From Pseudarthrobacter sp. MM222 (GTDB lineage Bacteria; Actinomycetota; Actinomycetes; Actinomycetales; Micrococcaceae): 64,000 nucleotides of DNA. The notes below the pieces were generated by a model. That model was not told the DNA's origin and made no database searches. It saw nothing but the letters and a program-made list of their open reading frames with translations. Shown here piece after piece: positions 1 through 64,000 of this stretch. How positions within the stretch are numbered: the stretch's first letter is position 1; every line of letters begins with the position of its first letter. The translations under genes were made by a program, and so were the position numbers. The stretch covers positions 3,844,001-3,908,000 of the forward strand of contig NZ_OX352321.1 in NCBI RefSeq assembly GCF_947090775.1, written 5' to 3'.

Positions 1-155
1 ACAGTACCGGCTGCCGGCAATGGTTCAACATGCTCCGCGACACCCTCACCTACGACATCCAGGCCGTCTACCCGATGGGCCAGCTGCGCCCTGCCTCGGG
101 AACCACAGCGCCCGCCGTCCCCAGCCCCGTCTCCCCGGAAGGAGCCATCAAATGA
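1..155 (+). CDS. soxD: Sarcosine oxidase delta subunit, C-terminal end (5' partial)
   Basis: The reading frame is open from base 3 and ends with a TGA at 153-155. The visible 50 residues contain [17 protein letters not shown], which matches the conserved C-terminal part of the small zinc-binding delta subunit of heterotetrameric sarcosine oxidase. The start lies outside the window. The stop overlaps the soxA start as ATGA, the usual translational coupling in this operon. The delta subunit is known to be structural in the SoxBDAG complex, which oxidatively demethylates sarcosine. Confidence 0.85.
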
Positions 156-3121
156 CCGCTCAGCCGCAACCCGCGCGTCTGTCCACCGGCGGACGCATTG
201 ACCGCAGCGTCATCTGGCGCTTTACCCTGGACGGCGAGGAATTCACCGGCCACCCCGGCGACACCCTCGCCTCGGCCCTGCTCGCCAACGGCCGGATCGC
301 CGCCCGCAACTCCCTGTACGAGGACCGGTCCCGCGGCATCCTGTCCGCCGGCGTCGAGGAATCCAACGCCCTCGTCAAGGTCGCCCCCCGGTTCCCGGGC
401 CACGTGGCCGAATCCATGCTCCCCGCCACCACGGTGACCCTCGTGGACGGACTCAGCGCCGAACTGCTCAACGGGCTCGGCAAGCTGGACCCCGACGAGG
501 ACCATGCCGAATACGACAAGAAGTATGTCCACACCGACGTCCTCGTCGTCGGCGGCGGCCCCGCTGGCCTAGCCGCGGCCCGCGAAGCCGTCCGAAGCGG
601 CGCCCGCGTCATCCTCATCGACGACCAGCCCGAACTTGGCGGCTCGCTGCTGTCCGGCTCCACCGACCCGGCCCGCGCCGAGACCATCGAGGGGGTCGCC
701 GCCCTGGACTGGGTCTCCAATGTCGAAACAGAACTGATCTCAGCGGCCGAGTGCACGGTGCTGAACCGCACGTCCGCGTTCGGGTCCTACGATTCGAACT
801 ACGTCATAGCGGCCCAGAACCGCACGGACCACCTTTCGAGCCCGGCCGCGCCCGGGGTGTCACGGCAGCGGATCTGGCACATCCGCGCCAGCCAGGTCAT
901 CCTGGCCCCCGGCGCCCACGAACGCCCGCTGGTCTTCGAAAACAACGACCGCCCCGGCATCATGCTCGCCTCCGCGGTCCGCAGCTACCTCAACCGCTAC
1001 GCCGTCGCCGCCGGAAACCGGGTCGTTATCAGCACCACCAACGACAGCGCCTACGCCCTGGCCACCGACCTGAAGGCCGCTGGCATCCGCGTCGAAGCTG
1101 TCGTGGACGCCCGTCCGAAGCAGAGCAAAACAGCCGCCGCAGCCGCCGCGGCCGGAATCCGCGTGCTGATAGGCAGCGCCGTTGCCAACACCACTGCTGA
1201 TGTGTCCGGCGACGGCCGGCTCCTCGGTGTCACCGTCCGGAGCATCAACTACGACGGCGAGCTCACCTCCGGCGTCGAACAGCTCGCCTGCGACCTGCTG
1301 GCCGTCTCCGGCGGCTGGTCCCCCGTAGTACACCTGCACTCCCAGCGCCAGGGCAAGATCCGCTGGGACGAGGACTTGGCGGCCTTCGTCCCCAGCAGCG
1401 TGGTGCCCAACCAGCAGGTGGCAGGTTCCGGCCGCGGCAGTTTCGAACTTGACGACTGCCTCGCCGAAGGCATCTCCGCCGGCGCCGCCGCGGTCGGTGC
1501 CATCGGCTTCGACACTGAAAACTCTGGCCCAGTCGTCGAGACGTCCGTCCTGGCTGAGCCCAAGGCGTCGGCCCCTACCCGTCAGCTCTGGCTGGTCCCC
1601 GGCCAGGACGGCGGCCCGGACGACTGGCACCACCACTTCGTCGACTTCCAGCGCGACCAGTCCGTGGCCGACGTCCTCCGCTCCACCGGGGCAGGGATGC
1701 GCTCGGTAGAACACATCAAGCGCTACACCTCGATCAGCACCGCCAACGACCAGGGCAAGACTTCCGGGGTGAACGCGATCGGCGTCATCGCCGCGGCACT
1801 CCGTCAGGCAGGCGAAGCGTCCCGGGGCATCGGTGAAATCGGCACCACCGCGTACCGCGCCCCCTTCACCCCCGTCGCATTCGCCGCGCTTGCCGGACGC
1901 CAGCGCCGAGAACTATTCGACCCGGCCCGACTTACCTCCATCCACTCCTGGCATGTCGCCCACGGTGCCCTCTTCGAAGACGTTGGGCAGTGGAAGCGTC
2001 CCTGGTACTACCCGCAGGCCGGCGAGGACATGGACGCAGCGGTGCTGCGTGAATGCGCCGCCGTCCGCGAATCCGTGGGCTTCATGGACGCCACCACCCT
2101 CGGCAAGATCGAGATCCGGGGCAAGGACGCGGGCGAGTTCCTGAACCGCATCTACACCAACGCGTTCAAGAAGCTCGCCCCGGGTTCGGCCCGCTACGGC
2201 GTCATGTGCACCCCCGACGGCATGATTTTCGACGACGGCGTCACTCTGCGCCTGGATCCGGACCGGTACTTCATGACCACCACCACCGGCGGCGCAGCAA
2301 AGGTCCTCGACTGGCTGGAGGAATGGCTGCAGACCGAGTGGCCGGACCTGGATGTGCACTGCACTTCCGTCACGGAGCAGTGGTCCACCATCGCCGTCGT
2401 CGGACCCAAATCCCGCGCCGTCGTGGCGAAGCTGGCCCCGGAACTGGCGGCCGACGGCGGCCTCGACGCCGACGCTTTCCCCTTCATGACGTTCAAGGAA
2501 ACCACGCTGGCTTCCGGCATCCAGGCCCGGATCTGCCGGATCTCGTTCTCCGGTGAGCTTGCCTACGAAATCAACATCCCGTCTTGGTACGGGCTGAACA
2601 CCTGGGAAGCCGTGGCCGCCGCTGGGGCGGAATTCAACATCACCCCATATGGCACCGAAACTATGCACGTGCTCCGGGCCGAGAAGGGCTACCCGATCGT
2701 CGGCCAGGACACCGACGGCACCGTCACTCCGCAGGACGCCGGGATGGAATGGGTTGTCTCCAAGGTCAAGGACTTCATCGGCAAGCGGTCCTATGCCCGC
2801 AAGGACGCCGGCCGCACCGACCGGAAGCACCTGGTAAGCGTCCTGCCCGTGGACGGCACCATCCGGCTCCCTGAAGGCACCCAGCTGGTGGAGCAGGGCA
2901 TCACCGTCAACCCCGCCTACGGTCCCGTCCCCATGCAGGGGTTCGTGACCTCGAGCTACCACAGCGCAGCGCTGGGCAGATCGTTTGCCCTCGCCCTGAT
3001 CAAGAACGGCCGCAACCGAATCGGCGAAACTCTGGTGGCCGCCGCCGGAGACCAGCTGGTGGACGTAGTCGTCGCCGAAACCGTACTTTTTGACCCTGAA
3101 GGGACCCGCAAAGATGGCTGA
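152..3121 (+). CDS. soxA: Sarcosine oxidase alpha subunit
   Basis: This 989-residue protein is the large subunit of heterotetrameric sarcosine oxidase, which converts sarcosine to glycine, H2O2 and methylene-tetrahydrofolate. An N-terminal 2Fe-2S-ferredoxin-like proline-dehydrogenase/SoxA segment is followed by a dinucleotide-binding motif GGGPAG at about residues 134-139. A GcvT/aminomethyltransferase-type folate domain fills roughly residues 600-980. The start at 152 was preferred to the upstream frame at 20 because it overlaps the soxD stop (ATGA) and begins the conserved sequence. The stop overlaps the soxG start. Length is usual for the family. No defects were seen. Confidence 0.95.
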
Positions 3122-3749
3122 CACCGCAGCACTCGAAAATTCCAAGAAGATCCAAACCCTCCGGATGAGCCCGGCATCGCCGCTGCGGACAGCTTTTGAA
3201 GCCGGATCCGTGGCGGGCACCGTGGAAATCCGGGAAGTGCCGTTCCTGACCATGGCCGGGCTCCGGGTCGATCCGGCCGGCGACTCCCGGAAGCGGCTGG
3301 GCACCCTGACCGGCGGCCTGCCGTCCGCTTCCGGGGAGGTCCGAAGCAGCGGCGAAACCGCCGTGTTGTGGCTCGGGCCGGCCGAATTCCTGCTCGTGGC
3401 CCCGGCGGAAGCTCATGAGAGCCTGGGCGGCGACCTTCCCGGTGCGCTGTTTGAGGCACTCGGCGACGACGCCGGCCAGGTGGTGGATCTCTCCGCCAAC
3501 CGCACCACGTTCGAACTCTCGGGTCCCCGGGCGCGGGCCGTCCTGGAGAAGGGCTGCTCCCTGGATCTGCATCCCCGCGTCTTCAAGACCGGGACGGCCC
3601 TGTCCACCGAAATCGGCGGCATCCCCGCCGTGCTGTGGAAGACCGCCGAAGAGTCCTACCGGATATTTCCCCGAGCGTCCTTTGCCGAGTTCCTGGGCAG
3701 CTGGCTCCTCGACGCCATGCGCGAATACGCATCGCCAGAGGTCCCCTAA
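3114..3749 (+). CDS. soxG: Sarcosine oxidase gamma subunit
   Basis: This 211-residue protein follows soxA with an 8-base overlap, at the position the gamma subunit occupies in soxBDAG operons. It has the gamma-subunit/GcvT-like pattern, including [13 protein letters not shown] near residue 85 and [16 protein letters not shown] near residue 130. It is a structural and folate-site-flanking subunit in the known complex. The ATG at 3114 was chosen over an in-frame TTG at 3090 that lies within soxA. Identification rests on context plus these segments. Confidence 0.9.
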
Positions 3750-5165
3750 ATGGCGCTGAGCGTCCTTGACCTGTTTTCTGTTGGCATCGGGCCGTCGTCG
3801 TCGCACACGGTCGGCCCGATGCGGGCAGCCAAACGGTTCGCGGACGGACTCAAGAGCGACGGACAAATGGGCTCCACGGCAAGGGTGCAGGCCGAGCTGT
3901 TCGGTTCCCTCGGCGCCACCGGCCGGGGACACGGTTCGGACAAGGCCGTGGTCCTGGGTCTCCAGGGCCAGGACCCGGACACGGTCGACACGGGAACCGC
4001 CGATGACCAGGTGGCGGCAGCTGCGCTGGATGCCGAACTCCGAATCGGTGGGGACCACCGGGTGGACTTCAACTGGGACGAGGACGTGGTGCTGCACCGC
4101 CGCAAGTCCCTGCCGGCCCACCCCAACGGCATGACCTTCCGGGCGCTGGACCACACCGGGGCAGTGCTCAGGGAACGCAGCTATTACTCGATCGGCGGCG
4201 GCTTCGTCGTGGACGGCACGGCACAGGGCGCTGACCAGGTGGTGGCCGACGACACCGTTCTGCCCTACCCCTTCACCACGGCCGACGAACTCCTGGACAT
4301 CTGTCACCGCGAGAATATGTCCATCTCCGACGTCATGCTGGCCAACGAACTTGTCTGGCGCAGCGAAGCCGAACTCCGGGACAAGCTCCTGGCGCTGTGG
4401 GCTGTCATGCGCCAATGCGTGGAGAACGGCTGCGCGGCGGAGGGCATCCTGCCCGGTGGGCTGAACGTCAAACGGCGCGCCCCAGCGTTGTTCCGGACGC
4501 TGGCAGCAGCAGCGGAGAGCGCCGATGCGGAAGCCCTCAACCCCTCCCCCGTCCAGGTGCCCGCCGACCCGCTGCTCGCCATGGAGTGGGTGAACCTGTT
4601 CGCCCTCGCCGTCAACGAGGAAAACGCCGCAGGCGGGCGGATCGTCACCGCCCCGACCAACGGCGCCGCCGGGATCGTGCCGGCCGTGCTGCACTACTAC
4701 GTCAAATTTGTCCCGGGAGCCAACGACGACGGCGTTATCCGCTTCCTGCTGACGGCAGCCGCCGTCGGGATCCTGTTCAAGATCAATGCCTCCATCTCGG
4801 GAGCCGAGGTCGGCTGCCAGGGCGAAGTCGGCTCGGCCTGCTCGATGGCTGCAGCAGGGCTCTGCGAAGTACTGGGTGGCACCCCCGCGCAGGTGGAAAA
4901 CGCCGCCGAAGTCGGCATCGAACACAACCTTGGGCTGACCTGCGACCCGGTCGGGGGACTGGTGCAGATTCCCTGCATCGAACGTAACGCCATCGCCAGC
5001 GTCAAAGCCATCAACGCCGCCCGCCTGTGCCTGCACGGCGACGGCAGCCACAAAGTGTCGCTGGACAAGGCCATCAAAACCATGCGTGAAACTGGAGCTG
5101 ACATGAAGACGAAGTACAAGGAAACCTCCCGCGGCGGCCTCGCCGTGAATGTGATCGAGTGCTGA
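3750..5165 (+). CDS. sdaA: L-serine ammonia-lyase, iron-sulfur type
   Basis: This 471-residue protein deaminates L-serine to pyruvate and ammonia. It starts immediately after the soxG stop. The N-terminal beta domain begins [20 protein letters not shown], the family signature. The catalytic alpha domain contains cysteines in [20 protein letters not shown] and QIPCIERN that match the 4Fe-4S ligands of the single-chain bacterial enzyme. Within this operon it disposes of serine made from glycine and the one-carbon unit released by sarcosine oxidase. Length is typical. Confidence 0.96.
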
Positions 5166-5168
5166 GCC

Positions 5169-6050
5169 GTGGATACTCCGAAAAGCAGCGCTGAATATGT
5201 CCTAACCCTCGATTGCCCGGAGACTCGGGGACTCGTCCACGCCGTGTCCGGGTTCCTGCTCGAACAGGGTTGCGACATCTTGGAAAGCAAGCAGTTTGAC
5301 TCGCAGGACGACGCCCACTTCTTTATGCGCCTCCACTTTGCGGCGGCCGGAGACTCGACCGGCGGACCGGCCGGCGTTGAGTCGCTCCGTGAAGCCTTCG
5401 TGCCGGTCGCCGATAAATTCGGCATGCAGTGGCAACTGCGCGAACACGCGGCGAAACGCCGGGTCCTGATCATGGTCTCCAAATTTGAGCACTGCCTCAA
5501 CGACCTGCTGTTCCGCGCCCGCATCGGCGAACTTCCCATCGAGATAGTCGGGGTCGTCTCGAACCATCCGGACCACCGCGGGATCGTGGAATGGCACGGC
5601 ATCCCCTTCTTCCATGTGCCCGTCACAGCGGACACCAAACCCGCAGCCGAAGCGACCCTCGTGGACCTGGTGGACCGGCTCGATGTCGAGCTCGTCATCC
5701 TGGCCCGTTACATGCAGGTCCTCAGCGACGACCTGACCCGCCGGATGGACGGCCGCGCCATCAACATCCACCACTCCTTCCTGCCCAGCTTCAAGGGCGC
5801 CAAGCCGTACCACCAGGCGCACGCCCGCGGCGTCAAGACCGTCGGCGCCACCGCCCACTACGTCAACGCAGAGCTCGATGAGGGCCCGATCATTTCCCAG
5901 CAGGTGGTGGAGGTGGACCACACCTTCGGTGCCGACGATCTTGTGGCCGCCGGAAGGGATACTGAGCGGAAAGCCCTGTCCAACGCCGTCCGCTGGCACT
6001 GCGAGGGACGCGTATTCCTGCAGGGCAACAGGACGGTCGTACTGCGCTAG
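5169..6050 (+). CDS. purU: Formyltetrahydrofolate deformylase
   Basis: This 293-residue protein hydrolyses 10-formyl-tetrahydrofolate to formate and THF. An N-terminal ACT domain (about residues 8-85) precedes a formyltransferase-fold domain. That domain carries INIHHSFLPSFKGAKPY and a downstream LDEGPII, which hold the catalytic Asn/His and Asp. The GTG start is three bases after the sdaA stop, so it is probably translationally coupled. It recycles folate loaded by sarcosine oxidase and is a standard last gene of this operon in Arthrobacter-type genomes. Confidence 0.94.
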   Translation: MDTPKSSAEYVLTLDCPETRGLVHAVSGFLLEQGCDILESKQFDSQDDAHFFMRLHFAAAGDSTGGPAGVESLREAFVPVADKFGMQWQLREHAAKRRVLIMVSKFEHCLNDLLFRARIGELPIEIVGVVSNHPDHRGIVEWHGIPFFHVPVTADTKPAAEATLVDLVDRLDVELVILARYMQVLSDDLTRRMDGRAINIHHSFLPSFKGAKPYHQAHARGVKTVGATAHYVNAELDEGPIISQQVVEVDHTFGADDLVAAGRDTERKALSNAVRWHCEGRVFLQGNRTVVLR

Positions 6051-6138
6051 CACCTGTCAGCCCGGTGCGAGCACTGGCACGCTGCCGCACCGCCGAAGAC
6101 GCCGGCGCCGTGGCTGTGATGGCGTTGGAACGCGTTCC

Positions 6139-6152
6139 CGCGGATATCCGCG
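6139..6152. repeat. 14-bp perfect palindrome between convergent genes
   Basis: CGCGGATATCCGCG is a perfect palindrome in the 141-bp gap between the convergent purU and inulin fructotransferase genes. It has no spacer loop and no T-tract, so it is not a convincing terminator. It could be a binding site or chance. Confidence 0.3.
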
Positions 6153-6191
6153 CCCAAAGGTTCTCACCCCTGGTACAAGTGCATCTGTCGC

Positions 6192-7532
6192 CTAGAAACC
6201 GACCGTGGGTGTGGCCCTCAATGCGTTAACAGCCCTGTCTGCGAGAACTTGGGCGTCACTTCCGGAATCAAGGATGGTATTCCGGGCTGAATCGGAATCG
6301 ACCATAACGGCCGTAACGGCGAGGCCGTCCGCAGCCTCGGTCGTCAACAGAGCGTCCACCTGGGCCGAGAAGCAGGAGTCACTTGACTTGGCGTGAACGT
6401 CCATCGCCACCACGTGGTTGGTGGAGACGAAGTTGCCAACCCCCGCCATCAGCCGGATGATGACAGGCGTCGCACCTGCGGGCCGGATGCTCTGTGAGTC
6501 GATGATCTGGGAGAAGTGGTTGCCGATGACAGAGTTATTGCTGCCGCTGATACAGAGAAGTCCGTTGAGGTCGTCCAGCCCGTTGTCGACTCCCAGGAAG
6601 GGCGTCCAGGGCTCGTGGTCACGCAGGAAGTGATTCGTGGCCACGAGGTTTTCCGAACTATTGGCCGCGAGAATCAGCATCCCGGGGTAGAACGAATGCA
6701 GACGGTTGTTGGTGACGCTTGAACGGGTGACGCCGTCGAGATGGACGCTGCTCGCACCACGGGGGAATACGTTGTTCGCGGTTATCAGGAGCCCGCCATG
6801 GTTCTGGGCGTAGATCGAGTGACCCTTGAAGCCTGCTCCGACCAGGTTGTCGGTGATCTTGGATGCCTGTCCCCACCCGCGCAGCTCGATGCAGCTTCCG
6901 CATTCAGCGATGAAGTTGTCGTGAATGGAAAGCGCGTCCGCGTTGTAGATAGTGAGGGCGTTCTCAAGGTAGACGAACCCCATGCCTGATACGCGGAATG
7001 AGTCATTGGCGTTCGCGACGTAGATACCGGTCTTGCTGTTGACGTAGGTGTTCTCCGGATGCATATCCGAGCCATCCGAGTTGAAGTGCAAGCCGTCGAT
7101 GCAGAAGTTGGAGAACTCAACCGAGCTGATCCGCGGGCTCCCGCTTCGCTCAACGTAGAAGGCAGCTCCTTGGGATTCCTCACCGTGACCGTCGACGGGA
7201 ATGTCGACCAGAATGCGACTCCCTCCGGGCCACAGCTCATGCAAATCGGGCCATTGGTCTTCGGGAACGTTGAACCGGATGCTCGAGGACGTAAAGCCAT
7301 GTCCCGAGCCATGGATCTTGAGGAAGCTGATGTCGATCACCACCTGCGTCCGAAGGTGGTAGTCCCCGGGCGGAATGTAGATCACCGCGCCTGGCTTTCC
7401 TCCGTTGTTCGCATCGGTGACGGTCTGCCGGTCCTTGATGTCAGCGATGATGCTGTTGATTACTTCACCGACGTCCTTGAACGGATTGCCGACGGGCCAC
7501 GTCGTCACGTCGTAGCAGTTGTTGCTATGCAT
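6192..7532 (-). CDS. Inulin fructotransferase (difructose-anhydride forming), GH91-type beta-helix
   Basis: This 446-residue protein matches the inulin fructotransferase family, which cuts difructose dianhydride units from inulin. Segments such as YDVTTW at the N terminus, AVIYIPPGDYHLRTQVVID near residue 50, MGFVYLENAL, IAECGSCIEL, NNVFPRGASS and SFYPGMLILA are family-like. They form the turns of a right-handed parallel beta-helix. The start is supported by AAGGAAG upstream. There is no signal peptide, which is unusual because characterised enzymes are secreted. I cannot tell the DFA-I from the DFA-III product type by eye. It is the last gene of the fructan cluster and appears less G+C-rich than its surroundings. 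Confidence 0.85.
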   Translation of the reverse strand: MHSNNCYDVTTWPVGNPFKDVGEVINSIIADIKDRQTVTDANNGGKPGAVIYIPPGDYHLRTQVVIDISFLKIHGSGHGFTSSSIRFNVPEDQWPDLHELWPGGSRILVDIPVDGHGEESQGAAFYVERSGSPRISSVEFSNFCIDGLHFNSDGSDMHPENTYVNSKTGIYVANANDSFRVSGMGFVYLENALTIYNADALSIHDNFIAECGSCIELRGWGQASKITDNLVGAGFKGHSIYAQNHGGLLITANNVFPRGASSVHLDGVTRSSVTNNRLHSFYPGMLILAANSSENLVATNHFLRDHEPWTPFLGVDNGLDDLNGLLCISGSNNSVIGNHFSQIIDSQSIRPAGATPVIIRLMAGVGNFVSTNHVVAMDVHAKSSDSCFSAQVDALLTTEAADGLAVTAVMVDSDSARNTILDSGSDAQVLADRAVNALRATPTVGF

Positions 7533-7557
7533 AGGTTCTTCCTTGTGTTGTGGTTCC

Positions 7558-7614
7558 TCAGCACTTGGCGGCGCCGAGAGTCAGGCCAGCCGTGATGTGG
7601 CGCTGCAGGGCTTC
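7558..7614 (-). pseudogene. C-terminal remnant of a sugar ABC transporter permease
   Basis: Between the fructokinase and fructotransferase genes the - strand reads EALQRHITAGLTLGAAKC followed by a stop. This is the characteristic C terminus of MalG-type permeases; compare LLQRKIVAGMTLGAVKG at the end of the permease at 11550. Only about 18 residues remain, and the segment abuts the kinase stop codon. It looks like the scar of a deletion that joined a lost permease gene to the kinase. Confidence 0.6.
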
Positions 7615-8563
7615 ACTGGGCCACTGGTTGATACTCCGGGAGCTCCGCTCGCAGTTCCTCTGACGTTGGCGGGTGAGCTCCTGGGCGGCGAACTGTGATG
7701 GCCGCTGCTTTGGATGCCATGCGGCCCAGCGACTCCAGCACCGACGGTGCCAGCCCATCCGCTCCGCGCATGAGGAGTCCGTAGATCAGGGCGGACATGT
7801 ACGAGTCGCCGGCCCCAATGGTGTCGACCACGGCAGACTTAACCGAGGGAACGGCTACCCGTGTGCCTCCCGTTGTGAGCAGGGATCCCTCCGCTCCCAT
7901 GGTGACGGCGACGAGTCCGGCCCCCAGTTCAAGGATTCGTTTTGAGACGTCGTCCAGAGACAGCCGCGGATAGAGCCACAGTGCGTCCTCGTCGCTGAGT
8001 TTAACAACCTCCGTGAACGGGATGAGTTCCTCGAAGATGGTTTTCGCCTCAAATTGGCTGCCGAGCAGTGCAGGCCGGATGTTGGGATCGTAGGTGACCA
8101 CACAGCGCTTATGTGATTGCTCGAGAAGCTCTCTTACGACTGCCGCTCCCGGCGCCAGGAAGGTAGCTATCGAGCCGGTGTGCAGGACTTTGGGAAGGGT
8201 TGCCGGAGCGATCCGCGGGAGGTCCCATCGGATGTCGAAGTCATAATGTGCCGAACCATCGGAAGCCAGAACCGCAGTCGCCGTAGCAGTCCCGCCAGGG
8301 ACCTTGGAACCGGGCAAGAGCTTAACACCGGCGCTCCGAAGGTGCTTCTCGATAGCGGCGGCATAGTGGTCGTCGCCGATCGAGGTCAACAATGCGGTGT
8401 CCGCACCCAGCCGTCCGAGTCCGTAGGCAACGTTTGCGGGTGATCCACCGGGGTGCTCCACAGTGCCTCGGGGCGAGACAACTATGTCCACAAGGGCTTC
8501 ACCGACTACAAGGACATCCACGCCCGGTTTGGGATCATTGTCGGTGTGCTGGACTGTTGGCAT
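7613..8563 (-). CDS. PfkB-family fructokinase
   Basis: This 316-residue sugar kinase of the PfkB/ribokinase family probably phosphorylates fructose released by the neighbouring fructan hydrolases. PGGSPANVAYGLGRLGAD near residue 38 is the first PfkB signature. DTIGAGDSYMSALIYGLL near residue 255 is the second, with the catalytic Asp of GAGD. The start MPTVQH at 8563 was chosen over an upstream frame start at 8653 because AAAGGTCC precedes it and homology begins just after. It lies 37 bp downstream of the GH32 gene, in the same operon. Substrate is inferred from context. Confidence 0.88.
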   Translation of the reverse strand: MPTVQHTDNDPKPGVDVLVVGEALVDIVVSPRGTVEHPGGSPANVAYGLGRLGADTALLTSIGDDHYAAAIEKHLRSAGVKLLPGSKVPGGTATATAVLASDGSAHYDFDIRWDLPRIAPATLPKVLHTGSIATFLAPGAAVVRELLEQSHKRCVVTYDPNIRPALLGSQFEAKTIFEELIPFTEVVKLSDEDALWLYPRLSLDDVSKRILELGAGLVAVTMGAEGSLLTTGGTRVAVPSVKSAVVDTIGAGDSYMSALIYGLLMRGADGLAPSVLESLGRMASKAAAITVRRPGAHPPTSEELRAELPEYQPVAQ

Positions 8564-8600
8564 TCTGGACCTTTCATGAGTATCCGTTGGTGGTTGCGTT

Positions 8601-10184
8601 CTAGCCGAGCGCCGTGACAGTGAGCGTCCGGACAGTTGCCAGCCCGCCCTCAACCCTCAGCCGGTTCTCCGCATATCCCTGGTCAGGAAAAACAAGGTCG
8701 GTCAGGACCACCTTGCCGTCCTGCGCGAAAACCTCCACCGAGCAATGGTCGACGACGATCTGCAGCTTGAGTACGCCGTCCTCAAGGACCAGCGGGGCTG
8801 ACTCCACGGATGAAAACTCTTCGTGAAAGCCGGTGTTACCTGACCGCCTGCGGTCCAGGACGAGTTCGGCAGTGGCGGCGTTGTAGCTCAGCACTGTCCC
8901 CGCGCTTCCTTCATCATTTCCGAAGAGATGGAAGGCTACTTCTTCGGCGCTTTGAGGCAGTATCTCCGCCTCGATGATTTGGGCGCTGCCGGGTACCGCC
9001 TCCGGCAACCGGACGGATGAATTTCGCAGCTCGAAGGTGCCTGACTGCATTTGCTCGTCGGCCGCAGGCAACTCTTCTCCTGCGCAGAGGCCGGCCAGGA
9101 CCGGTTGCTGGGTCAGGCGGGCGGAGCCGTTTCCTGCTGTGAGGCGCAGTTCGCGGGCGAGGGTCATCGAGGACCGCCAGGGGGCGGTGGGCAGCTGGTT
9201 GGCGTAGTCCCAGTTGTTCATCCAGCCGATAATGATGCGCCGGCCATCCGGGGCGTTGCTGAAGGACACCGAGGCGTAGCAGTCGCGCCCCCAGTCCAGC
9301 CACAGGCATTGCTGCAGCGCTGCAGCGGCCGCGGAGGAATCGCCCAGGGCGCTGACCCCTGCTGGCGCCACGAGTGAACCGGCGTCGGGGAGGAATCGGA
9401 CGCCGTCGAAGTGCCCGACGAAGTACTGGCCGCCGGAACCTCCTGCCACTGCGCCGGGGTTGATGTTTACGATCAGCACCCATTTGATGTTGTCCGGGTC
9501 CCCGTCCACCGCCAGGGGAAAGAGATCGGGGCACTCCCATTCGCCGGCGTCGGCGTTGGCCGGGCCGAAGTCGCTCAGAAATTCCCAGGATTTGAGGTCT
9601 TCCGAACGATAGAAGACCACCTTTTGGTGCTGCGCTTCGACGGCGACCATGATCCAGCAGGCACCCTGGTCCCCTTCATAGCGGAAGACTTTGGGATCGC
9701 GGAAGTTCGCGGAGTGTCTGGTGAGGACAGGGTTTCCCTCGTATTTTCGCCATGTCATTCCCGCGTCCGTGCTGTAGGCAAGCGACTGGGCCTGCGTGCC
9801 GCTGTGTTTGGACGCGGCTTTGTAGGCACTGGTGTAAATGGCTACGAGGGCAGGTGCCTCCGCCGTGCCGAAACCGGACGTGTTGCCATGGTCCACTACG
9901 ACACTTCCCGAGAAGACGTCCTCTGTCTCGTCGCAGGCAAGGGCAACAGGATGTTCCGTCCAGTGCAGCAAGTCACGGGAGGTGGCGTGACCCCAGGACA
10001 TGTTGCCCCAGACGTTGCCGTACGGGTTGTTCTGGAAGAAAAGGTGGTACACGCCGTCGTAGAAGACTAGGCCGTTGGGATCGTTCAGCCAGGTATCCCG
10101 TGCCGAAAAGTGGATGGCAGGCCGGAACCTGGAGGTTGCGGCCGGGGCTGTTTCCGGGTGTGCGGCATCAAGGCAACTGGACAT
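8601..10184 (-). CDS. GH32 beta-fructofuranosidase / levanase-type hydrolase
   Basis: This 527-residue protein is a glycoside hydrolase family 32 enzyme that releases fructose from sucrose, fructo-oligosaccharides or fructans. The catalytic triad is visible: WLNDPNG with the nucleophile Asp35, FRDPKVF with Asp163, and EWECPDLF with the acid/base Glu217. A five-bladed propeller is followed by a C-terminal beta-sandwich (about residues 370-527). There is no signal peptide, so it probably acts in the cytoplasm on imported oligofructosides or difructose anhydrides. It lies 39 bp downstream of the lacI-type gene. Confidence 0.92.
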   Translation of the reverse strand: MSSCLDAAHPETAPAATSRFRPAIHFSARDTWLNDPNGLVFYDGVYHLFFQNNPYGNVWGNMSWGHATSRDLLHWTEHPVALACDETEDVFSGSVVVDHGNTSGFGTAEAPALVAIYTSAYKAASKHSGTQAQSLAYSTDAGMTWRKYEGNPVLTRHSANFRDPKVFRYEGDQGACWIMVAVEAQHQKVVFYRSEDLKSWEFLSDFGPANADAGEWECPDLFPLAVDGDPDNIKWVLIVNINPGAVAGGSGGQYFVGHFDGVRFLPDAGSLVAPAGVSALGDSSAAAAALQQCLWLDWGRDCYASVSFSNAPDGRRIIIGWMNNWDYANQLPTAPWRSSMTLARELRLTAGNGSARLTQQPVLAGLCAGEELPAADEQMQSGTFELRNSSVRLPEAVPGSAQIIEAEILPQSAEEVAFHLFGNDEGSAGTVLSYNAATAELVLDRRRSGNTGFHEEFSSVESAPLVLEDGVLKLQIVVDHCSVEVFAQDGKVVLTDLVFPDQGYAENRLRVEGGLATVRTLTVTALG

Positions 10185-10223
10185 GTGTGGCGTTCCTCTT
10201 GGGACGTGGAAGGGGCTGGCTGC

Positions 10224-11267
10224 CTATTGCCGGGGAGCCGCGATGGAATCGCGGCGCACCAGGGGGCAACTCAGAATGGTCGGGTGAAGTGCCATGAGGG
10301 AAAGGTCGGTCTTCCCCTCGACGGCGTCAATCAGGTGCTCGGTGGCCCAAGCACCCATCTCGTAGTGAGGCAGGGCCACGGTGGTGAGGCCCGGGTAAAG
10401 GTTGGCGGCGATCAGTTCCTGGTCATCGAAGCCGACGACTGAAAGGTCAGCGGGGATGGTGAGCCCCAACTCAGCAGCGGCGCGGTAGGCTCCCATTGCC
10501 ATCCGGTCGTTGTAGCAGAACAAGCCGGTGGGCGGGTCCTCGCGTGCCAGGATCCGCCGGGCCGCTTCATAGCCGCCTTGCACCTCGGAGACCTCGGACT
10601 CGACAGGTGCCGCGTCGCCGTCGAGCCCTGCTTCAGTCAGCGTGGCCCGGAAGGCCTGGAGCCGCTGACGGGTTGCGGGGACATCATCGGTGTTGTTGAT
10701 AAAGCCCACCCGGGTGTGGCCCGCCTGGAGGAGCGCGCCCACGGCGGCGCGCGCCCCACCTTCCTCGTCGGGGATCACGGCTGTGATGTTTCCGCCGGTG
10801 GCCACCGAGTCGACCAGGACGGAGGGCACGCTGCCGAGGCTGGCCGGCAGCTCCACGTTACGGTGGTACATGGTGGCGTAGAGGATTCCGTCCACCCGGC
10901 GTTCCAGGAGCGCCTCGACGTCGGCCTGCCGGGATTCGAGGCTGGCTGAGCCGGAGGTGTTGATGATCATGAGGTTGTACCCCCGGGCTTTGGCGGCCTC
11001 CTCAGCGCCCAGGATGATCCGGCCGGCGTGGGGCGTGGTGGCGATTTCCTCGCTGACCAGACCCAGCATGCCGGTCCTCTGCGTGCGAAGGGCCTGGGCA
11101 AGGCGGTTGGGGCCATAGCCAAGTTCCTCCGCAATGGCCCTGACTTTGTCCCTGGTTTCGGGGCTGATGCGAGCGTAGGAAACCTCGTTGAGGACGTGGG
11201 AGACGGTGGTCACGGAGACGCCGGCAGCGACGGCCACGTCCTTGATCCCGATGTTCCTGTTGCTCAT
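10224..11267 (-). CDS. LacI-family transcriptional regulator of the fructan locus
   Basis: This 347-residue protein has an N-terminal LacI helix-turn-helix, IKDVAVAAGVSVTTVSHVLN at about residues 8-27. A periplasmic-binding-protein-like effector domain follows. It is flanked by the transporter genes upstream and GH32/kinase genes downstream on the same strand, so it probably represses this locus in response to a fructose-containing sugar. A candidate operator lies at 14831-14850. The 282-bp gap before it (11268-11549) contains no supported gene. Confidence 0.93.
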   Translation of the reverse strand: MSNRNIGIKDVAVAAGVSVTTVSHVLNEVSYARISPETRDKVRAIAEELGYGPNRLAQALRTQRTGMLGLVSEEIATTPHAGRIILGAEEAAKARGYNLMIINTSGSASLESRQADVEALLERRVDGILYATMYHRNVELPASLGSVPSVLVDSVATGGNITAVIPDEEGGARAAVGALLQAGHTRVGFINNTDDVPATRQRLQAFRATLTEAGLDGDAAPVESEVSEVQGGYEAARRILAREDPPTGLFCYNDRMAMGAYRAAAELGLTIPADLSVVGFDDQELIAANLYPGLTTVALPHYEMGAWATEHLIDAVEGKTDLSLMALHPTILSCPLVRRDSIAAPRQ

Positions 11268-11549
11268 CTTTCTCCCACGTCCTTATGGTTGGTAATGCTC
11301 TTGAGGGGCCGGGTTCACTCGTCCCGGCGGCCGTGTTCGGGCCAGCGGCGAGGAAGCCGTTCCTCGACCGGAGGCAGCTCTTAGTCGTGCGCGTGCTTGC
11401 CGGCCTGTTATCAGTAGGCTACCGAGGAATAGTCGTTGCCCTTGCGCCAAGCCGTTCGGCGGGCCGTTGGGCTGCCAAAATTCCATGTTCTCCTGCACAC
11501 CTTTCGGCGCTTTCCCGTGCGGGTTGTTGTTCGTTTCTTTGTTGGTGGT

Positions 11550-12517
11550 TTAGCCCTTGACGGCACCGAGCGTCATGCCTGCGACGATCTTGCGCTGCAA
11601 AAGAAGCGTGAGGAGGATGACCGGGATGGAGTACACGGCGGCCAGCGCCGTCATGGACCCCCAGTCCAGGCCGAACTGGGTCTGGAAGTTGGCGATCACC
11701 ACCGGGGTTGTCTGGGACCGGATGGCGGTCATGAGGAGGGCGAAAAGGAACTCGTTCCAGGAGGCGAGGAAGGCGAAGATCGCGGTGACCGCGATGCCGC
11801 CGGAAACCACCGGGATCACCACCCGCCACAAGGCACCGAGCCTGCTGCACCCATCCACCGTCGCGGCCTCTTCAAGGTCATTGGGAACGGCTTCGAAGAA
11901 GCTGGACATGAGCCAGATGGACAGCGGCAACGAGATGGTGGTGTGGGCGATGGAGAGGGCGATAGGGTATCGGCCAGACCGGCGGAGGCCATCATCGAAG
12001 CGAGCGGGATGCCGATAGCTACCGGCGGCACCATGCGGGTCACCAGCGCTGCCATGATGAACACCCGCCCGCTCGGCGTCTTGTAACGCGTGATGCCGTA
12101 TGCGGCCGGAACCGCCAGCACGAGGGACAGGACCGTGCTTATGACCGCCGTCTGCGCGCTGTTGATGAACGAGGCCATAACTCCGCTGCGGCCCAGGGCG
12201 TTAATGTAGTTCTCCAGCGTCCATTCCCTGGGCAGGACCGTGGGCGGCACCGCGATTGTGTCGATCGGCGTTTTGAAGGAAGTGAACAGCAGGTAGAGGA
12301 ACGGGAAGCCGTAGAAGATCATCGCGGCCGCGAGGAGGATCCACAGCAGGATGCGGGTGCTGCGCTTGCCGGCCTCAAGGCCCTCGGCATGGTGGCGACG
12401 GCGGCGCGCACCGTTGCCTCCTGAAACCTTGGTGGGGAGCGCGGGAAGCGCCGTTGTGGTTGGCATGGTGGTCTCCGTTGCGGCTGGACCTTGAACGCGG
12501 GGGTCTGCGAGACTCAT
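11550..12517 (-). pseudogene. Sugar ABC permease, MalG type, with a single-base frameshift
   Basis: The N-terminal part starts MSLADPRVQG at 12517, overlapping the stop of the upstream permease (ATGA), and reads to SAGLADTL. The homologous sequence then continues in another frame: IALSIAHTTISLPLSIWLMS, then NDLEEAATVDG, the EAA-type loop, ending LLLQRKIVAGMTLGAVKG. The switch is near 11965-11972, where CTATCG appears to lack one base (expected Leu-Ile). Corrected length is about 322 residues with six membrane segments. It would be the second permease of the fructan importer. A sequencing error is an equally good explanation. Confidence 0.85.
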
Positions 12518-13404
12518 CAGTTGTCCTTTCCTGGCCGCCAGATGGTGGAAACCGCGAAGAAGGCGACGGCGAGCATGGCCAGCAGGTAGATGGTGCCCAT
12601 GGCGCTTGCCAGTCCGGGATCGCCGAAGCGGATCATGGTGCGGTAAATCAGCAGGCTCATGGTTTCGGAGGCGGACTGGGGGCCGCCGTTGGTCTGGATG
12701 AGGATGGTGTCGAAGGCCCGTGCTGCGTCGATGCCGCGGACCACCAGCGCGACGGCGATGACGGGCCGCAGGAGGGGAAGGATGATGCGGAACAGCATGG
12801 CGGGCGCACGGGCACCGTCCAGGCGGGCCGCTTCGATCAGGTCGCCGGGGATGTTCTGCAGCCCGGCAAACAGCACCAGGCACATGAATGACGTTGTGAG
12901 CCAGATGTCTGGAATGGCCACCGAGAACAGCACGATGTTGGGGTCGGACAACCAGCCGATCTGGTTGGGGTTGGCCAGCAGCCCGGCCTGGTGCATGAGG
13001 GTTCCGATCAGGCCGAAGTTGTCGATCATGAGGAACTTCCACAGCAGGCCTGCCACGATCGGCGCAATCATGAGCGGGTACAGGAACACGGTCCGCCAGA
13101 TCTGGGAGTTGCGGCCCAGCATCGTGAAGAGCAGTGCCATGCCCAGCCCGAGGGCGAATTCGAGGGTGACCACCACCAGCGTGTAGGCGAGGGTGCGCCA
13201 GCCGGCGCCCATAAACGCCTCCGAGGCGAAGGCCCGGAAGTAGTTGTCCAGGCCCACGAAGTCGCGGGGTCCGCCGGCGATGGGCGAGATTTTGAAGAAG
13301 CTGTCAGCCACCAGGCGAAATAGCGGATAGGCCACGAAGATGGCGAGGAACAAAGCCGCCGGGGCCATCAGAAACACTGCGAAGCGGCGATCGGAGATGC
13401 GCAC
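12517..13404 (-). CDS. Sugar ABC transporter permease, MalF type
   Basis: This 295-residue inner-membrane protein has about six hydrophobic segments, beginning FAVFLMAPAALFLAIFVAYP. It carries the permease EAA-loop pattern IPGDLIEAARLDGARAPAMLF near residue 195, which contacts the ATPase. It lies between the binding-protein gene and the MalG-type gene. No ATPase is encoded here, as is common in actinobacteria that use a shared MsiK-like ATPase. The substrate is inferred to be an oligofructoside or difructose anhydride. Confidence 0.92.
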   Translation of the reverse strand: MRISDRRFAVFLMAPAALFLAIFVAYPLFRLVADSFFKISPIAGGPRDFVGLDNYFRAFASEAFMGAGWRTLAYTLVVVTLEFALGLGMALLFTMLGRNSQIWRTVFLYPLMIAPIVAGLLWKFLMIDNFGLIGTLMHQAGLLANPNQIGWLSDPNIVLFSVAIPDIWLTTSFMCLVLFAGLQNIPGDLIEAARLDGARAPAMLFRIILPLLRPVIAVALVVRGIDAARAFDTILIQTNGGPQSASETMSLLIYRTMIRFGDPGLASAMGTIYLLAMLAVAFFAVSTIWRPGKDN

Positions 13405-13469
13405 GGTTTTCTCTTCTGTTTGTTGGGGCCGCGGCCGGCACCGGTTGGGCAGGTGCCGGCCGCGGAGTC

Positions 13470-14753
13470 TTACTTGAGGAGGTCCTGGATCTGCTTCTTG
13501 GCGTCAGCCAGGAGGGCCGCGGAGTCCCCGCCGGCCACGGCTTTCTGCAGGAGCGGCACCAGGACGGTGTCCACGATCTGTTGCCACTTTTCGGTTGCCG
13601 GCCGGGTGGCCGTGGCGGCACCGTTGAGCGTTTTGATCAGCGGGCCGAAGCTCTCGTAGCCGGCCTTGTCCTGGTACTTCTCGAAGGCCGAGATGCGCGA
13701 GGCGAGGCCCAGGCTGGACTCGATGCCCAGGCTGTTGTAGTCGTAGGCGCACTTGACGAACTTCTTGGCGTTGTCCGTGTTCTTGGTGGCTTTGGGGACC
13801 GAGAGGTACCAAGGGCCGGGAACACCGGCCACGCCTGCGCTGCCGCCGATCATCGGAGCCGCGCCAACCTTGCCGGCAACCGGTGCGTCCTTGGGGATTT
13901 GGCGGTAAGCGTGGGCCCAGAAGCGGGTCATGGCGGTCTTGCCCTGGTTGAACAGGTTCTGCGCTGCTGCCCAGTCCACCTGCGCCGCACCCGGAGGCGC
14001 ATAGCTGGTCAGGCTGGTGTAGAAGTCCAGTGCTTCCTTGTGGGCCGCGTTGTCAATCACGACGTTATTGTTCTCATCGAGGACCACCGGGGAACCGGCC
14101 TGGAGGACATGGGCCAGCCATTCGGTCTCGACGCCACCCTTCACGTCAGTGCCGTACATGCCGTCCTTCGTGAAAAATTCAGAGATGTCCTGGTATTGCT
14201 TCCACGTGGTCGGAGCGGCGAGTTCGTAACCGTACTTGGCCTTGAAGTCGGCCTTGTTCTTGGCGTCCTCGAAGAGGTCCTTGCGGTAAAGGATGATTTC
14301 GGCGTTGGTCCAGGCCGGCATGCCGATAAAGTGCCCGTCCACGTTCGCTTCTTTGACGAGGGCCGGGAAGATGTCCTTCTTGGCTTCGTCGGTGAAGAGC
14401 TCGTCAATGGGCTGGACAGCGTCCTTGAAGCTGGGCAGCCAGACGGAGTCGAGCGCGGCGACGTCGAAGGAGACGTTGCCGGAGGAGAACTCGCTGGAGA
14501 GCCTGTTGAACATGCCGTCGTAGGGCAGTTCGACGAAGTTGACGTCGATTCCCGCGTTTTTCTTGCACTGTTCGGCGACGCCTGTCAGTTCGGCGTGGCC
14601 GCCGGCCTCGACGAGGACGTTGACGGTGCTCGCGGCGCTACCCGACGTCGCTGCCGGGCCCCCCGCGCCGCAGGCGGTTACGGCTAGAAGCACCGCGGTG
14701 GACAGGCCGCCAAGGGCGGTGATCCGGGAAATCGTGGTTCGAGAGGACATCAC
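13470..14753 (-). CDS. Sugar ABC transporter substrate-binding lipoprotein
   Basis: This 427-residue extracellular solute-binding protein has a lipoprotein signal: positively charged start, GGLSTAVLLAVTACG with a lipobox (LAVTAC), then a low-complexity Ala/Ser linker. The remainder is family-1 sugar-binding-protein-like (VNVLVEAGGHAE, then GMPAWTNAEIILYRKDLFED near residue 145). It is the first gene of the fructan importer operon. Start MMSS at 14753 or MSS at 14750 cannot be separated. A LacI-type operator lies about 80 bp upstream. Confidence 0.92.
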   Translation of the reverse strand: MMSSRTTISRITALGGLSTAVLLAVTACGAGGPAATSGSAASTVNVLVEAGGHAELTGVAEQCKKNAGIDVNFVELPYDGMFNRLSSEFSSGNVSFDVAALDSVWLPSFKDAVQPIDELFTDEAKKDIFPALVKEANVDGHFIGMPAWTNAEIILYRKDLFEDAKNKADFKAKYGYELAAPTTWKQYQDISEFFTKDGMYGTDVKGGVETEWLAHVLQAGSPVVLDENNNVVIDNAAHKEALDFYTSLTSYAPPGAAQVDWAAAQNLFNQGKTAMTRFWAHAYRQIPKDAPVAGKVGAAPMIGGSAGVAGVPGPWYLSVPKATKNTDNAKKFVKCAYDYNSLGIESSLGLASRISAFEKYQDKAGYESFGPLIKTLNGAATATRPATEKWQQIVDTVLVPLLQKAVAGGDSAALLADAKKQIQDLLK

Positions 14754-14830
14754 TGTCGACTCCCTTTCTTTGAACGGAATCTACGGTTGGGGTGGGGCAG
14801 GAAACTTTCACGTCTAGGTGAAAAATCGTT

Positions 14831-14850
14831 TTGCCAAATCGACTTGGCAA
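14831..14850. promoter_or_regulatory. LacI-type operator upstream of the fructan importer operon
   Basis: TTGCCAAATCGACTTGGCAA is an inverted repeat with 7-bp arms and a central CG, the classic symmetry of LacI-family sites. It lies 78 bp upstream of the binding-protein start and in front of an operon that contains a LacI regulator. A similar but weaker sequence (ATCGTTTTGCCAA) overlaps its left side. Confidence 0.6.
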
Positions 14851-15337
14851 CACATTAGGGCCGTCGGGAGATGCGTGTCAAGCATCACATCGAAATGTTG
14901 CGGATCCTTGGCGACGCTATTGGCAGCCGCCACCACGTAAGCCACGGCTGAGGACCAATCGTTTTGGCAGATTGGCAGCGTCCCGCATGGTTCTCAACGG
15001 CACGCGGGCGGTTGGAGGATGCCGAGCCGCAAAGTTTCAGCAGCCCCTTCATAAGGGATAAGACTGACACTCACCGGCGACCGCGAAATTCTTCACGCCT
15101 CCGACGCCTTCGGCCCGGCCGAACCCGCTTCGACCCGTACAACCTGTTCCGCCTCAACCACAACATCGTGCCGACCTCCGCCTGAGACAGCGAAGGCAGA
15201 CACGGTGCCGGGGGAGGCCGGACAATTTTCACTGCTACCGCTGAATTTGGCGCAGTGGTACGTTCAGCGTCATCAGGATGTCCGCACGCGGCTGCTATCC
15301 AGCCCGGCTCCTGGACCAACCCCGGAAAGCCGAGGCA
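14851..15337. other. Intergenic region without a supported gene
   Basis: This is about 490 bp between the divergent fructan importer and the small gene at 15338. Besides an imperfect second operator-like sequence (CCAATCGTTTTGG near 14955-14967), no coding frame with family resemblance and no stable hairpin was recognised. It probably carries the promoters of both flanking units. Confidence 0.4.
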
Positions 15338-15601
15338 ATGATGCCAACACTAATGATTTTCCACGAAGTCGACGACGTTAAGCGCTGGCTCAGGTCACCA
15401 AAAAGGGAAGAGGTATTTGGGCCTCTGGGCATCACGGTTCGGACGTTTATCGACCCGGCGAAGAGCAACCGTGTAGGCCTGATCGTCCAGGTCCCCGACA
15501 TGGAAACTTTCCAGCGAATGATGGAGTCCGGAGAGGCAGCCGAAGCGATGAAATTCGACGGCGTCCGTCCGGAAACCATCCTGACGCTGGTCGAGCCGTG
15601 A
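15338..15601 (+). CDS. Small conserved hypothetical protein
   Basis: This is an 87-residue protein beginning MMPTLMIFHEVDDVKRWLRS. Its alternation of beta-strand and helix segments and length suggest a ferredoxin-like or dimeric alpha/beta-barrel fold. I recognise the type as a conserved short actinobacterial protein but no function is known to me. An ATG at 15341 is an alternative start. The upstream part of the open frame (from 15278) has no ribosome-binding site and was excluded. A hairpin repeat follows at 15644. Confidence 0.65.
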   Translation: MMPTLMIFHEVDDVKRWLRSPKREEVFGPLGITVRTFIDPAKSNRVGLIVQVPDMETFQRMMESGEAAEAMKFDGVRPETILTLVEP

Positions 15602-15643
15602 CTCGGTCATAAGCTCAGCCGCCCAGGAATGGACCTGCCAAGC

Positions 15644-15673
15644 GGACGATGGCGGGACCTCCCGCCGTCGTCC
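15644..15673. terminator. G+C-rich hairpin repeat, copy 1
   Basis: Arms GGACGATGGCGGG and CCCGCCGTCGTCC form a 13-bp stem (one G-T pair) with loop ACCT. It lies between the ends of the convergent genes at 15338 and 15689, so it can serve both as a terminator. It is one of five related hairpins in the window. Confidence 0.65.
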
Positions 15674-15688
15674 GCGTCCGTCGGGTGC

Positions 15689-16729
15689 CTACTGGCGGAA
15701 GGGGACCTTTTCCCAGGCCAGAACGTCCGCGCCATCGGCACTGTTGCCGGCGACGGTGAACCTGACGTAGTTGGTGGCGTTGGCGGATCCGTCCACGGTG
15801 ATGCGCTGCAGGTCATCGGCGGCGGGCCGGCCGTAGATCTCCAGCCAGGGTGAGCCCTCCGCAAGCGGCTGGTTCTCGGCGAAGACGTGGCTGTCGCCGT
15901 TGATGAGGTAAACCGGGGCGTCGAAGCTATTGGTCTCGTCGATGATGGCCTGCACAATTTCGCGGAAGCCGGACATGGTGTCCGGGTTGGCGGTCGCGGC
16001 GGCGAGCAGGGACGGGTCGAACATGTCGGCCTGGGTCATCAGGACAACGGCGCGGTCGTTGCGGCGTTCGGCGTCAGTGAAGGTGTCGCGGATCTGGGCC
16101 AGTACGGCGTCCGTCCGGTGCTCAACTTCGGCCAACTGCTCGGGCGTGGCTGTGGTTTCGCCCAGGCCGGTCCACGGCTGCAGCGAGTTGTTGCTGCCCT
16201 GGATATTCAGCACGGAGAACGCCACCCGGTTCTGGGTGAAGCGGACGTTTTCCGGCAGCCCGAGGTCCGCCTGGGTTCTGACAGGCATGGTGGCGCCCAA
16301 GGTCTTGCCGGGCTCGTTGAAGAAGACATCCCGCAGCTTGTCGAGCCGTTTCAGCGGGTTGTAGGCGCCGTTGTTGGTGCGGTGGCAGTCCACCCATTCG
16401 TTGTCGCCCGGGGTGAAGACCAGCGGGTGCTCGAAGGTGTCGAACTGTGCGCGGATGGTCTCGAAGTACTCGTCCGAGCAGACCGAGGAGCCGTTCTTGA
16501 TGTCGCCCACGTGGGTGACGAACTTCAGCGCGCTGTCGGCGTTGATGTCCTGGATGCGCGCGGGGAACTTCGCGATTTCGGCCTCGCCGTAGGGGATGTC
16601 GCCGATCACGCCGAATGTGAACGCCTGGCTGTCGGCGGTGTTGTTGGCGGCAGTGGCGGGCTGGGACGCAAGGAGTCCGAGCGCCAGGACGGCTGCCGCC
16701 GTCGTCGTTTTGATGGTCATTGAAGGCAT
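15689..16729 (-). CDS. Secreted calcineurin-like metallophosphoesterase
   Basis: This 346-residue protein has an N-terminal signal peptide (TAAAVLALGLLASQPATAA, cleavage near residue 28). The body resembles metallophosphoesterases: FGVIGDIPYG, THVGDIKNG, FTPGDNEW and, near the C terminus, LINGDSHVF, giving the Asp, Asn and His metal ligands. It probably hydrolyses an extracellular phosphoester. It is followed upstream by a secreted PLC-like gene on the same strand (16776), so both may serve phosphate or phospholipid scavenging; that is inference. Confidence 0.8.
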   Translation of the reverse strand: MPSMTIKTTTAAAVLALGLLASQPATAANNTADSQAFTFGVIGDIPYGEAEIAKFPARIQDINADSALKFVTHVGDIKNGSSVCSDEYFETIRAQFDTFEHPLVFTPGDNEWVDCHRTNNGAYNPLKRLDKLRDVFFNEPGKTLGATMPVRTQADLGLPENVRFTQNRVAFSVLNIQGSNNSLQPWTGLGETTATPEQLAEVEHRTDAVLAQIRDTFTDAERRNDRAVVLMTQADMFDPSLLAAATANPDTMSGFREIVQAIIDETNSFDAPVYLINGDSHVFAENQPLAEGSPWLEIYGRPAADDLQRITVDGSANATNYVRFTVAGNSADGADVLAWEKVPFRQ

Positions 16730-16775
16730 GACGGTGTTCCACTTCTTTGCGGGGTTGGGGCTTGAGGTGTGCGGC

Positions 16776-17630
16776 TTAGGCCCCGCGGGCGGTCAGGAAC
16801 TGCTGCAGCGCGGCGAGGTCGTCCGTGTTGATGTGGTCCACGCCGGCGTCGAAGAGTTCGTTCCAGATGGCTTCGCGTGCGGTGCCGGGCATGTCGGGGG
16901 TGGCCCAGAAGCGGACACGGAAGCCATTGGCGTGCGCGTCGGCCACGTAGGCGCGCAGTTCGGCGTGCTCGGCCTCCGGCATGGGGCCTACGCCCTGCCA
17001 GGTGAAGAGCTTGGTCCAGTTGTCGCTGACCAGCGGCATCAGGCCGGCAGGCCTTCCGGAGGTGAGGTCTGCGGAGCGGCCATCGTAGAAGCTGAAGCGC
17101 TTCTCCTGCGCCTGCATGGTGGCCAGCGGCCGGTTTCCGCTGACGACCGCGGTGACCGGGCCGTTCTTGGTGGTGCCGTGGCTGTAGCGGCTCATGATGT
17201 CGCGGTGCTCGGCCAGTTCCTGCTCGATTGCGGCGTACGTGGATTCGCCGTCGCTCTTGATGTCGATAAGAAGTTGCAGGCTGCCATCCCACTTCGGGTA
17301 GACACTGTTGCCCTGGCCGCGGACCAGATCCTGGAGCGGATCGAGGTAGAGCCTCTCGAGCGTAACGCCGGGCTGGACATCCTCCAGGTCGTGGGCAACC
17401 ATCAGCTCGCCGTCCACCAGCCACACGTCCGCTTCCACGCTGGTGAAGCCATGCTCCAGCGCATCAAACAGGGGACGGTCGTGCTCATAGTCGTTGTGCG
17501 CATGTGCCTGGGCGAGCGGCTGGCCGACGACGGGAGCCGGCTTGGTTGCCTCTGCCGGGGCAGGGGCTGCTGCTGTCCCGGCCAGGGAGGCAAGGACGGC
17601 GACGGCGGCAAGGGTGCTTTTCACGAACAC
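16776..17630 (-). CDS. Secreted PLC-like phosphodiesterase (AIM6/GDPD-like TIM barrel)
   Basis: This 284-residue protein has a signal peptide (STLAAVAVLASLAGTAAA). A TIM-barrel phosphodiesterase domain follows, with HAHNDYEHDRPLFDAL near residue 45 and SVEADVWLVDGELMVAHD near residue 67. These carry the His/Glu/Asp/His active-site pattern of PI-PLC/GDPD proteins and closely resemble the AIM6 branch. The GTG start at 17630 was chosen because AAGGAG lies 6 bases upstream and the signal peptide starts there; the longer frame to 17822 lacks these. It is 46 bp upstream of the metallophosphoesterase gene. Confidence 0.8.
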   Translation of the reverse strand: MFVKSTLAAVAVLASLAGTAAAPAPAEATKPAPVVGQPLAQAHAHNDYEHDRPLFDALEHGFTSVEADVWLVDGELMVAHDLEDVQPGVTLERLYLDPLQDLVRGQGNSVYPKWDGSLQLLIDIKSDGESTYAAIEQELAEHRDIMSRYSHGTTKNGPVTAVVSGNRPLATMQAQEKRFSFYDGRSADLTSGRPAGLMPLVSDNWTKLFTWQGVGPMPEAEHAELRAYVADAHANGFRVRFWATPDMPGTAREAIWNELFDAGVDHINTDDLAALQQFLTARGA

Positions 17631-17814
17631 GCAGTACTCCTTGAATGCAGGGGATTCTCCGCGCGGCACATGGGAACGTGCCGGGCGTAAGGGGGCGTGA
17701 AAAGACTGCTGGTCGTGGGAGAACGCTGGAGGGCGTGTTGGTGGCTGGTGGGTGAACTGGGAAGGACCATTGGCGTGGCGGGGCTGAGGGAGGCCCTGCC
17801 AGTGGTGCCCTAAG

Positions 17815-18699
17815 TCAGCCATCCAGGATCTGCCCGATCCCGAACTTTCCTACGCTGAACATCCGCGGATTGTCGTCGGAGTTGCTCAGCATGGCGGTGG
17901 ACAGGATGAGGGCCCAGCCACGGGCCCTCATCCAGGTGTCGGCTTCCACTGCGGCGCCAAAGGCGCCCATGAAGCGGTGGCGAGTGCCGGCGTCGAACAT
18001 CAGCCACCCCACCGCAAGATCGACAGCCGGGTCCCCCGCCCCGACGTCGCCGAAATCGATGACGCCGGCCAGGGAGCCGCGGTCCGCCAGCAGGATGTTG
18101 CCGGGGTGGAGGTCCCCGTGGAGCATCATCGGCGGACCATCCCAGGGTTTGGCGGCACAGGCATGCGCCCACACTGCTCTCAGCGCTGCCGCCTGCGGGT
18201 AGCGTTCGTGGTCCCCGAGCCGTTCCACCAGCACAGTGCCACTGTCTGTCAGCGGCACGCCTCGGAAAGGGTTCACCGGGACGCCGGTTTCGGCGGGCAC
18301 GTGAAGGGACAGCAGGAAATCTGCCAGGTCTTTAGCCGCCGGCCCGCGGCCTGGCGGGCCGGCGTCGGCCGCAGCGGTTCCGGGGACCCACCGCACGATG
18401 CTCCACGGCCATGGAAAGTCCGACGTCGGCCTGCCGGCATGGACGGGGACAGGAACCGCAACCGGGGAGCGGCGGGCTATGTCGGGAAGGTAGCGCTGCT
18501 CATGCAGTATCAGCGGGACGGCCTCCGCCCTGCGCGGCAGCCGGACGGCCAGGCCGTCACCGAGCCGGAAGGTCGCGTTGTCCCAGCCGTTCGCAACCCG
18601 CGTTAAAGGACAATCGCCGAGGTCGGGCCGCTGGTCCCGTACGAGGCGCTGGACGACGGTGTTGCTCACTTCCACCGTGGCTGGCGGCATTCGCGCCAT
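17815..18699 (-). CDS. Aminoglycoside phosphotransferase-fold kinase
   Basis: This 294-residue protein has the APH/choline-kinase signatures MLHGDLHPGNIL (catalytic Asp) and GVIDFGDVGAGDPAVDLA (metal-binding Asp). The family phosphorylates small molecules, including antibiotics, but the substrate cannot be told from sequence. An alternative start (MPPAT) lies four codons downstream. It is not obviously in an operon with its neighbours, and a hairpin repeat lies upstream at 18807. Confidence 0.8.
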   Translation of the reverse strand: MARMPPATVEVSNTVVQRLVRDQRPDLGDCPLTRVANGWDNATFRLGDGLAVRLPRRAEAVPLILHEQRYLPDIARRSPVAVPVPVHAGRPTSDFPWPWSIVRWVPGTAAADAGPPGRGPAAKDLADFLLSLHVPAETGVPVNPFRGVPLTDSGTVLVERLGDHERYPQAAALRAVWAHACAAKPWDGPPMMLHGDLHPGNILLADRGSLAGVIDFGDVGAGDPAVDLAVGWLMFDAGTRHRFMGAFGAAVEADTWMRARGWALILSTAMLSNSDDNPRMFSVGKFGIGQILDG

Positions 18700-18806
18700 T
18701 CAGAAATCCGCCTTTCTCGTCCCTGCAGTGCAGTCCGGTCCCTTTCCCTTGTCCGAATATAGTTCAAGACCCCGAGAGCGGACGGGGTGCAAAAGGACAT
18801 GGAAAG

Positions 18807-18836
18807 GGACGACGGCGGGACTTTCCGCCGTCGTCC
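18807..18836. terminator. G+C-rich hairpin repeat, copy 2
   Basis: Arms GGACGACGGCGG and CCGCCGTCGTCC form a perfect 12-bp stem with a 6-nt loop. It lies downstream of the small - strand gene at 18894 and upstream of the APH-like gene, consistent with termination of the former. Confidence 0.65.
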
Positions 18837-18893
18837 TGGGACAGCATGAAGTTGCGGCTAGCCAATCCAGTGGGGACCGCCGGATTTCAGCCG

Positions 18894-19202
18894 TCAGCCC
18901 GCGCCCTGACCCTCGCGCGCCATCTCTTCCAGAATCCTGGCTGTCGGCGCTGCCGTCATAAGCTGCCCTATCACCTCGGGTTTGTCCCACACCTGGCTGC
19001 GCAACTTTTCCAGAAAGCCGGTCGCGGCGTCTTTGGTGTCGAAGTCAAGGAGCACGGCCACGCTGTTCTGGTCCTCGGTATCCCTGAACAAGCGGACAGA
19101 CCGGGCGCCCGAGGCGGCTCGGCCTGCGGGATCGCTGTCAAAGACTTTCTTGAAGGCCTCGTAGTCCCGGACCGGATAGCTAACTTGCAGGGTGAACATC
19201 AT
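18894..19202 (-). CDS. Small hypothetical protein, dimeric alpha/beta-barrel-like
   Basis: This 102-residue protein starts MMFTLQVSYPVRDYEAFKKV and contains RLFRDTEDQNSVAVLLDFDT. That strand-helix-strand pattern is typical of small dimeric ferredoxin-like (ABM/EthD-like) proteins. Function unknown. An ATG at 19199 is an alternative start. A run of ribosome-binding-like bases (GGGAAAGGAACG) precedes the start. Confidence 0.65.
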   Translation of the reverse strand: MMFTLQVSYPVRDYEAFKKVFDSDPAGRAASGARSVRLFRDTEDQNSVAVLLDFDTKDAATGFLEKLRSQVWDKPEVIGQLMTAAPTARILEEMAREGQGAG

Positions 19203-19411
19203 CGTTCCTTTCCCTCGGGCTGAGTCAGAACCACGATAGGCCGTCCGACGCTATCCCGGTAGTGCCGGAGGGCGGCCTTGATCCGGTGCTCCGCTGCCCT
19301 CCTGACGCGTTTATTCGGGACCAGGTCCGGTCCGGCGTCAGCAGCCACGAGTTGTGAGTTGACCCGTTGTTTCGTTGCCGCGCTGAAGCAAAGGCATTTA
19401 TGAGCTCCGGC

Positions 19412-20937
19412 TCAGTTGCCGGGGTCAACCCGGCTGCTCGCCCGCTGGTAGTTCTGCCTAATGACCGGGTGGAAGTCCGGGGCGGGCGCGGCGTCCACCG
19501 CGACCGGCCAGTCCGGGCGATGGCCGCTGCGGGCCCAAGCCGCCTGTAGTGCCGCACCCCGGGCGACGTACTCTCCCGGGCGGGGGATGGTCACCGGCAG
19601 ATCGAAGACCTGCGCCGCGATGGCTTGGACTGCGGGGTTCTGCACGGCGCCGCCGATCAGCAGGAGCCGGGTTGCGGGGCTGCCTTGCGCGCGGAGGGCA
19701 TCCAGACCGCCGGAGAGCCCGCACAGCATGCCTTCAATCGCGGCCCGGGCCAGATTGCTCCTGGTGCTGGAGGCAATGCTGAGCCCGTGGAAACTGGCTT
19801 TGGCGTGGGGCAGGTTGGGTGTGCGTTCACCTTCGAAGTACGGCACCAGCACCACTCCGCCCGCGCCGGGTTCAGCTTCAAGGGCGAGGCGTGAGAGTTC
19901 ATCTAAGTCCACGCCCAGGAGGCCCGCCACCGAGCTGAGCACACGCGCGGCATTCAGTGTGACAGCAATCGGCAGGTACTCGCCGCTGGCGTCCGCGAAA
20001 CCTGCCACCGTGCCGCTGGGATCGGCAACGGCTAGCGAGGCCACCGAGAACACCGTGCCGCTGGTGCCGACGGACACCACCACGTCTCCGGGCCCGGCAC
20101 CCAGACCCAGGGCGGCTGCCGCGTTGTCCCCGGCGCCGGCACCGAGCAGGACCCGGTGCCCGGATCCAGTAGAACCGGCCAGTTCCGCCTTGCCGGGTCC
20201 GAAGCAGCCGGGGTGGATTTCTCCGGCGGCGTCGCCGGGACCGAGAACCCGGGGCAGAATCACGGTTCCTGCTTGCCTAGTCCCGGCGTTGCCGGTGGCC
20301 TCCCTGGCGTCCCGGCCGAAGGCCAGCTTGAACAGGTCAAGGTCGTACTCCCCGGCAGAGGGGCTCCAATAGCCGGTTCCGCTGGCATCTGAGCGGTCCG
20401 TCGTAAGCTGTTCCAGGTCCGGGCCCAGTGGGCTGGAGACTGCCGGGCCGTACCCGCGCAGCCGCCAGGTCAGCCAGTCATGCGGCAAAGCGACGGCCGC
20501 CACCCGGTCCGCCAGTTCCGGCTCATGGTCCCGGACCCAGCGGACCTTCGTGACGGTGAAGGAGGCCACCGGGACCAGACCGGTCCTTTGCGCCAACTCT
20601 TCCGCCCCCACTTCCTCGGTCAGGGCCGCCGCGGCCCCCGCCGAGCGGTGTCGTTCCACAGCAGCGCCGGCCGCACGACGTTGCCGGCGTAATCCAGCAG
20701 GACCATGCCGTGCTGCTGGCCCGCCACCGAGAGCGCGCTGACGCCCACCAGCCCTCCGGCGTCGTCGAACGCTTCGGACAAAGCCCGCCACCAGTGGTCG
20801 GGGTGCACTTCGGTGCCGTCCGGGTGGGCGGCGCGGCCCTCGCGGACCAGCGTGCCGTTGCCGGCGTCCAGAACCACCACCTTGCAGCTTTGGGTGGAGG
20901 AGTCGACGCCGGCGACGAGTTTCATGGGAGCAGCCAT
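19412..20937 (-). pseudogene. xylB: Xylulokinase with a single-base frameshift
   Basis: The 5' part reads [19 protein letters not shown] (FGGY kinase phosphate-1 motif) to PALLWNDT. The rest of the kinase continues in another frame from [18 protein letters not shown] to the C-terminal GGAVQNPAVQAIAAQVFDLP and RGAALQAAW. The switch is near 20650, where ACCGC stands for the expected ACCCGC (LWNDTRSA), a loss of one C. Corrected length is about 508 residues, normal for D-xylulose kinase. It follows xylA by 7 bp. The defect may be genuine or a sequencing error. Confidence 0.88.
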
Positions 20938-20944
20938 CACGGGA

Positions 20945-22135
20945 TCAGCGGGCGCCGAGCAGGTGTTCAATGAAGAGCTGCTGCAGCTTCACGAAGCCGA
21001 ATCCCTTGCCGCCGAAGTAGGCGTCGGCGTCGAAGTCCTCGTAGGAGGCGCGGTCCGCGCGGAGCTGCTCGTAGCTTTCGCCGGGGTTGAGCGTGGGCTC
21101 GTTGATTTCCGCGACCCGCGAGGCCTGCAGCGCCGCCTGGACCTCGGGATCGGCACGGAAAGCCTTGGCGCGTTCCTTCAGCAGCAGGTAGGTCTGCATG
21201 TTGGCGGCAGCGGAGTCCCACACACCGTCGATGTCCTCGGTGCGGCTGGGCTTGTAGTCGAAGTGGCGCGGACCGTTGTAGGCGGGACCGCCGTCGGGGC
21301 CGCCGTTTTCGAGCAGATCCACCAGGGAGAATGCGTTCTGCAGGTCGCCGTGGCCGAACACCAGGTCCTGGTCGAACTTGATGCTGCGCTGGCCGTTAAG
21401 GTCGATATGGAAAAGCTTGCCCTGGTAAAGCGCCTGGGCGATGCCGTGGGTGAAGTTCAGGCCCGCCATCTGCTCGTGACCGGTTTCGGGGTTGATGCCC
21501 ACCAGTTCGGGGCGTTCGAGCGTTTCGATGAAGGCCAGGGCGTGGCCCAGGGTGGGCAGAAGGATGTCGCCCCGGGGTTCGTTGGGCTTGGGCTCGATCG
21601 CGAACCGGATGTTGTAACCCTTGTCCGTGACGTAGTCACCCAACAAGTTGACGGCCTCCCGGTAGCGTTCCAGGGCGCCGCGGATGTCCTTGGCGGCATC
21701 GTATTCGCTGCCTTCGCGGCCGCCCCACATGACGAATGTTTCGGCGCCGAGTTCGGCGGCGAGGTCGATGTTGTCCAGCACCTTGCGGAGGGCGAAGCGC
21801 CGGACGCCGCGGTCGTTGCTGGTGAAGCCACCGTCCTTGAAGACGGGGTGGCTGAACAGGTTCGTGGTGACCATCGGGACGATCATTCCGGTGGACTTCA
21901 GCGCTCCCGTCAGCCGGTCGATTTCGCGCTGGCGGTCGGCGGCGGAGCAGCCAAATGGAAAGAGGTCATTGTCGTGGAACGTGATGCCGTAAGCGCCGAG
22001 GTCACTGAGCCTGTTGACGGCCTCCACCGTGTCCAGCGGCGGGCGGGTGGCGGAGCCGAACTGGTCCTGGGCTTCCCAGCCCACCGTCCAGAGGCCGAAG
22101 GAAAACTTGTCTTCACGGGTGGGCTGAATCGCCAT
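20945..22135 (-). CDS. xylA: Xylose isomerase
   Basis: This 396-residue enzyme converts D-xylose to D-xylulose and is of the short actinobacterial class. Metal and substrate motifs are clear: [13 protein letters not shown] (catalytic His), [25 protein letters not shown] (metal Glu), [22 protein letters not shown] and [11 protein letters not shown]. The start at 22135 begins the conserved sequence [20 protein letters not shown]; the longer frame to 22246 runs through the promoter. It is transcribed with xylB and divergently from a ROK regulator. Confidence 0.96.
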
Positions 22136-22201
22136 TGAATGCTCCGAAGGTCTGCGTGATTGCTGGGGGTGCGCGGGGTGATGTGCGCTACTGAACTGAA
22201 A

Positions 22202-22218
22202 TGTTCTGCTCACAAACA
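22202..22218. promoter_or_regulatory. Candidate operator in the xylA/ROK divergent promoter
   Basis: TGTTCTGCTCACAAACA contains TGTT and AACA arms around a 9-bp centre, 67 bp upstream of xylA and in the divergent region shared with the ROK gene. It is proposed as a binding site for that regulator on position and symmetry only. Confidence 0.3.
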
Positions 22219-22375
22219 TATTGCCATTTCCCACGGTGTCAACCACACGACCCCACAGGTCCCCCTAAAAGTTCGGGACAAACCCGGGAGTCGTACCTGC
22301 GCCTGCTATGTTGTAGCGGACAGCAAAAGCACCTAAATTGGGCTTCGAGGCTTCCAAGGAGAAGATCCATCCACC

Positions 22376-23590
22376 GTGATCGACCGGGTCGTAGCCGGAA
22401 GCAGCCGGGCGGGCGAACCGGATCCGTCTCGCCGCAATAACCTGTCGCTGCTGACCTCCCTCATCCACCACCACGGTGTCCTCAGCCGTGCCGAGCTGAC
22501 CCGGCGCACCGGATTGAACCGCTCCACCGTCGGGACGTTGATCGGACAGCTCGCCTCCTTGGGACTGGTCTACGAGACGGCAACCGCCGGGGAGGGGCAG
22601 GTCGGCAGGCCGAGTCCGGAGGTGCGCCCCAGCCCGTCGATCGCGGCATTGGCGGTGAACCCGGAGATCGACGCAGTCACCATTGGTTTGGTCGGCCTCG
22701 GCGGACAGGTGCAAAAGAAAATCCGTTTCGACACCGAACGGATACCAAGCGCCCGGGAAGCGGTGAATATCGCCTCGGCAGTCATCGCCGGAATGCGCTC
22801 CGAGCTGGACGCCACTTACCGGATCACAGGCATCGGCATGGCCGTACCCGGCCTGGTCAATCGCGACGACGGCACGGTGCGGCACGCGCCACACCTGGGC
22901 TGGCGGAACGAGCCGGTCGCCCGGATGCTGGGCGAAGCCACCGGCTACCCGTGCCAAGCCGCCAACGACGCCTCGCTCGGAACCGAAGCTGAACTGATTT
23001 TCGGCGCCGGCGCGGGAAAACAAAACCTGATCTATCTCAATGGCGGCGCCAGCGGCATCGGCGGCGGAATCATCGCGAACGGCCAACTTCTCCGCGGCGC
23101 ATCAGGCTACGCCGGGGAACTCGGCCACACCTTCGTCCGCTCCGGGGGAACAACCTGCCACTGCGGAGCCACCGGGTGCCTGGAAACCGAGGTTTCGCAG
23201 TCACGGCTCCTGGAACTTGCCGGCCTGCGCCGCGGCAACACCGCCGACCTCGACGAAGCACTGGCGAACTCGGGCAGCGCGGCGCTCAGCGACGAAGTCG
23301 CCCGCCAGCTCGGGTATCTAGGCATCGCCCTGCGCAATGCCGTAAACATCTTCAACCCCGAGGCCGTAGTCCTGGACGGTTTTCTGGGCGCCCTGCACGC
23401 AGCGGCACCCACATCGTTTAACGACGCGCTGCTATCTCAGGCGCTGGACGGTCCCGCCGCTCAGGTCAACATAAGCCGCGCAGCCCTGGGTTCCGACCTG
23501 ATGATGATCGGTGCTGCGGAACTGGCTTTCTCCCGGTTCCTGGCCGACCCGGCGGGATTCCGTTCCGTCAGCTATCCGCCAGGCAAATAG
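22376..23590 (+). CDS. ROK-family transcriptional regulator, XylR-like
   Basis: This 404-residue protein has an N-terminal winged HTH (LSLLTSLIHHHGVLSRAELT, then GLNRSTVGTLIGQLASLGLV). A ROK sugar-kinase-like domain follows, with the zinc cluster CHCGATGCLETE. ROK repressors of this form control xylose and other sugar operons. Its divergent arrangement with xylAB supports a XylR role. GTG start at 22376, about 240 bp from the xylA start. Confidence 0.88.
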   Translation: MIDRVVAGSSRAGEPDPSRRNNLSLLTSLIHHHGVLSRAELTRRTGLNRSTVGTLIGQLASLGLVYETATAGEGQVGRPSPEVRPSPSIAALAVNPEIDAVTIGLVGLGGQVQKKIRFDTERIPSAREAVNIASAVIAGMRSELDATYRITGIGMAVPGLVNRDDGTVRHAPHLGWRNEPVARMLGEATGYPCQAANDASLGTEAELIFGAGAGKQNLIYLNGGASGIGGGIIANGQLLRGASGYAGELGHTFVRSGGTTCHCGATGCLETEVSQSRLLELAGLRRGNTADLDEALANSGSAALSDEVARQLGYLGIALRNAVNIFNPEAVVLDGFLGALHAAAPTSFNDALLSQALDGPAAQVNISRAALGSDLMMIGAAELAFSRFLADPAGFRSVSYPPGK

Positions 23591-23696
23591 CTGGCATCAG
23601 GAAACGCCCCTTCACCAAATAGCGCCGGTGCCTCAGGCTGGTCATTAGACCTGCAGGGACCCCCTCACAGCTACTTGTACTCAGAAGGAATTCAAC

Positions 23697-24716
23697 GTGG
23701 AAACTCCCCTCTCCCATCTCGCCCACCTTGAGATCACCGCCCCGGACGTCGAAGCATCCGCGCGGTTCTACGAGGAAAAGTTCGGCATGCGCGTCGTCGA
23801 CCGAGTGGACGGCAACGTCTACCTGCGCTGCTGGGGCGACTACTACCGCTACAGCCTTGTCATCACCGAGGGTCCGGAAGCCTCCCTGGGCCGGATGGCC
23901 TGGCGCACCAACTCTCAGGACGCCCTGGAAACGGCAGCCCAGCGCATTGAGGCGACGGGGGTCGAGGGCACCTGGACCACCGGTGGCCACGGTTACGGAA
24001 AGGCCTATGAATTCACCGGCCCCTACGGACACCACATGCGGATCTTCTTCGACGTTGAGAAGTTCGTGGCCGAGCCCGGTTTCGAATCCATCTATCCTGA
24101 TCGTCCGGAGCGCCGCAGCAGCCACGCCGCAGCGCCCCGCTTCCTGGATCACGTCACCGTGGCCTCCTCCGATGTCCGTGGTTTCGCCAAGTGGTACAAC
24201 GAGGCATTGGGTTTCCGCGTCATGGCATTCGTGGACCTGGACGAAGCACCAATCACCGTCTTCTCCGTGCTGACCACCAACGAGAAATCACACGACCTCG
24301 GCGTGGTCCTGGACACCTCCGACCGCCAGGGCCGCGTCAACCACATCGCATTCTGGGTGGACGCCACCGAGGACCTGCTGCGCACCGCGGACGTCATGAT
24401 GGAAAATGGCACCCCCATGGAGTACGGCCCCTCCATCCACGGCGTGGGTGAACAGAACTTCCTGTACTTCCGCGATCCCTCCGGCCTGCGCGTCGAGCTC
24501 AACTCCGGTGGCTACCGCAACTACGTCCCGGACTGGGACGCCAACACCTGGAAGCCTTCCGAGGGCTCGAACAACTTCTACAAGAACGGCGCCATGCCGC
24601 ACTCGATGACCGAGTCCTTCCCTCCCGCCGACGGCTTCACCGCCACCGAAGAGGGCGCCTCGCCCGAAATGAAGGAAGCACTCCTGAACCCCTACGCCAA
24701 GCAGGGACGGGGCTAA
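23697..24716 (+). CDS. Extradiol ring-cleavage dioxygenase (VOC fold, catechol 2,3-dioxygenase type)
   Basis: This 339-residue protein has two vicinal-oxygen-chelate domains (about residues 7-120 and 148-275). The iron ligands expected for type I extradiol dioxygenases are His152 (FLDHVTVAS), His216 (RVNHIAFWV) and Glu267 (GLRVELNSGGY). It would open a catecholic ring next to its hydroxyls. The GTG start follows AGAAGGA. It is the first gene of a seven-gene aromatic operon; the exact substrate cannot be read from the sequence. Confidence 0.88.
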   Translation: METPLSHLAHLEITAPDVEASARFYEEKFGMRVVDRVDGNVYLRCWGDYYRYSLVITEGPEASLGRMAWRTNSQDALETAAQRIEATGVEGTWTTGGHGYGKAYEFTGPYGHHMRIFFDVEKFVAEPGFESIYPDRPERRSSHAAAPRFLDHVTVASSDVRGFAKWYNEALGFRVMAFVDLDEAPITVFSVLTTNEKSHDLGVVLDTSDRQGRVNHIAFWVDATEDLLRTADVMMENGTPMEYGPSIHGVGEQNFLYFRDPSGLRVELNSGGYRNYVPDWDANTWKPSEGSNNFYKNGAMPHSMTESFPPADGFTATEEGASPEMKEALLNPYAKQGRG

Positions 24717-24723
24717 CGGCGCC

Positions 24724-25686
24724 ATGACTGACACTGCGTATTCCCTCATCCGGTTCCAGGAAGCCGGCGACAGCAAGGCCCATGTGGGCCTGCTGGTGGA
24801 AGACCGCGTCCTGCCGCTGGATGGGGACATCAACTCCCTGATTGAGCACTGGGACAGCACCGAGAGCCAGTTGGACGCGCTGGCCGCCTCCGCCGGTGAG
24901 GACACCGGCCTTGCTCTGACCGACGTGGAAGTCCTTGCCCCGGTGGAGCCCGCCCAGGTCCTGCAGACCGGCGCGAACTACCGCAAGCACGTGATCGACC
25001 TCGCCGCGGCGCACCGCGAACCGGACCAGGACGAAGACGAAGTACGCGCTAAGACCGGGGCCATGATGGATAAGCGTGCAGGCCAGGGCACGCCGTACTT
25101 CTTCATCGGGCTGCCGACGGCGATCGCGTCGGCCACCGACGATCTCGTCCTGCCCTCCTACAGCAAGTCCCACGACTGGGAACTGGAACTGGCGGCGGTC
25201 ATCGGCCGAACGGCCTTCCGGGTCACCCCCGAAGAAGCCCTGGAATACGTGTTCGGCTACACGATGGTCAACGACATCACCACGCGGGAGTACGTCTTCC
25301 GGAAGGACATGCCTGCCATCGGCTCGGACTGGTACCGCGCTAAGAACGCGCCAGGCTTTCTGCCCACCGGGCCGCTGCTGGTGCCGGCCAAGTTCTTCGG
25401 CAACCCGCAGGACGTCCAGGTGACGCTGAAGCTCAACGGTAAAGCCATGCAGGACGAATCCACGCAGGACATGATCTTCGGCGTCGCCAAGCTGGTCAGC
25501 GAGGCCTCCCAGATCATGCCGCTGCGCCCGGGTGACTTGGTCCTCACCGGAAGCCCCGCGGGCAACGGACAGCACTGGGGCCGGCTGCTTCAGGACGGGG
25601 ACGTCATGGAAGGAACCATCACGGGCCTGGGCACCCAACTGATCCGTTGCAAGGACGAAGTTCAAACTGAAGGCAGCCAAAAGTGA
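24724..25686 (+). CDS. Fumarylacetoacetate hydrolase-family protein (1)
   Basis: This 320-residue protein of the FAH superfamily probably hydrolyses or hydrates/decarboxylates the ring-cleavage product. Characteristic segments are VLQTGANYRKH near residue 80, DWELELAAVIGR near residue 145 (acidic metal ligands), GYTMVNDITTREY, and MPLRPGDLVLTGSPAGNG near the C terminus. It starts 7 bp after the dioxygenase, and its end overlaps the cyclase-family start. A second, distinct FAH gene lies at 28997. Confidence 0.88.
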   Translation: MTDTAYSLIRFQEAGDSKAHVGLLVEDRVLPLDGDINSLIEHWDSTESQLDALAASAGEDTGLALTDVEVLAPVEPAQVLQTGANYRKHVIDLAAAHREPDQDEDEVRAKTGAMMDKRAGQGTPYFFIGLPTAIASATDDLVLPSYSKSHDWELELAAVIGRTAFRVTPEEALEYVFGYTMVNDITTREYVFRKDMPAIGSDWYRAKNAPGFLPTGPLLVPAKFFGNPQDVQVTLKLNGKAMQDESTQDMIFGVAKLVSEASQIMPLRPGDLVLTGSPAGNGQHWGRLLQDGDVMEGTITGLGTQLIRCKDEVQTEGSQK

Positions 25687-26732
25687 CCACCCGGAACACC
25701 GCGCCCGCCCGCGTCACCGGCACCGGGGAATCAGCCACCATCGAGTCCCCGGTGATCCGGCGTGAAGACCCGCTCGGCAGCATCCGCGCAATGGCCGAAG
25801 CCCACAACAACTGGGGCCGCTGGGGCGACGACGACGTCCTGGGGACCCTGAACTTCATCGACACCGCCAAGCGCGTCGAAGCCGCTGCCTTGGTTCGGAC
25901 GGGCGAGGCCTACTCGCTGTCCCAGCCGTTCGACACCAACGGACCGCAGAAGGGCTGGCGCCGCCGTACCAACCCCGTCCACACCATGACGGACACCGGC
26001 GTCGACGCCGAGCGCGGCAACCAAGGCTTCCCCCATGGTTTCGGTGGGGCGGATGACGTCATCGCCATGCCTCTCCAGTGCTCCACACAGTGGGACGGCC
26101 TGGGCCACATCTTCGACCAGGGCAAGGCCTGGAACGGCCGAGCCGCCGGAGACGTGGTCACCTCCGAGGGCGACCTGGTGACCGGGATCCAGACCGCGGC
26201 CGCGAAGATCGTCACCCGCGGCGTCCTGCTGGACGTCGGACGCGCCATCGGACCCGAACTGGGAAGGACCGACGGCGAACTGCCGGACGGTTTCGCCATC
26301 ACCCCGGAGCACCTTCAGCGGACCATCGACCTGCAGGGCCCCAGCTCAAAGGTGGGCCGCGGCGACATCCTGGTGATCCGCACCGGACAGTACACCCGGG
26401 TGCGCCGGGAAGGCTGGGGCGACTACGCCGGTGGCTCCGCGCCAGGGCTGTCCTTCAGCACCGCGCCCTGGGTTCACCGCAGTGAAATCGCCGGGATCGC
26501 CACCGACACCTGGGGCTTCGAGGTCCGCCCGAACGAGTTCGACGGCGCCTTCCAGCCCCTCCACCAAATCGCCATCCCCAACCTCGGGCTGTTCCTCGGC
26601 GAGATGTGGGACCCGGACGGCCTGGCGGAGGCATGCGCTGCGGACGGCAGGTACGACTTCCTGCTCACGGCCGCGCCGCTTCCCATCACCGGTGCCGTGG
26701 GATCGCCGGTCAACCCGATCGCAGTCCGGTAG
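25683..26732 (+). CDS. Cyclase-family metal-dependent hydrolase
   Basis: This 349-residue protein belongs to the cyclase/kynurenine-formamidase-like family. The stretch QWDGLGHIFDQGKAWNG near residue 138 corresponds to the metal-binding HxxTHxDxPxH region in its Gln-Trp-Asp-Gly variant. The GTG start overlaps the FAH stop. In aromatic operons such proteins act as hydrolases on ring-opened products. Role here is inferred from context. Confidence 0.78.
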   Translation: MTTRNTAPARVTGTGESATIESPVIRREDPLGSIRAMAEAHNNWGRWGDDDVLGTLNFIDTAKRVEAAALVRTGEAYSLSQPFDTNGPQKGWRRRTNPVHTMTDTGVDAERGNQGFPHGFGGADDVIAMPLQCSTQWDGLGHIFDQGKAWNGRAAGDVVTSEGDLVTGIQTAAAKIVTRGVLLDVGRAIGPELGRTDGELPDGFAITPEHLQRTIDLQGPSSKVGRGDILVIRTGQYTRVRREGWGDYAGGSAPGLSFSTAPWVHRSEIAGIATDTWGFEVRPNEFDGAFQPLHQIAIPNLGLFLGEMWDPDGLAEACAADGRYDFLLTAAPLPITGAVGSPVNPIAVR

Positions 26733-26784
26733 CTTCAGTAGCACAACCGCCAGCAGTAGCGCCGTCAATACAAAGGAGTCAGCG

Positions 26785-27909
26785 ATGGCAGCAGTACAGA
26801 ACGTCGGAATCGTGGGGGCAGGAGCCGCGGGGCTGACCGCCGCCATCCTCCTGTCGGACGCCGGAGTCCAGGTGGAAGTCCTGGAGAAGGCGGGCGCTCC
26901 GCAAACCCTGGGATCCGGAATCACCCTGCAGGGCAACGCCCTGCGGATTCTCCGCCAGCTCGGTGTGTGGAACGAGGTGGAGGCGAAAGGCTACGGGTTC
27001 AGCACGCTCGGTCTGCGCGCCCCGGACCCGGCCGGCACCGTACTCGCGGTCCTTGAGGACATCCGGACCGGCGGCGATGACCTCCCCGCCACCCTGGGCA
27101 TGTACCGCCCCGACCTCACGGCCATCCTCCGGGAACGCGCCGAGCAGGCCGGTGCCCGGATCAGCTACGGCAAGACCGTCACCGACATAACAGACGACGG
27201 CGATTCCGTCACCGTCAACACTACCGACGGTTCGACCGCCCGGTACGACCTCCTGATCGGCGCGGACGGCCTGCATTCCGCGGTCCGTAAGGCCATCGGC
27301 ATCGACGTGGAGCCCGCGCCCACCGGCATGGGCATCTGGCGCGCGTTCGTGGAGCGGCCCGAGGACGTGGTCCGCACGGACCTGACCTACGGCGGCCCCT
27401 GCTTTATCGCCGGCTACTGCCCCACCGGGCCCGACACCATCTACGCCTACCTGGTGGAGAAGGCGCAGGAACGCAGGCACGAGGACGGCCCCCGCATCAT
27501 GGCTGAACTCGCTGCAGCGTACGGCGGTCCGTGGAACGAGATCCGCTCAAACCTGGACCACAGTGCCCGCATCAACTACACGTGGTTCACCACGCACCTC
27601 GTGGACGGCCCGTGGAACCGCGGCCGCATCGTGATCATCGGCGACGCCGCCCACAGCTGCCCGCCCACGGTGGCCCAGGGTGCGGCTATGGCCCTGGAGG
27701 ACGCGGCCGTGCTGGCTGAACTGCTGATCAATGCGGACGACGTCACCGAGACCCTGTGGAAGGAGTTCACCGACCGCCGGCTGGACCGGGCAAACGCAGT
27801 GGTGAAGGCCTCCGTCCAGCTCGGCCAGTGGATGCTCGACGGCGTCCGCGACGCCGATGTGCCGGGCCTGATGCACTCGCTTTCCACGATGCTGAAAGAG
27901 CCCGCATGA
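26785..27909 (+). CDS. FAD-dependent aromatic monooxygenase
   Basis: This 374-residue class A flavin monooxygenase resembles salicylate or 3-hydroxybenzoate hydroxylases. It has GIVGAGAAGLTAAILLSDAG (FAD ADP-binding) at residues 8-27, the DLLIGADGLHSAVR motif near residue 155, and VIIGDAAHSCPPTVAQGAAM near residue 290. It probably hydroxylates the ring before cleavage. The ATG at 26785 follows AAAGGAG; the much longer frame from 26431 runs through the previous gene and is not real. The stop overlaps the amidohydrolase start. Confidence 0.9.
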   Translation: MAAVQNVGIVGAGAAGLTAAILLSDAGVQVEVLEKAGAPQTLGSGITLQGNALRILRQLGVWNEVEAKGYGFSTLGLRAPDPAGTVLAVLEDIRTGGDDLPATLGMYRPDLTAILRERAEQAGARISYGKTVTDITDDGDSVTVNTTDGSTARYDLLIGADGLHSAVRKAIGIDVEPAPTGMGIWRAFVERPEDVVRTDLTYGGPCFIAGYCPTGPDTIYAYLVEKAQERRHEDGPRIMAELAAAYGGPWNEIRSNLDHSARINYTWFTTHLVDGPWNRGRIVIIGDAAHSCPPTVAQGAAMALEDAAVLAELLINADDVTETLWKEFTDRRLDRANAVVKASVQLGQWMLDGVRDADVPGLMHSLSTMLKEPA

Positions 27910-28985
27910 GCGCCCACCGTCCTCAAGAACAAACCGCCACCGTGGACGTCCACGCCCACATCCTGCTTCCGGCCCTGCAGCAATTGGTGGCCGAAGCTGA
28001 TCCTGAGGGGTTCGGCGCTCAACAGGCCCTGGAAGTCCGGCGCAACGGACCAGAGTCGATGGCCGCTTCGGGAAAGATGATCAAGGAGCGCTGGCCGCAG
28101 CTGACGGACCTGGACCGCCGTCTTGCGGACATGGACGCCCAAGGTGTGGACGTGCAGCTGGTCTCGCCGTCGCCGTCGCACTTCTACTATTTCGCAGGTG
28201 TTGAGCTGGCCTTGCAGGTGGCCAGGTCCGCCAACCAGGCGGTGCGGGAGTTCGTGGACCGCGCCCCGGAGCGGCTCAACGGACTGGGCCTGGTCCCGCT
28301 GCAGCACCCCGCCCTGATGGTGGAAGCCCTGGAGCACGCTGTGTTGGACTGCGGCCTGCTCGGCGTGGAAATCGGCTCGTTCGCCGCCACTCCCGCCGAC
28401 CCGCAGCGCAGCACCGTTGAGCTCTCCGACCCCCGGCTGGAACAATTCTGGAGCCGGGCCGAAGAGCTGGGTGCCCTGGTATTCCTGCACCCCTTCGGCT
28501 GCTCGCTGGATGAGCGACTGGACCAGTTCTACCTCGCAAACACCGTCTCCCAGCCCGCCGAAAACGCGGTGGCACTGTCGCACCTGATCTTCAGCGGAGT
28601 CCTGGACCGGCACCCGGACCTCAAGGTACTGGCCGCGCACGGCGGGGGCTACCTTCCCACCACCCTGGGCCGCTCGGACCACGCCTGGCGGGTCCGGCCG
28701 GAGGCACACGGCTGCGCCCAGCCGCCGTCGTCCTATCTGAAGAAACTGTACTTCGACTCGCTCGTCCACAGCCCCGCTGAACTGCGGGCGCTCTTGGCCG
28801 TCGCGGGGCCGGAACAGGTGCTGCTCGGCTCGGATTATCCCTTCGACATGGGTTCGGACGGGCCGGTGGACGAGGTTCGGGCTGCCGGACTCTCTGCCGA
28901 CGACGAGGCTCAGGTCTTGGGCAGCAATGCACGCACGCTGGGCATCACCGCGGCGGCCGCCCTGACCGCCCATCGCAATGCTTAA
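27906..28985 (+). CDS. Amidohydrolase-2 family (ACMSD-like) decarboxylase/hydrolase
   Basis: This 359-residue TIM-barrel protein resembles aminocarboxymuconate-semialdehyde decarboxylase and gamma-resorcylate decarboxylase. Metal ligands are visible as VDVHAHI (HxH), VFLHPFG, VLAAHGGGYLP and LLGSDYPFD (Asp). It would remove a carboxyl group from an aromatic acid or a ring-opened intermediate. It starts within the monooxygenase stop (ATGA). The specific reaction is not determinable by eye. Confidence 0.87.
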   Translation: MSAHRPQEQTATVDVHAHILLPALQQLVAEADPEGFGAQQALEVRRNGPESMAASGKMIKERWPQLTDLDRRLADMDAQGVDVQLVSPSPSHFYYFAGVELALQVARSANQAVREFVDRAPERLNGLGLVPLQHPALMVEALEHAVLDCGLLGVEIGSFAATPADPQRSTVELSDPRLEQFWSRAEELGALVFLHPFGCSLDERLDQFYLANTVSQPAENAVALSHLIFSGVLDRHPDLKVLAAHGGGYLPTTLGRSDHAWRVRPEAHGCAQPPSSYLKKLYFDSLVHSPAELRALLAVAGPEQVLLGSDYPFDMGSDGPVDEVRAAGLSADDEAQVLGSNARTLGITAAAALTAHRNA

Positions 28986-28996
28986 GGAACACTCAC

Positions 28997-29995
28997 ATGG
29001 TGAAGATTGCCCGTTGGAATGACGACGGCGGGACGCAGTCCGGCTTCGTGGACGGCGTCAACTGCTACGCCCTGCCGGCAGGCCAGGGCGTCCAGGCACT
29101 GCTTGACGCCGGACTCGAGGAGACGCTGGCACTTGCCCGCCAGGTCATTGGTTCCGCTGCTGCCGTTCCGCTGGCGGACGTGCACCTGCTCGCCCCGCTG
29201 GCGCCTGCCTCCATCCGCGATTTCGTAGCGTTCGAAGAACACGTCGAAGGCGTGCGGAAGAGCATCGACGGCGTGGCCGGCGTAGTGCCCGAATGGTACG
29301 AGGCGCCCACCTTTTACTTCACCAATCCGCATACGGTGACCGGCACCGGCGAGTTGATCGGTATTCCGGCGGGCTGTACGGACCTGGACTTCGAAACGGA
29401 AGTCGCCGCCGTCGTCGGACGCGTTCCCGGCAGTGACGGCCGCAACCTGACAGCGTCGGAGGCCCACCGGCACATTTTCGGTTACACGGTGCTCAACGAC
29501 TGGTCGGCGCGTGACCTGCAGCGCCGGGAGATGAAAGTCAGCCTGGGGCCGTGCAAGGGCAAGGACTTTGCCAACACCCTGGGACCCTGGATTGTCACCG
29601 CCGACGAGTTCGAGGACCGGCACGACGCCGAAGGGTTCCTGCCGATCTCCATGGCCGTGGAGGTGAACGGGAAAGCTATCGGGCAGGACCTGCTGTCCAA
29701 CATGGGGTGGCCGTTTGCCGAACTCGTGGCCTACGCCTCGCAGGATTCCGTGGTGCGGCCCGGCGATGTGCTGGGCTCCGGCACCTGCGGCAGTGGCTGC
29801 CTCGCGGAGCTCTGGGGGCGGAACGGCGCGAAGACTCCCCCGCCGCTGAAGACCGGCGACGTGGTGCGGATGACAGTGGAGGGAATCGGCAGCATCGAGA
29901 ACACCGTGGGTCCCGGACGCGAAGCCGCGACCCGGGTTCCGTCCCGGCCCCGTCCACGCAACCGGGTTGCTGCTGCGGTTCCGTCCGGTACCTAG
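28997..29995 (+). CDS. Fumarylacetoacetate hydrolase-family protein (2)
   Basis: This 332-residue FAH-superfamily protein is of the longer bacterial type, with IRDFVAFEEHVEGVRKS near residue 75, LDFETEVAAVVGR near residue 130, GYTVLNDWSARDLQRREM, and a C-terminal VLGSGTCGSGCLAELWGRNG. It likely cleaves an acylpyruvate- or fumarylpyruvate-like compound. It is 11 bp after the amidohydrolase gene. The last ~20 residues are Arg/Pro-rich and probably disordered. Confidence 0.88.
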   Translation: MVKIARWNDDGGTQSGFVDGVNCYALPAGQGVQALLDAGLEETLALARQVIGSAAAVPLADVHLLAPLAPASIRDFVAFEEHVEGVRKSIDGVAGVVPEWYEAPTFYFTNPHTVTGTGELIGIPAGCTDLDFETEVAAVVGRVPGSDGRNLTASEAHRHIFGYTVLNDWSARDLQRREMKVSLGPCKGKDFANTLGPWIVTADEFEDRHDAEGFLPISMAVEVNGKAIGQDLLSNMGWPFAELVAYASQDSVVRPGDVLGSGTCGSGCLAELWGRNGAKTPPPLKTGDVVRMTVEGIGSIENTVGPGREAATRVPSRPRPRNRVAAAVPSGT

Positions 29996-29996
29996 G

Positions 29997-30773
29997 GTGG
30001 TGTCCCTTCAGCTCGAGGGCCGGACTGTGTTGGTCACCGGCGCGGGCCAGGGCCAGGGCGCTGCAGAGGCGCGCCTGCTGGTGGAGGCCGGGGCCCGGGT
30101 CATCGCCACCGACTTGGCGGCGGATATGCCGGCCGGGCTGGGGGGTTTGTCATCGGCTTCAGGCGGTGCGCTGATGTATCGGCGGCTGGACGTCAGCGAT
30201 GCCTCCGGCTGGTCGGCACTCGCTTCCTGGATGCAGTCCCGGGGATGGCAAGTGGACGGGCTGGTCAATAATGCCGGCATCACCCAGCGCAGCCGGCTTC
30301 TCGATGCCACGGTGGCCGACCTGCAGAGGGTCTATGAGGTGAACGTTGCCGGCAGCTTGCTGGGAATCCAGTCGCTCGCGCCGTTGATGGTCGGCGGGGC
30401 ATCGATTGTTAATGTCGGCTCCGTTGCCGGCCTGACCGCGCACTATCCGGTCGCCTACACCGCGAGCAAGTGGGCGTTGCGCGGACTCTCCCAGGTGGCC
30501 GCCATGGAACTTGGCCCGCGCGGGATCCGGGTGAACACCGTCCATCCGGGCTTCATCGAAACCCCCATGACCTCGGGCGCCAGGCCGGAGTTTCGGCAGG
30601 CCACCCTGGCCGAAACCCCGCTGGGCCGCACCGGTAGCGTGGAGGAGGTGGCCGGCGGCGTGCTCTTCCTGCTAAGCCCGCTCTCGTCCTTCGTGACGGG
30701 CGCGGAGATCCCGGTGGACGGCGGGCAGTCATCCCACGGCGGCGCGAAATCAGTCTCCGACGCCCTGCGTTAA
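29997..30773 (+). CDS. Short-chain dehydrogenase/reductase
   Basis: This protein of about 258 residues is a classical SDR: TGAGQGQGAAEA (cofactor), VNNAGIT, a Ser at NVGSVAGL, and YTASKWALRG (catalytic Tyr-x-x-x-Lys). GTG codons at 29997 and 30000 are both possible starts, just after the FAH stop; the frame from 29967 overlaps FAH and was not used. It ends the aromatic operon, 8 bp from the convergent SDR pseudogene. Confidence 0.85.
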   Translation: MVSLQLEGRTVLVTGAGQGQGAAEARLLVEAGARVIATDLAADMPAGLGGLSSASGGALMYRRLDVSDASGWSALASWMQSRGWQVDGLVNNAGITQRSRLLDATVADLQRVYEVNVAGSLLGIQSLAPLMVGGASIVNVGSVAGLTAHYPVAYTASKWALRGLSQVAAMELGPRGIRVNTVHPGFIETPMTSGARPEFRQATLAETPLGRTGSVEEVAGGVLFLLSPLSSFVTGAEIPVDGGQSSHGGAKSVSDALR

Positions 30774-30781
30774 CCAAACGG

Positions 30782-31564
30782 CTAGCCGGGCAGCACAGCC
30801 GACCAGCCGCCGTCGACCATCAAATTGGCGCCGGTGACGTAAGAGGCCTCGTCCGATGCCAGGAACAGCGCGCACTTTGCCACTTCTTCGGGCGCGCCGA
30901 TCCGGCCCAGCGGGATGCTGCCGGCGATGGTCCGCATCGGATGGTCGCGAGCGAGGAGGTTGCCCTCCGTTGCCGCGGTACGGATCATTCCCGGGCTGAC
31001 CGCATTAACCCGCAGACCGTGCGGGGCACCTTCGGCTGCGAGCTGTTTGGTCATCGCCACCACGGCCCCTTTCGTGGCGGTGTGGGCCAGCCGGCCGTTG
31101 GTCATGGAACCGGTGACCCCCGCTGTGGACCCGACGAGGACGATGGCACTGTTTGCAACCTGGATCAGCTGCGGCTAGAAGTACTTGACCGGCAGGAACA
31201 CCACGTCCATCTCGTGTTCAATGTTCCACTTCCAGTCATCGAAGGTGAGCTCCCCCACCGGGGCGAAGCGCGTGACGGCAGCGTTGGCGTACAGGATATG
31301 GACCTGCCCGTGCATGGCGGCGACATCCGCAGCCCAGGCCGCCACCGCGGCCTCGTCCGTAAGATCCACCCGGCTGCTGCTCATCCGGCCACGGGCGTCG
31401 GCGACCGCCGCAACGGTGGCTGCGGCGCCGTCGTCGTCCATGTCGCACCCAACAACTAAGGCCCCTTCCGAAGCGAAGGCGAGCGCGGCCGCCCTGCCCT
31501 GGCCGCTGGCCGTTCCGGTGATGACGGCTGTCTTGCCGGCAAGGCGCGGGCTTGAAGCGGACAT
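30782..31564 (-). pseudogene. Short-chain dehydrogenase interrupted by an amber codon
   Basis: The - strand encodes a full-length SDR of about 260 codons starting MSASSPRLAGKTAVITGTAS. Codon 130 is TAG (31175-31177) within a segment that reads PVKYF-stop-PQLIQ, where family members have Trp. The frame then continues without interruption through GSTAGVTGS, TATKGAVVAMTKQLA and VTGANLMVDGGW to the normal C terminus. A single G-to-A change (TGG to TAG) explains it. It is either an inactive gene or an error in the sequence. Confidence 0.88.
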
Positions 31565-31676
31565 GGAAATTCCTTCCGAAGGCGTGTTTCCTCGACTTTC
31601 GCAGGGATGGGCCGGAAGGGGAACGGCGTATCGGGTCTAGGTGGTATCCGCCGCGTGGATACTCACGGGGACGGGT

Positions 31677-32240
31677 TCAGCCCTCTTCCACAGCAGCGCC
31701 CGCGGCCGGTGCCGCAGCGTCTGCGGCCAGGGCCTTACGCCGACGGTAAACCTGGACCGCGATGGCTGTGGGGATCACGGCCAAAGCGGTGATCCGCATC
31801 CAGGGCCGGTCCAGGACATGGCCGGTGAGTGCATCCAGGGAGTAGGGGCCAGAACCGCCAATAGTGAAGGCCACGGCTGCCAGGCCGAGCACGGCGGGAT
31901 ACTCGAGACCGCCCTCTTGGGCGAAGAAACCGTTCGGGGCATGGACGCTGGCTGCGACGCCCATCGTGGTTGCGGCAGCGGCGCCGGCGGCAGGGGTGGC
32001 CATCCCCAGGGCCAAGGCCAGACCGGCTCCTGCTTCACCAAGGCCCGCAAGGACGGCGCTGGGTTTTGCGGGGCGGAACCCCATGGCGTGCATTCCCTTG
32101 CTGGTGCCTTCAACGCCTCCCCCGCCGAACCAGCCGAAGAGTTTCTGGGTTCCGTGCGCGATGAGCACCCCTCCCAGACTGGCCCGGAACAGGGTCTGCG
32201 CGGCGGCCGCCGCCTCAGGGCTGGTGGTTACATTGCTCAT
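31677..32240 (-). CDS. DoxX-family membrane protein
   Basis: This 187-residue protein has about four hydrophobic segments and the DoxX pattern RASLGGVLIAHGTQKLFGWF near residue 18. It probably sits in the cytoplasmic membrane; DoxX proteins are linked to redox or oxidative stress functions but are poorly defined. The ATG at 32240 follows AAGGAGG; the longer frame to 32471 was rejected. It is downstream of a LysR gene on the same strand. Confidence 0.85.
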   Translation of the reverse strand: MSNVTTSPEAAAAAQTLFRASLGGVLIAHGTQKLFGWFGGGGVEGTSKGMHAMGFRPAKPSAVLAGLGEAGAGLALALGMATPAAGAAAATTMGVAASVHAPNGFFAQEGGLEYPAVLGLAAVAFTIGGSGPYSLDALTGHVLDRPWMRITALAVIPTAIAVQVYRRRKALAADAAAPAAGAAVEEG

Positions 32241-32371
32241 GTCAGTCCTCCTTGGGTTGCCTGAGTCGCTGCCCGGCTCGCTGTGAGCACGATTGTACGT
32301 CTGCGGAATCTTCCGGTCACGGGTGGGAATACTAGGCAGGACACCGCCGCCGGGAGGGAACAAGCCTGGCC

Positions 32372-33334
32372 TTAAGCGGTATCCGCCGCGTGGATCGCCA
32401 CCGGATGGGCGTTGACGGGGAAGAGCTCGTGGAGCCGGGCGCAGGAGCGCTGAACCACGGACCGCAGCCACACGCTCGCCGGGTCCTCCGCCTGGGACGG
32501 GTGCCAGTACATGGCCTCCACCAGTGACGCCTCGGTTCCGCCGGAGAACTCCAGCACCACGATATCCGCGCCGCGCTGGGCCCGCCCGGCCAGCATCCGC
32601 GGGACGAGTGCCACAAGGTCAGTGCCTTCGACCAGGAGCGGCAGGGACAGGAAGCCGGCCACCACGGCCGCTACCCGGCGCTGGATGCCCCGCGACTCGA
32701 ACAGCTTGTCCGCCGGGGTGCTGATGCCCTCGCCGAAGTAGCCGACGGCGTGCGGCACCGCAGTCAGGTCTTCGAGGGTCAGGCGGGGCTGCTGGAGCAG
32801 CGGGTTGCCGGCGTCGGCCACGGCCACAAAGCTGTCACGGAAGAGCTGTTTGCTGGCTCCCTGCATCTGGTACCCCGTGGGCCCCACCAGCAGGTCGATC
32901 TTGGAGTAGTCGGCCATCTGGCCCTGGATTCCGGAGCCGGCGGTGGGGACGAAGTCCACGGACACCCCCGGTGCTTCTTCCCGCAGGATCCCCCGCAACG
33001 GTCCCACGATCAGCGCCGCAGCATAATCCGAGGCGGCGATAATGAACTCCCGCTCGCTGGTGGCCGCATCAAACCCGGACCGCACGCGCGTGGCCCGCTG
33101 GATGTGAAGCATGGCTTCATCAACCAGCGGGACCAGGGATTGGGCAAAGGGGGTGAGGTCATAGGTGCGGCCGTTCCGGACCAGGAGCTCGTCGTCGAAA
33201 TGGCGCCGGAGCCTGGCCATCGCCGCGCTGGTGGCCGGCTGGCTGAGCTGGAGCCGCTCCGCCGCCCGGGAGATGTTGCGCAATTCCAACAGGACCTGAA
33301 GTTGGGGCAGCAGGTTCAGGTCCAGGTTCTTCAT
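32372..33334 (-). CDS. LysR-family regulator (NahR/NodD-like)
   Basis: This 320-residue protein starts MKNLDLNLLPQLQVLLELRN and has a winged HTH (ISRAAERLQLSQPATSAAMA) at about residues 20-39. A LysR effector domain follows. Its form resembles regulators of aromatic catabolism such as NahR and LinR and is similar to the second LysR at 52577. It is next to the CarA-like oxidase at 33389 and may control that unit or the aromatic operon. The target is inferred. Confidence 0.88.
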   Translation of the reverse strand: MKNLDLNLLPQLQVLLELRNISRAAERLQLSQPATSAAMARLRRHFDDELLVRNGRTYDLTPFAQSLVPLVDEAMLHIQRATRVRSGFDAATSEREFIIAASDYAAALIVGPLRGILREEAPGVSVDFVPTAGSGIQGQMADYSKIDLLVGPTGYQMQGASKQLFRDSFVAVADAGNPLLQQPRLTLEDLTAVPHAVGYFGEGISTPADKLFESRGIQRRVAAVVAGFLSLPLLVEGTDLVALVPRMLAGRAQRGADIVVLEFSGGTEASLVEAMYWHPSQAEDPASVWLRSVVQRSCARLHELFPVNAHPVAIHAADTA

Positions 33335-33388
33335 GCTTACAGGTTATCCGTGCGCGCGGTGCGGCCTTTCCACTGGACCAGATGCCTG

Positions 33389-34957
33389 TCAGGAACCCAG
33401 TTCCTCGGCAACCCTCCGGGCGCCGCGCACCGCGATGGCAACGCTCATCAGGGTGGGGTTCATCGCGGTCGCCGTAGGGATAAGGGCATTTCCGCCCACC
33501 ACGAGGTTCTCGTAACCCCACACCCGCGACCATGGATCCGCCACCGAAGTTCCGTCGTCCGCGGCGCCCATCCGCATGGTGCCCTGGTAGTGCAGGCTGG
33601 AACCGTTGGGCATCAGCCGCGGCTCGGCGACAAAGACGCCCAGGGCCTTACCGGCGCGGCGCAGCCGCTCGGTGGCCTGTGCGATCTCCGTTTCCTCCCG
33701 TTCAGTGAGCGCATACTCGATGGTCATATTCGGGAAGCCGCGGTAGTCCGGCTCGTTCTCGTCAAAGGTGACGGCGTCCTCATAGCGCGGGTGCTTGCGC
33801 AGGCCGTAGCCCATGTTGACGTAGCCCCAGCGGTTCTCGGAATACGGCGCGCCCGGCTCCATGGGGAACGGCGTGGTCTCGGTGTACATCACCTGGACGG
33901 AGAAAGGGTGCTCCGGCTCGGAGAATGGGATGCGGTTCACTGCCGCCACCGGATCGGCGGAATTCAGCGCCCGCCGGGCCAGCTCCGCACCGAGGTCTTC
34001 TTCCGTGGCGAACCGTCCCATCTTCTCGGCGTCCAATGCCACCGTGGAGATGACCACCGGATGCTCGGTCAGGTAGTGGCCCAGGGCCTTCGGGCGGACG
34101 CCCGAAGCCCACAGCAGCTGCGGGGACCGGAAGGCATCGGCGGCGACCACAACAATGTCCGCTGCCACGAAGGAGGTCTCCCCCGTGCGGAGGTCCTGGA
34201 CGGTGACGCCGGTGGCGCGGTGTCCGTCGAACTCCACCCGGCGGACCAGGGTGAGGTCGCGCAGTTCGAACTGCTTCGCGAGCGGGCTGTCCTTTTCGAT
34301 CAGCGGGCCGAGGACGACGTCGGCCCCGGCCCAGCGCACTGACCCGTCGGGCTGCGGGTCCCCGGCAACCGGAAGGGTGCCCACGCCGTACCCATCCGGC
34401 AGCTCGGCGCCGAACTCTTCATCGAGGAGGGTCCGAATGGCCTCACCAACGGCGGAATCCGCGAACGCGGCACTGTGGACGTGCAGCAGCTGCTTGGCGT
34501 CCTCAATCAGCCCGTCCCATTCGTCGTCGGCGATAAAGGGGATCTTTTCGCTGAAGGCGGGCGACGGTGTCGCGCAGGTCCAGTGGGCGCCCTGGCCACC
34601 AACGTTGGTGGCCGCAGCCGCGGCCGGGAAGGAGGAAGCGTGGGCGGAGCCTGCGCCGCCGAAGTCGAGGAGGTGGGTGCCCTGGCGGGCCGTGAACATG
34701 CCCTCGGCGACGGTGGCTGCCGGAATGCCAAGCGATTCCCGGTAGGCGCCGGCCTGCGGCCCCTGGGACATTTCCCGGGCACGCGCCTTCTCTGCAGGGT
34801 CGGGGATGTTGCGGACGCTCTCGCCGGGGACGTGGGTGAGCTGCGGCCCGGCCTCGAACATCACCACCCGCGCGTTCGGGACCTGCTCCAGGAGCACCCG
34901 TGCGTAAGTGGAACCGATGGGTCCGCTGCCGACGATGGCAATAGTTGGGTTGGACAT
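33389..34957 (-). CDS. CarA-like GMC/pyranose-oxidase-type glycoside oxidase (1)
   Basis: This 522-residue FAD oxidoreductase has an N-terminal Rossmann motif IAIVGSGPIGSTYA. NVGGQGAHWTCATP follows around His125, resembling the flavin-attachment segment of pyranose oxidases. A C-terminal active-site pair is His456 (SLHYQGTMRMG) and Asn500 (TAMNPTLMS). Bacterial members of this branch include the C-glycoside 3-oxidase CarA, which makes the 3-keto-glycoside needed for C-C cleavage. The start at 34957 follows AAAGGAG; the longer frame was rejected. It lies 16 bp downstream of the MFS gene. Confidence 0.8.
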   Translation of the reverse strand: MSNPTIAIVGSGPIGSTYARVLLEQVPNARVVMFEAGPQLTHVPGESVRNIPDPAEKARAREMSQGPQAGAYRESLGIPAATVAEGMFTARQGTHLLDFGGAGSAHASSFPAAAAATNVGGQGAHWTCATPSPAFSEKIPFIADDEWDGLIEDAKQLLHVHSAAFADSAVGEAIRTLLDEEFGAELPDGYGVGTLPVAGDPQPDGSVRWAGADVVLGPLIEKDSPLAKQFELRDLTLVRRVEFDGHRATGVTVQDLRTGETSFVAADIVVVAADAFRSPQLLWASGVRPKALGHYLTEHPVVISTVALDAEKMGRFATEEDLGAELARRALNSADPVAAVNRIPFSEPEHPFSVQVMYTETTPFPMEPGAPYSENRWGYVNMGYGLRKHPRYEDAVTFDENEPDYRGFPNMTIEYALTEREETEIAQATERLRRAGKALGVFVAEPRLMPNGSSLHYQGTMRMGAADDGTSVADPWSRVWGYENLVVGGNALIPTATAMNPTLMSVAIAVRGARRVAEELGS

Positions 34958-34973
34958 GATGTCTCCTTTGAAA

Positions 34974-36470
34974 TCAGGCCGAGAGGGATTCGGAAGTGGT
35001 GTTGGGAGCGGGAACGGGTTCGTCGGAGAGGCGGCCGTGCGGCAGAAGGACCGCCGCGACAATCCCCACCGCGTAGGTGGCCGCCAGGGCAATGAAAATC
35101 GGCGTGAAAACCGAGCTGTAGATTTGTGCCACGGTGGCCTGGATTGCCGGCCCGGCCCCGTGGACCAGCTGCGGCGTTAGAGTGGAAGCGTCAAGGCCTG
35201 CCGGCAAAAGAGCCGCGACGCCGAAGCCGATCACTCCGCCGATGACCGCCGTCGCCACTGTGGACCCCACCTGCCGTACCAGGTTGATGGTGGCCGTGAT
35301 GGTCCCGGTCTGGCTGGCCGGGGCGGCGCCCTGGACCACCGCGACGATCAGGCTCATAAACGCTCCCGTGCCCATGCCCACCACGGCCATCACCATCATG
35401 GGAACCCACAGCGGAAGGCCCGCGGGCAGCATGGCCATCACCAAAAGCCCGGCGGCCCCCATCGAGGTTCCCAGGATCGGGAAAATCCGGTATTGCCCGG
35501 TCCGGCTGGCAAGCCATCCGGTCAGCAGATTGCTGATCAGCATGCCGAACACCGTGGCGATGGGGACAAGGCCGGACACGGTGGCGCTGGTCTGGTAGGC
35601 CATCTGGAAGTACGTGGGCAGGTAGGCAGTGATGGAGAAGAGGCCGACGCCGATAATCGCCGAGAGTGCCGTGCCTGCCGCGATGGTCCGGTTGGCGAAA
35701 AAGTGGAGCGGCACGATGGGTTCGGGTGCACGCCGCTCGATGAAAAAGAAGGCAGCGAAGCCGGCGATGCTCACCGCGAGCGCGGCAGCAGTGGCGGGGC
35801 CGGCGCTCCGTTCGGCGGCCCAAGTAACGGCGAGTACCAGCGCCACCAAGGCGGTGGTGAAGACCGAGGCCCCGGCAATATCGAAGTGGCGGGGCATGGG
35901 GCCGGGCTCCAGGTGCGGAACGGCCACGAGCGCGAGGCCCAGGGCCGCTGCACCCACCGGGATGTTGATCCAGAAGACCCACTGCCAGCCCCAGTAATCG
36001 GTAATGGCGCCGCCGAGCACCGGGCCCACCAGGATCGCGATGGGGAAAGCGGCGCCAATTATGGCCATGTAGCGGGGCCGTTCCCGCTGGGTGGTGACGC
36101 GGGCAATGATCGTCTGGGACATCAACTGCAGGCCCGCGGAGCTCATGCCCTGCAGGACGCGCGCGGCAATCAGCCAGGCCATGTCCGTGGCGAAGCCGCA
36201 GGCCAGTGAGGCGGCCAGGAACATCACCAGCGAGAAGATGAAGATGCGGCGCGCGCCCAGCACATCGCCCAGTTTGCCGAGAACCGGCAGCAGCACCGTA
36301 CTGGCGAGGGTGTAGCCCACCACAACCCAGCTCATCAGGGTTAACGCGCCGAGTTCACCCGCAATGGTGGCAAGGGAAGTGGACACTACCGTGTGGTCCA
36401 GGGCACCGAGGAAGGAGACCGAAAGCAGGGAGACAACAAGGAGACGGAGTCTAAGAGGCGAAAGTGGCAT
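34974..36470 (-). CDS. MFS transporter, DHA2 (14-TM) type
   Basis: This 498-residue, strongly hydrophobic protein has about 14 membrane segments. It has the DHA2 signatures LDHTVVSTSLATIAGEL (motif D1), GKLGDVLGARRIF (motif A) and GPVLGGAITDYWGWQWVFWI (motif C). Such proteins export drugs or, in catabolic loci, move aromatic compounds. It is cotranscribed with the CarA-like oxidase, so export or import of a glycoside or aglycone is possible. A CATAAG-containing sequence lies about 130 bp upstream. Confidence 0.88.
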   Translation of the reverse strand: MPLSPLRLRLLVVSLLSVSFLGALDHTVVSTSLATIAGELGALTLMSWVVVGYTLASTVLLPVLGKLGDVLGARRIFIFSLVMFLAASLACGFATDMAWLIAARVLQGMSSAGLQLMSQTIIARVTTQRERPRYMAIIGAAFPIAILVGPVLGGAITDYWGWQWVFWINIPVGAAALGLALVAVPHLEPGPMPRHFDIAGASVFTTALVALVLAVTWAAERSAGPATAAALAVSIAGFAAFFFIERRAPEPIVPLHFFANRTIAAGTALSAIIGVGLFSITAYLPTYFQMAYQTSATVSGLVPIATVFGMLISNLLTGWLASRTGQYRIFPILGTSMGAAGLLVMAMLPAGLPLWVPMMVMAVVGMGTGAFMSLIVAVVQGAAPASQTGTITATINLVRQVGSTVATAVIGGVIGFGVAALLPAGLDASTLTPQLVHGAGPAIQATVAQIYSSVFTPIFIALAATYAVGIVAAVLLPHGRLSDEPVPAPNTTSESLSA

Positions 36471-36601
36471 AGTGATCTACCCGAACGATCGGGCCGTCGA
36501 CGCGACGTGGTGTGCCTCCGGCGCACCATCACACCGGAGAACGGGTCCGGAAGGAACCCCGGCGCCGTTACCCATGATACTGCACTTTAGTCTGAATGCA
36601 A

Positions 36602-36608
36602 CATAAGA
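36602..36608. promoter_or_regulatory. CATAAGA, variant of the shared locus motif
   Basis: AACATAAGAATG lies upstream of the MFS/oxidase operon (start 36470), in the gap before the convergent-side gene at 36643. It differs from the CATAAGT found at four other promoters by the last base. It is listed as a weak member of the motif family. Confidence 0.3.
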
Positions 36609-36642
36609 ATGTGTAGATTCGACATGATGGTCGGCCCTCTCC

Positions 36643-37437
36643 CTACGCATCGAGCAGGGCACGGGTCAGTGCCATGTCCTGCAGCAGATCCTCCAGGTCG
36701 GCTGCCAACCCACCGGACAACGAGGCCTCGATCGCCCGGCGGAGCGCCACGCGCGCGGAGGACTCATAGCGCCCCGGAGCCCGAAACACCCCCTCGTTCG
36801 TGAAGGTCTCCACCCGGGCCAGCCCGGCGGGCTGGTCGACGGTGACTTCGGTCCGCACCTCGCCAAGGGCAAGCACCTGGAGCAGGCCGCCGGCATGGAG
36901 ACCACCGATTGCGGTTGCCGAAAGGGTGGCGGGAACCGTCTCGCCGTTGTAGCTGCCCGATTCCAGGAGTGCGATCCTGCTGTGCACAGTGGCAATGCTT
37001 GACCGAAGCGCCAGGGATCCGCCGGCGAGGGACCGCATCCAGCCAAAGCCGTCGCAGATGAGAACACCAAGGCCTGCAGCGGGGGCGGCGCACTCAACGG
37101 TTATGGTCCGGGCGGGGCTCCCGCGTCTTGCCGCAACCGCATCGGCTGCAACATCGGGGCGCAGGCGGGGCCGTTCAACGATCACCGGGATGTCTCCCGG
37201 CCACCGCCCGGACTCGAAGGCTTCCCGCGGAAGGACCCCAGGATCCGCAAGCACCACCGCCGACGCTCCGCCGCCGCGGGCCGCCAGCATCCCCTGCCAC
37301 CAGTCGCCCGTTCCGGGAACCACCGCCACCGCACCGCGCATATCATCGGTGAGTGCGGCACTGACCGGAAGCTCGGCGACAGCGGCCGTGTAGGCAGGCA
37401 ACGCGGTGAAGACGCTGAATGCGCGGTCCCGACTCAT
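36643..37437 (-). CDS. Unusual Gfo/Idh/MocA-like protein lacking the N-terminal nucleotide-binding motif
   Basis: This 264-residue protein is not clearly recognisable. The segment IPVIVERPRLRPDVAADAV resembles the EKP region of Gfo/Idh/MocA dehydrogenases. The C-terminal ESSARVALRRAIEASLSGG and LEDLLQDMALTRALLDA resemble their final helix region. The GxGxxG Rossmann start and the EKP lysine are missing. Its start overlaps the stop of a complete Gfo/Idh gene (ATGA), suggesting it is a non-catalytic partner or a degenerate paralogue. The function is unknown. Confidence 0.55.
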   Translation of the reverse strand: MSRDRAFSVFTALPAYTAAVAELPVSAALTDDMRGAVAVVPGTGDWWQGMLAARGGGASAVVLADPGVLPREAFESGRWPGDIPVIVERPRLRPDVAADAVAARRGSPARTITVECAAPAAGLGVLICDGFGWMRSLAGGSLALRSSIATVHSRIALLESGSYNGETVPATLSATAIGGLHAGGLLQVLALGEVRTEVTVDQPAGLARVETFTNEGVFRAPGRYESSARVALRRAIEASLSGGLAADLEDLLQDMALTRALLDA

Positions 37438-38474
37438 CGCTGCGCCCCTTCAAGAACCTTCGCAGCAGCAGCATCGGCCAGGTCAATTGCATAATGGGCG
37501 TCAGCCAACAGTTCGTCGTACTCCACAGGGGCATCCCCTTCAAGGAGCGAGGCCAGCAGGCGCCACTCGGCCACGTAGCCATCCTCGTCATCCCGCGGAT
37601 ACTCCGTCCACAATCCATCGATGCTCCGCACCCGGGTGGCAGCGCTTCCGGCATGGACAAAGGCGGGCGGGAAATTCACCTCGATTCGGTCATGGGAGGT
37701 GGCGATACTCATCCGCCAAAGGGCGTCCGCCCCCTCGGGAAGCATGGTCAGCGCCAACTGCACCAGGACCGCGCCGGCCCGGTACCCCACCAAGTAGCCA
37801 ATGGGGGAAACGACCCGCGCGTAGACAACCTCATCAATGCCGGGCGCGATGTCCCTCACCGCCGGAAGATCATGAATTGCGAGGCCGGTCAGCAGCTGCC
37901 TCACAATGCCTGCCGCCACGGCAGGGTTGCCAAGGTCCGGGCGTGCCCGCCCGGCAGCCTGGAAAGGACCGCCCTCGCCAACGAGCCGGTGGTACCTGTC
38001 ATTTGGCGGAAGCGCCAACGTCACGGAGATGGCCCGCACCCGGCCCTCCAGTGCAACGAGATGGTGCTTCGCGCGCTCCCATGCGGGGTCAAACAGATGG
38101 TTCGTTCCGACCAACAGGGTGGCGCCTGCCTCGCGGCAGGCGGAGACAACGCGGTCCGCTTCCTCCCTGCTGGTGGCCAGCGGCTTTTCACAGAAAATGG
38201 CGCGCTTGCCCGCGCTGAGTGCCGCCAGGATTTGGCGGGCGTGCTCACTGGGCGGGCTGCAGATTGCCACCAGGTCCACGGCCGGGTCGGCCAGCAGGTC
38301 CGCCTCCCCTTCCGACCAGCGGGCATCATGCCCTTCAGCCAGCGCCCGGGCGCGCCCGCTTCCCGCATCGGCAACGTGCACCACCTTGAACAGTTCCGCA
38401 AGCCGCCCCAGCACCGGCAGGTGAAGCGCCGCAACACCGGGCCCCGCGCCAATAATCCCCACGTTCCAAGGCAT
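37434..38474 (-). CDS. Gfo/Idh/MocA-family oxidoreductase (1)
   Basis: This 346-residue NAD(P)-dependent sugar dehydrogenase-type protein has a Rossmann motif VGIIGAGPGVAALHLP. AIFCEKPLATSREEADR near residue 90 holds the catalytic EKP lysine. The start at 38474 follows AAGGAGG; the upstream in-frame start at 38507 was rejected. It is first in a two-gene unit with 36643 and is divergent from a ROK regulator, with a CATAAGT site between them. It may reduce or oxidise a keto-sugar released from the glycoside. Confidence 0.85.
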   Translation of the reverse strand: MPWNVGIIGAGPGVAALHLPVLGRLAELFKVVHVADAGSGRARALAEGHDARWSEGEADLLADPAVDLVAICSPPSEHARQILAALSAGKRAIFCEKPLATSREEADRVVSACREAGATLLVGTNHLFDPAWERAKHHLVALEGRVRAISVTLALPPNDRYHRLVGEGGPFQAAGRARPDLGNPAVAAGIVRQLLTGLAIHDLPAVRDIAPGIDEVVYARVVSPIGYLVGYRAGAVLVQLALTMLPEGADALWRMSIATSHDRIEVNFPPAFVHAGSAATRVRSIDGLWTEYPRDDEDGYVAEWRLLASLLEGDAPVEYDELLADAHYAIDLADAAAAKVLEGAQR

Positions 38475-38504
38475 CGTCGCCCTCCTTCTTCTGTCACTAT
38501 TATT

Positions 38505-38511
38505 CATAAGT
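38505..38511. promoter_or_regulatory. CATAAGT motif, Gfo/Idh-ROK divergent promoter
   Basis: TTCATAAGTAGGGAATGA lies 31 bp upstream of the Gfo/Idh start and 71 bp upstream of the ROK start. ATTC and GAAT arms flank the core. It is one of five exact CATAAGT occurrences found in this half of the window, all near promoters of glycoside genes. Confidence 0.5.
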
Positions 38512-38581
38512 AGGGAATGATCTGGCTATAGTCCCCGCGAACCGCGCGTTAGTGGGCTTTGATGTGTGAGAATTGTGAACT

Positions 38582-39844
38582 ATGACGACAGAGTCCACCC
38601 TCCGCTTCGGAGCCCAGACCGATGAAGTGACGAGCCTACTGAGGATCGTCAACCTGGTGCGGACGGGTGAGGCAACCACCCGCCCCGAAATCGGCAAGGT
38701 CACCGGCCTGGGCAGGGGTGTTGTCAGCCAGCGGGTGGATCAGGCCATCCAATTCGGCTTCCTGGGCGAGGGAGAATTCGGCGCCTCCTCCGGCGGCCGT
38801 GCGCCCCGGACCCTGCGCTTTCGCGCCGAGCGGGGGCGGATCATCGTCTGCGCCCTCGGAGCGGCCCACATCAGGGTGGGTTTGACGGCACTCGACGGCG
38901 ACGTCCTGGAGCATACGCACCGCACCTGGGATATTTCCCGGGGCCCGGAGAAGACCATTGAGGCAGTCATGGCCCTCGTGGACGACGTGCTGAAGAAGGA
39001 CTCCAAAGTGCCCGTCTGGGCCGTGGTGGTAGGCCTTCCCGGTCCGGTCGACTTTGCCTCCGGGCAACCCGTGTCGCCTCCTATCATGCCCGGATGGAAC
39101 GGCTTCGACGTTCGAACCCCATTCGAGGAGCGCTTCAACGCCCCGGTCTGGGTGGATAACGACGTCAACCTGCTGGCCCTGGGCGAACGTGCCCGCCGCC
39201 GGGACTCCCTTGCGGACCTCATCTACTGCAAGATCGGTTCCGGAATCGGTGCGGGACTGCTGTCCCAGGGCAGGATCCACCGGGGCGCGAACGGCGCCGC
39301 CGGTGACATCGGCCATGTCCGGGTCCTGGATTCCACTGCCCAGTGCCGCTGCGGCAAGATCGGCTGCCTGGAAGCCGTGGCCAGCGGCTGGGCCCTTGTC
39401 AGGGATGCGGAGCAGGCCATCAAGGATGGCGCAAACAGCTCCATGGCTCCGATAGTGAAAAAGGGAGCACTGACCCTTGAGGAGATCACCCTGGCAGTCC
39501 GGTCCGGTGACCCCTTGGCCATCACCCTGATTCAAAAGTCGGCGCGGGTAGCGGGCGAGACCATTTCAGCCCTGGTGAACATGTTCAACCCCAGCGTCAT
39601 CGTCATCGGCGGCGCCATGGGGTCGGCCGGTGAGGTGTTCCTGGCCGAAGTCCGGCAGCGGGTCTATGAACTGTCGCTGCCGCTTGCCACGCGCGATCTG
39701 ACAATCACCCTCTCCGTGGCTGACGAGCGCGAACCCCTCCGCGGCGGCGCCGAACTGGCGCGCGAGCAGCTGTTCGATGTCACCTTCCCGCGCTGGTTTG
39801 CTGACGGCCGCCCCTCACCGGAGCGGGTCGCAGTTCCCGCCTAA
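38582..39844 (+). CDS. ROK-family transcriptional regulator (glycoside locus)
   Basis: This 420-residue protein has an N-terminal winged HTH (ATTRPEIGKVTGLGRGVVSQ) and a ROK domain with GSGIGAGLLSQGRIHRGANG, GDIGHV and the zinc cluster CRCGKIGCLEAV. It is divergent from the Gfo/Idh pair. It is a candidate for the protein that binds the CATAAGT sites. ROK regulators usually respond to a sugar, which would fit control by a released sugar. Confidence 0.88.
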   Translation: MTTESTLRFGAQTDEVTSLLRIVNLVRTGEATTRPEIGKVTGLGRGVVSQRVDQAIQFGFLGEGEFGASSGGRAPRTLRFRAERGRIIVCALGAAHIRVGLTALDGDVLEHTHRTWDISRGPEKTIEAVMALVDDVLKKDSKVPVWAVVVGLPGPVDFASGQPVSPPIMPGWNGFDVRTPFEERFNAPVWVDNDVNLLALGERARRRDSLADLIYCKIGSGIGAGLLSQGRIHRGANGAAGDIGHVRVLDSTAQCRCGKIGCLEAVASGWALVRDAEQAIKDGANSSMAPIVKKGALTLEEITLAVRSGDPLAITLIQKSARVAGETISALVNMFNPSVIVIGGAMGSAGEVFLAEVRQRVYELSLPLATRDLTITLSVADEREPLRGGAELAREQLFDVTFPRWFADGRPSPERVAVPA

Positions 39845-39870
39845 GATTCGGCACCGCCGGGCGCGCCCGC

Positions 39871-40287
39871 TCAGGCCACGTCCCGGGACACACTCGGTAC
39901 CTGTGCCCGGTCACGCTCCAGCCGGGCCTCCAGATGGAACGGCAGGACCAGGGGCGAGCCGGGCCGCGCCTGCAGGTAGGGCACCATCAGCTGGAAGTCG
40001 ACGGCGACGGCGTGCGCCCCGCGTGACAGCTCGCGCCGGCACGCCAAGACAAGCCTGTCCTGCACGAACCACCACCCGGACTCCTCGCGCAGCGCGTCGG
40101 CACGGATAGTGCAGTCACCCAACACCACGCACAACTCCCTCGGTGCGACCGGAACGCCGTCCACTTCCACCGCGAGGCCAGCCACGCTGGACAGGGGCAT
40201 CGAGCGGATCCACGGCAGGCCAAGCCGCAGATCAAAACCTCCCGGAGTGGCGGTCAGCGCATCTTCGCGCAAAGCGGTTTCCAACAT
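39871..40287 (-). CDS. C-glycoside deglycosidase beta-subunit-like protein (CGDB), copy 1
   Basis: This 138-residue beta-rich protein has the CGDB (formerly DUF6379) pattern: LGLPWIRSMPLSSVAGLAVE near residue 22, WWFVQDRLVLACR near residue 72 and VDFQLMVPYLQ near residue 97. It resembles LPWYRSLWLSAV and the WFV/LLYMQ segments of the copies at 43674, 46259 and 53586. In known DgpBC/CarBC enzymes this small subunit pairs with a TIM-barrel alpha subunit. Here the probable partner is the divergent gene at 40356. The copy is more diverged than the others. Confidence 0.7.
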   Translation of the reverse strand: MLETALREDALTATPGGFDLRLGLPWIRSMPLSSVAGLAVEVDGVPVAPRELCVVLGDCTIRADALREESGWWFVQDRLVLACRRELSRGAHAVAVDFQLMVPYLQARPGSPLVLPFHLEARLERDRAQVPSVSRDVA

Positions 40288-40311
40288 GGCTTCCGTCCTT
40301 TATCCTGAAAC

Positions 40312-40327
40312 TGACATAAGTTTGTCA
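40312..40327. promoter_or_regulatory. Palindrome with CATAAGT between the CGDB and TIM-barrel genes
   Basis: TGACATAAGTTTGTCA has perfect 5-bp arms (TGACA/TGTCA) around TAAGTT. It lies 25 bp upstream of the - strand gene start and 29 bp upstream of the + strand gene. It is the most symmetrical example of the shared motif, placed to control both divergent genes. Confidence 0.6.
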
Positions 40328-40355
40328 TTAACAAGCATAAAGGGGAAGACGCCGT

Positions 40356-41366
40356 ATGGCTTCCGAAATTCCAAGCAGCTGGACGCTTTGCGCCAGCTCC
40401 TTCAACTGGACCCCGGACATCATCGCCGCCCGCCGGACGGCCCGGGACATAGTCACCGGCATCGCGGACTCAGTGGTGCAGACGATAGAGCTCGAGCCCG
40501 GGCTGGTGTGGCGGTCCTTCCCGGCTCCGCACGATGCCGAGGTCGATGAGCTGCGGAATGCCCTGGCGTCAAAGGGCGGGGCTGTCAGTATCGTCGGGGC
40601 CAGCCTGGACGACTTCACGCCTGCGGGACCACGTTCCGTTCAGGAGCGCCTGGATTTCCTGGTCCCCCAGATCCATGCCGCGCACCGCGTTGGAGCCAGC
40701 GGAATCCGGCTTCCGATCGGGCAGGCGGGGAGGGACTTGCTCACGCTGGTCCAGCCTCTCCTGCACGAGCTCGACCTGGTGCTGTACGAGGAAATCCAAG
40801 GGCAGCAGGCCCCCGGCAGCGCCGCCGTCGAACCGGCCCTCGAAGCGATAGGCGCCCTCGGAGATGACCACGTACGGGTGCTCGTGGACATCAGCATGCT
40901 GATGCCCGCCCTTCCCGTCACCTACCTTGAAGAACTGCGCCGGGGTGGCATGCCCCAGGACTTCATGGGGCGCCTGGAGAATGACTGGCGCGACCCGTCC
41001 ACACTTGACGCCGTGACCGCCGTGCTCCGCTCAGGAAACGTGCCGCCGCGGATCCACACCCTCTTTATGAACCTGCTCATCCGCTTTGGCCGCAGTGACG
41101 CGGCGGACCTGCAGGCCATCCTCCCCATAGTGGGCGCCTTCCACCTCAAGTTCTGGGACCTGCACGACGACGGCGGGCGGGTTTCGCAGCCGCTGCGGGA
41201 CCTGGGCGGCCTCCTGGGCAGCAACGGCTTCAGCGGCACGCTAACGAGTGAGTGGGGCGGCCACGAGTGGCTCCAGGACGATCCCACGGAGATGACGCGC
41301 CGGCACCTTGCCTTGGCGGAGATAGCCCTCGCGGAGGCAGCGCTGGTTGAGCCTGTCCAGAGCTGA
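40356..41366 (+). CDS. Alpha-like sugar isomerase/epimerase TIM-barrel protein, partner of copy 1
   Basis: This 336-residue AP-endonuclease-2-type TIM barrel keeps the four metal-ligand positions of the family: Glu (LVLYEEIQG), Asp (VRVLVDISM), His (GAFHLKFWD) and Glu (TLTSEWGGHEW). Its last motif, SEWGGHEW, parallels SSEWEGHAF of the alpha-like proteins at 44081 and 53586. It is divergent from the CGDB gene at 39871 with a palindromic operator between. It is inferred to be the alpha subunit of a diverged deglycosidase; substrate unknown. Confidence 0.7.
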   Translation: MASEIPSSWTLCASSFNWTPDIIAARRTARDIVTGIADSVVQTIELEPGLVWRSFPAPHDAEVDELRNALASKGGAVSIVGASLDDFTPAGPRSVQERLDFLVPQIHAAHRVGASGIRLPIGQAGRDLLTLVQPLLHELDLVLYEEIQGQQAPGSAAVEPALEAIGALGDDHVRVLVDISMLMPALPVTYLEELRRGGMPQDFMGRLENDWRDPSTLDAVTAVLRSGNVPPRIHTLFMNLLIRFGRSDAADLQAILPIVGAFHLKFWDLHDDGGRVSQPLRDLGGLLGSNGFSGTLTSEWGGHEWLQDDPTEMTRRHLALAEIALAEAALVEPVQS

Positions 41367-41400
41367 CGTCGCCCGGCTTAGTCACAGCTGAACAAACAAA

Positions 41401-41430
41401 GAACGGCCAGCCCTGAGGGGCTGGCCGTTC
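41401..41430. terminator. Bidirectional hairpin terminator
   Basis: Arms GAACGGCCAGCCC and GGGCTGGCCGTTC form a perfect 13-bp stem with loop TGAG. It lies between the convergent ends of the genes at 40356 (+) and 41459 (-). AACAAACAAA precedes it, giving a T-rich tail on the - strand transcript. Confidence 0.85.
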
Positions 41431-41458
41431 TGCTGTACTGGAGCTACTGCGGGCGCTG

Positions 41459-42463
41459 CTACTTGGTGCTGAAGGCTGCGTCGAAAGCCGCTGCCGAGGG
41501 CTCGTAACTGGAGAGCCTGCGGACGAATGCCAGCGCTTCGGGGGCGCCGTCCAGGCGGTCCATTCCGGCGTCCTCCCACTCCACGGACAACGGGCCGCGG
41601 TAGCCGATGGAATTGAGCATCCGGAAGGCGTCCTCCCACGGCACGTCGCCGTGACCGGTGGAGATGAAGTCCCAGCCGCGCCGCGGGTCGGCCCAGGGCA
41701 GGTGGGATGAGAGCCGGCCGTTGCGGCCGTTGGTGAGCCGCTTCTTCGTGTCCTTGCAGTGCACGTGGTAGATGCGGTCCTTGAAGTCCCACAGGAACCC
41801 CACGGGGTCGATGTCCTGCCACACCATGTGGCTCGGGTCCCAGTTCAGCCCAAAGGCCTCGCGGTGCCCGATCGCCTCAAGGGTGCGCTGCGTTGTCCAG
41901 TAATCGTAGGCAATTTCGGAGGGGTGGACCTCATGGGCGAACCGGACACCGACCTCGTCAAAGACGTCCAGGATGGGGTTCCACCGGTCCGCGAAGTCCT
42001 GATAGCCGGCGTCGACCATCTTTTCGGAAGCCGGCGGGAACATCGCCACGTACTTCCAGATGGACGATCCCGTGAACCCGGTCACCGTCTTCACTCCGAG
42101 CTTGGCGGCGAGCCGGGCAGTGTTCTTCAACTCCTCGGCGGCACGACGGCGGACCCCCTCAGGCTCGCCGTCGCCCCAGACGCGGTCCGGCAGGATGCCG
42201 CGGTGCCGTTCGTCGATCGGGTCGTCACAGACAGCCTGGCCCTTAAGGTGGTTGGAGATGGTCCATACCCGGAGTCCGTGGCGTTCGAGGATGTCCAGCC
42301 TGCCCTGCACATAGGCGTCGTCGTCCCAGCGCCAGGGATCCAGGTGGTCACCCCAGCATGCGATCTCCAGCCCGTCGTAGCCCCATTCGCCGGCGAGCCG
42401 GGCCACCTCCTCGAACGGCAGGTCGGCCCACTGGCCGGTGAACAAAGTGATCGGTCGTGCCAC
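41459..42463 (-). CDS. Sugar phosphate isomerase/epimerase-type TIM-barrel protein
   Basis: This 334-residue AP-endonuclease-2-fold protein has metal-site segments [13 protein letters not shown] (Glu), [11 protein letters not shown] (Asp), [11 protein letters not shown] (His) and [12 protein letters not shown] (Glu). It belongs to the group commonly found beside Gfo/Idh oxidoreductases rather than to the alpha-subunit branch. The GTG start at 42463 follows AGGAGGG; the extended frame to 42517 was rejected. It lies 11 bp after the Gfo/Idh gene and ends the long - strand operon. It probably isomerises the released keto-sugar. Confidence 0.85.
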
Positions 42464-42474
42464 GTTTTTCCCTC

Positions 42475-43677
42475 CTACACTGCCTGGACAGAGACGCCGG
42501 CGGCGACGCGCATCCAAGCCGAATCATTGTCGGAACTGTGTTCAACGGCCTCGAGCACGCGCTGCACCCGCAACCCGTCAGCGAACGTCGGATGCGGATC
42601 GCTGCCGTTCACGATGCCCTCCACGAGGTCCTTGACCTGGTGGGAGAACCCGTGCTCGTAGCCGAGCATGTGCCCTGCCGGCCACCAGGCCGAAACGTAG
42701 GGGTGCTCCGCTTCGGTGACCAGGATTTTCCGGAAGCCCTGGCGGTCCGGTGGTGCCGTCCGGTCGTAGAACTGGACGCTGTTAAGGTCCTCGAGGTCGA
42801 ACGCCAGTGCGCCCTTGTCCCCCGAGACTTCAATCTGCAGGGCGTTCTTGCGGCCGGTGGCAAAGCGTGAGGCCTCGATCGATGCCAGCGCACCGGATTC
42901 GAACCGGCCGGTGAAGATGGCAATATCGTCCACCGTCACCTGGCCCTTGCCGGCACCGGCTGTGCCGGACAGGCCTGTGCTGGATTGTCCGGCAGCGGAA
43001 TCGGGCAGCGGACGTTCCTTCACGATGGTGTCGATGACCCCGGACACCGTCGCCAGGTTCATTCCTGTCACAAACTGGGCCAGGTCAATCGCGTGCGCCC
43101 CGATGTCCCCCAACGCCCCGGAGCCGGCATGCTCCTTCTGCAGCCGCCACGCCAGCGGCATGGCGGGATCCACAAGCCAGTCCTGGCGGTAGGAGGCCCG
43201 CACCTGGTTGATGGTCCCCACGGCACCTTCGGCAATGAGGTTGCGCAGGAAGGTTACCGCCGGAACGCGCCGATAGGTGAAGCCCACCATGGCGCGGACG
43301 CCCCGGGCGGCGGCGCATTCGGCCGCTTCGGCCATCGCTTCGGCTTCCGCCACGGTGTTGGCCAGAGGCTTTTCGCACAGGACATGCTTTCCAGCCTCAA
43401 GCGCCGCGATCGCAATCTCGGCATGGGAGTCGCCTGGCGTGACGATGTCGACGACGTCGATATCGTCCCGGGCGATGACTTCGCGCCAGTCCGTGGCGGA
43501 CTCAGCCCAGCCCCATTTTTGGGCGGCTGCGGCAACGGCCGAGGCGTTCCGGCCCACAATGACCGCCATTTCCGGCTCTGCAGGGAGATCGAAGACCCGC
43601 GGCGCCGTGCGCCAGCCCTGTGAATGGGCCGCGCCCATGAAGCCGTAACCGATCATGGCCACCCGCAGGGCTGTCAT
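42475..43677 (-). CDS. Gfo/Idh/MocA-family oxidoreductase (2)
   Basis: This 400-residue sugar dehydrogenase-type protein has [16 protein letters not shown] (Rossmann motif), [20 protein letters not shown] (EKP lysine) and [16 protein letters not shown], the conserved GxHxxD active-site segment. It starts within the stop of the CGDB gene at 43674 (ATGA), so the two are coupled. It is probably a step in keto-sugar processing after deglycosylation. In gut DgpA systems a Gfo/Idh enzyme also performs the initial C3 oxidation, so that role is possible here. Confidence 0.88.
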
Positions 43678-44072
43678 GCCAGCACTACCTTTCGCTCAAC
43701 CGCCACCCGGTTTCCGACGTAGCGCATGGGCGCGATCTGCATGTAGAGCAGGCGGAGGGTCAGGATGACCTCGACGTCGATCTCTTCGCCGGTATCGGGA
43801 ACGCGGTCCAGCGGGATGATCACGTCGGGCTTGTCCGCGACGAACCACAGGGTTTCCCATTGCTCGGGCAGCTCTGCGATGGAGTATGACGTGCCCTGCA
43901 GTTCGAAGCGGAGGGATTCCTTGGGGATCGCCGCGCCGTTGACTGTTGCCGCAACATCGTCCACGGCGGACAGCCAGAGGCTGCGGTACCAGGGCAGTTG
44001 CACGGACACCGAAATGCCCTCGGGGTGCCTGCGGACGTCGGCGTCCTGGAACAGGGAGTTATGAGTTGCCAT
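43674..44072 (-). CDS. C-glycoside deglycosidase beta-subunit (CGDB), copy 2
   Basis: This 132-residue protein is a typical stand-alone CGDB domain: VQLPWYRSLWLSAVDDVAAT near residue 23, ETLWFVADKPDVIIPLDRVP and LRLLYMQIAPMRYVGNRVAV near the C terminus. In CarBC/DgpBC complexes the beta subunit helps form the active site with the TIM-barrel alpha subunit. The gene for the latter (44081) lies 8 bp upstream. Its closest relative by eye is the N-terminal domain of the fusion protein at 53586. Confidence 0.85.
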   Translation of the reverse strand: MATHNSLFQDADVRRHPEGISVSVQLPWYRSLWLSAVDDVAATVNGAAIPKESLRFELQGTSYSIAELPEQWETLWFVADKPDVIIPLDRVPDTGEEIDVEVILTLRLLYMQIAPMRYVGNRVAVERKVVLA

Positions 44073-44080
44073 GGCTTTCC

Positions 44081-45139
44081 TTACTTCGCAGTCTCGACCA
44101 GGGTCGGGTTGGAAACAGTTGCATCAACGGACTCTTCGATGGCGCGGCGCATCAGCGTGTGCTGCTTCTTCACCAGGTCGATCGGATCCGATTCGCCAAG
44201 GTCGGCAAAGGCGTGGCCTTCCCATTCGCTGGAGAGGAATCCGGTGTAGCCGCCCTTGACGAACTGCCGGACAATCCGCGGGATGTCCATGGCAGGCTCG
44301 TTGCCGTTCTCGTCAATGTCGTAGAACTTGGCATGGACATGGAACATCTGCGGCATGATGTCCAGCCATTCCTCCGGCGGGACCAGCCCGTGCATGTTGA
44401 ACGCCAGCCGGGTGAACGGGCCCAACTGCGCGGGATCGAAGTTGTTCTCCCGCAGGTAATCCTCGAACTCCTGGTTCCGCTCCTGCATCGGCAGCGGCTT
44501 GCGCCAGATGTCCTGCATAACGGCGAAATGCTCCTGGGGCAGGCCCATCTGGGTGAACGTACGGAACAGTGTCGGCGACAGGCTGTGCATGGTGGAGCTG
44601 AAGTCGGCGGTGAAGCCCAGCCGGTCGCTGCCGAGCTCCTCATACATCTCGCGGATCTGCAGGATCTTGGGATCGTTGGGTCCCTGTGGGGCGTGGATCT
44701 CGTAACCCAGCTTCTGGTCATACTTCTCGGCCAGGGGAAGGAGGCGCCGGAGCAGTTCCTTGCCGGCGGAGCGGATGACGATCTTCTTGAAGCCAAGCGT
44801 GTTGGCGGTCTGCAGCTGCCTGGCGAAGAAGTCGAACTCCTCGTCCGGCGTCATGTCACGGTCCTTGCGGCGTCCCATGTCCAGGTTGGTGCCCACAGCG
44901 CTGGGGGTCAGGCCGTAGCGGTCCATGCTGTCGCGCCACAGGCGGACGAAGTCCTCGTCCACGTCGGGGTAGGTGCGCAGCATCTGGGCGATGTTGAACT
45001 CGACGCCCGGGCCGAGGCCTTCATCGGCGACGGCCTTGATCAGCGTTTCCGGGGTGTAGAGCCCGGCAGCGAATTCGGAGGTGAGCGAATAGAGGGTAAT
45101 GCCAAGCTCGATGCCCGAGCCTGCGATGCCTTCTGACAT
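44081..45139 (-). CDS. C-glycoside deglycosidase alpha-subunit-like TIM barrel, copy A
   Basis: This 352-residue AP-endonuclease-2-type TIM barrel has predicted metal ligands Glu147 (LGYEIHAP), Asp179 (GFTADFSSTMHS), His269 (FHVHAKFYDI) and Glu305 (FLSSEWEGHAF). These match the sugar-isomerase metal site used by CarB/DgpC-type lyases. It is followed at once by a CGDB gene. It aligns by eye along nearly its full length with the C-terminal domain of the fusion at 53586 (shared NLDMGRR-DRDMTPDEE). Confidence 0.85.
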   Translation of the reverse strand: MSEGIAGSGIELGITLYSLTSEFAAGLYTPETLIKAVADEGLGPGVEFNIAQMLRTYPDVDEDFVRLWRDSMDRYGLTPSAVGTNLDMGRRKDRDMTPDEEFDFFARQLQTANTLGFKKIVIRSAGKELLRRLLPLAEKYDQKLGYEIHAPQGPNDPKILQIREMYEELGSDRLGFTADFSSTMHSLSPTLFRTFTQMGLPQEHFAVMQDIWRKPLPMQERNQEFEDYLRENNFDPAQLGPFTRLAFNMHGLVPPEEWLDIMPQMFHVHAKFYDIDENGNEPAMDIPRIVRQFVKGGYTGFLSSEWEGHAFADLGESDPIDLVKKQHTLMRRAIEESVDATVSNPTLVETAK

Positions 45140-45158
45140 GTCTTTAGTTCCTTTTGTT

Positions 45159-46262
45159 TCAGCCGCGGACGGGCTGGGCGAGGTGGCTGTTGAGGATCCG
45201 GCGCGCTTCGGTTGCGTCGGTGATCATGGCAGAACCGGCGTCACCCGCAGCTGAGCGCTGGACGGCCTGCTCGCAGCGGATGATCTCGAACGGGTCCTGC
45301 CAGTTGTTCCAGTGCCAGCCTTCGTATTCGCTGGAGATGGCACCGGAGTAGCCGTTTTCCACGAGTTGCCGGACCAGGCCGCGCACCGGCACTGAGGGCT
45401 CTTCACCGTTTTCGTCGATGCCGAAGAACTTGCCGTGCACGTGGCGGACCCAGGGCATGATTTCCAGCCAGGTGTCCAGCGGCGCAGGACCGAACAGTCC
45501 CGTTCCGTTGATGCCGAAGTCGATGCCGAGGTCCGGCCGGCCATTCCGGGCGGCCAGGCCAATGAAGGCGCCGAAACGCTCGCCGTGGACCTTCTGGGTG
45601 TTCGGCGGCCCTTCGGCATAGAAGCCGTCCCACAGCTCAACCACCTGCCGGAGCAGGTCCTCCGAAGCACCACGACGGCGGTAGGCCTCCAGCAGGGACG
45701 GGGCAAAGCCGGTGACGGTCGCACCCCAGTCAGCGGTGAAGCCAAGCAGCGGGGAATCGAGCTTCTCGTACCGGTCGCGCAGCGCAAGGACCCGTTCGTG
45801 GGCGCCGTGCTGGTCCGCGTGGACCTCCAGGGCCAGGGTCACGCCGTACTTCTCGGCCACTGGCAGCAGGCTTTCCATGGCATCAGGCGTCAGCGAGATT
45901 TGCACGCGGGCGATCGGGAAGCCGAGCCGGGCGGCCACCTCGATCTGCTTGCGCATGTATTCGACCAGCTCGTCATGGTTCATCAGCCGGTCGCGGCGGA
46001 TGCCCGTGTCAACGTTGACTGCAAGGGACGTGGGCACCAGGTCCACTTCCTCGACCAGATCGCGGAACTGCCCCACAAAGTTGTCATCGATCCGGTCCGG
46101 GAAGCCGCGCAGGCTGGAGAAGCCAATGACCTCAAGCCCCGGGCCGAAGCCTTCGGCCGCCACTTTGCGGATCAGGCCGTCAAGGTCGTACTGCCGGGCA
46201 TGGGAGGCCCGGGTGAAGCTGTAAAGAGTGACGCCCTGGATCGGCGTGCCGAGGCTGGTCAT
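45159..46262 (-). CDS. C-glycoside deglycosidase alpha-subunit-like TIM barrel, copy B
   Basis: This 367-residue TIM barrel of the same branch has metal ligands Glu146 (LALEVHADQHG), Asp178 (GFTADWGATVT), His276 (VRHVHGKFFGID) and Glu312 (AISSEYEGWHW). It starts within the stop of the CGDB gene at 46259 (ATGA), so the pair is translationally coupled, in beta-alpha order. It is clearly diverged from copy A, suggesting a different aglycone or sugar specificity. Confidence 0.82.
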   Translation of the reverse strand: MTSLGTPIQGVTLYSFTRASHARQYDLDGLIRKVAAEGFGPGLEVIGFSSLRGFPDRIDDNFVGQFRDLVEEVDLVPTSLAVNVDTGIRRDRLMNHDELVEYMRKQIEVAARLGFPIARVQISLTPDAMESLLPVAEKYGVTLALEVHADQHGAHERVLALRDRYEKLDSPLLGFTADWGATVTGFAPSLLEAYRRRGASEDLLRQVVELWDGFYAEGPPNTQKVHGERFGAFIGLAARNGRPDLGIDFGINGTGLFGPAPLDTWLEIMPWVRHVHGKFFGIDENGEEPSVPVRGLVRQLVENGYSGAISSEYEGWHWNNWQDPFEIIRCEQAVQRSAAGDAGSAMITDATEARRILNSHLAQPVRG

Positions 46263-46654
46263 CGCTGTGCCACCTTCATGGTCTTGGTGTCGTGCTCTTC
46301 GATGTGCAGCACGCCGTGGTCGGTGATGATGTAGGGGATGTAGAGCTTCAGGTCCACCCGGACCTCGTGCTCGGCCTGGCCGTCCTGGACGGGCAGCTCA
46401 CCGGAAAGCACGGCAGAGTCGAGCGGAAACCACCATTCGCCGGTCTCATCCACGAGCTCTTCAAAGCTGAACGTGCGGTTGTTCATGGTCCAACGCAGCG
46501 TGTCCTCCGGCGCGGCAACGCCGTCAACCGTCAGCGCTGCACCGGCGATGCACGAGCCCGGAAGGGCGCGGTACCAGGGGATCCGGACTTCGACGGCGGT
46601 GCGGCCGTCCTGGGTGGTAAGTGTTCCCTGCTCGATTATGCGGTCGGCGATCAT
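46259..46654 (-). CDS. C-glycoside deglycosidase beta-subunit (CGDB), copy 3
   Basis: This 131-residue CGDB protein has VRIPWYRALPGSCIAGAALT near residue 22, GEWWFPLDSAVLSG near residue 73 and VDLKLYIPYII near residue 100. The start MIADRIIEQG at 46654 follows AAGGAGG; the frame extending to 46732 was rejected. It leads a cotranscribed run to 41459. A CATAAGT site lies about 115 bp upstream, inside the 3' end of the oxidase gene, and suggests its own promoter. Confidence 0.85.
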   Translation of the reverse strand: MIADRIIEQGTLTTQDGRTAVEVRIPWYRALPGSCIAGAALTVDGVAAPEDTLRWTMNNRTFSFEELVDETGEWWFPLDSAVLSGELPVQDGQAEHEVRVDLKLYIPYIITDHGVLHIEEHDTKTMKVAQR

Positions 46655-46739
46655 CGAGACCTCCTTGTCTGCGGCATGCCTTGCCTCTGAGTGAAATGCC
46701 TGTGCTGGAACGAATTGGCCGCCTCGCGGCACTTCTTCA

Positions 46740-48299
46740 TTATTTAGTCATTCTATTGTCTGATTCGGACATAAGTAAAGAGCTGTTAATTTCTTCACTG
46801 ATTTTCCGTGCCCCACGCACAGCGAGCGCTACCGATGTCAGTGTGGGGTTGCAGGCTGTGGCGGTGGGGATGACGCCATTGCCGGCCACGAAGAGGCCGG
46901 GGACCTGCCACACCTGGCTGTCCGGCGAACAGACGCTTTCGCCGTCGTCCGTTTCGCCCATGCGCGTGGTGCCCTGGTAGTGCAGCGAGGCACCGGGCGG
47001 CATAACGAAGGGACGCTCGTCCAGTGGTTCCCCTACGGCCTTGCCCAGGCGGACAATTTCGTGCTTGGCGCGGTCGAGGACCTCGTGGTCCCGCTCTGTG
47101 AGGCGGTAGTGGATGCGCATGGCGGGCATCCCGTACGAGTCACGCGTATCGTCGTCGAACGCTACCCGGTCCTCGCGTTGCAGGTCCTTGGCACAGAACA
47201 GGCCCAGCCCCACGATGGAGCCCGGGACAACGGGATCGTCATCGGCGAGGGGAACCGGGGATGCATCCAGCTGCATGATCTGGCCGTGGAAGGGCGCCTC
47301 GTCCGTGTAGGGAACCCAGGCCACTCCGCTCTGTTCACTGAGCGCGCCGTTGGCGGCCACCGGCGCGTTCTCAGGTTGGACATCGCGAAGCCTGCTGGCG
47401 AACACCACCTGCGCCTGGTCGTTGAGGTAACGGCCCAGGGAGTCGGGCCGGATTCCGGAAGCCCACAGCAGCTGCGGTGTACGCAGGGCGTCCGCTCCCA
47501 CCACAACGTAACGGGCGGCCACTTGATAGGTTTCACCGCTGCGGCGGTCCTGGACTTCGATGCCGGCAGCAATGCCGTCCTCCACCAGTACACGGGTCAC
47601 CAGCGATTCATCAAAGAGTTCAACCTGGGGGTTTTCGCGGGTGACGTCCCCCATCACGACGTCGGAACCGGACCAGACCAGGCCGCCATCCTCCCGCCGG
47701 TGCACGGCAAGCGGCATGGGCTGGACGCGGAAGTCCGCCTTTCGGCCACTATCCACCACAGCGGCAAGGCGTTCGCGGACCAGGTCCGAGAAGGGGGCGC
47801 CGTCGAAGGCGTGGGTAGTGACGCCCAAAAGGCGTTCTGCCTCGTCGAGCAGCTGCTCCAGGTCCAGCAGGAACGGAATGCGCTCCTTGCCGCCCGGGCG
47901 CGGGCAGGCAGCGGTCCAGTGGGCGGCCATGCCGCCCACGTTGCTGGACATTGCTGCGACGGGCATCCCGTCTTCGCCGGGGAAGGCGTAGCCGTCCTGC
48001 AGCAGGTAGGTTCCGGGCCGGGCCCGCCGCTCTCCGCTCTTGACGGCGCCCGGTGAGTTCACCGTTGCGGCACCTGCACCGGGGCCTTCCGAGGCGCGCT
48101 GGGCCAGGCTGCGGCGATCGGGATCTTCGATGTTCTTAACGTGCGCCCCGGGCGGATTGCTGACCGTGGGGCCCACCTCGAACATGGCAATAGTGGCACC
48201 GGGTGCTTCCTCGCTGAGGATCCGCGCATAGGCCGATGCTGTGGGGCCGCTGCCGACGATCGCGACGTCAACCGCGGCGGGATACCGGTTCCCCCTCAC
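46740..48299 (-). CDS. CarA-like GMC/pyranose-oxidase-type glycoside oxidase (2)
   Basis: This 519-residue FAD oxidoreductase is a paralogue of the gene at 33389. It has a Rossmann motif VAIVGSGPTASAYAR, NVGGMAAHWTAACP around His127 (flavin-attachment-like), and catalytic-type His440 (SLHYQGTTRMG) and Asn484 (TACNPTLTS). Its GTG start overlaps the stop of the isomerase gene at 48296. It would oxidise the sugar ring of a glycoside at C3 before cleavage by the adjacent alpha/beta pair. The C terminus carries about 13 extra residues compared with its paralogue. Confidence 0.82.
   Translation of the reverse strand: MRGNRYPAAVDVAIVGSGPTASAYARILSEEAPGATIAMFEVGPTVSNPPGAHVKNIEDPDRRSLAQRASEGPGAGAATVNSPGAVKSGERRARPGTYLLQDGYAFPGEDGMPVAAMSSNVGGMAAHWTAACPRPGGKERIPFLLDLEQLLDEAERLLGVTTHAFDGAPFSDLVRERLAAVVDSGRKADFRVQPMPLAVHRREDGGLVWSGSDVVMGDVTRENPQVELFDESLVTRVLVEDGIAAGIEVQDRRSGETYQVAARYVVVGADALRTPQLLWASGIRPDSLGRYLNDQAQVVFASRLRDVQPENAPVAANGALSEQSGVAWVPYTDEAPFHGQIMQLDASPVPLADDDPVVPGSIVGLGLFCAKDLQREDRVAFDDDTRDSYGMPAMRIHYRLTERDHEVLDRAKHEIVRLGKAVGEPLDERPFVMPPGASLHYQGTTRMGETDDGESVCSPDSQVWQVPGLFVAGNGVIPTATACNPTLTSVALAVRGARKISEEINSSLLMSESDNRMTK
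46757..46776. promoter_or_regulatory. Inverted repeat with CATAAGT before the CGDB/TIM operon
   Basis: TGTCTGATTCGGACATAAGT contains TGTC and GACA arms separated by 7 bp and ends in CATAAGT. It lies in the last codons of the oxidase gene, 103-122 bp upstream of the CGDB start at 46654. It is proposed as the operator of an internal promoter. Confidence 0.5.
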
Positions 48300-49072
48300 C
48301 GCCCCGCCACCAGTTCCTGGATGCGGCGCACCGACTTTGCCGAGTCGATGGTGGGGTAGTACTCGAGGCCGATAGGTCCGGTGTAGCCGCTATTCTGCAG
48401 GTCCGCGAGGCGGGCGGCCCAGTCGATGGATCCCGAGCCCGGTTCCCCGCGGCCCGGGGCGTCGGCGATCTGCACGTACTTGATGAGGTCTCCGGCATTG
48501 GCGAGCTCGGCGGCCACATCCTCGCCCTCTACGGTGGAGTGGTAGAGGTCGTAGAGGACGCCGAAGTTGGGCGAGTTGACGCCCTTGGCGATGTAGACGG
48601 CCTCCGAGGTCCGGTCCAGCAGGGCTCCGGGGTGGTCAACACGGATGTTTACCGGTTCGAGGACCAGGGTAATGCCGGAGCCCTCTATGTGCGCCACGCC
48701 CTTGGTGAAGATCTCGATCAGTTCGTCCAGCTGGTCCTGCCGCTTGCGGCCGCCGAAGCCGGTGCCGCTGCCCACCACGATGCGGGGGCAGCCAAGCTGA
48801 CGGGCAACCTCGACGCCGGCGTCGAGGCCGGCGTAGAAGGGCTCGTGGTTCTTGGGCGGGATCATGAACTGCATGCGTGGCTCGGCCAGCTGGGCGGTGA
48901 GCTGAAGCCCGGTTTCCTCGAGGGCGTCCTTGAGCGCCGGGATGTCCTTGCCGGTGGGACCCCACATTTCCACGGCGTCGAAGCCGGCGGCGGCTGCGGC
49001 CCGGACGCGGTCCGCGGCGCTGGCGCCTGCTTCGGCGAAGAGAAGGTCAATGTTGGGTGCGAGCTGGTACAT
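48296..49072 (-). CDS. Hydroxypyruvate-isomerase-like sugar isomerase (TIM barrel)
   Basis: This 258-residue short AP-endonuclease-2-type protein, in length and form like Hyi and OtnI, begins MYQLAPNIDLLFAEAG. Metal-site segments include LVLEPVNIRVDHPG (Glu), LYDLYHSTVEGED (Asp), YVQIADAPGRGEPG and GPIGLEYYPT (Glu). It is cotranscribed with the CarA-like oxidase and lies 119 bp after the importer genes. Isomerisation of a small keto-sugar is likely. Confidence 0.85.
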   Translation of the reverse strand: MYQLAPNIDLLFAEAGASAADRVRAAAAAGFDAVEMWGPTGKDIPALKDALEETGLQLTAQLAEPRMQFMIPPKNHEPFYAGLDAGVEVARQLGCPRIVVGSGTGFGGRKRQDQLDELIEIFTKGVAHIEGSGITLVLEPVNIRVDHPGALLDRTSEAVYIAKGVNSPNFGVLYDLYHSTVEGEDVAAELANAGDLIKYVQIADAPGRGEPGSGSIDWAARLADLQNSGYTGPIGLEYYPTIDSAKSVRRIQELVAGR

Positions 49073-49191
49073 GGAGGTCTCCTGCGAGTCGAATCAATGG
49101 GACAGAACGATGGGTTGCAGTGCCGGGGCTGCCGTTTTCGGGCGCACGGAACCAGGGCGGGTACTGCGCGGTGCGTGGTTCGGGGTGAGCG

Positions 49192-50028
49192 TCAGCCTTT
49201 AAGGCCGCCGGAGAAGCCCTGGATGAAGCGTTTCTGCGCAAACAGGAACAGCGCCAGGATGGGGATCATGGACACGATCACGATGGCGAAAATCGAGTTC
49301 CACTTGGAAACCAGGGAACCGATGTAGTAGTACATGGCCACCGGCAGTGTCTGGTTGGCGGAGCCGCCCAGGAAGATCAAAGAGGTGAAGAAGTCGTTCC
49401 ACACGATGAGCCCCGCGAAAATGGTGACGGTACCGGTGGCCGGGGCCATCATGGGGAACACCACCTTGGAGAAGATCTGGGACTTGCTGGCGCCGTCGAT
49501 CGTGGCAGCTTCCTCATAGTCCGTGCCCAGCCCGCGGAAGAAGTTGGCATAGAGGAAGATCGAGAGCGGCAGGAGCATTCCGGTGTACAGCACGATCAGG
49601 CCCCATGCCGAACCCGTAAGACCCATGGCGCGCGCACCCATGTACAGCGGCACTGCACCGAGTTGCCCCGGAAGGATGATGGCGATCAGGAAAAGGTAGT
49701 AGGCGCCTTTGCTCCAGCGCCTGGTGCTGCGCGAGATGACGTAGCCCGTGACCGAACCGAGGGCCACAAGCCCCAGGATGCTTCCGGCGGTGATGATGCT
49801 GCTGTTGACCAAGCCCATCACCACGTTGGAGTTTCCTTTGGCGGACAGCACAGCCACGAAGTTGCTGAAGTCGGGGCTGGTTGGCGGGGCCAGGGCCGAG
49901 GTGGTGAGTAGTTCATTGTCGGGTTTGAGCGCCGTTGTCACCAGGAAGTAGAAGGGTGCGAGGAACAGCAGGGCGAGGCCCCACAGGCCGACTTCGCGGA
50001 GCAGGGTGAGCTTTGTGTAGCGGAACAT
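49192..50028 (-). CDS. Sugar ABC transporter permease, MalG type
   Basis: This 278-residue protein has six hydrophobic segments. It has the EAA loop LGTDYEEAATIDGASKSQIF near residue 170 and the usual C-terminal LFAQKRFIQGFSGGLKG. It follows the MalF-type permease by 3 bp. It is part of an importer placed at the head of the glycoside operon, so the substrate is probably a glycoside. No ATPase gene is present. Confidence 0.92.
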   Translation of the reverse strand: MFRYTKLTLLREVGLWGLALLFLAPFYFLVTTALKPDNELLTTSALAPPTSPDFSNFVAVLSAKGNSNVVMGLVNSSIITAGSILGLVALGSVTGYVISRSTRRWSKGAYYLFLIAIILPGQLGAVPLYMGARAMGLTGSAWGLIVLYTGMLLPLSIFLYANFFRGLGTDYEEAATIDGASKSQIFSKVVFPMMAPATGTVTIFAGLIVWNDFFTSLIFLGGSANQTLPVAMYYYIGSLVSKWNSIFAIVIVSMIPILALFLFAQKRFIQGFSGGLKG

Positions 50029-50031
50029 GGC

Positions 50032-50991
50032 TTAGTCCTCGGGGTTCGAACGCATCAGCCGCTGTTGGATTACGGCGAAGAACAGGATGATGGCGGCCAG
50101 CACCAGGGCCAGGGCGGCGCCGCCGCCGAAGTTCCCGAGCGCAAACGCCTGCTTGTAGACCTGCGTGGCCAGCGTTTCGGTGGCTCCGGCCGGCCCGCCG
50201 CCGGTCAGCGCCATGATGGGATCGAAGACGCGCAGTCCCTGGACGATTCCCAGCGTCGTGGCGATGGCGACCGCGGGGCGGATCGCGGGAAGGGTCACGT
50301 TGCGGAACCGCTGCCACAGGTTGGCGCCGTCAATGGCCGCCGCTTCCTCCACTTCCACGGGTACGCCGGCCAGGCCGGCCATGAAGATGACCATGGCGAA
50401 CCCGGTGGAAGACCAGACGAGCACCACCAAGACGGTCCAGATGGCCCACTGCGGGTCGGCCAGCCAGGGCTTGGCCTGGTCGCCGGCGCCTATTGCCGTG
50501 AGGAATGCGTTGAGCGGACCGTCAAACTCGAAGATGTACTTCCAGATGTAGGCCGTGGCCAGCGGGCTGAGGACTACCGGCATGAAGAAGAGGGTCCGGA
50601 GAATGTAGCGCGTCTTGACCACCCGGTTCAGCCCCAGCGCAATGATCAGCCCGGCGATGTTGCCCAGGAGGACCGAGCCGAAGGCCAGGAAGACAGTGTT
50701 TGAGAGTGCTCCGAGCTTTGTAGGGTCCTTGAAAATGGTCTCAAAATTTGCCCAGCCCGTGATCTTGAACGAGCCAATGCCCGTCCAGTTGGTAAAGGCG
50801 AAGAACCCCCCGACGCCGGTTGCCACGTAGTGGATGGCAAACACCAGTGCAATTCCGGGCAGCGCCCACCACCAGTGTCCGAACTGCATGGCGTGGCCCC
50901 GGGGGCGGGCGTTCTGGCCCGCCCCCGGAGTACGCATGCCTCGCCGGGATGCTTCAGCTGCTTCGCTTTTCGGTTGCATCGTCGCAGTCAT
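50032..50991 (-). CDS. Sugar ABC transporter permease, MalF type
   Basis: This 319-residue inner-membrane protein has a ~50-residue polar N terminus, then six hydrophobic segments. The EAA loop is VPVEVEEAAAIDGANLWQRF near residue 230. The start at 50991 (MTATMQ) was chosen for its AAGGAA upstream; the frame extending to 51063 overlaps the preceding gene and was rejected. It pairs with the MalG-type permease next to it. Confidence 0.92.
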   Translation of the reverse strand: MTATMQPKSEAAEASRRGMRTPGAGQNARPRGHAMQFGHWWWALPGIALVFAIHYVATGVGGFFAFTNWTGIGSFKITGWANFETIFKDPTKLGALSNTVFLAFGSVLLGNIAGLIIALGLNRVVKTRYILRTLFFMPVVLSPLATAYIWKYIFEFDGPLNAFLTAIGAGDQAKPWLADPQWAIWTVLVVLVWSSTGFAMVIFMAGLAGVPVEVEEAAAIDGANLWQRFRNVTLPAIRPAVAIATTLGIVQGLRVFDPIMALTGGGPAGATETLATQVYKQAFALGNFGGGAALALVLAAIILFFAVIQQRLMRSNPED

Positions 50992-51043
50992 GGTATTTCC
51001 TTGCTGTCCCTTTGAGTGGTCGGAACTTTGATAGTGAGAACGG

Positions 51044-52333
51044 CTACTGTCCCCAGGCAGCATCCATGGCCTGCAGGACCTGGTCAGGGTTCTTCTGGCC
51101 GGTGATGATGCCCTGGACGCCCGTCGCGAGTGCGTCGTAGACGGCGGAGTTGGGCCACTGGATGTTCGGCAGGGGGCCGTACTTCCCGTCCTTGATCAGG
51201 TCGCCAACGTTCTTGTAGGCGCCGCTTGCAAAGTCGTACTTGTCCAGCCCGCTGACCGGGAGTGCACCGTCGATCTCGGCGAATGCCTTGGTCTGCTCTG
51301 GCTCGGCCGCCCAGTCAAGGAAGGCCTTGGCGGCATCCTTGTTCTTTGAGGCTGCGTTGATCGAGAAGGCGTAGTTTGCGCTGGCGTAAACGTAGCTCTT
51401 GTCGGCGCCCTGTTCGGCCGGGAACGCGCGGACGGCGAATTCGGAGCCGGCTGCGGCTGACTGCAGCTGCTTCCAGCTGGGACCGGGGATAAAGCCGGCG
51501 ACGGCAGAGCCGCTGCCGAGGCCCTTGGTGATGGCGTCAAAGCCGGCGCCTGCGGCACCCTTCTGGAAGCAGCCCGCGTCCTTCAATTTGGCCACGGCCT
51601 CCAGGGCGGACTTCCAGCCGTCAGAGCCGGCGAAGGTCACCTCTTTGGCAGCTCGCTTGTCATTCCACTTTGGATCTTCCGCGTACACCCGCGAAGCGGC
51701 CAGGGACATCGCCATCAGCCCGGTGTTGGGAGGCGCCGCCCCAGCAAGGGCAAAGAGTGACTTACCGGAGGACTCGAGGGTCCTGCATTGCTGCTCCAGG
51801 GAAGCGAAATCGGCGGGGAACTCGCCGGCACCCTTGATAGCCGTTTCATTGGTCACCAGGGCAGCGACAGTAATTTCCGTAGCCTGGCCGTAAACTTTGC
51901 CGTCCGCTCCGAAGGTGCTGTCACTTCCCTCGGGAAGCAGCTTCTTGGCGGCCTCATCCAGCGGCTCAAGGAAACCGGCCTGGGACAGCGGCAGGATGCT
52001 GCGTCCGGTACCCGCACCGGGAGAAGTAACCACAACGTCCGAGGCGTTCCCCGCCTGCAGCTGCGTGCGAAGCGTCTGGTCGTAGGAGTCATTAGGCTGC
52101 GGGTTGAACGTGATCTTCACGTCCGAGTGCGACTTCATGTAGTCCTCGGCCAGCTTCTGGAAGGGACTCTCTATCGTGTTGGAGGTCGCAAACGACAGGG
52201 AAAATTCCTTGGCCCCTCCCGCGGCGGCGTTACCGCTGGCGGAGCCGCCACAACCGGTAAGGGCAAGGATTGCGACCGTGGGGACGGCGAGGATGCCGGC
52301 CTTGAGGCCTGAAGAACGACGGTGCTGTGTCAT
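51044..52333 (-). CDS. Sugar ABC transporter substrate-binding lipoprotein (glycoside locus)
   Basis: This 429-residue protein has a lipoprotein signal ending in ILALTGCGG and a Gly/Ala-rich linker, followed by a family-1 solute-binding domain (FSLSFATSNTIESPFQKLAE). It is the first gene of the long - strand glycoside operon. Start MTQHRR at 52333 follows AAAGG; an in-frame ATG seven codons upstream is possible. Two CATAAGT palindromes lie 86-119 bp upstream, between it and a divergent LysR gene. Confidence 0.92.
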   Translation of the reverse strand: MTQHRRSSGLKAGILAVPTVAILALTGCGGSASGNAAAGGAKEFSLSFATSNTIESPFQKLAEDYMKSHSDVKITFNPQPNDSYDQTLRTQLQAGNASDVVVTSPGAGTGRSILPLSQAGFLEPLDEAAKKLLPEGSDSTFGADGKVYGQATEITVAALVTNETAIKGAGEFPADFASLEQQCRTLESSGKSLFALAGAAPPNTGLMAMSLAASRVYAEDPKWNDKRAAKEVTFAGSDGWKSALEAVAKLKDAGCFQKGAAGAGFDAITKGLGSGSAVAGFIPGPSWKQLQSAAAGSEFAVRAFPAEQGADKSYVYASANYAFSINAASKNKDAAKAFLDWAAEPEQTKAFAEIDGALPVSGLDKYDFASGAYKNVGDLIKDGKYGPLPNIQWPNSAVYDALATGVQGIITGQKNPDQVLQAMDAAWGQ

Positions 52334-52418
52334 ATCCAGCCTTTCTGACTTCATTGTCGAAAAATTCGGGGGCAGTGACCCCGGTCACTCACCAGTATGC
52401 GGGACATGTGCCGAAAAG

Positions 52419-52452
52419 ACACATAAGTGTTTCCTATAGTGGACATAAGTCC
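52419..52452. promoter_or_regulatory. Two tandem CATAAGT palindromes in the importer/LysR promoter
   Basis: ACACATAAGTGT (52419-52430) and GGACATAAGTCC (52441-52452) each have 4-bp arms around ATAA. Their centres are 22 bp apart, about two helix turns. They lie between the importer operon and the LysR gene. Two phased sites of the same form strongly suggest cooperative regulator binding. Confidence 0.65.
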
Positions 52453-52576
52453 CCTGGAGGCCTGCGGAAGCGGGGGCCGTAGTTGTTCATCCAACAAAAT
52501 GATGAAACTCTAACGCCATATTTACGACGCTGATACACTGTGCCAACCGATCCCCTCCCAGAGGAAATGTTGCGTC

Positions 52577-53521
52577 GTGGCGAATCATGCCCTGCTTTCC
52601 CGGCTTGACCTGAACCTGCTGATTTCTTTGGACGCGCTGATTACCGAGCGAAGCGTTACCAGGGCGGCCGAGCGGCTCCACCTAAGCCAGCCGGCGCTCA
52701 GCGCCTCGCTCGCCCGGCTCCGATCCCACTTTGGGGACCCGATTCTGGCCCGCCGCGGTAATGCTTATGAGCTCACCCCCTTCGCCCTCCGCCTCGCGGA
52801 GCACACCACCACCGCGCTGGAGGCCGCACGCCGCGTCTTCGAAAGCCAGGCCACCTGGGAGCCCAGCGAATCTGAGCGTGAGTTCTCCATCTACGGCTCG
52901 GATTACGGCTTCACTACCATTGGCCGGGTTGCTTCCGAGCTTGCAGCCGAGCGCGCCCCAGGAGTCCGGTTCCGGTTTATGCTCCACAATCCGATGGTGG
53001 TGGAGGACGCGGCCAACCGCCTTCGATCGGTGGACGGTATGGTAATTCCCCATGGATTCCTCACAGGGCTGCCCTACCTGGACCTGTGGAGGGACGGATG
53101 GGTGGCCGTGGTCTCCACGTCCAATGAAGCCGTCGGCGAGCAAATCACTATGGAGAACATCGCTGAACTTCCCTGGGTGATGACGTATCAGACCCGCTCA
53201 GCCTCAACCTCCGCGGAACGGCAGATCCAGCAGCTGGGCGTTGAGCCACGGGTGGACGTGGTTGTTGAAAGCTTCCAGTCCTTGCCGCATTTTGTGGTTG
53301 GAACCAACCGGATCGCGCTCATCCAGGCGGCACTGGTGCCGTTCGCTCTGCGCGTGGGCGGGGTTCGGATCCTGCCGCTGCCCTTCGATGCCACGCCGCT
53401 GGTTAATGCCTTGTGGTGGCACCCCGTGCACAACCGCGACTCCGAGCATGAGTGGATGCGGGGCCTCTTCAAAGACGCTGCTGACATCGTGGCAGCCGCC
53501 GCAACCAAGGAAGCCCCTTAA
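52577..53521 (+). CDS. LysR-family regulator of the glycoside locus
   Basis: This 314-residue LysR protein starts MANHALLSRLDLNLLISLDA and has an HTH at about residues 26-45 (VTRAAERLHLSQPALSASLA). A ligand domain related to that of the LysR at 32372 follows. It is divergent from the importer operon and next to the tandem CATAAGT palindromes, and so is a strong candidate to bind them. GTG start at 52577. The gene ends 64 bp before a convergent fusion gene, with a hairpin between. Confidence 0.9.
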   Translation: MANHALLSRLDLNLLISLDALITERSVTRAAERLHLSQPALSASLARLRSHFGDPILARRGNAYELTPFALRLAEHTTTALEAARRVFESQATWEPSESEREFSIYGSDYGFTTIGRVASELAAERAPGVRFRFMLHNPMVVEDAANRLRSVDGMVIPHGFLTGLPYLDLWRDGWVAVVSTSNEAVGEQITMENIAELPWVMTYQTRSASTSAERQIQQLGVEPRVDVVVESFQSLPHFVVGTNRIALIQAALVPFALRVGGVRILPLPFDATPLVNALWWHPVHNRDSEHEWMRGLFKDAADIVAAAATKEAP

Positions 53522-53530
53522 ACGCCCCGA

Positions 53531-53556
53531 TGCCCGGCCGGCTAAACGGACGGGCA
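53531..53556. terminator. Hairpin between convergent LysR and fusion genes
   Basis: TGCCCGGCCG and CGGACGGGCA form a 10-bp stem with one mismatch around loop GCTAAA. Its position between two gene ends fits a bidirectional terminator. Confidence 0.55.
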
Positions 53557-53585
53557 CCGAGGCTATGAGGCTTCGGTCTTGCAGG

Positions 53586-55064
53586 TCAGGCTGATGCCAG
53601 CGCCGTCCGCATGCTCTGGCGGATGAGGTCGTGCTGCTGACGGACCAGCAGCAGCGGATCCACCTCACCGAGCTCGGCGAAGGCATGGCCTTCCCACTCG
53701 CTGGACCAGTAGCCGCGGTAGCCGCCTTCGACGAATACGCGGACCAGTTCCGGATAGTCGATGGCAGGCTCGTTGCCCCGCTCATCAATATCGTAGAACT
53801 TTGCGTGGACGTGCATGATTTGCGACATGATGTCGGCCCACTCCTTCGGGCTGACGTGGCCGTGCATGTTGAAGGCCAGGTGTGCGAAGGACCCAAGCCG
53901 TGCAGGATCAAAGTCGCGTCCCCGCAGGTAGGCAATGAACTCCTCCTGCCGCACCCGCATCGGGGCCTCAGTGCCCCAGATAGCCTGCAGCCTTTCCACA
54001 GCTTCATCGTCCAGACCGGCACGGCGAACCGCGCGCAGGAGCGTGGGAGACATGCTGTGCATGGTTGAGGAGAAGTCAGCCACGAAGCCCAACAGCGGTG
54101 AATCAAGCTCAGCGTAGACGTCGCGGACCTTCATGATCTCCGGCGAGTTGGGCCCCAGCGGTGCATGGATCTCGTAGGCAAGTTTGAGTTCGAGGTCCTC
54201 GGCGAGCGGCAGCAGCCGGCGAAGCAGCTCCGGCTTCGCACTCTGGATGCGGACGAGCGGGAACCCGAGCTTCTTGGCGCCGCGGAAGAGTGTGTGCGTG
54301 AACTCGTATTCCTCATCCGGGGTCATGTCGCGGTCACGGCGGCGTCCCATGTCCAGGTTGGCGCCGAAAGAGCTGGCGGTGAAGCCGTGTTTGTCGAAGG
54401 CCTCCTGCCACGAGCGCACGAAGTCGTCAGTCACGTTGGGGTAAGTAGGCAGGACCTGCGATGCCACAATCTCGATCCCGGGGCCGATACCCAGCTCGGC
54501 CACGCGGTTCAGCAGACCGTCGAAGTCGTACCAGCCGGCCCGGAATTCGGCACTTGCCGAGTACAGGGTGAGCCCCAGCGAGAACGGATCGTCCTCCGCT
54601 TTCGCCGGCGGCGGCGTGACCGCCGTCGTCAGTTCCGGTGCCACCGCAGCCCTGTCCGTGACAGTCAGCTCCAGTGCCTGGTTCACGAAGTTGGGAACGT
54701 ACACGCCGGGACCGCCGTCCTGGCCGGGAGCAATCTGCATGTACGGCAGGCGCAGCTCACCGATGAGCCGGACGGTGTGCTGCTCGCCCAAGGCAACAGG
54801 GCTCTCCGTCTTGGCGATAAGCAAGGGATGTTCCTGGAGGTACCAGAGCGTTTCGCTTTGAGCGGGCAGGTCCGGAAGCGCATAGCGGACACCCCCCAGT
54901 TCCAGGGACAAGTCCTCGGCGGGGATTTCGTTGCCGTCGACGGTGAGTCGCAGGCTGGAGACCGAGGAGAGCCACAGGCTCCGGTACCACGGCAGAGTCA
55001 GGGCAAGCGCGAGGCCGTCGGGGTGGGTGCGGAGGCTGGCATCGTCAAGAAGTCCGTTGGGCAT
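53586..55064 (-). CDS. Fused beta-alpha C-glycoside deglycosidase-like protein (1)
   Basis: This 492-residue protein joins two domains that are separate subunits in CarBC/DgpBC enzymes. Residues 1-135 are a CGDB domain (LPWYRSLWLSSVSSLRLTVD, LRLPYMQIAPG). A Pro/Ala-rich linker follows (about 137-160, with TPPPAKAED). Residues 160-492 are an alpha-type TIM barrel with all four expected metal ligands: Glu298 (YEIHAP), Asp330 (VADFSSTMHS), His420 (MHVHAKFYDI) and Glu456 (SSEWEGHAF). Both halves closely resemble the separate proteins at 43674 and 44081. A fusion of that pair with reversed order is likely. It is probably catalytically active. Confidence 0.85.
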   Translation of the reverse strand: MPNGLLDDASLRTHPDGLALALTLPWYRSLWLSSVSSLRLTVDGNEIPAEDLSLELGGVRYALPDLPAQSETLWYLQEHPLLIAKTESPVALGEQHTVRLIGELRLPYMQIAPGQDGGPGVYVPNFVNQALELTVTDRAAVAPELTTAVTPPPAKAEDDPFSLGLTLYSASAEFRAGWYDFDGLLNRVAELGIGPGIEIVASQVLPTYPNVTDDFVRSWQEAFDKHGFTASSFGANLDMGRRRDRDMTPDEEYEFTHTLFRGAKKLGFPLVRIQSAKPELLRRLLPLAEDLELKLAYEIHAPLGPNSPEIMKVRDVYAELDSPLLGFVADFSSTMHSMSPTLLRAVRRAGLDDEAVERLQAIWGTEAPMRVRQEEFIAYLRGRDFDPARLGSFAHLAFNMHGHVSPKEWADIMSQIMHVHAKFYDIDERGNEPAIDYPELVRVFVEGGYRGYWSSEWEGHAFAELGEVDPLLLVRQQHDLIRQSMRTALASA

Positions 55065-55095
55065 TGTTGTTCTCTTTACTGGGAATTGGGATGGG

Positions 55096-56400
55096 TCAGG
55101 TAAGTTCGCCGGTGATGCGGCGGATCAGGGCGTGTTGGCGCCGCACTTGCTCAATGGCGCGCCATGGCGTGCGTTCGCCTTCATATTCACTGGAGAGATA
55201 ACCGGTGTAGCCGGATTCCTTGAGGGCCTTGAGGACGGGCAGCCAGGGAATCTGTCCGTCTTCCAGTTGCTCGTTGATGTCGTGGAACTTCGCTTGGACG
55301 AACACCACGTACTTGGCGATATCGGCGAAGTCGGCGGGGTCGACGCCGATGCCGTCGAGGAAGGCGGGCCGGGTCTCGCGGGTCTCACCTTCGCGCAGCG
55401 GGATGGGCCGGTCCTGGAAGATTCCGGTGTCGATGAGCAGGCCGAAATTCTTGGTTCCGGTCCGTTCGATGAGGGAGATGTAGTCCTCGACGACGGGGTG
55501 TCTGATGGGCGTCGGCGAATGGATCTCCGGGCAGATGATGATCCCCAGCTCGTGGGCCAGATCAAGGGAGCGCTCCACGGACTCGGTCCAGATGGGGTCC
55601 GGGACCAGATCGCTGGACACCACGCCGATCTTGGGGCGCACGAACCCGAACCCCAGCCGGTTGGCCAGGCGCAGGTCCCGCTGCAGGGCCTCCGCACCCT
55701 CCACCACCGTCATGGTCCGTCCCGGGTGGAGGCGCGTGTCTATCCAGGAGCCGTAGTTGGTGGGCTCCAGGGAGTACTTCTCGAGGAGTCCGAACCAGTT
55801 ATCAATCCAGGCGGGGGACGGTTCCGGATAGTTGGGGATGTGCCCCTCCCCCAGAATCTCGACGCCGGTAGCGCCGACGTCCGCGACCGACGCCAGGGCC
55901 GTTTCCAGGTCCATGACCGTGCCGTAGTCGCCCATGAAGCTATACAGGGAAACGCCGTAGCGGAAGGAGCCTTCGCCGCCTTCGGGCGACAACGTCACTT
56001 TGCGGCTGGTCCGGTACACGCTGGGCTGGTGCTCCAGCGGGATATAGGACATGCGCAGCCGCAACTCGATGGAGAGTTCGTGGACGCCCTGCGGCAGGCC
56101 GCCGTCGAGGGGGACGGTCACCACGGCCGCCTCCTCCAGGGGCCAGCGCACCCCGTCGCTCTCCCAGAGCTGCCGCAGGGTGTAGGTCCGCCCGCCGAAG
56201 GTCCAGAGCGGAACTTCGGGCCCGACGTCGACGATGTCGACAATGTCGCCGATGCGAACGGCGATGCCATCGATGAGGGACGCGGCCATGCCCCGGTAGG
56301 AAGGCATCCGGACCCGGAACTGAAAGCCGGTTACACGTCCGCCATCCGTTACGTTGCGGAAGCCGACGGACTGGATGAGGTCTCTTTCGAGAAGCATCAT
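55096..56400 (-). CDS. Fused beta-alpha C-glycoside deglycosidase-like protein (2), diverged
   Basis: This 434-residue protein has an N-terminal CGDB-like domain (residues 1-135: RMPSYRGMAASLIDGIAVRI, ELRLRMSYIPL) and, with almost no linker, a TIM barrel (about 146-434). Predicted metal positions are Glu292 (CPEIHSPT), Asp324 (LLIDTGIFQD) and Glu405 (LSSEYEGE). The usual His of HAKF is Gln369 (FVQAKFHDI), although a His lies three residues on. It lies 31 bp upstream of the other fusion gene on the same strand. It is diverged, so substrate or reaction may differ. Confidence 0.78.
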   Translation of the reverse strand: MMLLERDLIQSVGFRNVTDGGRVTGFQFRVRMPSYRGMAASLIDGIAVRIGDIVDIVDVGPEVPLWTFGGRTYTLRQLWESDGVRWPLEEAAVVTVPLDGGLPQGVHELSIELRLRMSYIPLEHQPSVYRTSRKVTLSPEGGEGSFRYGVSLYSFMGDYGTVMDLETALASVADVGATGVEILGEGHIPNYPEPSPAWIDNWFGLLEKYSLEPTNYGSWIDTRLHPGRTMTVVEGAEALQRDLRLANRLGFGFVRPKIGVVSSDLVPDPIWTESVERSLDLAHELGIIICPEIHSPTPIRHPVVEDYISLIERTGTKNFGLLIDTGIFQDRPIPLREGETRETRPAFLDGIGVDPADFADIAKYVVFVQAKFHDINEQLEDGQIPWLPVLKALKESGYTGYLSSEYEGERTPWRAIEQVRRQHALIRRITGELT

Positions 56401-56456
56401 TGCTCACTCTCTCTAGGTGCAGAATCCAGAGTAGCAAGCATTCCGTCGCTTTCACA

Positions 56457-56466
56457 CCTAAGTAGG
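56457..56466. promoter_or_regulatory. CCTAAGTAGG palindrome upstream of the fusion genes
   Basis: CCTAAGTAGG has 4-bp arms around AG and contains TAAGT, the second half of the CATAAGT motif. It lies 56 bp upstream of the fusion gene start at 56400. It is a plausible but weaker member of the same motif family. Confidence 0.4.
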
Positions 56467-56587
56467 CACGTAACCGGCAAAACTCGCAAGCACTTATCCA
56501 GTCCGCGGCCGTTAAGTACTCCCGCTGCCTACAGCGTCGACCCGATACGGTTCAGCCCGCCATCGCGCGGGTGGTTAGGCTGGGTGG

Positions 56588-57280
56588 ATGGCGACAGTTA
56601 TTCTCGTGCGGCACGGCCGCACCACAGCCAATGCCACTGGGCTGCTGGCCGGTCGGGCCGTCGGCGTCAGCCTGGACCAGACCGGGCGCGACCAGGCGGC
56701 TCTGACCGGAGACCGGCTCGCGGCCGTGCCCGTAGTCGGGGTGGTGTCGAGCCCTCTTGAGCGTTGCCAGCAGACCGCCCAGCTCATCCTCGATCGCCAG
56801 ACTGGCACGCCGTACGCACCCGTCGAGCTCGATCTCACCGAGTGCGATTACGGCCAGTGGCAGGGCCGCACGCTCAGTGATCTCGCGACCGAGGATTTGT
56901 GGCCGGTTGTGCAGTCCCAACCGTCCGCCGTCGTCTTCCCCGGCGGTGAATCCATGGCCGCGATGCAGGCTCGGGCGGTGGCAGCGATTCGACGCCACGA
57001 TGCTGTCTTCGAAGCCGAGTACGGGCCACATGCCGTGTGGGTGGCGGTGAGTCACGGTGACATCATCAAGTCAATCCTCGCCGACGCGCTCGGCATGCAC
57101 CTTGACCTGTTCCAGCGTATTAACGTTGGCCCCGCCTCCGTATCGATCGTGCGCTACGGCGCCGGTCGGCCGAGCGTCTACGCGACCAACACCGACGCGG
57201 GTGATCTGTCGTGGCTGTCGAACGGCATCCACTCTGGCGATGCGCCGGTGGGCGGCGGTGCAGGGCAAAGGGCGCCATGA
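56588..57280 (+). CDS. Histidine phosphatase family protein (MSMEG_4193 type)
   Basis: This 230-residue phosphoglycerate-mutase-like protein has the catalytic ILVRHGRTTANATGLLAGRA near the N terminus, SSPLERCQQTA near residue 55, and a second His in WVAVSHGDIIKSILAD. It is the first of a conserved actinobacterial trio with DUF3090 and SCO1664-family genes. The substrate is not known. Confidence 0.88.
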   Translation: MATVILVRHGRTTANATGLLAGRAVGVSLDQTGRDQAALTGDRLAAVPVVGVVSSPLERCQQTAQLILDRQTGTPYAPVELDLTECDYGQWQGRTLSDLATEDLWPVVQSQPSAVVFPGGESMAAMQARAVAAIRRHDAVFEAEYGPHAVWVAVSHGDIIKSILADALGMHLDLFQRINVGPASVSIVRYGAGRPSVYATNTDAGDLSWLSNGIHSGDAPVGGGAGQRAP

Positions 57281-57304
57281 ACCTCATGTGCCTAAAATAC
57301 TGAC

Positions 57305-57859
57305 ATGCCTACACGTGTTCACGAGTTTGCCTGGCCTGATCGGGTCGTCGTTGGCACCATCGGCCTTCCGGGGGCGCGGACGTTCTACCTGCAGGTCCGC
57401 GCCGGGACGCAGATCGTGAGTGTTGCCCTGGAGAAGCAGCAGTCTGCTCTGCTCGCGGAGAAGATCGACGAAATTCTCGACCAGCTCATCACCGTCGAGG
57501 GCAACCCCTTCAGCGTTCCCACGAGTACTCCCATTGAACTTGTCGACAATGACCAGCTCGAGGCCGTTCAGGAGCAGTTTCGCGCCGGCGCCATGAGCTT
57601 AGGTTGGGACCCAACCACGGCCCAGGTCGTAATAGAGGCCTACCCCATCACCGATGTCGATGCTGATGACAACGACGAGTCGCTTGATGAGGACGGCGCT
57701 AACGAGCCCGAAATGCTGCTGGTGCGAATGCCGGTCGGCACCGCCCGCGCATTCGCCAAGCGCACCCGTGAGATCGTGGGCGCCGGGCGTCCGACGTGCC
57801 CGCTCTGCGGTTACCCCATAGATGCCGACGGGCACATCTGCACCCTTCCCGAGGTCTGA
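57305..57859 (+). CDS. DUF3090 family protein
   Basis: This 184-residue protein starts RVHEFAWPDRVVVGTIGLPG and ends with a cysteine cluster RPTCPLCGYPIDADGHIC that looks like a zinc knuckle, the usual form of DUF3090. An acidic stretch lies near residue 120. Function unknown; it is always found with the neighbouring histidine phosphatase and SCO1664-family genes in actinobacteria. Its stop overlaps the next start (TGATG). Confidence 0.88.
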   Translation: MPTRVHEFAWPDRVVVGTIGLPGARTFYLQVRAGTQIVSVALEKQQSALLAEKIDEILDQLITVEGNPFSVPTSTPIELVDNDQLEAVQEQFRAGAMSLGWDPTTAQVVIEAYPITDVDADDNDESLDEDGANEPEMLLVRMPVGTARAFAKRTREIVGAGRPTCPLCGYPIDADGHICTLPEV

Positions 57860-58626
57860 TGCCAGCGCCGGACCTAGTGACCGCCGAGCTGACGCTCACC
57901 GGCCGGATCACGACGGCTTCAAACGCTACATTCCTGGGCAGCATCGGCGACGTGATGGTCGTTTATAAGCCGATAGCAGGCGAAAGTCCGCTGTGGGATT
58001 TTCCCCACGGCACCCTGGCTCACCGGGAGGTGGCCGCCTACCAGGTCTCGCAGGTCTTCGGCGGGGACGTCGTACCGCACACCTGGCTGCGCGATGGTCC
58101 GATGGGCGAAGGAATGGTGCAGCTCTGGCAGGAGCAAGACCCCGCCCAAAGCGCCGTGGACCTGGTCGCGACGGAACACGTGCCGGAGACGGGCTGGAAA
58201 CACGTTCTCGAGGGACGAGATGAGAACGGACGAATGGTCGCCCTCATTCACGAAGACTCGCCAGCCCTCAGACGCATGGCGGTGTTCGACATCGTCGTCA
58301 ACAACGCCGACCGCAAAGGCGACCACATTCTTGCCATGACGGACGGACACCGGCACGGCGTGGACCATGGGCTCACCTTTCACCGTGACCACAAGCTGCG
58401 CACGGTGCTGTGGGGATGGCTGGGAGACGCTCTGACCGCCGAGGAACGCGACGGCATCGATCGTGTCAGCGAAGGACTGCACGGTGGGCTGGGCCGTGAC
58501 CTGGCGGACTTGCTCAGCGCCGAAGAAATCGCAGCGCTCGCCGCGCGCTGCGCCCGGCTGCGCTTGGCAGGGCGGTTTCCGGCTCCGAGCGGTGAGTTGT
58601 CGGCGGTGCCCTGGCCCCTGTTCTAA
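57859..58626 (+). CDS. SCO1664 family protein (PI3/4-kinase-like fold)
   Basis: This 255-residue protein has TFLGSIGDVMVVYKPIAGES, PLWDFPHGTLAHREVAAYQV, MAVFDIVVNNADRKGDHIL and HGVDHGLTFH, a kinase-like pattern (Lys, HRD-like Asn-Asn-Asp, and Asp). The start at 57859 overlaps the DUF3090 stop. The activity is unproven. A broken paralogue is present at the window end (63736-64000). Confidence 0.85.
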   Translation: MPAPDLVTAELTLTGRITTASNATFLGSIGDVMVVYKPIAGESPLWDFPHGTLAHREVAAYQVSQVFGGDVVPHTWLRDGPMGEGMVQLWQEQDPAQSAVDLVATEHVPETGWKHVLEGRDENGRMVALIHEDSPALRRMAVFDIVVNNADRKGDHILAMTDGHRHGVDHGLTFHRDHKLRTVLWGWLGDALTAEERDGIDRVSEGLHGGLGRDLADLLSAEEIAALAARCARLRLAGRFPAPSGELSAVPWPLF

Positions 58627-58799
58627 GGGAATTACGGCTACGGGCTTTCGCACGCTGGGTCACGTTGATGGCATGGGCCCTAAGGTAGCGACGGAGCCCA
58701 TCATTCCTGTCCGCGAGCTCGGCTGCCGATTTTCCTAGGAGCCAGGATCGAGGAGGCCGTTCCGATGTAGACGCCCAGTGCGTAGGCAAGAATGGGCAT

Positions 58800-59492
58800 G
58801 TGCCCCCTATTCCTGATGCCCACCTGGCAGCATTCAATCGCCTGATGCTCCGGGCGCGGCAACTCTTCGGTGCTGCCGTTACGGAGGAACTGATCGCCCC
58901 GGATACCTATCGACTACCCAGCTTCCGGGTGGGCGATCTGTCTGTGATCGGTGAACAGTGGCTGGTGGTCGCAATTTCACCCGGCCCGTATCCACATGTT
59001 TACCCCTGGCGGTGGGAGTTTGACTGGGACTCCGATGTTGATGAGGCGATCGCTTTGCTCGAGAGATATCAGGAAAGGTTCTTGCTGGCTCCCAGTGTTG
59101 GGGATGTTTTCGCGGCCCGACTTATCGCGCTGGTGGGAAGCGATGGTGAGATCGATGTGGCAACGGAGCAGCCAGAGTTTGATCTGAGCCTGACGGTGCG
59201 GCCGCGGCGTTCCGGTTCAATACCGCTCAAGGTCCACATCATCAGCGGCCATCTCATCGTCGTCGAAAGCCACCACCTGGGGTGGTGGACTTTCGGGGGC
59301 GACTTCTGGTCCGATGGCAGTGCTGAAGCGTGGAAAGTGATCGAGCAGTTAGTCGTTAGGGGCGGTATCGTTCGCAGCAGACGTCGGTCCTCGCAACTTC
59401 TAACTCCTGACGGTGACGTCGTCAGCGGACCGCATCGCGACGGCGTGCGCACCCGGCGCGCTCAGGATCTGTACTACCCGCCGTACCGCTAG
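58800..59492 (+). CDS. Hypothetical protein
   Basis: This 230-residue protein with a GTG start is Trp- and Asp-rich in YPHVYPWRWEFDWDSDVDEA near residue 65. A beta-rich C-terminal half follows, with HHLGWWTFGGDFWSDG. No family was recognised. There is no signal peptide or membrane segment. It is not cotranscribed with the trio upstream (173-bp gap with nothing recognisable). The codon use looks like coding sequence, but its reality rests mostly on the long open frame. Confidence 0.55.
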   Translation: MPPIPDAHLAAFNRLMLRARQLFGAAVTEELIAPDTYRLPSFRVGDLSVIGEQWLVVAISPGPYPHVYPWRWEFDWDSDVDEAIALLERYQERFLLAPSVGDVFAARLIALVGSDGEIDVATEQPEFDLSLTVRPRRSGSIPLKVHIISGHLIVVESHHLGWWTFGGDFWSDGSAEAWKVIEQLVVRGGIVRSRRRSSQLLTPDGDVVSGPHRDGVRTRRAQDLYYPPYR

Positions 59493-59732
59493 CACGCGAG
59501 GGTCCGAGTCGAACCGCGGGATCTCGATACTGCTGTTGCCACAGGAAACGACCCGGTCCGGAAGGAGAGCACCGATGAATACGTGCAGGCTCAGGGCACG
59601 GACGACTGATACTTTTGCACCGGCCCGGAACGGACTAAATCCGGTCGAGCGACTGAAGTGACCGGCTCCGCGCCGGCGGGAACCCACCCGGTGGAGCCGG
59701 TCTTCCCCGGGGACAGCAGAGGCAAACGAGCC

Positions 59733-59764
59733 GGACGACGCCGGGAACTCCCCCGGCGTCGTCC
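59733..59764. terminator. G+C-rich hairpin repeat, copy 3
   Basis: Arms GGACGACGCCGGG and CCCGGCGTCGTCC form a perfect 13-bp stem. Compared with other copies one inner G-C pair is swapped for C-G on both arms, preserving pairing. It lies just downstream of the SDR tail remnant at 59787 on the - strand. Confidence 0.65.
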
Positions 59765-59786
59765 GCTTCCGTTAGGCGCCGCTCCC

Positions 59787-59891
59787 CTACAGCGCGGACC
59801 AGCCGCCGTCGGAGGCGAGGATGGCGCCGTTGATGTTGGTGCGGTCGTCGCTGAGCTGGAAAGTGATGGAGGCGGCGAGGTGCGCCGCGGT
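59787..59891 (-). pseudogene. C-terminal remnant of a short-chain dehydrogenase (1)
   Basis: The - strand reads TAAHLAASITFQLSDD, then RTNINGAILASDGGW, SAL and a stop. This is the conserved C-terminal end of an SDR. Only about 34 residues remain and the rest of the gene is missing. The same tail with the same adjoining hairpin occurs at 62577. The rest of the 59493-59981 gap contains no supported gene. Confidence 0.75.
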
Positions 59892-59981
59892 AACGCCTCA
59901 AACCGACCTCGACGGTTATTTCGCTAAATTGGCACAGCGCTGCGCTACGGTTGGCAGCACGATCAATTCATAGGGGGACAA

Positions 59982-61073
59982 TTGGAGTTTGCAGAAAAGC
60001 TTTCAGCGTTGGCAGCAAAGGTGCGCCAACAGCGAGGGGTGATCCAAACGGAGGAAGCAACAAAGAATGCCTTTGTCATGCCCTTCATCTCGACAATTCT
60101 TGGCTATGACGTCTTCAACCCCATGGAAGTGGTTCCCGAGTTCATCGCGGATGTCGGGCTCAAGAAGGGCGAGAAGATCGACTACGCGATCGTCAAGGAC
60201 GGCGAGGTCCAGATCCTGATCGAGTGCAAGAAGTCCACGGAACCAGTGAAAATCGAGCACGCATCCCAGCTCTTCCGGTACTTCGCCGTGACCAACGCCA
60301 GGATCGCAATCCTTACCAACGGTGAGGTGTACCAGTTCTTCACGGACCTCGACGCTCCCAACCGCATGGACGCCAAGCCCTTCCTCGTGCTCGATCTCGG
60401 CGACATCGACGAGTCCCTCATTCCGGAACTGCAGAAACTGTCCAAAGACGTCTTTGATCTCGACTCGATCATCAGCGCGGCCGGCGAACTGAAATACATC
60501 GGTGAACTCAAGAGGACCTTGGCGGCACAGTTCAAGGAGCCGGAGGACGAGTGGATCAAGTTCCTGACCGGCCGCGTCTACCCCGGTCCCTACACACAGA
60601 AAGTCCGTGAGCAGTTCACCTCGTTGGTAACCAAGGCGTCCAAACAGTTCCTGAACGACCAGGTGAACGAGCGCCTGAAGAAAGCCCTTGGCGCCCCGAG
60701 TTTTCCGCAGAATGACGACGCAGCCGCGGCTGCCAGCGTCACCAGTGCGCCCGTGGCGGAAGCGGATCTGGCTGAGGCGGACGGCCTGGAGACGACGCTG
60801 GAGGAAATTGAGGGGTATCAGATCGTCCGCGCCATCGTCTGCAGCGAGGTCAAGCCGGCTCGCGTGGTTCAGAGGGATGCCAAGTCCTACTTCGCGGTGC
60901 TGCTGGACGACAACAACCGCAAGCCAATCGCGCGTCTGCACTTCAACCGCACGCAGAAGTACATCGGCATCTTCGACGAAAGCAAAGAAGAGACGCGGGT
61001 GCCCATCAGCTCACTGGAAGAGATCTACGAGCACACGGAAGCCCTCCGCGCGAGCGTAAAGAGCTACCTCTAA
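59982..61073 (+). CDS. Solitary type I restriction-like nuclease domain protein
   Basis: This 363-residue protein resembles the N-terminal nuclease domain of HsdR-type enzymes (COG4748-like): TEEATKNAFVMPFISTILGY near residue 25, then KIDYAIVKDGEVQILIECKK, giving the PD-(D/E)xK pattern of Asp plus ExK. The C-terminal third (from about residue 255) is an acidic linker and a small beta domain. No helicase, methylase or specificity gene is nearby. The TTG start follows AGGGGG. Such orphan proteins are common in phages and genomes; function is unproven. Confidence 0.8.
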   Translation: MEFAEKLSALAAKVRQQRGVIQTEEATKNAFVMPFISTILGYDVFNPMEVVPEFIADVGLKKGEKIDYAIVKDGEVQILIECKKSTEPVKIEHASQLFRYFAVTNARIAILTNGEVYQFFTDLDAPNRMDAKPFLVLDLGDIDESLIPELQKLSKDVFDLDSIISAAGELKYIGELKRTLAAQFKEPEDEWIKFLTGRVYPGPYTQKVREQFTSLVTKASKQFLNDQVNERLKKALGAPSFPQNDDAAAAASVTSAPVAEADLAEADGLETTLEEIEGYQIVRAIVCSEVKPARVVQRDAKSYFAVLLDDNNRKPIARLHFNRTQKYIGIFDESKEETRVPISSLEEIYEHTEALRASVKSYL

Positions 61074-61137
61074 ACGCTACCGCTCCTTGGCCCGGCACCT
61101 GCGCACTCTGGGAATTTTCCTCAGCCTGGGCGAATAA

Positions 61138-61166
61138 GGACGACGGAGGACCTTCCGCCGTCGTCC
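61138..61166. terminator. G+C-rich hairpin repeat, copy 4
   Basis: GGACGACGGAGG and CCGCCGTCGTCC form a 12-bp stem with one mismatch. It lies 65 bp after the nuclease-domain gene. The flank TCCGCTTGCGTTGGG matches the flank of copies 3 and 5, so a longer repeat is shared. The remainder of the 61074-61467 gap holds no supported gene. Confidence 0.65.
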
Positions 61167-61467
61167 GCTTGCGTTGGGTGCCGCTCCTTTGCCGCGGGAC
61201 CAGCCCTCGCCGAGTGCCGGGATTCCTGCACTCCTCCGACGCGCTCGCCCCGGCCGACTTCTCTACCTCGGAGCGCGACTGTGGCGCAACGCGATCACAA
61301 GGTGGTCGGCGAATGGATCGACGACGACTGTTCCGAGGCGGATGCGACACGGCCTTGTGGTTTTCGCTGCCTGTCGTGGACCACAATCCGTGCTGCACTG
61401 ATCCGAACGTCCGGGGCCGCCGTCGAGCGATCCGGCGTCGCAGCACATCACCCACCCGGTGTCGCGG

Positions 61468-62097
61468 TCAACTGGACTGGCCGAGGCTGACGACGAGGTT
61501 GATCGCCACTGCGACCACGAAGGTGCCGAAGAAGTAGGAGAGCAAAGCGTGCCCCAGGGCGATCCTGCGGGAGGGAGTGGATGACTCGTTCACGTTGCTC
61601 GCGTTGTATGCCATGCCGACAGAGAATGCTGCGTAGGCGAAGTCGCTGTACGACGGGTCCTCGTCCTGGTTGAAGCGGAAGCGATGGCGGTCGTCGTGGT
61701 AGTACATCCGAGCGTATTTGAACGCGTAAACAGTGTTGACGAGAGCCCAGGCGACCACCACGCCGAGAGCCGCCAGGATCGCCGCGGCCACGCCGATAGT
61801 GTCCTTCTGCTGGCTGCGGATCAATGCAAAGACGACCGCCACGAGACTGACGAATGTCGCGCCAATGATGAGGGAGTCAACGAGCCGTCGAGACCGACCT
61901 TCCTGGACGGCGAGTTCTCCCGTAGCCTCTGGACCAGCGGGCCACGCCTTAGTCCACGCCCAGACCATGAAGACGCAGCCGGCGACAGCCCATCCGACCA
62001 AGGGCGCGAGTTCGGGAGCACCGAGCAACGCCGGAACGAGTGCGATAACGAGGCCGATAACGGCCGAGACTAGCGCCTTGCGATCTAAGTGCGACAT
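61468..62097 (-). CDS. DUF1345 family membrane protein
   Basis: This 209-residue protein has about five hydrophobic segments, beginning VSAVIGLVIALVPALLG. Its polar loop YHDDRHRFRFNQDEDPSYSD, followed by FAYAAFSVGMAYNASNVNES, is typical of DUF1345. Function unknown. Start MSHLDRK at 62097 was chosen because the hydrophobic domain follows; an in-frame start at 62130 is possible. Confidence 0.85.
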   Translation of the reverse strand: MSHLDRKALVSAVIGLVIALVPALLGAPELAPLVGWAVAGCVFMVWAWTKAWPAGPEATGELAVQEGRSRRLVDSLIIGATFVSLVAVVFALIRSQQKDTIGVAAAILAALGVVVAWALVNTVYAFKYARMYYHDDRHRFRFNQDEDPSYSDFAYAAFSVGMAYNASNVNESSTPSRRIALGHALLSYFFGTFVVAVAINLVVSLGQSS

Positions 62098-62525
62098 TGA
62101 AGAAGTTTCCCTCCAGCCTCGATTGACCATGAAGGGGTCCGTTGGCCTGCCGCCTGGGTCAGAGCGAATCTAAACATCACGGCATATCTCAGGACCTACG
62201 GACGCCTTTGTGTGCACAAGGAACCGGGCGGTTCACTGCCCCCGATTGTACGCGGACATGCCCGGGTCCTTCATGATGATTTCAATGAGTAAGTGATGGG
62301 CTCGCAATCCGCTTGGAGGACCAGAGCGATCCGAGAGGTTACCGGATGCCCCGGGAACTTGTGGGTTCCCTTGCGCCACGCGATCCGGTGCCCAACTGGA
62401 TCGTCAGCACTTCGGGAGCGGAGAGAGCACGTCTCCCCCTCCCGCCCAACGGTCACAGGCGCTCTGTAGCGCCATCCCCTCCGCCAGCCAGACTCCACGC
62501 AACCAGAAGCAGGTTCACACCAGCA

Positions 62526-62553
62526 GACGACGGCGGGACTTCCCGCCGTCGTC
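62526..62553. terminator. G+C-rich hairpin repeat, copy 5
   Basis: GACGACGGCGGGA and TCCCGCCGTCGTC form a perfect 13-bp stem with a 2-nt loop. It lies just downstream of the SDR remnant at 62577 (- strand), as copy 3 does with its SDR remnant. Confidence 0.65.
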
Positions 62554-62576
62554 CGCTTGCCTGGGGCGCCGCTACC

Positions 62577-62857
62577 CAACAGTGCCGACCAGTCGCCGTC
62601 GGAGGCAGGGATGGCGCCGTTGATGTTGGTGCCGTCGTCGCTGAGCAGGAAGGTGATGGAGGCGGCGAGCTGCGCAGCGGTGGCCGGCGTGGGGACGGTG
62701 GCCTGCATCAGCGGGCCGAGGCGTTCCGCCGCGAGCTGGGATCCCCAGTTGGCCACGATGTTGGTGATAGAGGGGCCGGGCGCCACGGCTTTGAAGCGCA
62801 GGCCCTGGACCCGTACATCACGGACGAGTTCTTGGTCAGGCCGACGACGGCGTGCCG
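62577..62857 (-). pseudogene. Truncated and frameshifted short-chain dehydrogenase remnant (2)
   Basis: The - strand reads RHAVVGLTKNSSVMYG in one frame. After a frameshift near 62810-62820 it reads KAVAPGPSITNIVANWGSQL to SITFLLSDDGTNINGAI and SDGDWSAL, without the original stop (TAG has become TTG). These are the YxxxK-downstream and C-terminal parts of an SDR; the N-terminal half is gone. It shares its tail with the remnant at 59787. The rest of 62098-63066 shows no other gene. Confidence 0.75.
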
Positions 62858-63066
62858 GGAGTCTGGATCGCATCTCCCGTTGCCCTGACTCCCTCACGCC
62901 CGAGCGACGTTCCGCCGGCCACTGACCCGCTTCCGCCGGAAGCCTCCAAGTCAGCTGATCTCGCCAGCGGGGACTACTGGAAAACTCAGAAGATACGGAA
63001 TAGGTTCCTACCGACCCTTTCACGGTGGCCCTTGGCGTGGCACACGTGATCTGGAAGGGTGGAGGA

Positions 63067-63384
63067 ATGACCTTCTACATCGAATACAGCATCCCCACGG
63101 AAGGACAAGAGGGAGCGGAGATCCCTGTCAGTGACCAGGAGTCCGGGTACACGGTTCCATTAACCGAAACAGATGCTCCGGTGGTTCGGGTGAACCAGCT
63201 TCCGGCCAGAAGTTCCGTGACCGGAGCGGACCTGGACGGAGCCAAGACCGCTGCCGAATTGGTCCTCAGCCACAGCAAGGCCAAAGAGGCCAAGTTGTTC
63301 GAAGACGAAGAGGGCCGCCTGGAGTCCGGCAGTGGCAAGCTCACCTCCGTCTTCAACGAGGGTGAAGGATGGACGGACGTCTGA
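63067..63384 (+). CDS. Small acidic hypothetical protein
   Basis: This 105-residue protein begins MTFYIEYSIPTEGQEGAEIP, is rich in Glu, Asp and Lys, and has no membrane segment. GGAGGA precedes the ATG at 63067, which was preferred over the frame start at 63025. No family was recognised. A strong hairpin follows at 63467. Confidence 0.55.
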   Translation: MTFYIEYSIPTEGQEGAEIPVSDQESGYTVPLTETDAPVVRVNQLPARSSVTGADLDGAKTAAELVLSHSKAKEAKLFEDEEGRLESGSGKLTSVFNEGEGWTDV

Positions 63385-63466
63385 GCGGGCAGCTTCCTAG
63401 TGCTTGGGGCCGGTTGACAACCCCTGGCAGCGCTCTGGCCTTTCGCCGCGATCCGGTATACGAAGA

Positions 63467-63506
63467 TTGACGCCCCAGTGCGCTTCAGCTCGCACTGGGG
63501 CGTCAA
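63467..63506. terminator. Perfect 16-bp-stem hairpin
   Basis: TTGACGCCCCAGTGCG and CGCACTGGGGCGTCAA are exact inverse complements around the 8-nt loop CTTCAGCT. It lies 83 bp after the hypothetical gene at 63067. It may be a terminator, although there is no T-tract after it. The long perfect arms would also suit a recombination or replication-related site. Confidence 0.5.
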
Positions 63507-63608
63507 CGCCGACGAGAAGTAGGTTCCCTCGCCCGCCGCGGTGGACGTGGACGTCACCGCACCAGCGAATCGACTGGTGACACCGACCGATTAAATCCCT
63601 GGCAGCAC

Positions 63609-63735
63609 TCAGCCGACGGCCACTCCCGCGGCGACTCTCAGGTCACGCCGGCTCGGGACATGGGCCGCGTTGCGTCCGGCGATGCGTCCGGAAACCATGG
63701 CCCAGCCGATGTGCAGCGCGTGGTTGAGCAGTTGG
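63609..63735 (-). pseudogene. C-terminal remnant of an FAD-binding dehydrogenase
   Basis: The - strand reads LNHALHIGWAMVSGRIAGRN, then AAHVPSRRDLRVAAGVAVG and a stop. The GRIAGRNAA segment is typical of the C terminus of fumarate-reductase/ketosteroid-dehydrogenase-type flavoproteins. Only about 42 codons remain before the sequence changes into the SCO1664 fragment. Confidence 0.55.
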
Positions 63736-64000
63736 AGGCCGCTCTCGGATTTTGAGCCCGGGCTCTACCGGCGGGAACGCGCCGCCTACCTGCTCAGCGA
63801 GTCCCTGGCGTGGGGAATCGTGCCTTTGACGGTCATTCGCGATGATGCCCCCTGGGGATCGGTTCGCTGCAGTGGTTCATCGAGTGCGACTTCCAGGAGC
63901 ATTACTTCACCCTGCACGAGGACGCCCCCGAGACCCACCGCGAACTTGCCCTAATCGCCCTGTTCGACTACATCGCCAACAACACGGACCGTAAAAGCGG
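63736..64000 (+). pseudogene. SCO1664-family paralogue, 5'-truncated and frameshifted (runs off the window)
   Basis: The + strand reads RPLSDFEPGLYRRERAAYLL, then WGIVPLTVIRDDAPWG. After loss of one base in a G run near 63852-63856 it continues in another frame as GSLQWFIECDFQEHYFTLHE and ELALIALFDYIANNTDRKSG to the window end. These match the PLWDF...REVAAY and NNADRKGD segments of the intact family member at 57859. No start codon or N terminus is present; the left end abuts a dehydrogenase tail. Confidence 0.75.

Follow-up and report, generated by a model that had tools for sequence, protein, structure and literature searches.

A conserved, predicted multi-lyase C-glycoside locus of Pseudarthrobacter sp. 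MM222 and its variant alpha1/beta1 pair

Five related CGD-type enzymes were found packed within 17 kb of the genome of Pseudarthrobacter sp. MM222, and the question was whether all five are equivalent lyases and whether a locus of this size is exceptional. The window, i.e. the whole stretch of 64,000 nucleotides that was analysed (G000:C1:3844001-3908000), belongs to a 4.29-Mb genome assembled in one contig. A profile search with PF19906 (CGDB) returned all five domains named in the first-pass annotation above the Pfam cut-off and none elsewhere in the genome, and 0 of 14 control genomes gave a match. Family and PDB matches also support a locus of car/dgp type that encodes several CGD-type enzymes; by family matches, the two oxidases, the importer parts and the LysR/ROK regulators were present as well. 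It was concluded that the C-glycoside locus with its several lyases is real and conserved, of an ordinary kind, and larger than those described in the literature consulted.

The canonical enzymes are all encoded on the minus strand. They comprise beta2 (43674..44072) with alpha2 (44081..45139), alpha3 (45159..46262) with beta3 (46259..46732), and the fused beta-alpha proteins fus1 (53586..55064) and fus2 (55096..56400). A PF19906 beta part and a PF01261 alpha part, adjacent or fused, were found for alpha2/beta2, alpha3/beta3 and fus1. Alpha2 is an orthologue of AgCGD2 (7dnm; 765 bits over residues 1-352), alpha3, which we infer to be AgCGD1, carries the full catalytic set, and fus2 resembles the CGD of Microbacterium testaceum (8qrz; 738.7 bits). 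The NCBIfam search assigned no family to alpha1, alpha2, alpha3, fus1 or fus2.

Numbered as in AgCGD2, the metal ligands E147, D179, H269, K271 and E305 were present in every aligned orthologue of alpha2 (17/17), alpha3 (17/17) and fus1 (16 rows; the G106 row under this name was its alpha2), and the base H149 and E307 were likewise invariant. In fus2 the metal ligand H269 was replaced by Q in 19/19 rows, three of them homologues from smaller clusters, and the remaining residues of the set were kept; the crystallised 8qrz protein also has Q at this position. The beta-Tyr was invariant in beta2 (53 rows), beta3 (47), fus1 (6) and fus2 (8), window rows included. Since the four enzymes keep the published catalytic His and Glu and the beta-Tyr, beta-elimination is the best reading of the reaction predicted for them. 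Fus1 shared 56% and 44% identity with alpha2 and beta2, respectively, and the two formed sister clades in the tree. With such similar residues, the four CGDs could be partly redundant.

Candidates for the steps around the elimination were encoded nearby, also on the minus strand. Both oxidases have GMC domains and match a characterised member. The glycoside 3-oxidase G3Ox (46740..48299) is an orthologue of PsG3Ox (7qf8; 1094.6 bits, residues 1-519), and OxA2 (33389..34957, start chosen from the translation) is a second GMC glycoside/pyranose oxidase with 8qve, named pyranose oxidase, as its best PDB match (401 bits). The iso352 protein (41459..42517) is a probable 2-hydroxy-3-keto-glucal hydratase by its homology to 8ro4, which bears that name (E 2.5e-37, 132 bits), although 2zds, named putative DNA-binding protein, matched it more closely. 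The real start of iso352 is probably somewhat downstream, and its G056 row in the residue alignment was a wrong ORF. Gfo_1 (42475..43677), a Gfo/Idh protein by its Pfam match, scored 368.8 bits against the levoglucosan dehydrogenase model, below the cut-off of 650, and is probably a 3-keto-glucose reductase. In the sections of PMC7676230 that were used, the levoglucosan pathway LgdA-B1-B2-C follows the same logic of oxidation, elimination, hydration and reduction: LgdB2, annotated as a sugar phosphate isomerase, hydrates keto-glucal, and LgdC, a Gfo/Idh protein, reduces 3-keto-glucose. The locus differs in having glycosides as its starting point and in relying on GMC oxidases and CGDs.

Transport and regulatory genes complete the block. 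Two permeases and a solute-binding protein of an ABC importer (49192..52354, family matches), a DHA2-type MFS transporter (34974..36470; PF07690, EmrB-like below the NCBIfam cut-off), the hydroxypyruvate-isomerase-like barrel Hyi (48296..49072; PF01261, below the NCBIfam cut-off) and the LysR1 regulator (32372..33334; PF00126, PF03466) lie on the minus strand, and a ROK regulator (38582..39844; PF00480) and LysR2 (52577..53521) on the plus strand. A neighbouring plus-strand operon (23697..30773; Pfam and NCBIfam matches) encodes an extradiol dioxygenase-like protein, an FAA hydrolase, a cyclase, an FAD mono-oxygenase, an amidohydrolase, a second FAA hydrolase and an SDR. In 34 of 66 loci, a homologue of its dioxygenase lay no more than 10 kb from alpha1. 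The amidohydrolase, the second FAA hydrolase and the SDR were each found in 13 of 25 fetched island entries, several of which end before the operon. The operon is the likely aglycone branch.

The hydratase/reductase pair, the shared upstream motif described below and the aromatic operon suggest that the whole pathway is encoded together. We consider it quite probable that the locus specifies a full route by which plant C-glycosides, and probably also aryl O-glycosides, are broken down through oxidation, elimination, hydration and reduction, with alpha1/beta1 as a divergent member. A glycoside would be taken up by the ABC importer and its sugar oxidised at C3 by either GMC oxidase. One of the four CGD-type eliminases would then remove the aglycone by metal-dependent beta-elimination, leaving 2-hydroxy-3-keto-glucal, which the 41459 hydratase would convert to 3-keto-glucose and the 42475 Gfo/Idh protein would reduce to glucose; the aglycone would be degraded by the neighbouring operon. 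The gene content, conservation, residues and modelled folds were observed; the reactions, and which substrate each paralogue takes, are all predicted from them.

The exceptional size suggested at first was not supported. Among 199 genomes searched, the own genome included, 30 had a CGDB and 16 had five or six, and the other 15 of these 16 were fetched for comparison. The block was present in all 15 sister genomes. In 14 of them the genes between OxA2 and fus2, both included, shared one order and a single contig; in G070 they were divided between two contigs. LysR1 was displaced in G113, and the stretches fetched from G015 and G056 did not contain it; G106 had three CGDBs and no complete fusion within the stretch fetched. 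Smaller, different clusters were found in G007, G094, G051, G037 and G193 and at a second site in G024. Five CGDBs each were also counted in the published strains P. siccitolerans 4J27 (L135) and A. globiformis NBRC 12137 (L076).

A profile scan of genome contigs with the alpha1 alignment returned 66 loci; identity to the query was 52-90% in 61 of them and 30-32% in the other five. The 61 alpha1-type loci came mostly from Micrococcaceae and Microbacteriaceae; two, L092 (labelled Planococcus) and L118 (Stenotrophomonas), are possibly contaminant contigs and were kept. Within 10 kb and at an identity of at least 33%, the neighbours of alpha1 in these loci were beta1 (61), ROK (58), Gfo_p (52), alpha2 (51), alpha3 (50), the 36643 gene (48) and G3Ox (43). 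At least 7 of the 61 loci have contigs equal in length to those of fetched sister genomes (e.g. L078 and G056), so the two sets overlap and are not additive. Twenty genomes behind alpha1-type loci had five or six CGDBs in 12 cases, four in 5 and two in 3; they were picked for having an alpha1-type gene, so these counts are not a survey. In the tree, a quick search with a long-branch warning for mostly distant rows, alpha1, alpha3, fus1 and fus2 each formed a single clade with members from both families (SH-aLRT 99), and alpha2 did so except for one distant row. The alpha domains of the five paralogues were 22-56% identical to one another. The model of two pairs that the literature gives for C-glycoside catabolism in soil is widened to a five-enzyme set that recurs across actinobacterial genera, the two published strains among them.

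The fifth pair departed from the others. Beta1 (39871..40287, minus strand; PF19906, 34.9 bits) and alpha1 (40356..41366, plus strand) are transcribed divergently from a shared region (40288..40355, no strand assigned). Alpha1 lacks the catalytic His149 and Glu307 of the CGD/CGE enzymes: Q149 and G307 (H149Q, E307G) were found in 120/120 homologues among the matches listed, in 17/17 aligned rows, and in 58/58 close and 5/5 distant loci, these sets being overlapping and the locus count leaving out L131 and L132, in which the alpha1 hit was split, and L133, where it was short. The metal ligands were intact in 120/120 among the matches listed, and His234 was invariant in 13 aligned homologues. 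In beta1, Ile replaced the beta-Tyr in the window and in 60/60 loci with enough coverage (L118 left out), the column being equated with Tyr39 of PuCGE from the alignment ends. At the same position the distant Q/G loci had F, M, Y and Y, the partner of the fifth not being found; since Tyr is kept in two of the four with a partner (L139 and L140), its loss is not a trait of the whole Q/G clade. The first-pass annotation had counted five alpha/beta pairs and suggested that they serve glycosides with different aglycones. The aglycone part fits old, divergent paralogues, as judged from their 22-56% identity and the different C6 and C8 preferences reported for AgCGD1 and AgCGD2; that all five are equivalent lyase pairs is not supported, as alpha1/beta1 has neither the catalytic His, its Glu partner nor the beta-Tyr.

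The pair is maintained. Beta1 and alpha1 were naturally fused in 27 of 61 loci, L133 being left out of these because its alpha1 precedes beta1. The median dN/dS of the pair was 0.17 and 0.24, as under purifying selection, and the pair evolves faster than alpha2 and alpha3. A pseudogene was rejected, as alpha1 ORFs were of full length (329-347 aa) in 16/16 sister entries, and the invariant motifs and a dN/dS below 1 also oppose it. The in-frame stop in the tblastn span of L100 is probably the end of the gene, because a 329-aa P. enclensis protein (P0097) is listed. The closest alpha1 homologue with a named source was that of Pseudarthrobacter siccitolerans (90%).

Two Gfo/Idh-type genes on the minus strand accompany the pair. 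A Gly-rich NAD motif and the EKP lysine are hallmarks of the Gfo/Idh/MocA family. Gfo_p (37434..38507; PF01408) had EKP in 51/51 sequences, and the gene 36643 (unk264, 36643..37437), which overlaps it by 4 bp, encodes a hypothetical protein with the Gfo/Idh fold; the NAD motif and the EKP lysine were looked for in it and not found. Unk264 is probably a non-catalytic partner.

A shared upstream motif was also observed. The string ACATAAG was suggested by a weak palindrome search of intergenic regions and then counted upstream of genes, against a background of 0.010 per 180 bases. The window held seven sites, five of them within 27-57 kb (36601, 40314, 46769, 52421 and 52443); the GACATAAGT motif spans 40313-40321 in the beta1/alpha1 region, the site at 46769 is just upstream of beta3, and two ACATAAGT sites, at 52421 and 52443, precede LysR2. 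Among sister entries the string was upstream of both beta1 and alpha1 in 16/16, twice upstream of importer/LysR2 in 16/16, and upstream of ROK in 10/16, MFS in 7/16, fus2 in 2/15 and Gfo_p in 1/16; Hyi, OxA2 and G3Ox had it in 0/16. Among 49 further loci, where matches come from related genomes and are not independent, it preceded beta1 in 19/48, beta3 in 14/33, ROK in 5/46, MFS in 4/15, Gfo_p in 4/40, alpha1 in 4/49, LysR2 in 2/11, Hyi in 2/20 and fus2 in 2/7. In those further loci no match was found for iso352 (0/36), Gfo_1 (0/38), beta2 (0/40), alpha3 (0/37), G3Ox (0/22), fus1 (0/6), OxA2 (0/13) or 36643 (0/11). This distribution suggests that alpha1/beta1 probably share a regulon with the importer and the canonical lyases. 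In over half of these additional loci, the exact string was missing upstream of beta1.

With the residues of alpha1 aligned onto known CGDs, the pair is probably not a C-C lyase; it appears to be the new part of the locus, a fifth, widely kept relative probably doing something different. The most likely functions predicted are a 3-keto-sugar isomerase/epimerase, or an eliminase for easier (O-linked) substrates, acting alongside Gfo_p/unk264. Tentatively, alpha1/beta1 might represent a new catalytic class on the CGD scaffold, a metal-dependent enzyme of two domains that rearranges a 3-keto-glycoside or its keto-glycal product and leaves the glycosidic bond uncut. The metal-ligand glutamates would then, for example, catalyse C2 or C4 epimerisation in the manner of YcjR, a 3-keto-glucoside 4-epimerase with the same barrel fold; the partner would be a Gfo/Idh dehydrogenase in which a catalytic subunit is joined by an NAD-less one, and non-gluco C-glycosides could thereby enter the pathway.

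It is rather doubtful that each of the five pairs is a C-glycoside lyase, with aglycones differing between pairs and alpha1/beta1 using another base such as the invariant His234. A model of the L087 fusion has the CGD fold, its closest PDB chains are CGDs, the metal ligands are intact and the upstream motif is shared with other genes of the locus, but His, Glu and beta-Tyr are all three absent. In the excerpts of PMC8563793 available, Ala mutants of the His retained 10.4% and 1.8% of activity and those of the Glu 49.8% and 1.9%, and in those of PMC10628242 the beta Y39F exchange cost more than 99% of C-glucoside activity. An eliminase specific for 3-keto-O-glycosides, for which the beta-Tyr is not needed, seems just as doubtful. 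The same excerpts of PMC10628242 report that PuCGE Y39F retained much O-glycoside activity (2.4-fold loss); however, AtOGE H134A was inactive on an O-glycoside, so the missing His of alpha1 should matter there too. A non-catalytic or regulatory pseudo-enzyme would suit the lost residues and the faster evolution and is nevertheless improbable, as natural fusions recur and invariance extends from the metal ligands to many further residues. That the block arose in this one strain by recent local amplification, as five related enzymes in 17 kb might suggest, is contradicted by the paralogue clades holding both families, the low identity of the alpha parts and the synteny in sister genomes, and has hardly any probability.

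Plus-strand ORFs at 37419, which has no family whereas the minus-strand ORF is Gfo/Idh, and at 43946 and 54931, where overlapping minus-strand genes have family matches, were rejected as genes.

Known systems share parts of the locus. Like CarABC and AgCGD1/AgCGD2, it combines a GMC oxidase with alpha/beta CGDs; the available text of Mori et al. (PMC8563793) describes one pair in Microbacterium sp. 5-2b and, for A. globiformis, two CGDs, of which AgCGD1 is reported to take C6 and AgCGD2 C8 glycosides, against the five CGDBs in the NBRC 12137 genome. The CGD subunits of DgpABC/Dfg of gut bacteria are homologous, but the first Dgp step is catalysed by a Gfo/Idh oxidoreductase, in place of which the locus has GMC oxidases, the role of its own Gfo/Idh proteins being putative. 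The M. testaceum fused CGD (8qrz, 8un2) has the same beta-alpha fusion and is matched by fus2 over the full length, whereas fus1 and the beta1-alpha1 fusions fall in other paralogue groups. Among CC-licensed PubMed Central papers, none was found on the alpha1-type subfamily, five CGDs per locus, DUF6379 or a non-hydrolytic glucoside pathway. Alpha1/beta1 stand for an uncharacterised subfamily that is very conserved and, judging by its residues, is predicted to catalyse a different reaction. Candidate genes are also named for what follows cleavage: hydration of the glycal, reduction of the keto-sugar and degradation of the aglycone. In P. siccitolerans 4J27, the gene order of the PsG3Ox cluster was the same over the 21 kb fetched; against the two CGD pairs beside psg3ox in the part of Taborda et al. 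(PMC10646112) consulted, its genome holds five CGDBs including an alpha1/beta1 pair, two of them within long open reading frames (529 and 432 codons).

Across the block, dN/dS was higher (0.13-0.25) in the variant pair beta1 and alpha1 (39871-41366) and in the Gfo/Idh-fold gene at 36643 and the adjoining dehydrogenase gene Gfo_p (36643-38507), whereas values of 0.04-0.06 were obtained for alpha2, alpha3 and iso352, the probable hydratase gene. The beta3 value was likewise high (0.145).

A SnoaL-like gene was found between beta2 and alpha2 in L087 (14708-15493; PF13577) and in L135 of P. siccitolerans 4J27 (13724-14758). Its homologues were present in 32 of the 66 loci and 7 of the 25 sister-island entries, whereas none was found in the window.

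Many homologues of alpha1 (40356-41366) were listed in NCBI as 'restriction endonuclease subunit R', which was apparently an annotation error. The top PDB match of iso352 (41459-42517) was 2zds, which, despite its title 'Putative DNA-binding protein', was probably a sugar enzyme as well. The actinobacterial locus was also present on contigs labelled Planococcus sp. APC 4015 (L092) and Stenotrophomonas maltophilia P13 (L118), probably through contamination or mislabelling.

Elsewhere in the window, a free-standing protein with the N-terminal domain of type I restriction HsdR (PF04313) was encoded at 59982-61073, and an aminoglycoside-phosphotransferase-family (APH) protein at 17815-18699, neighboured by GDPD and metallophosphatase family matches.
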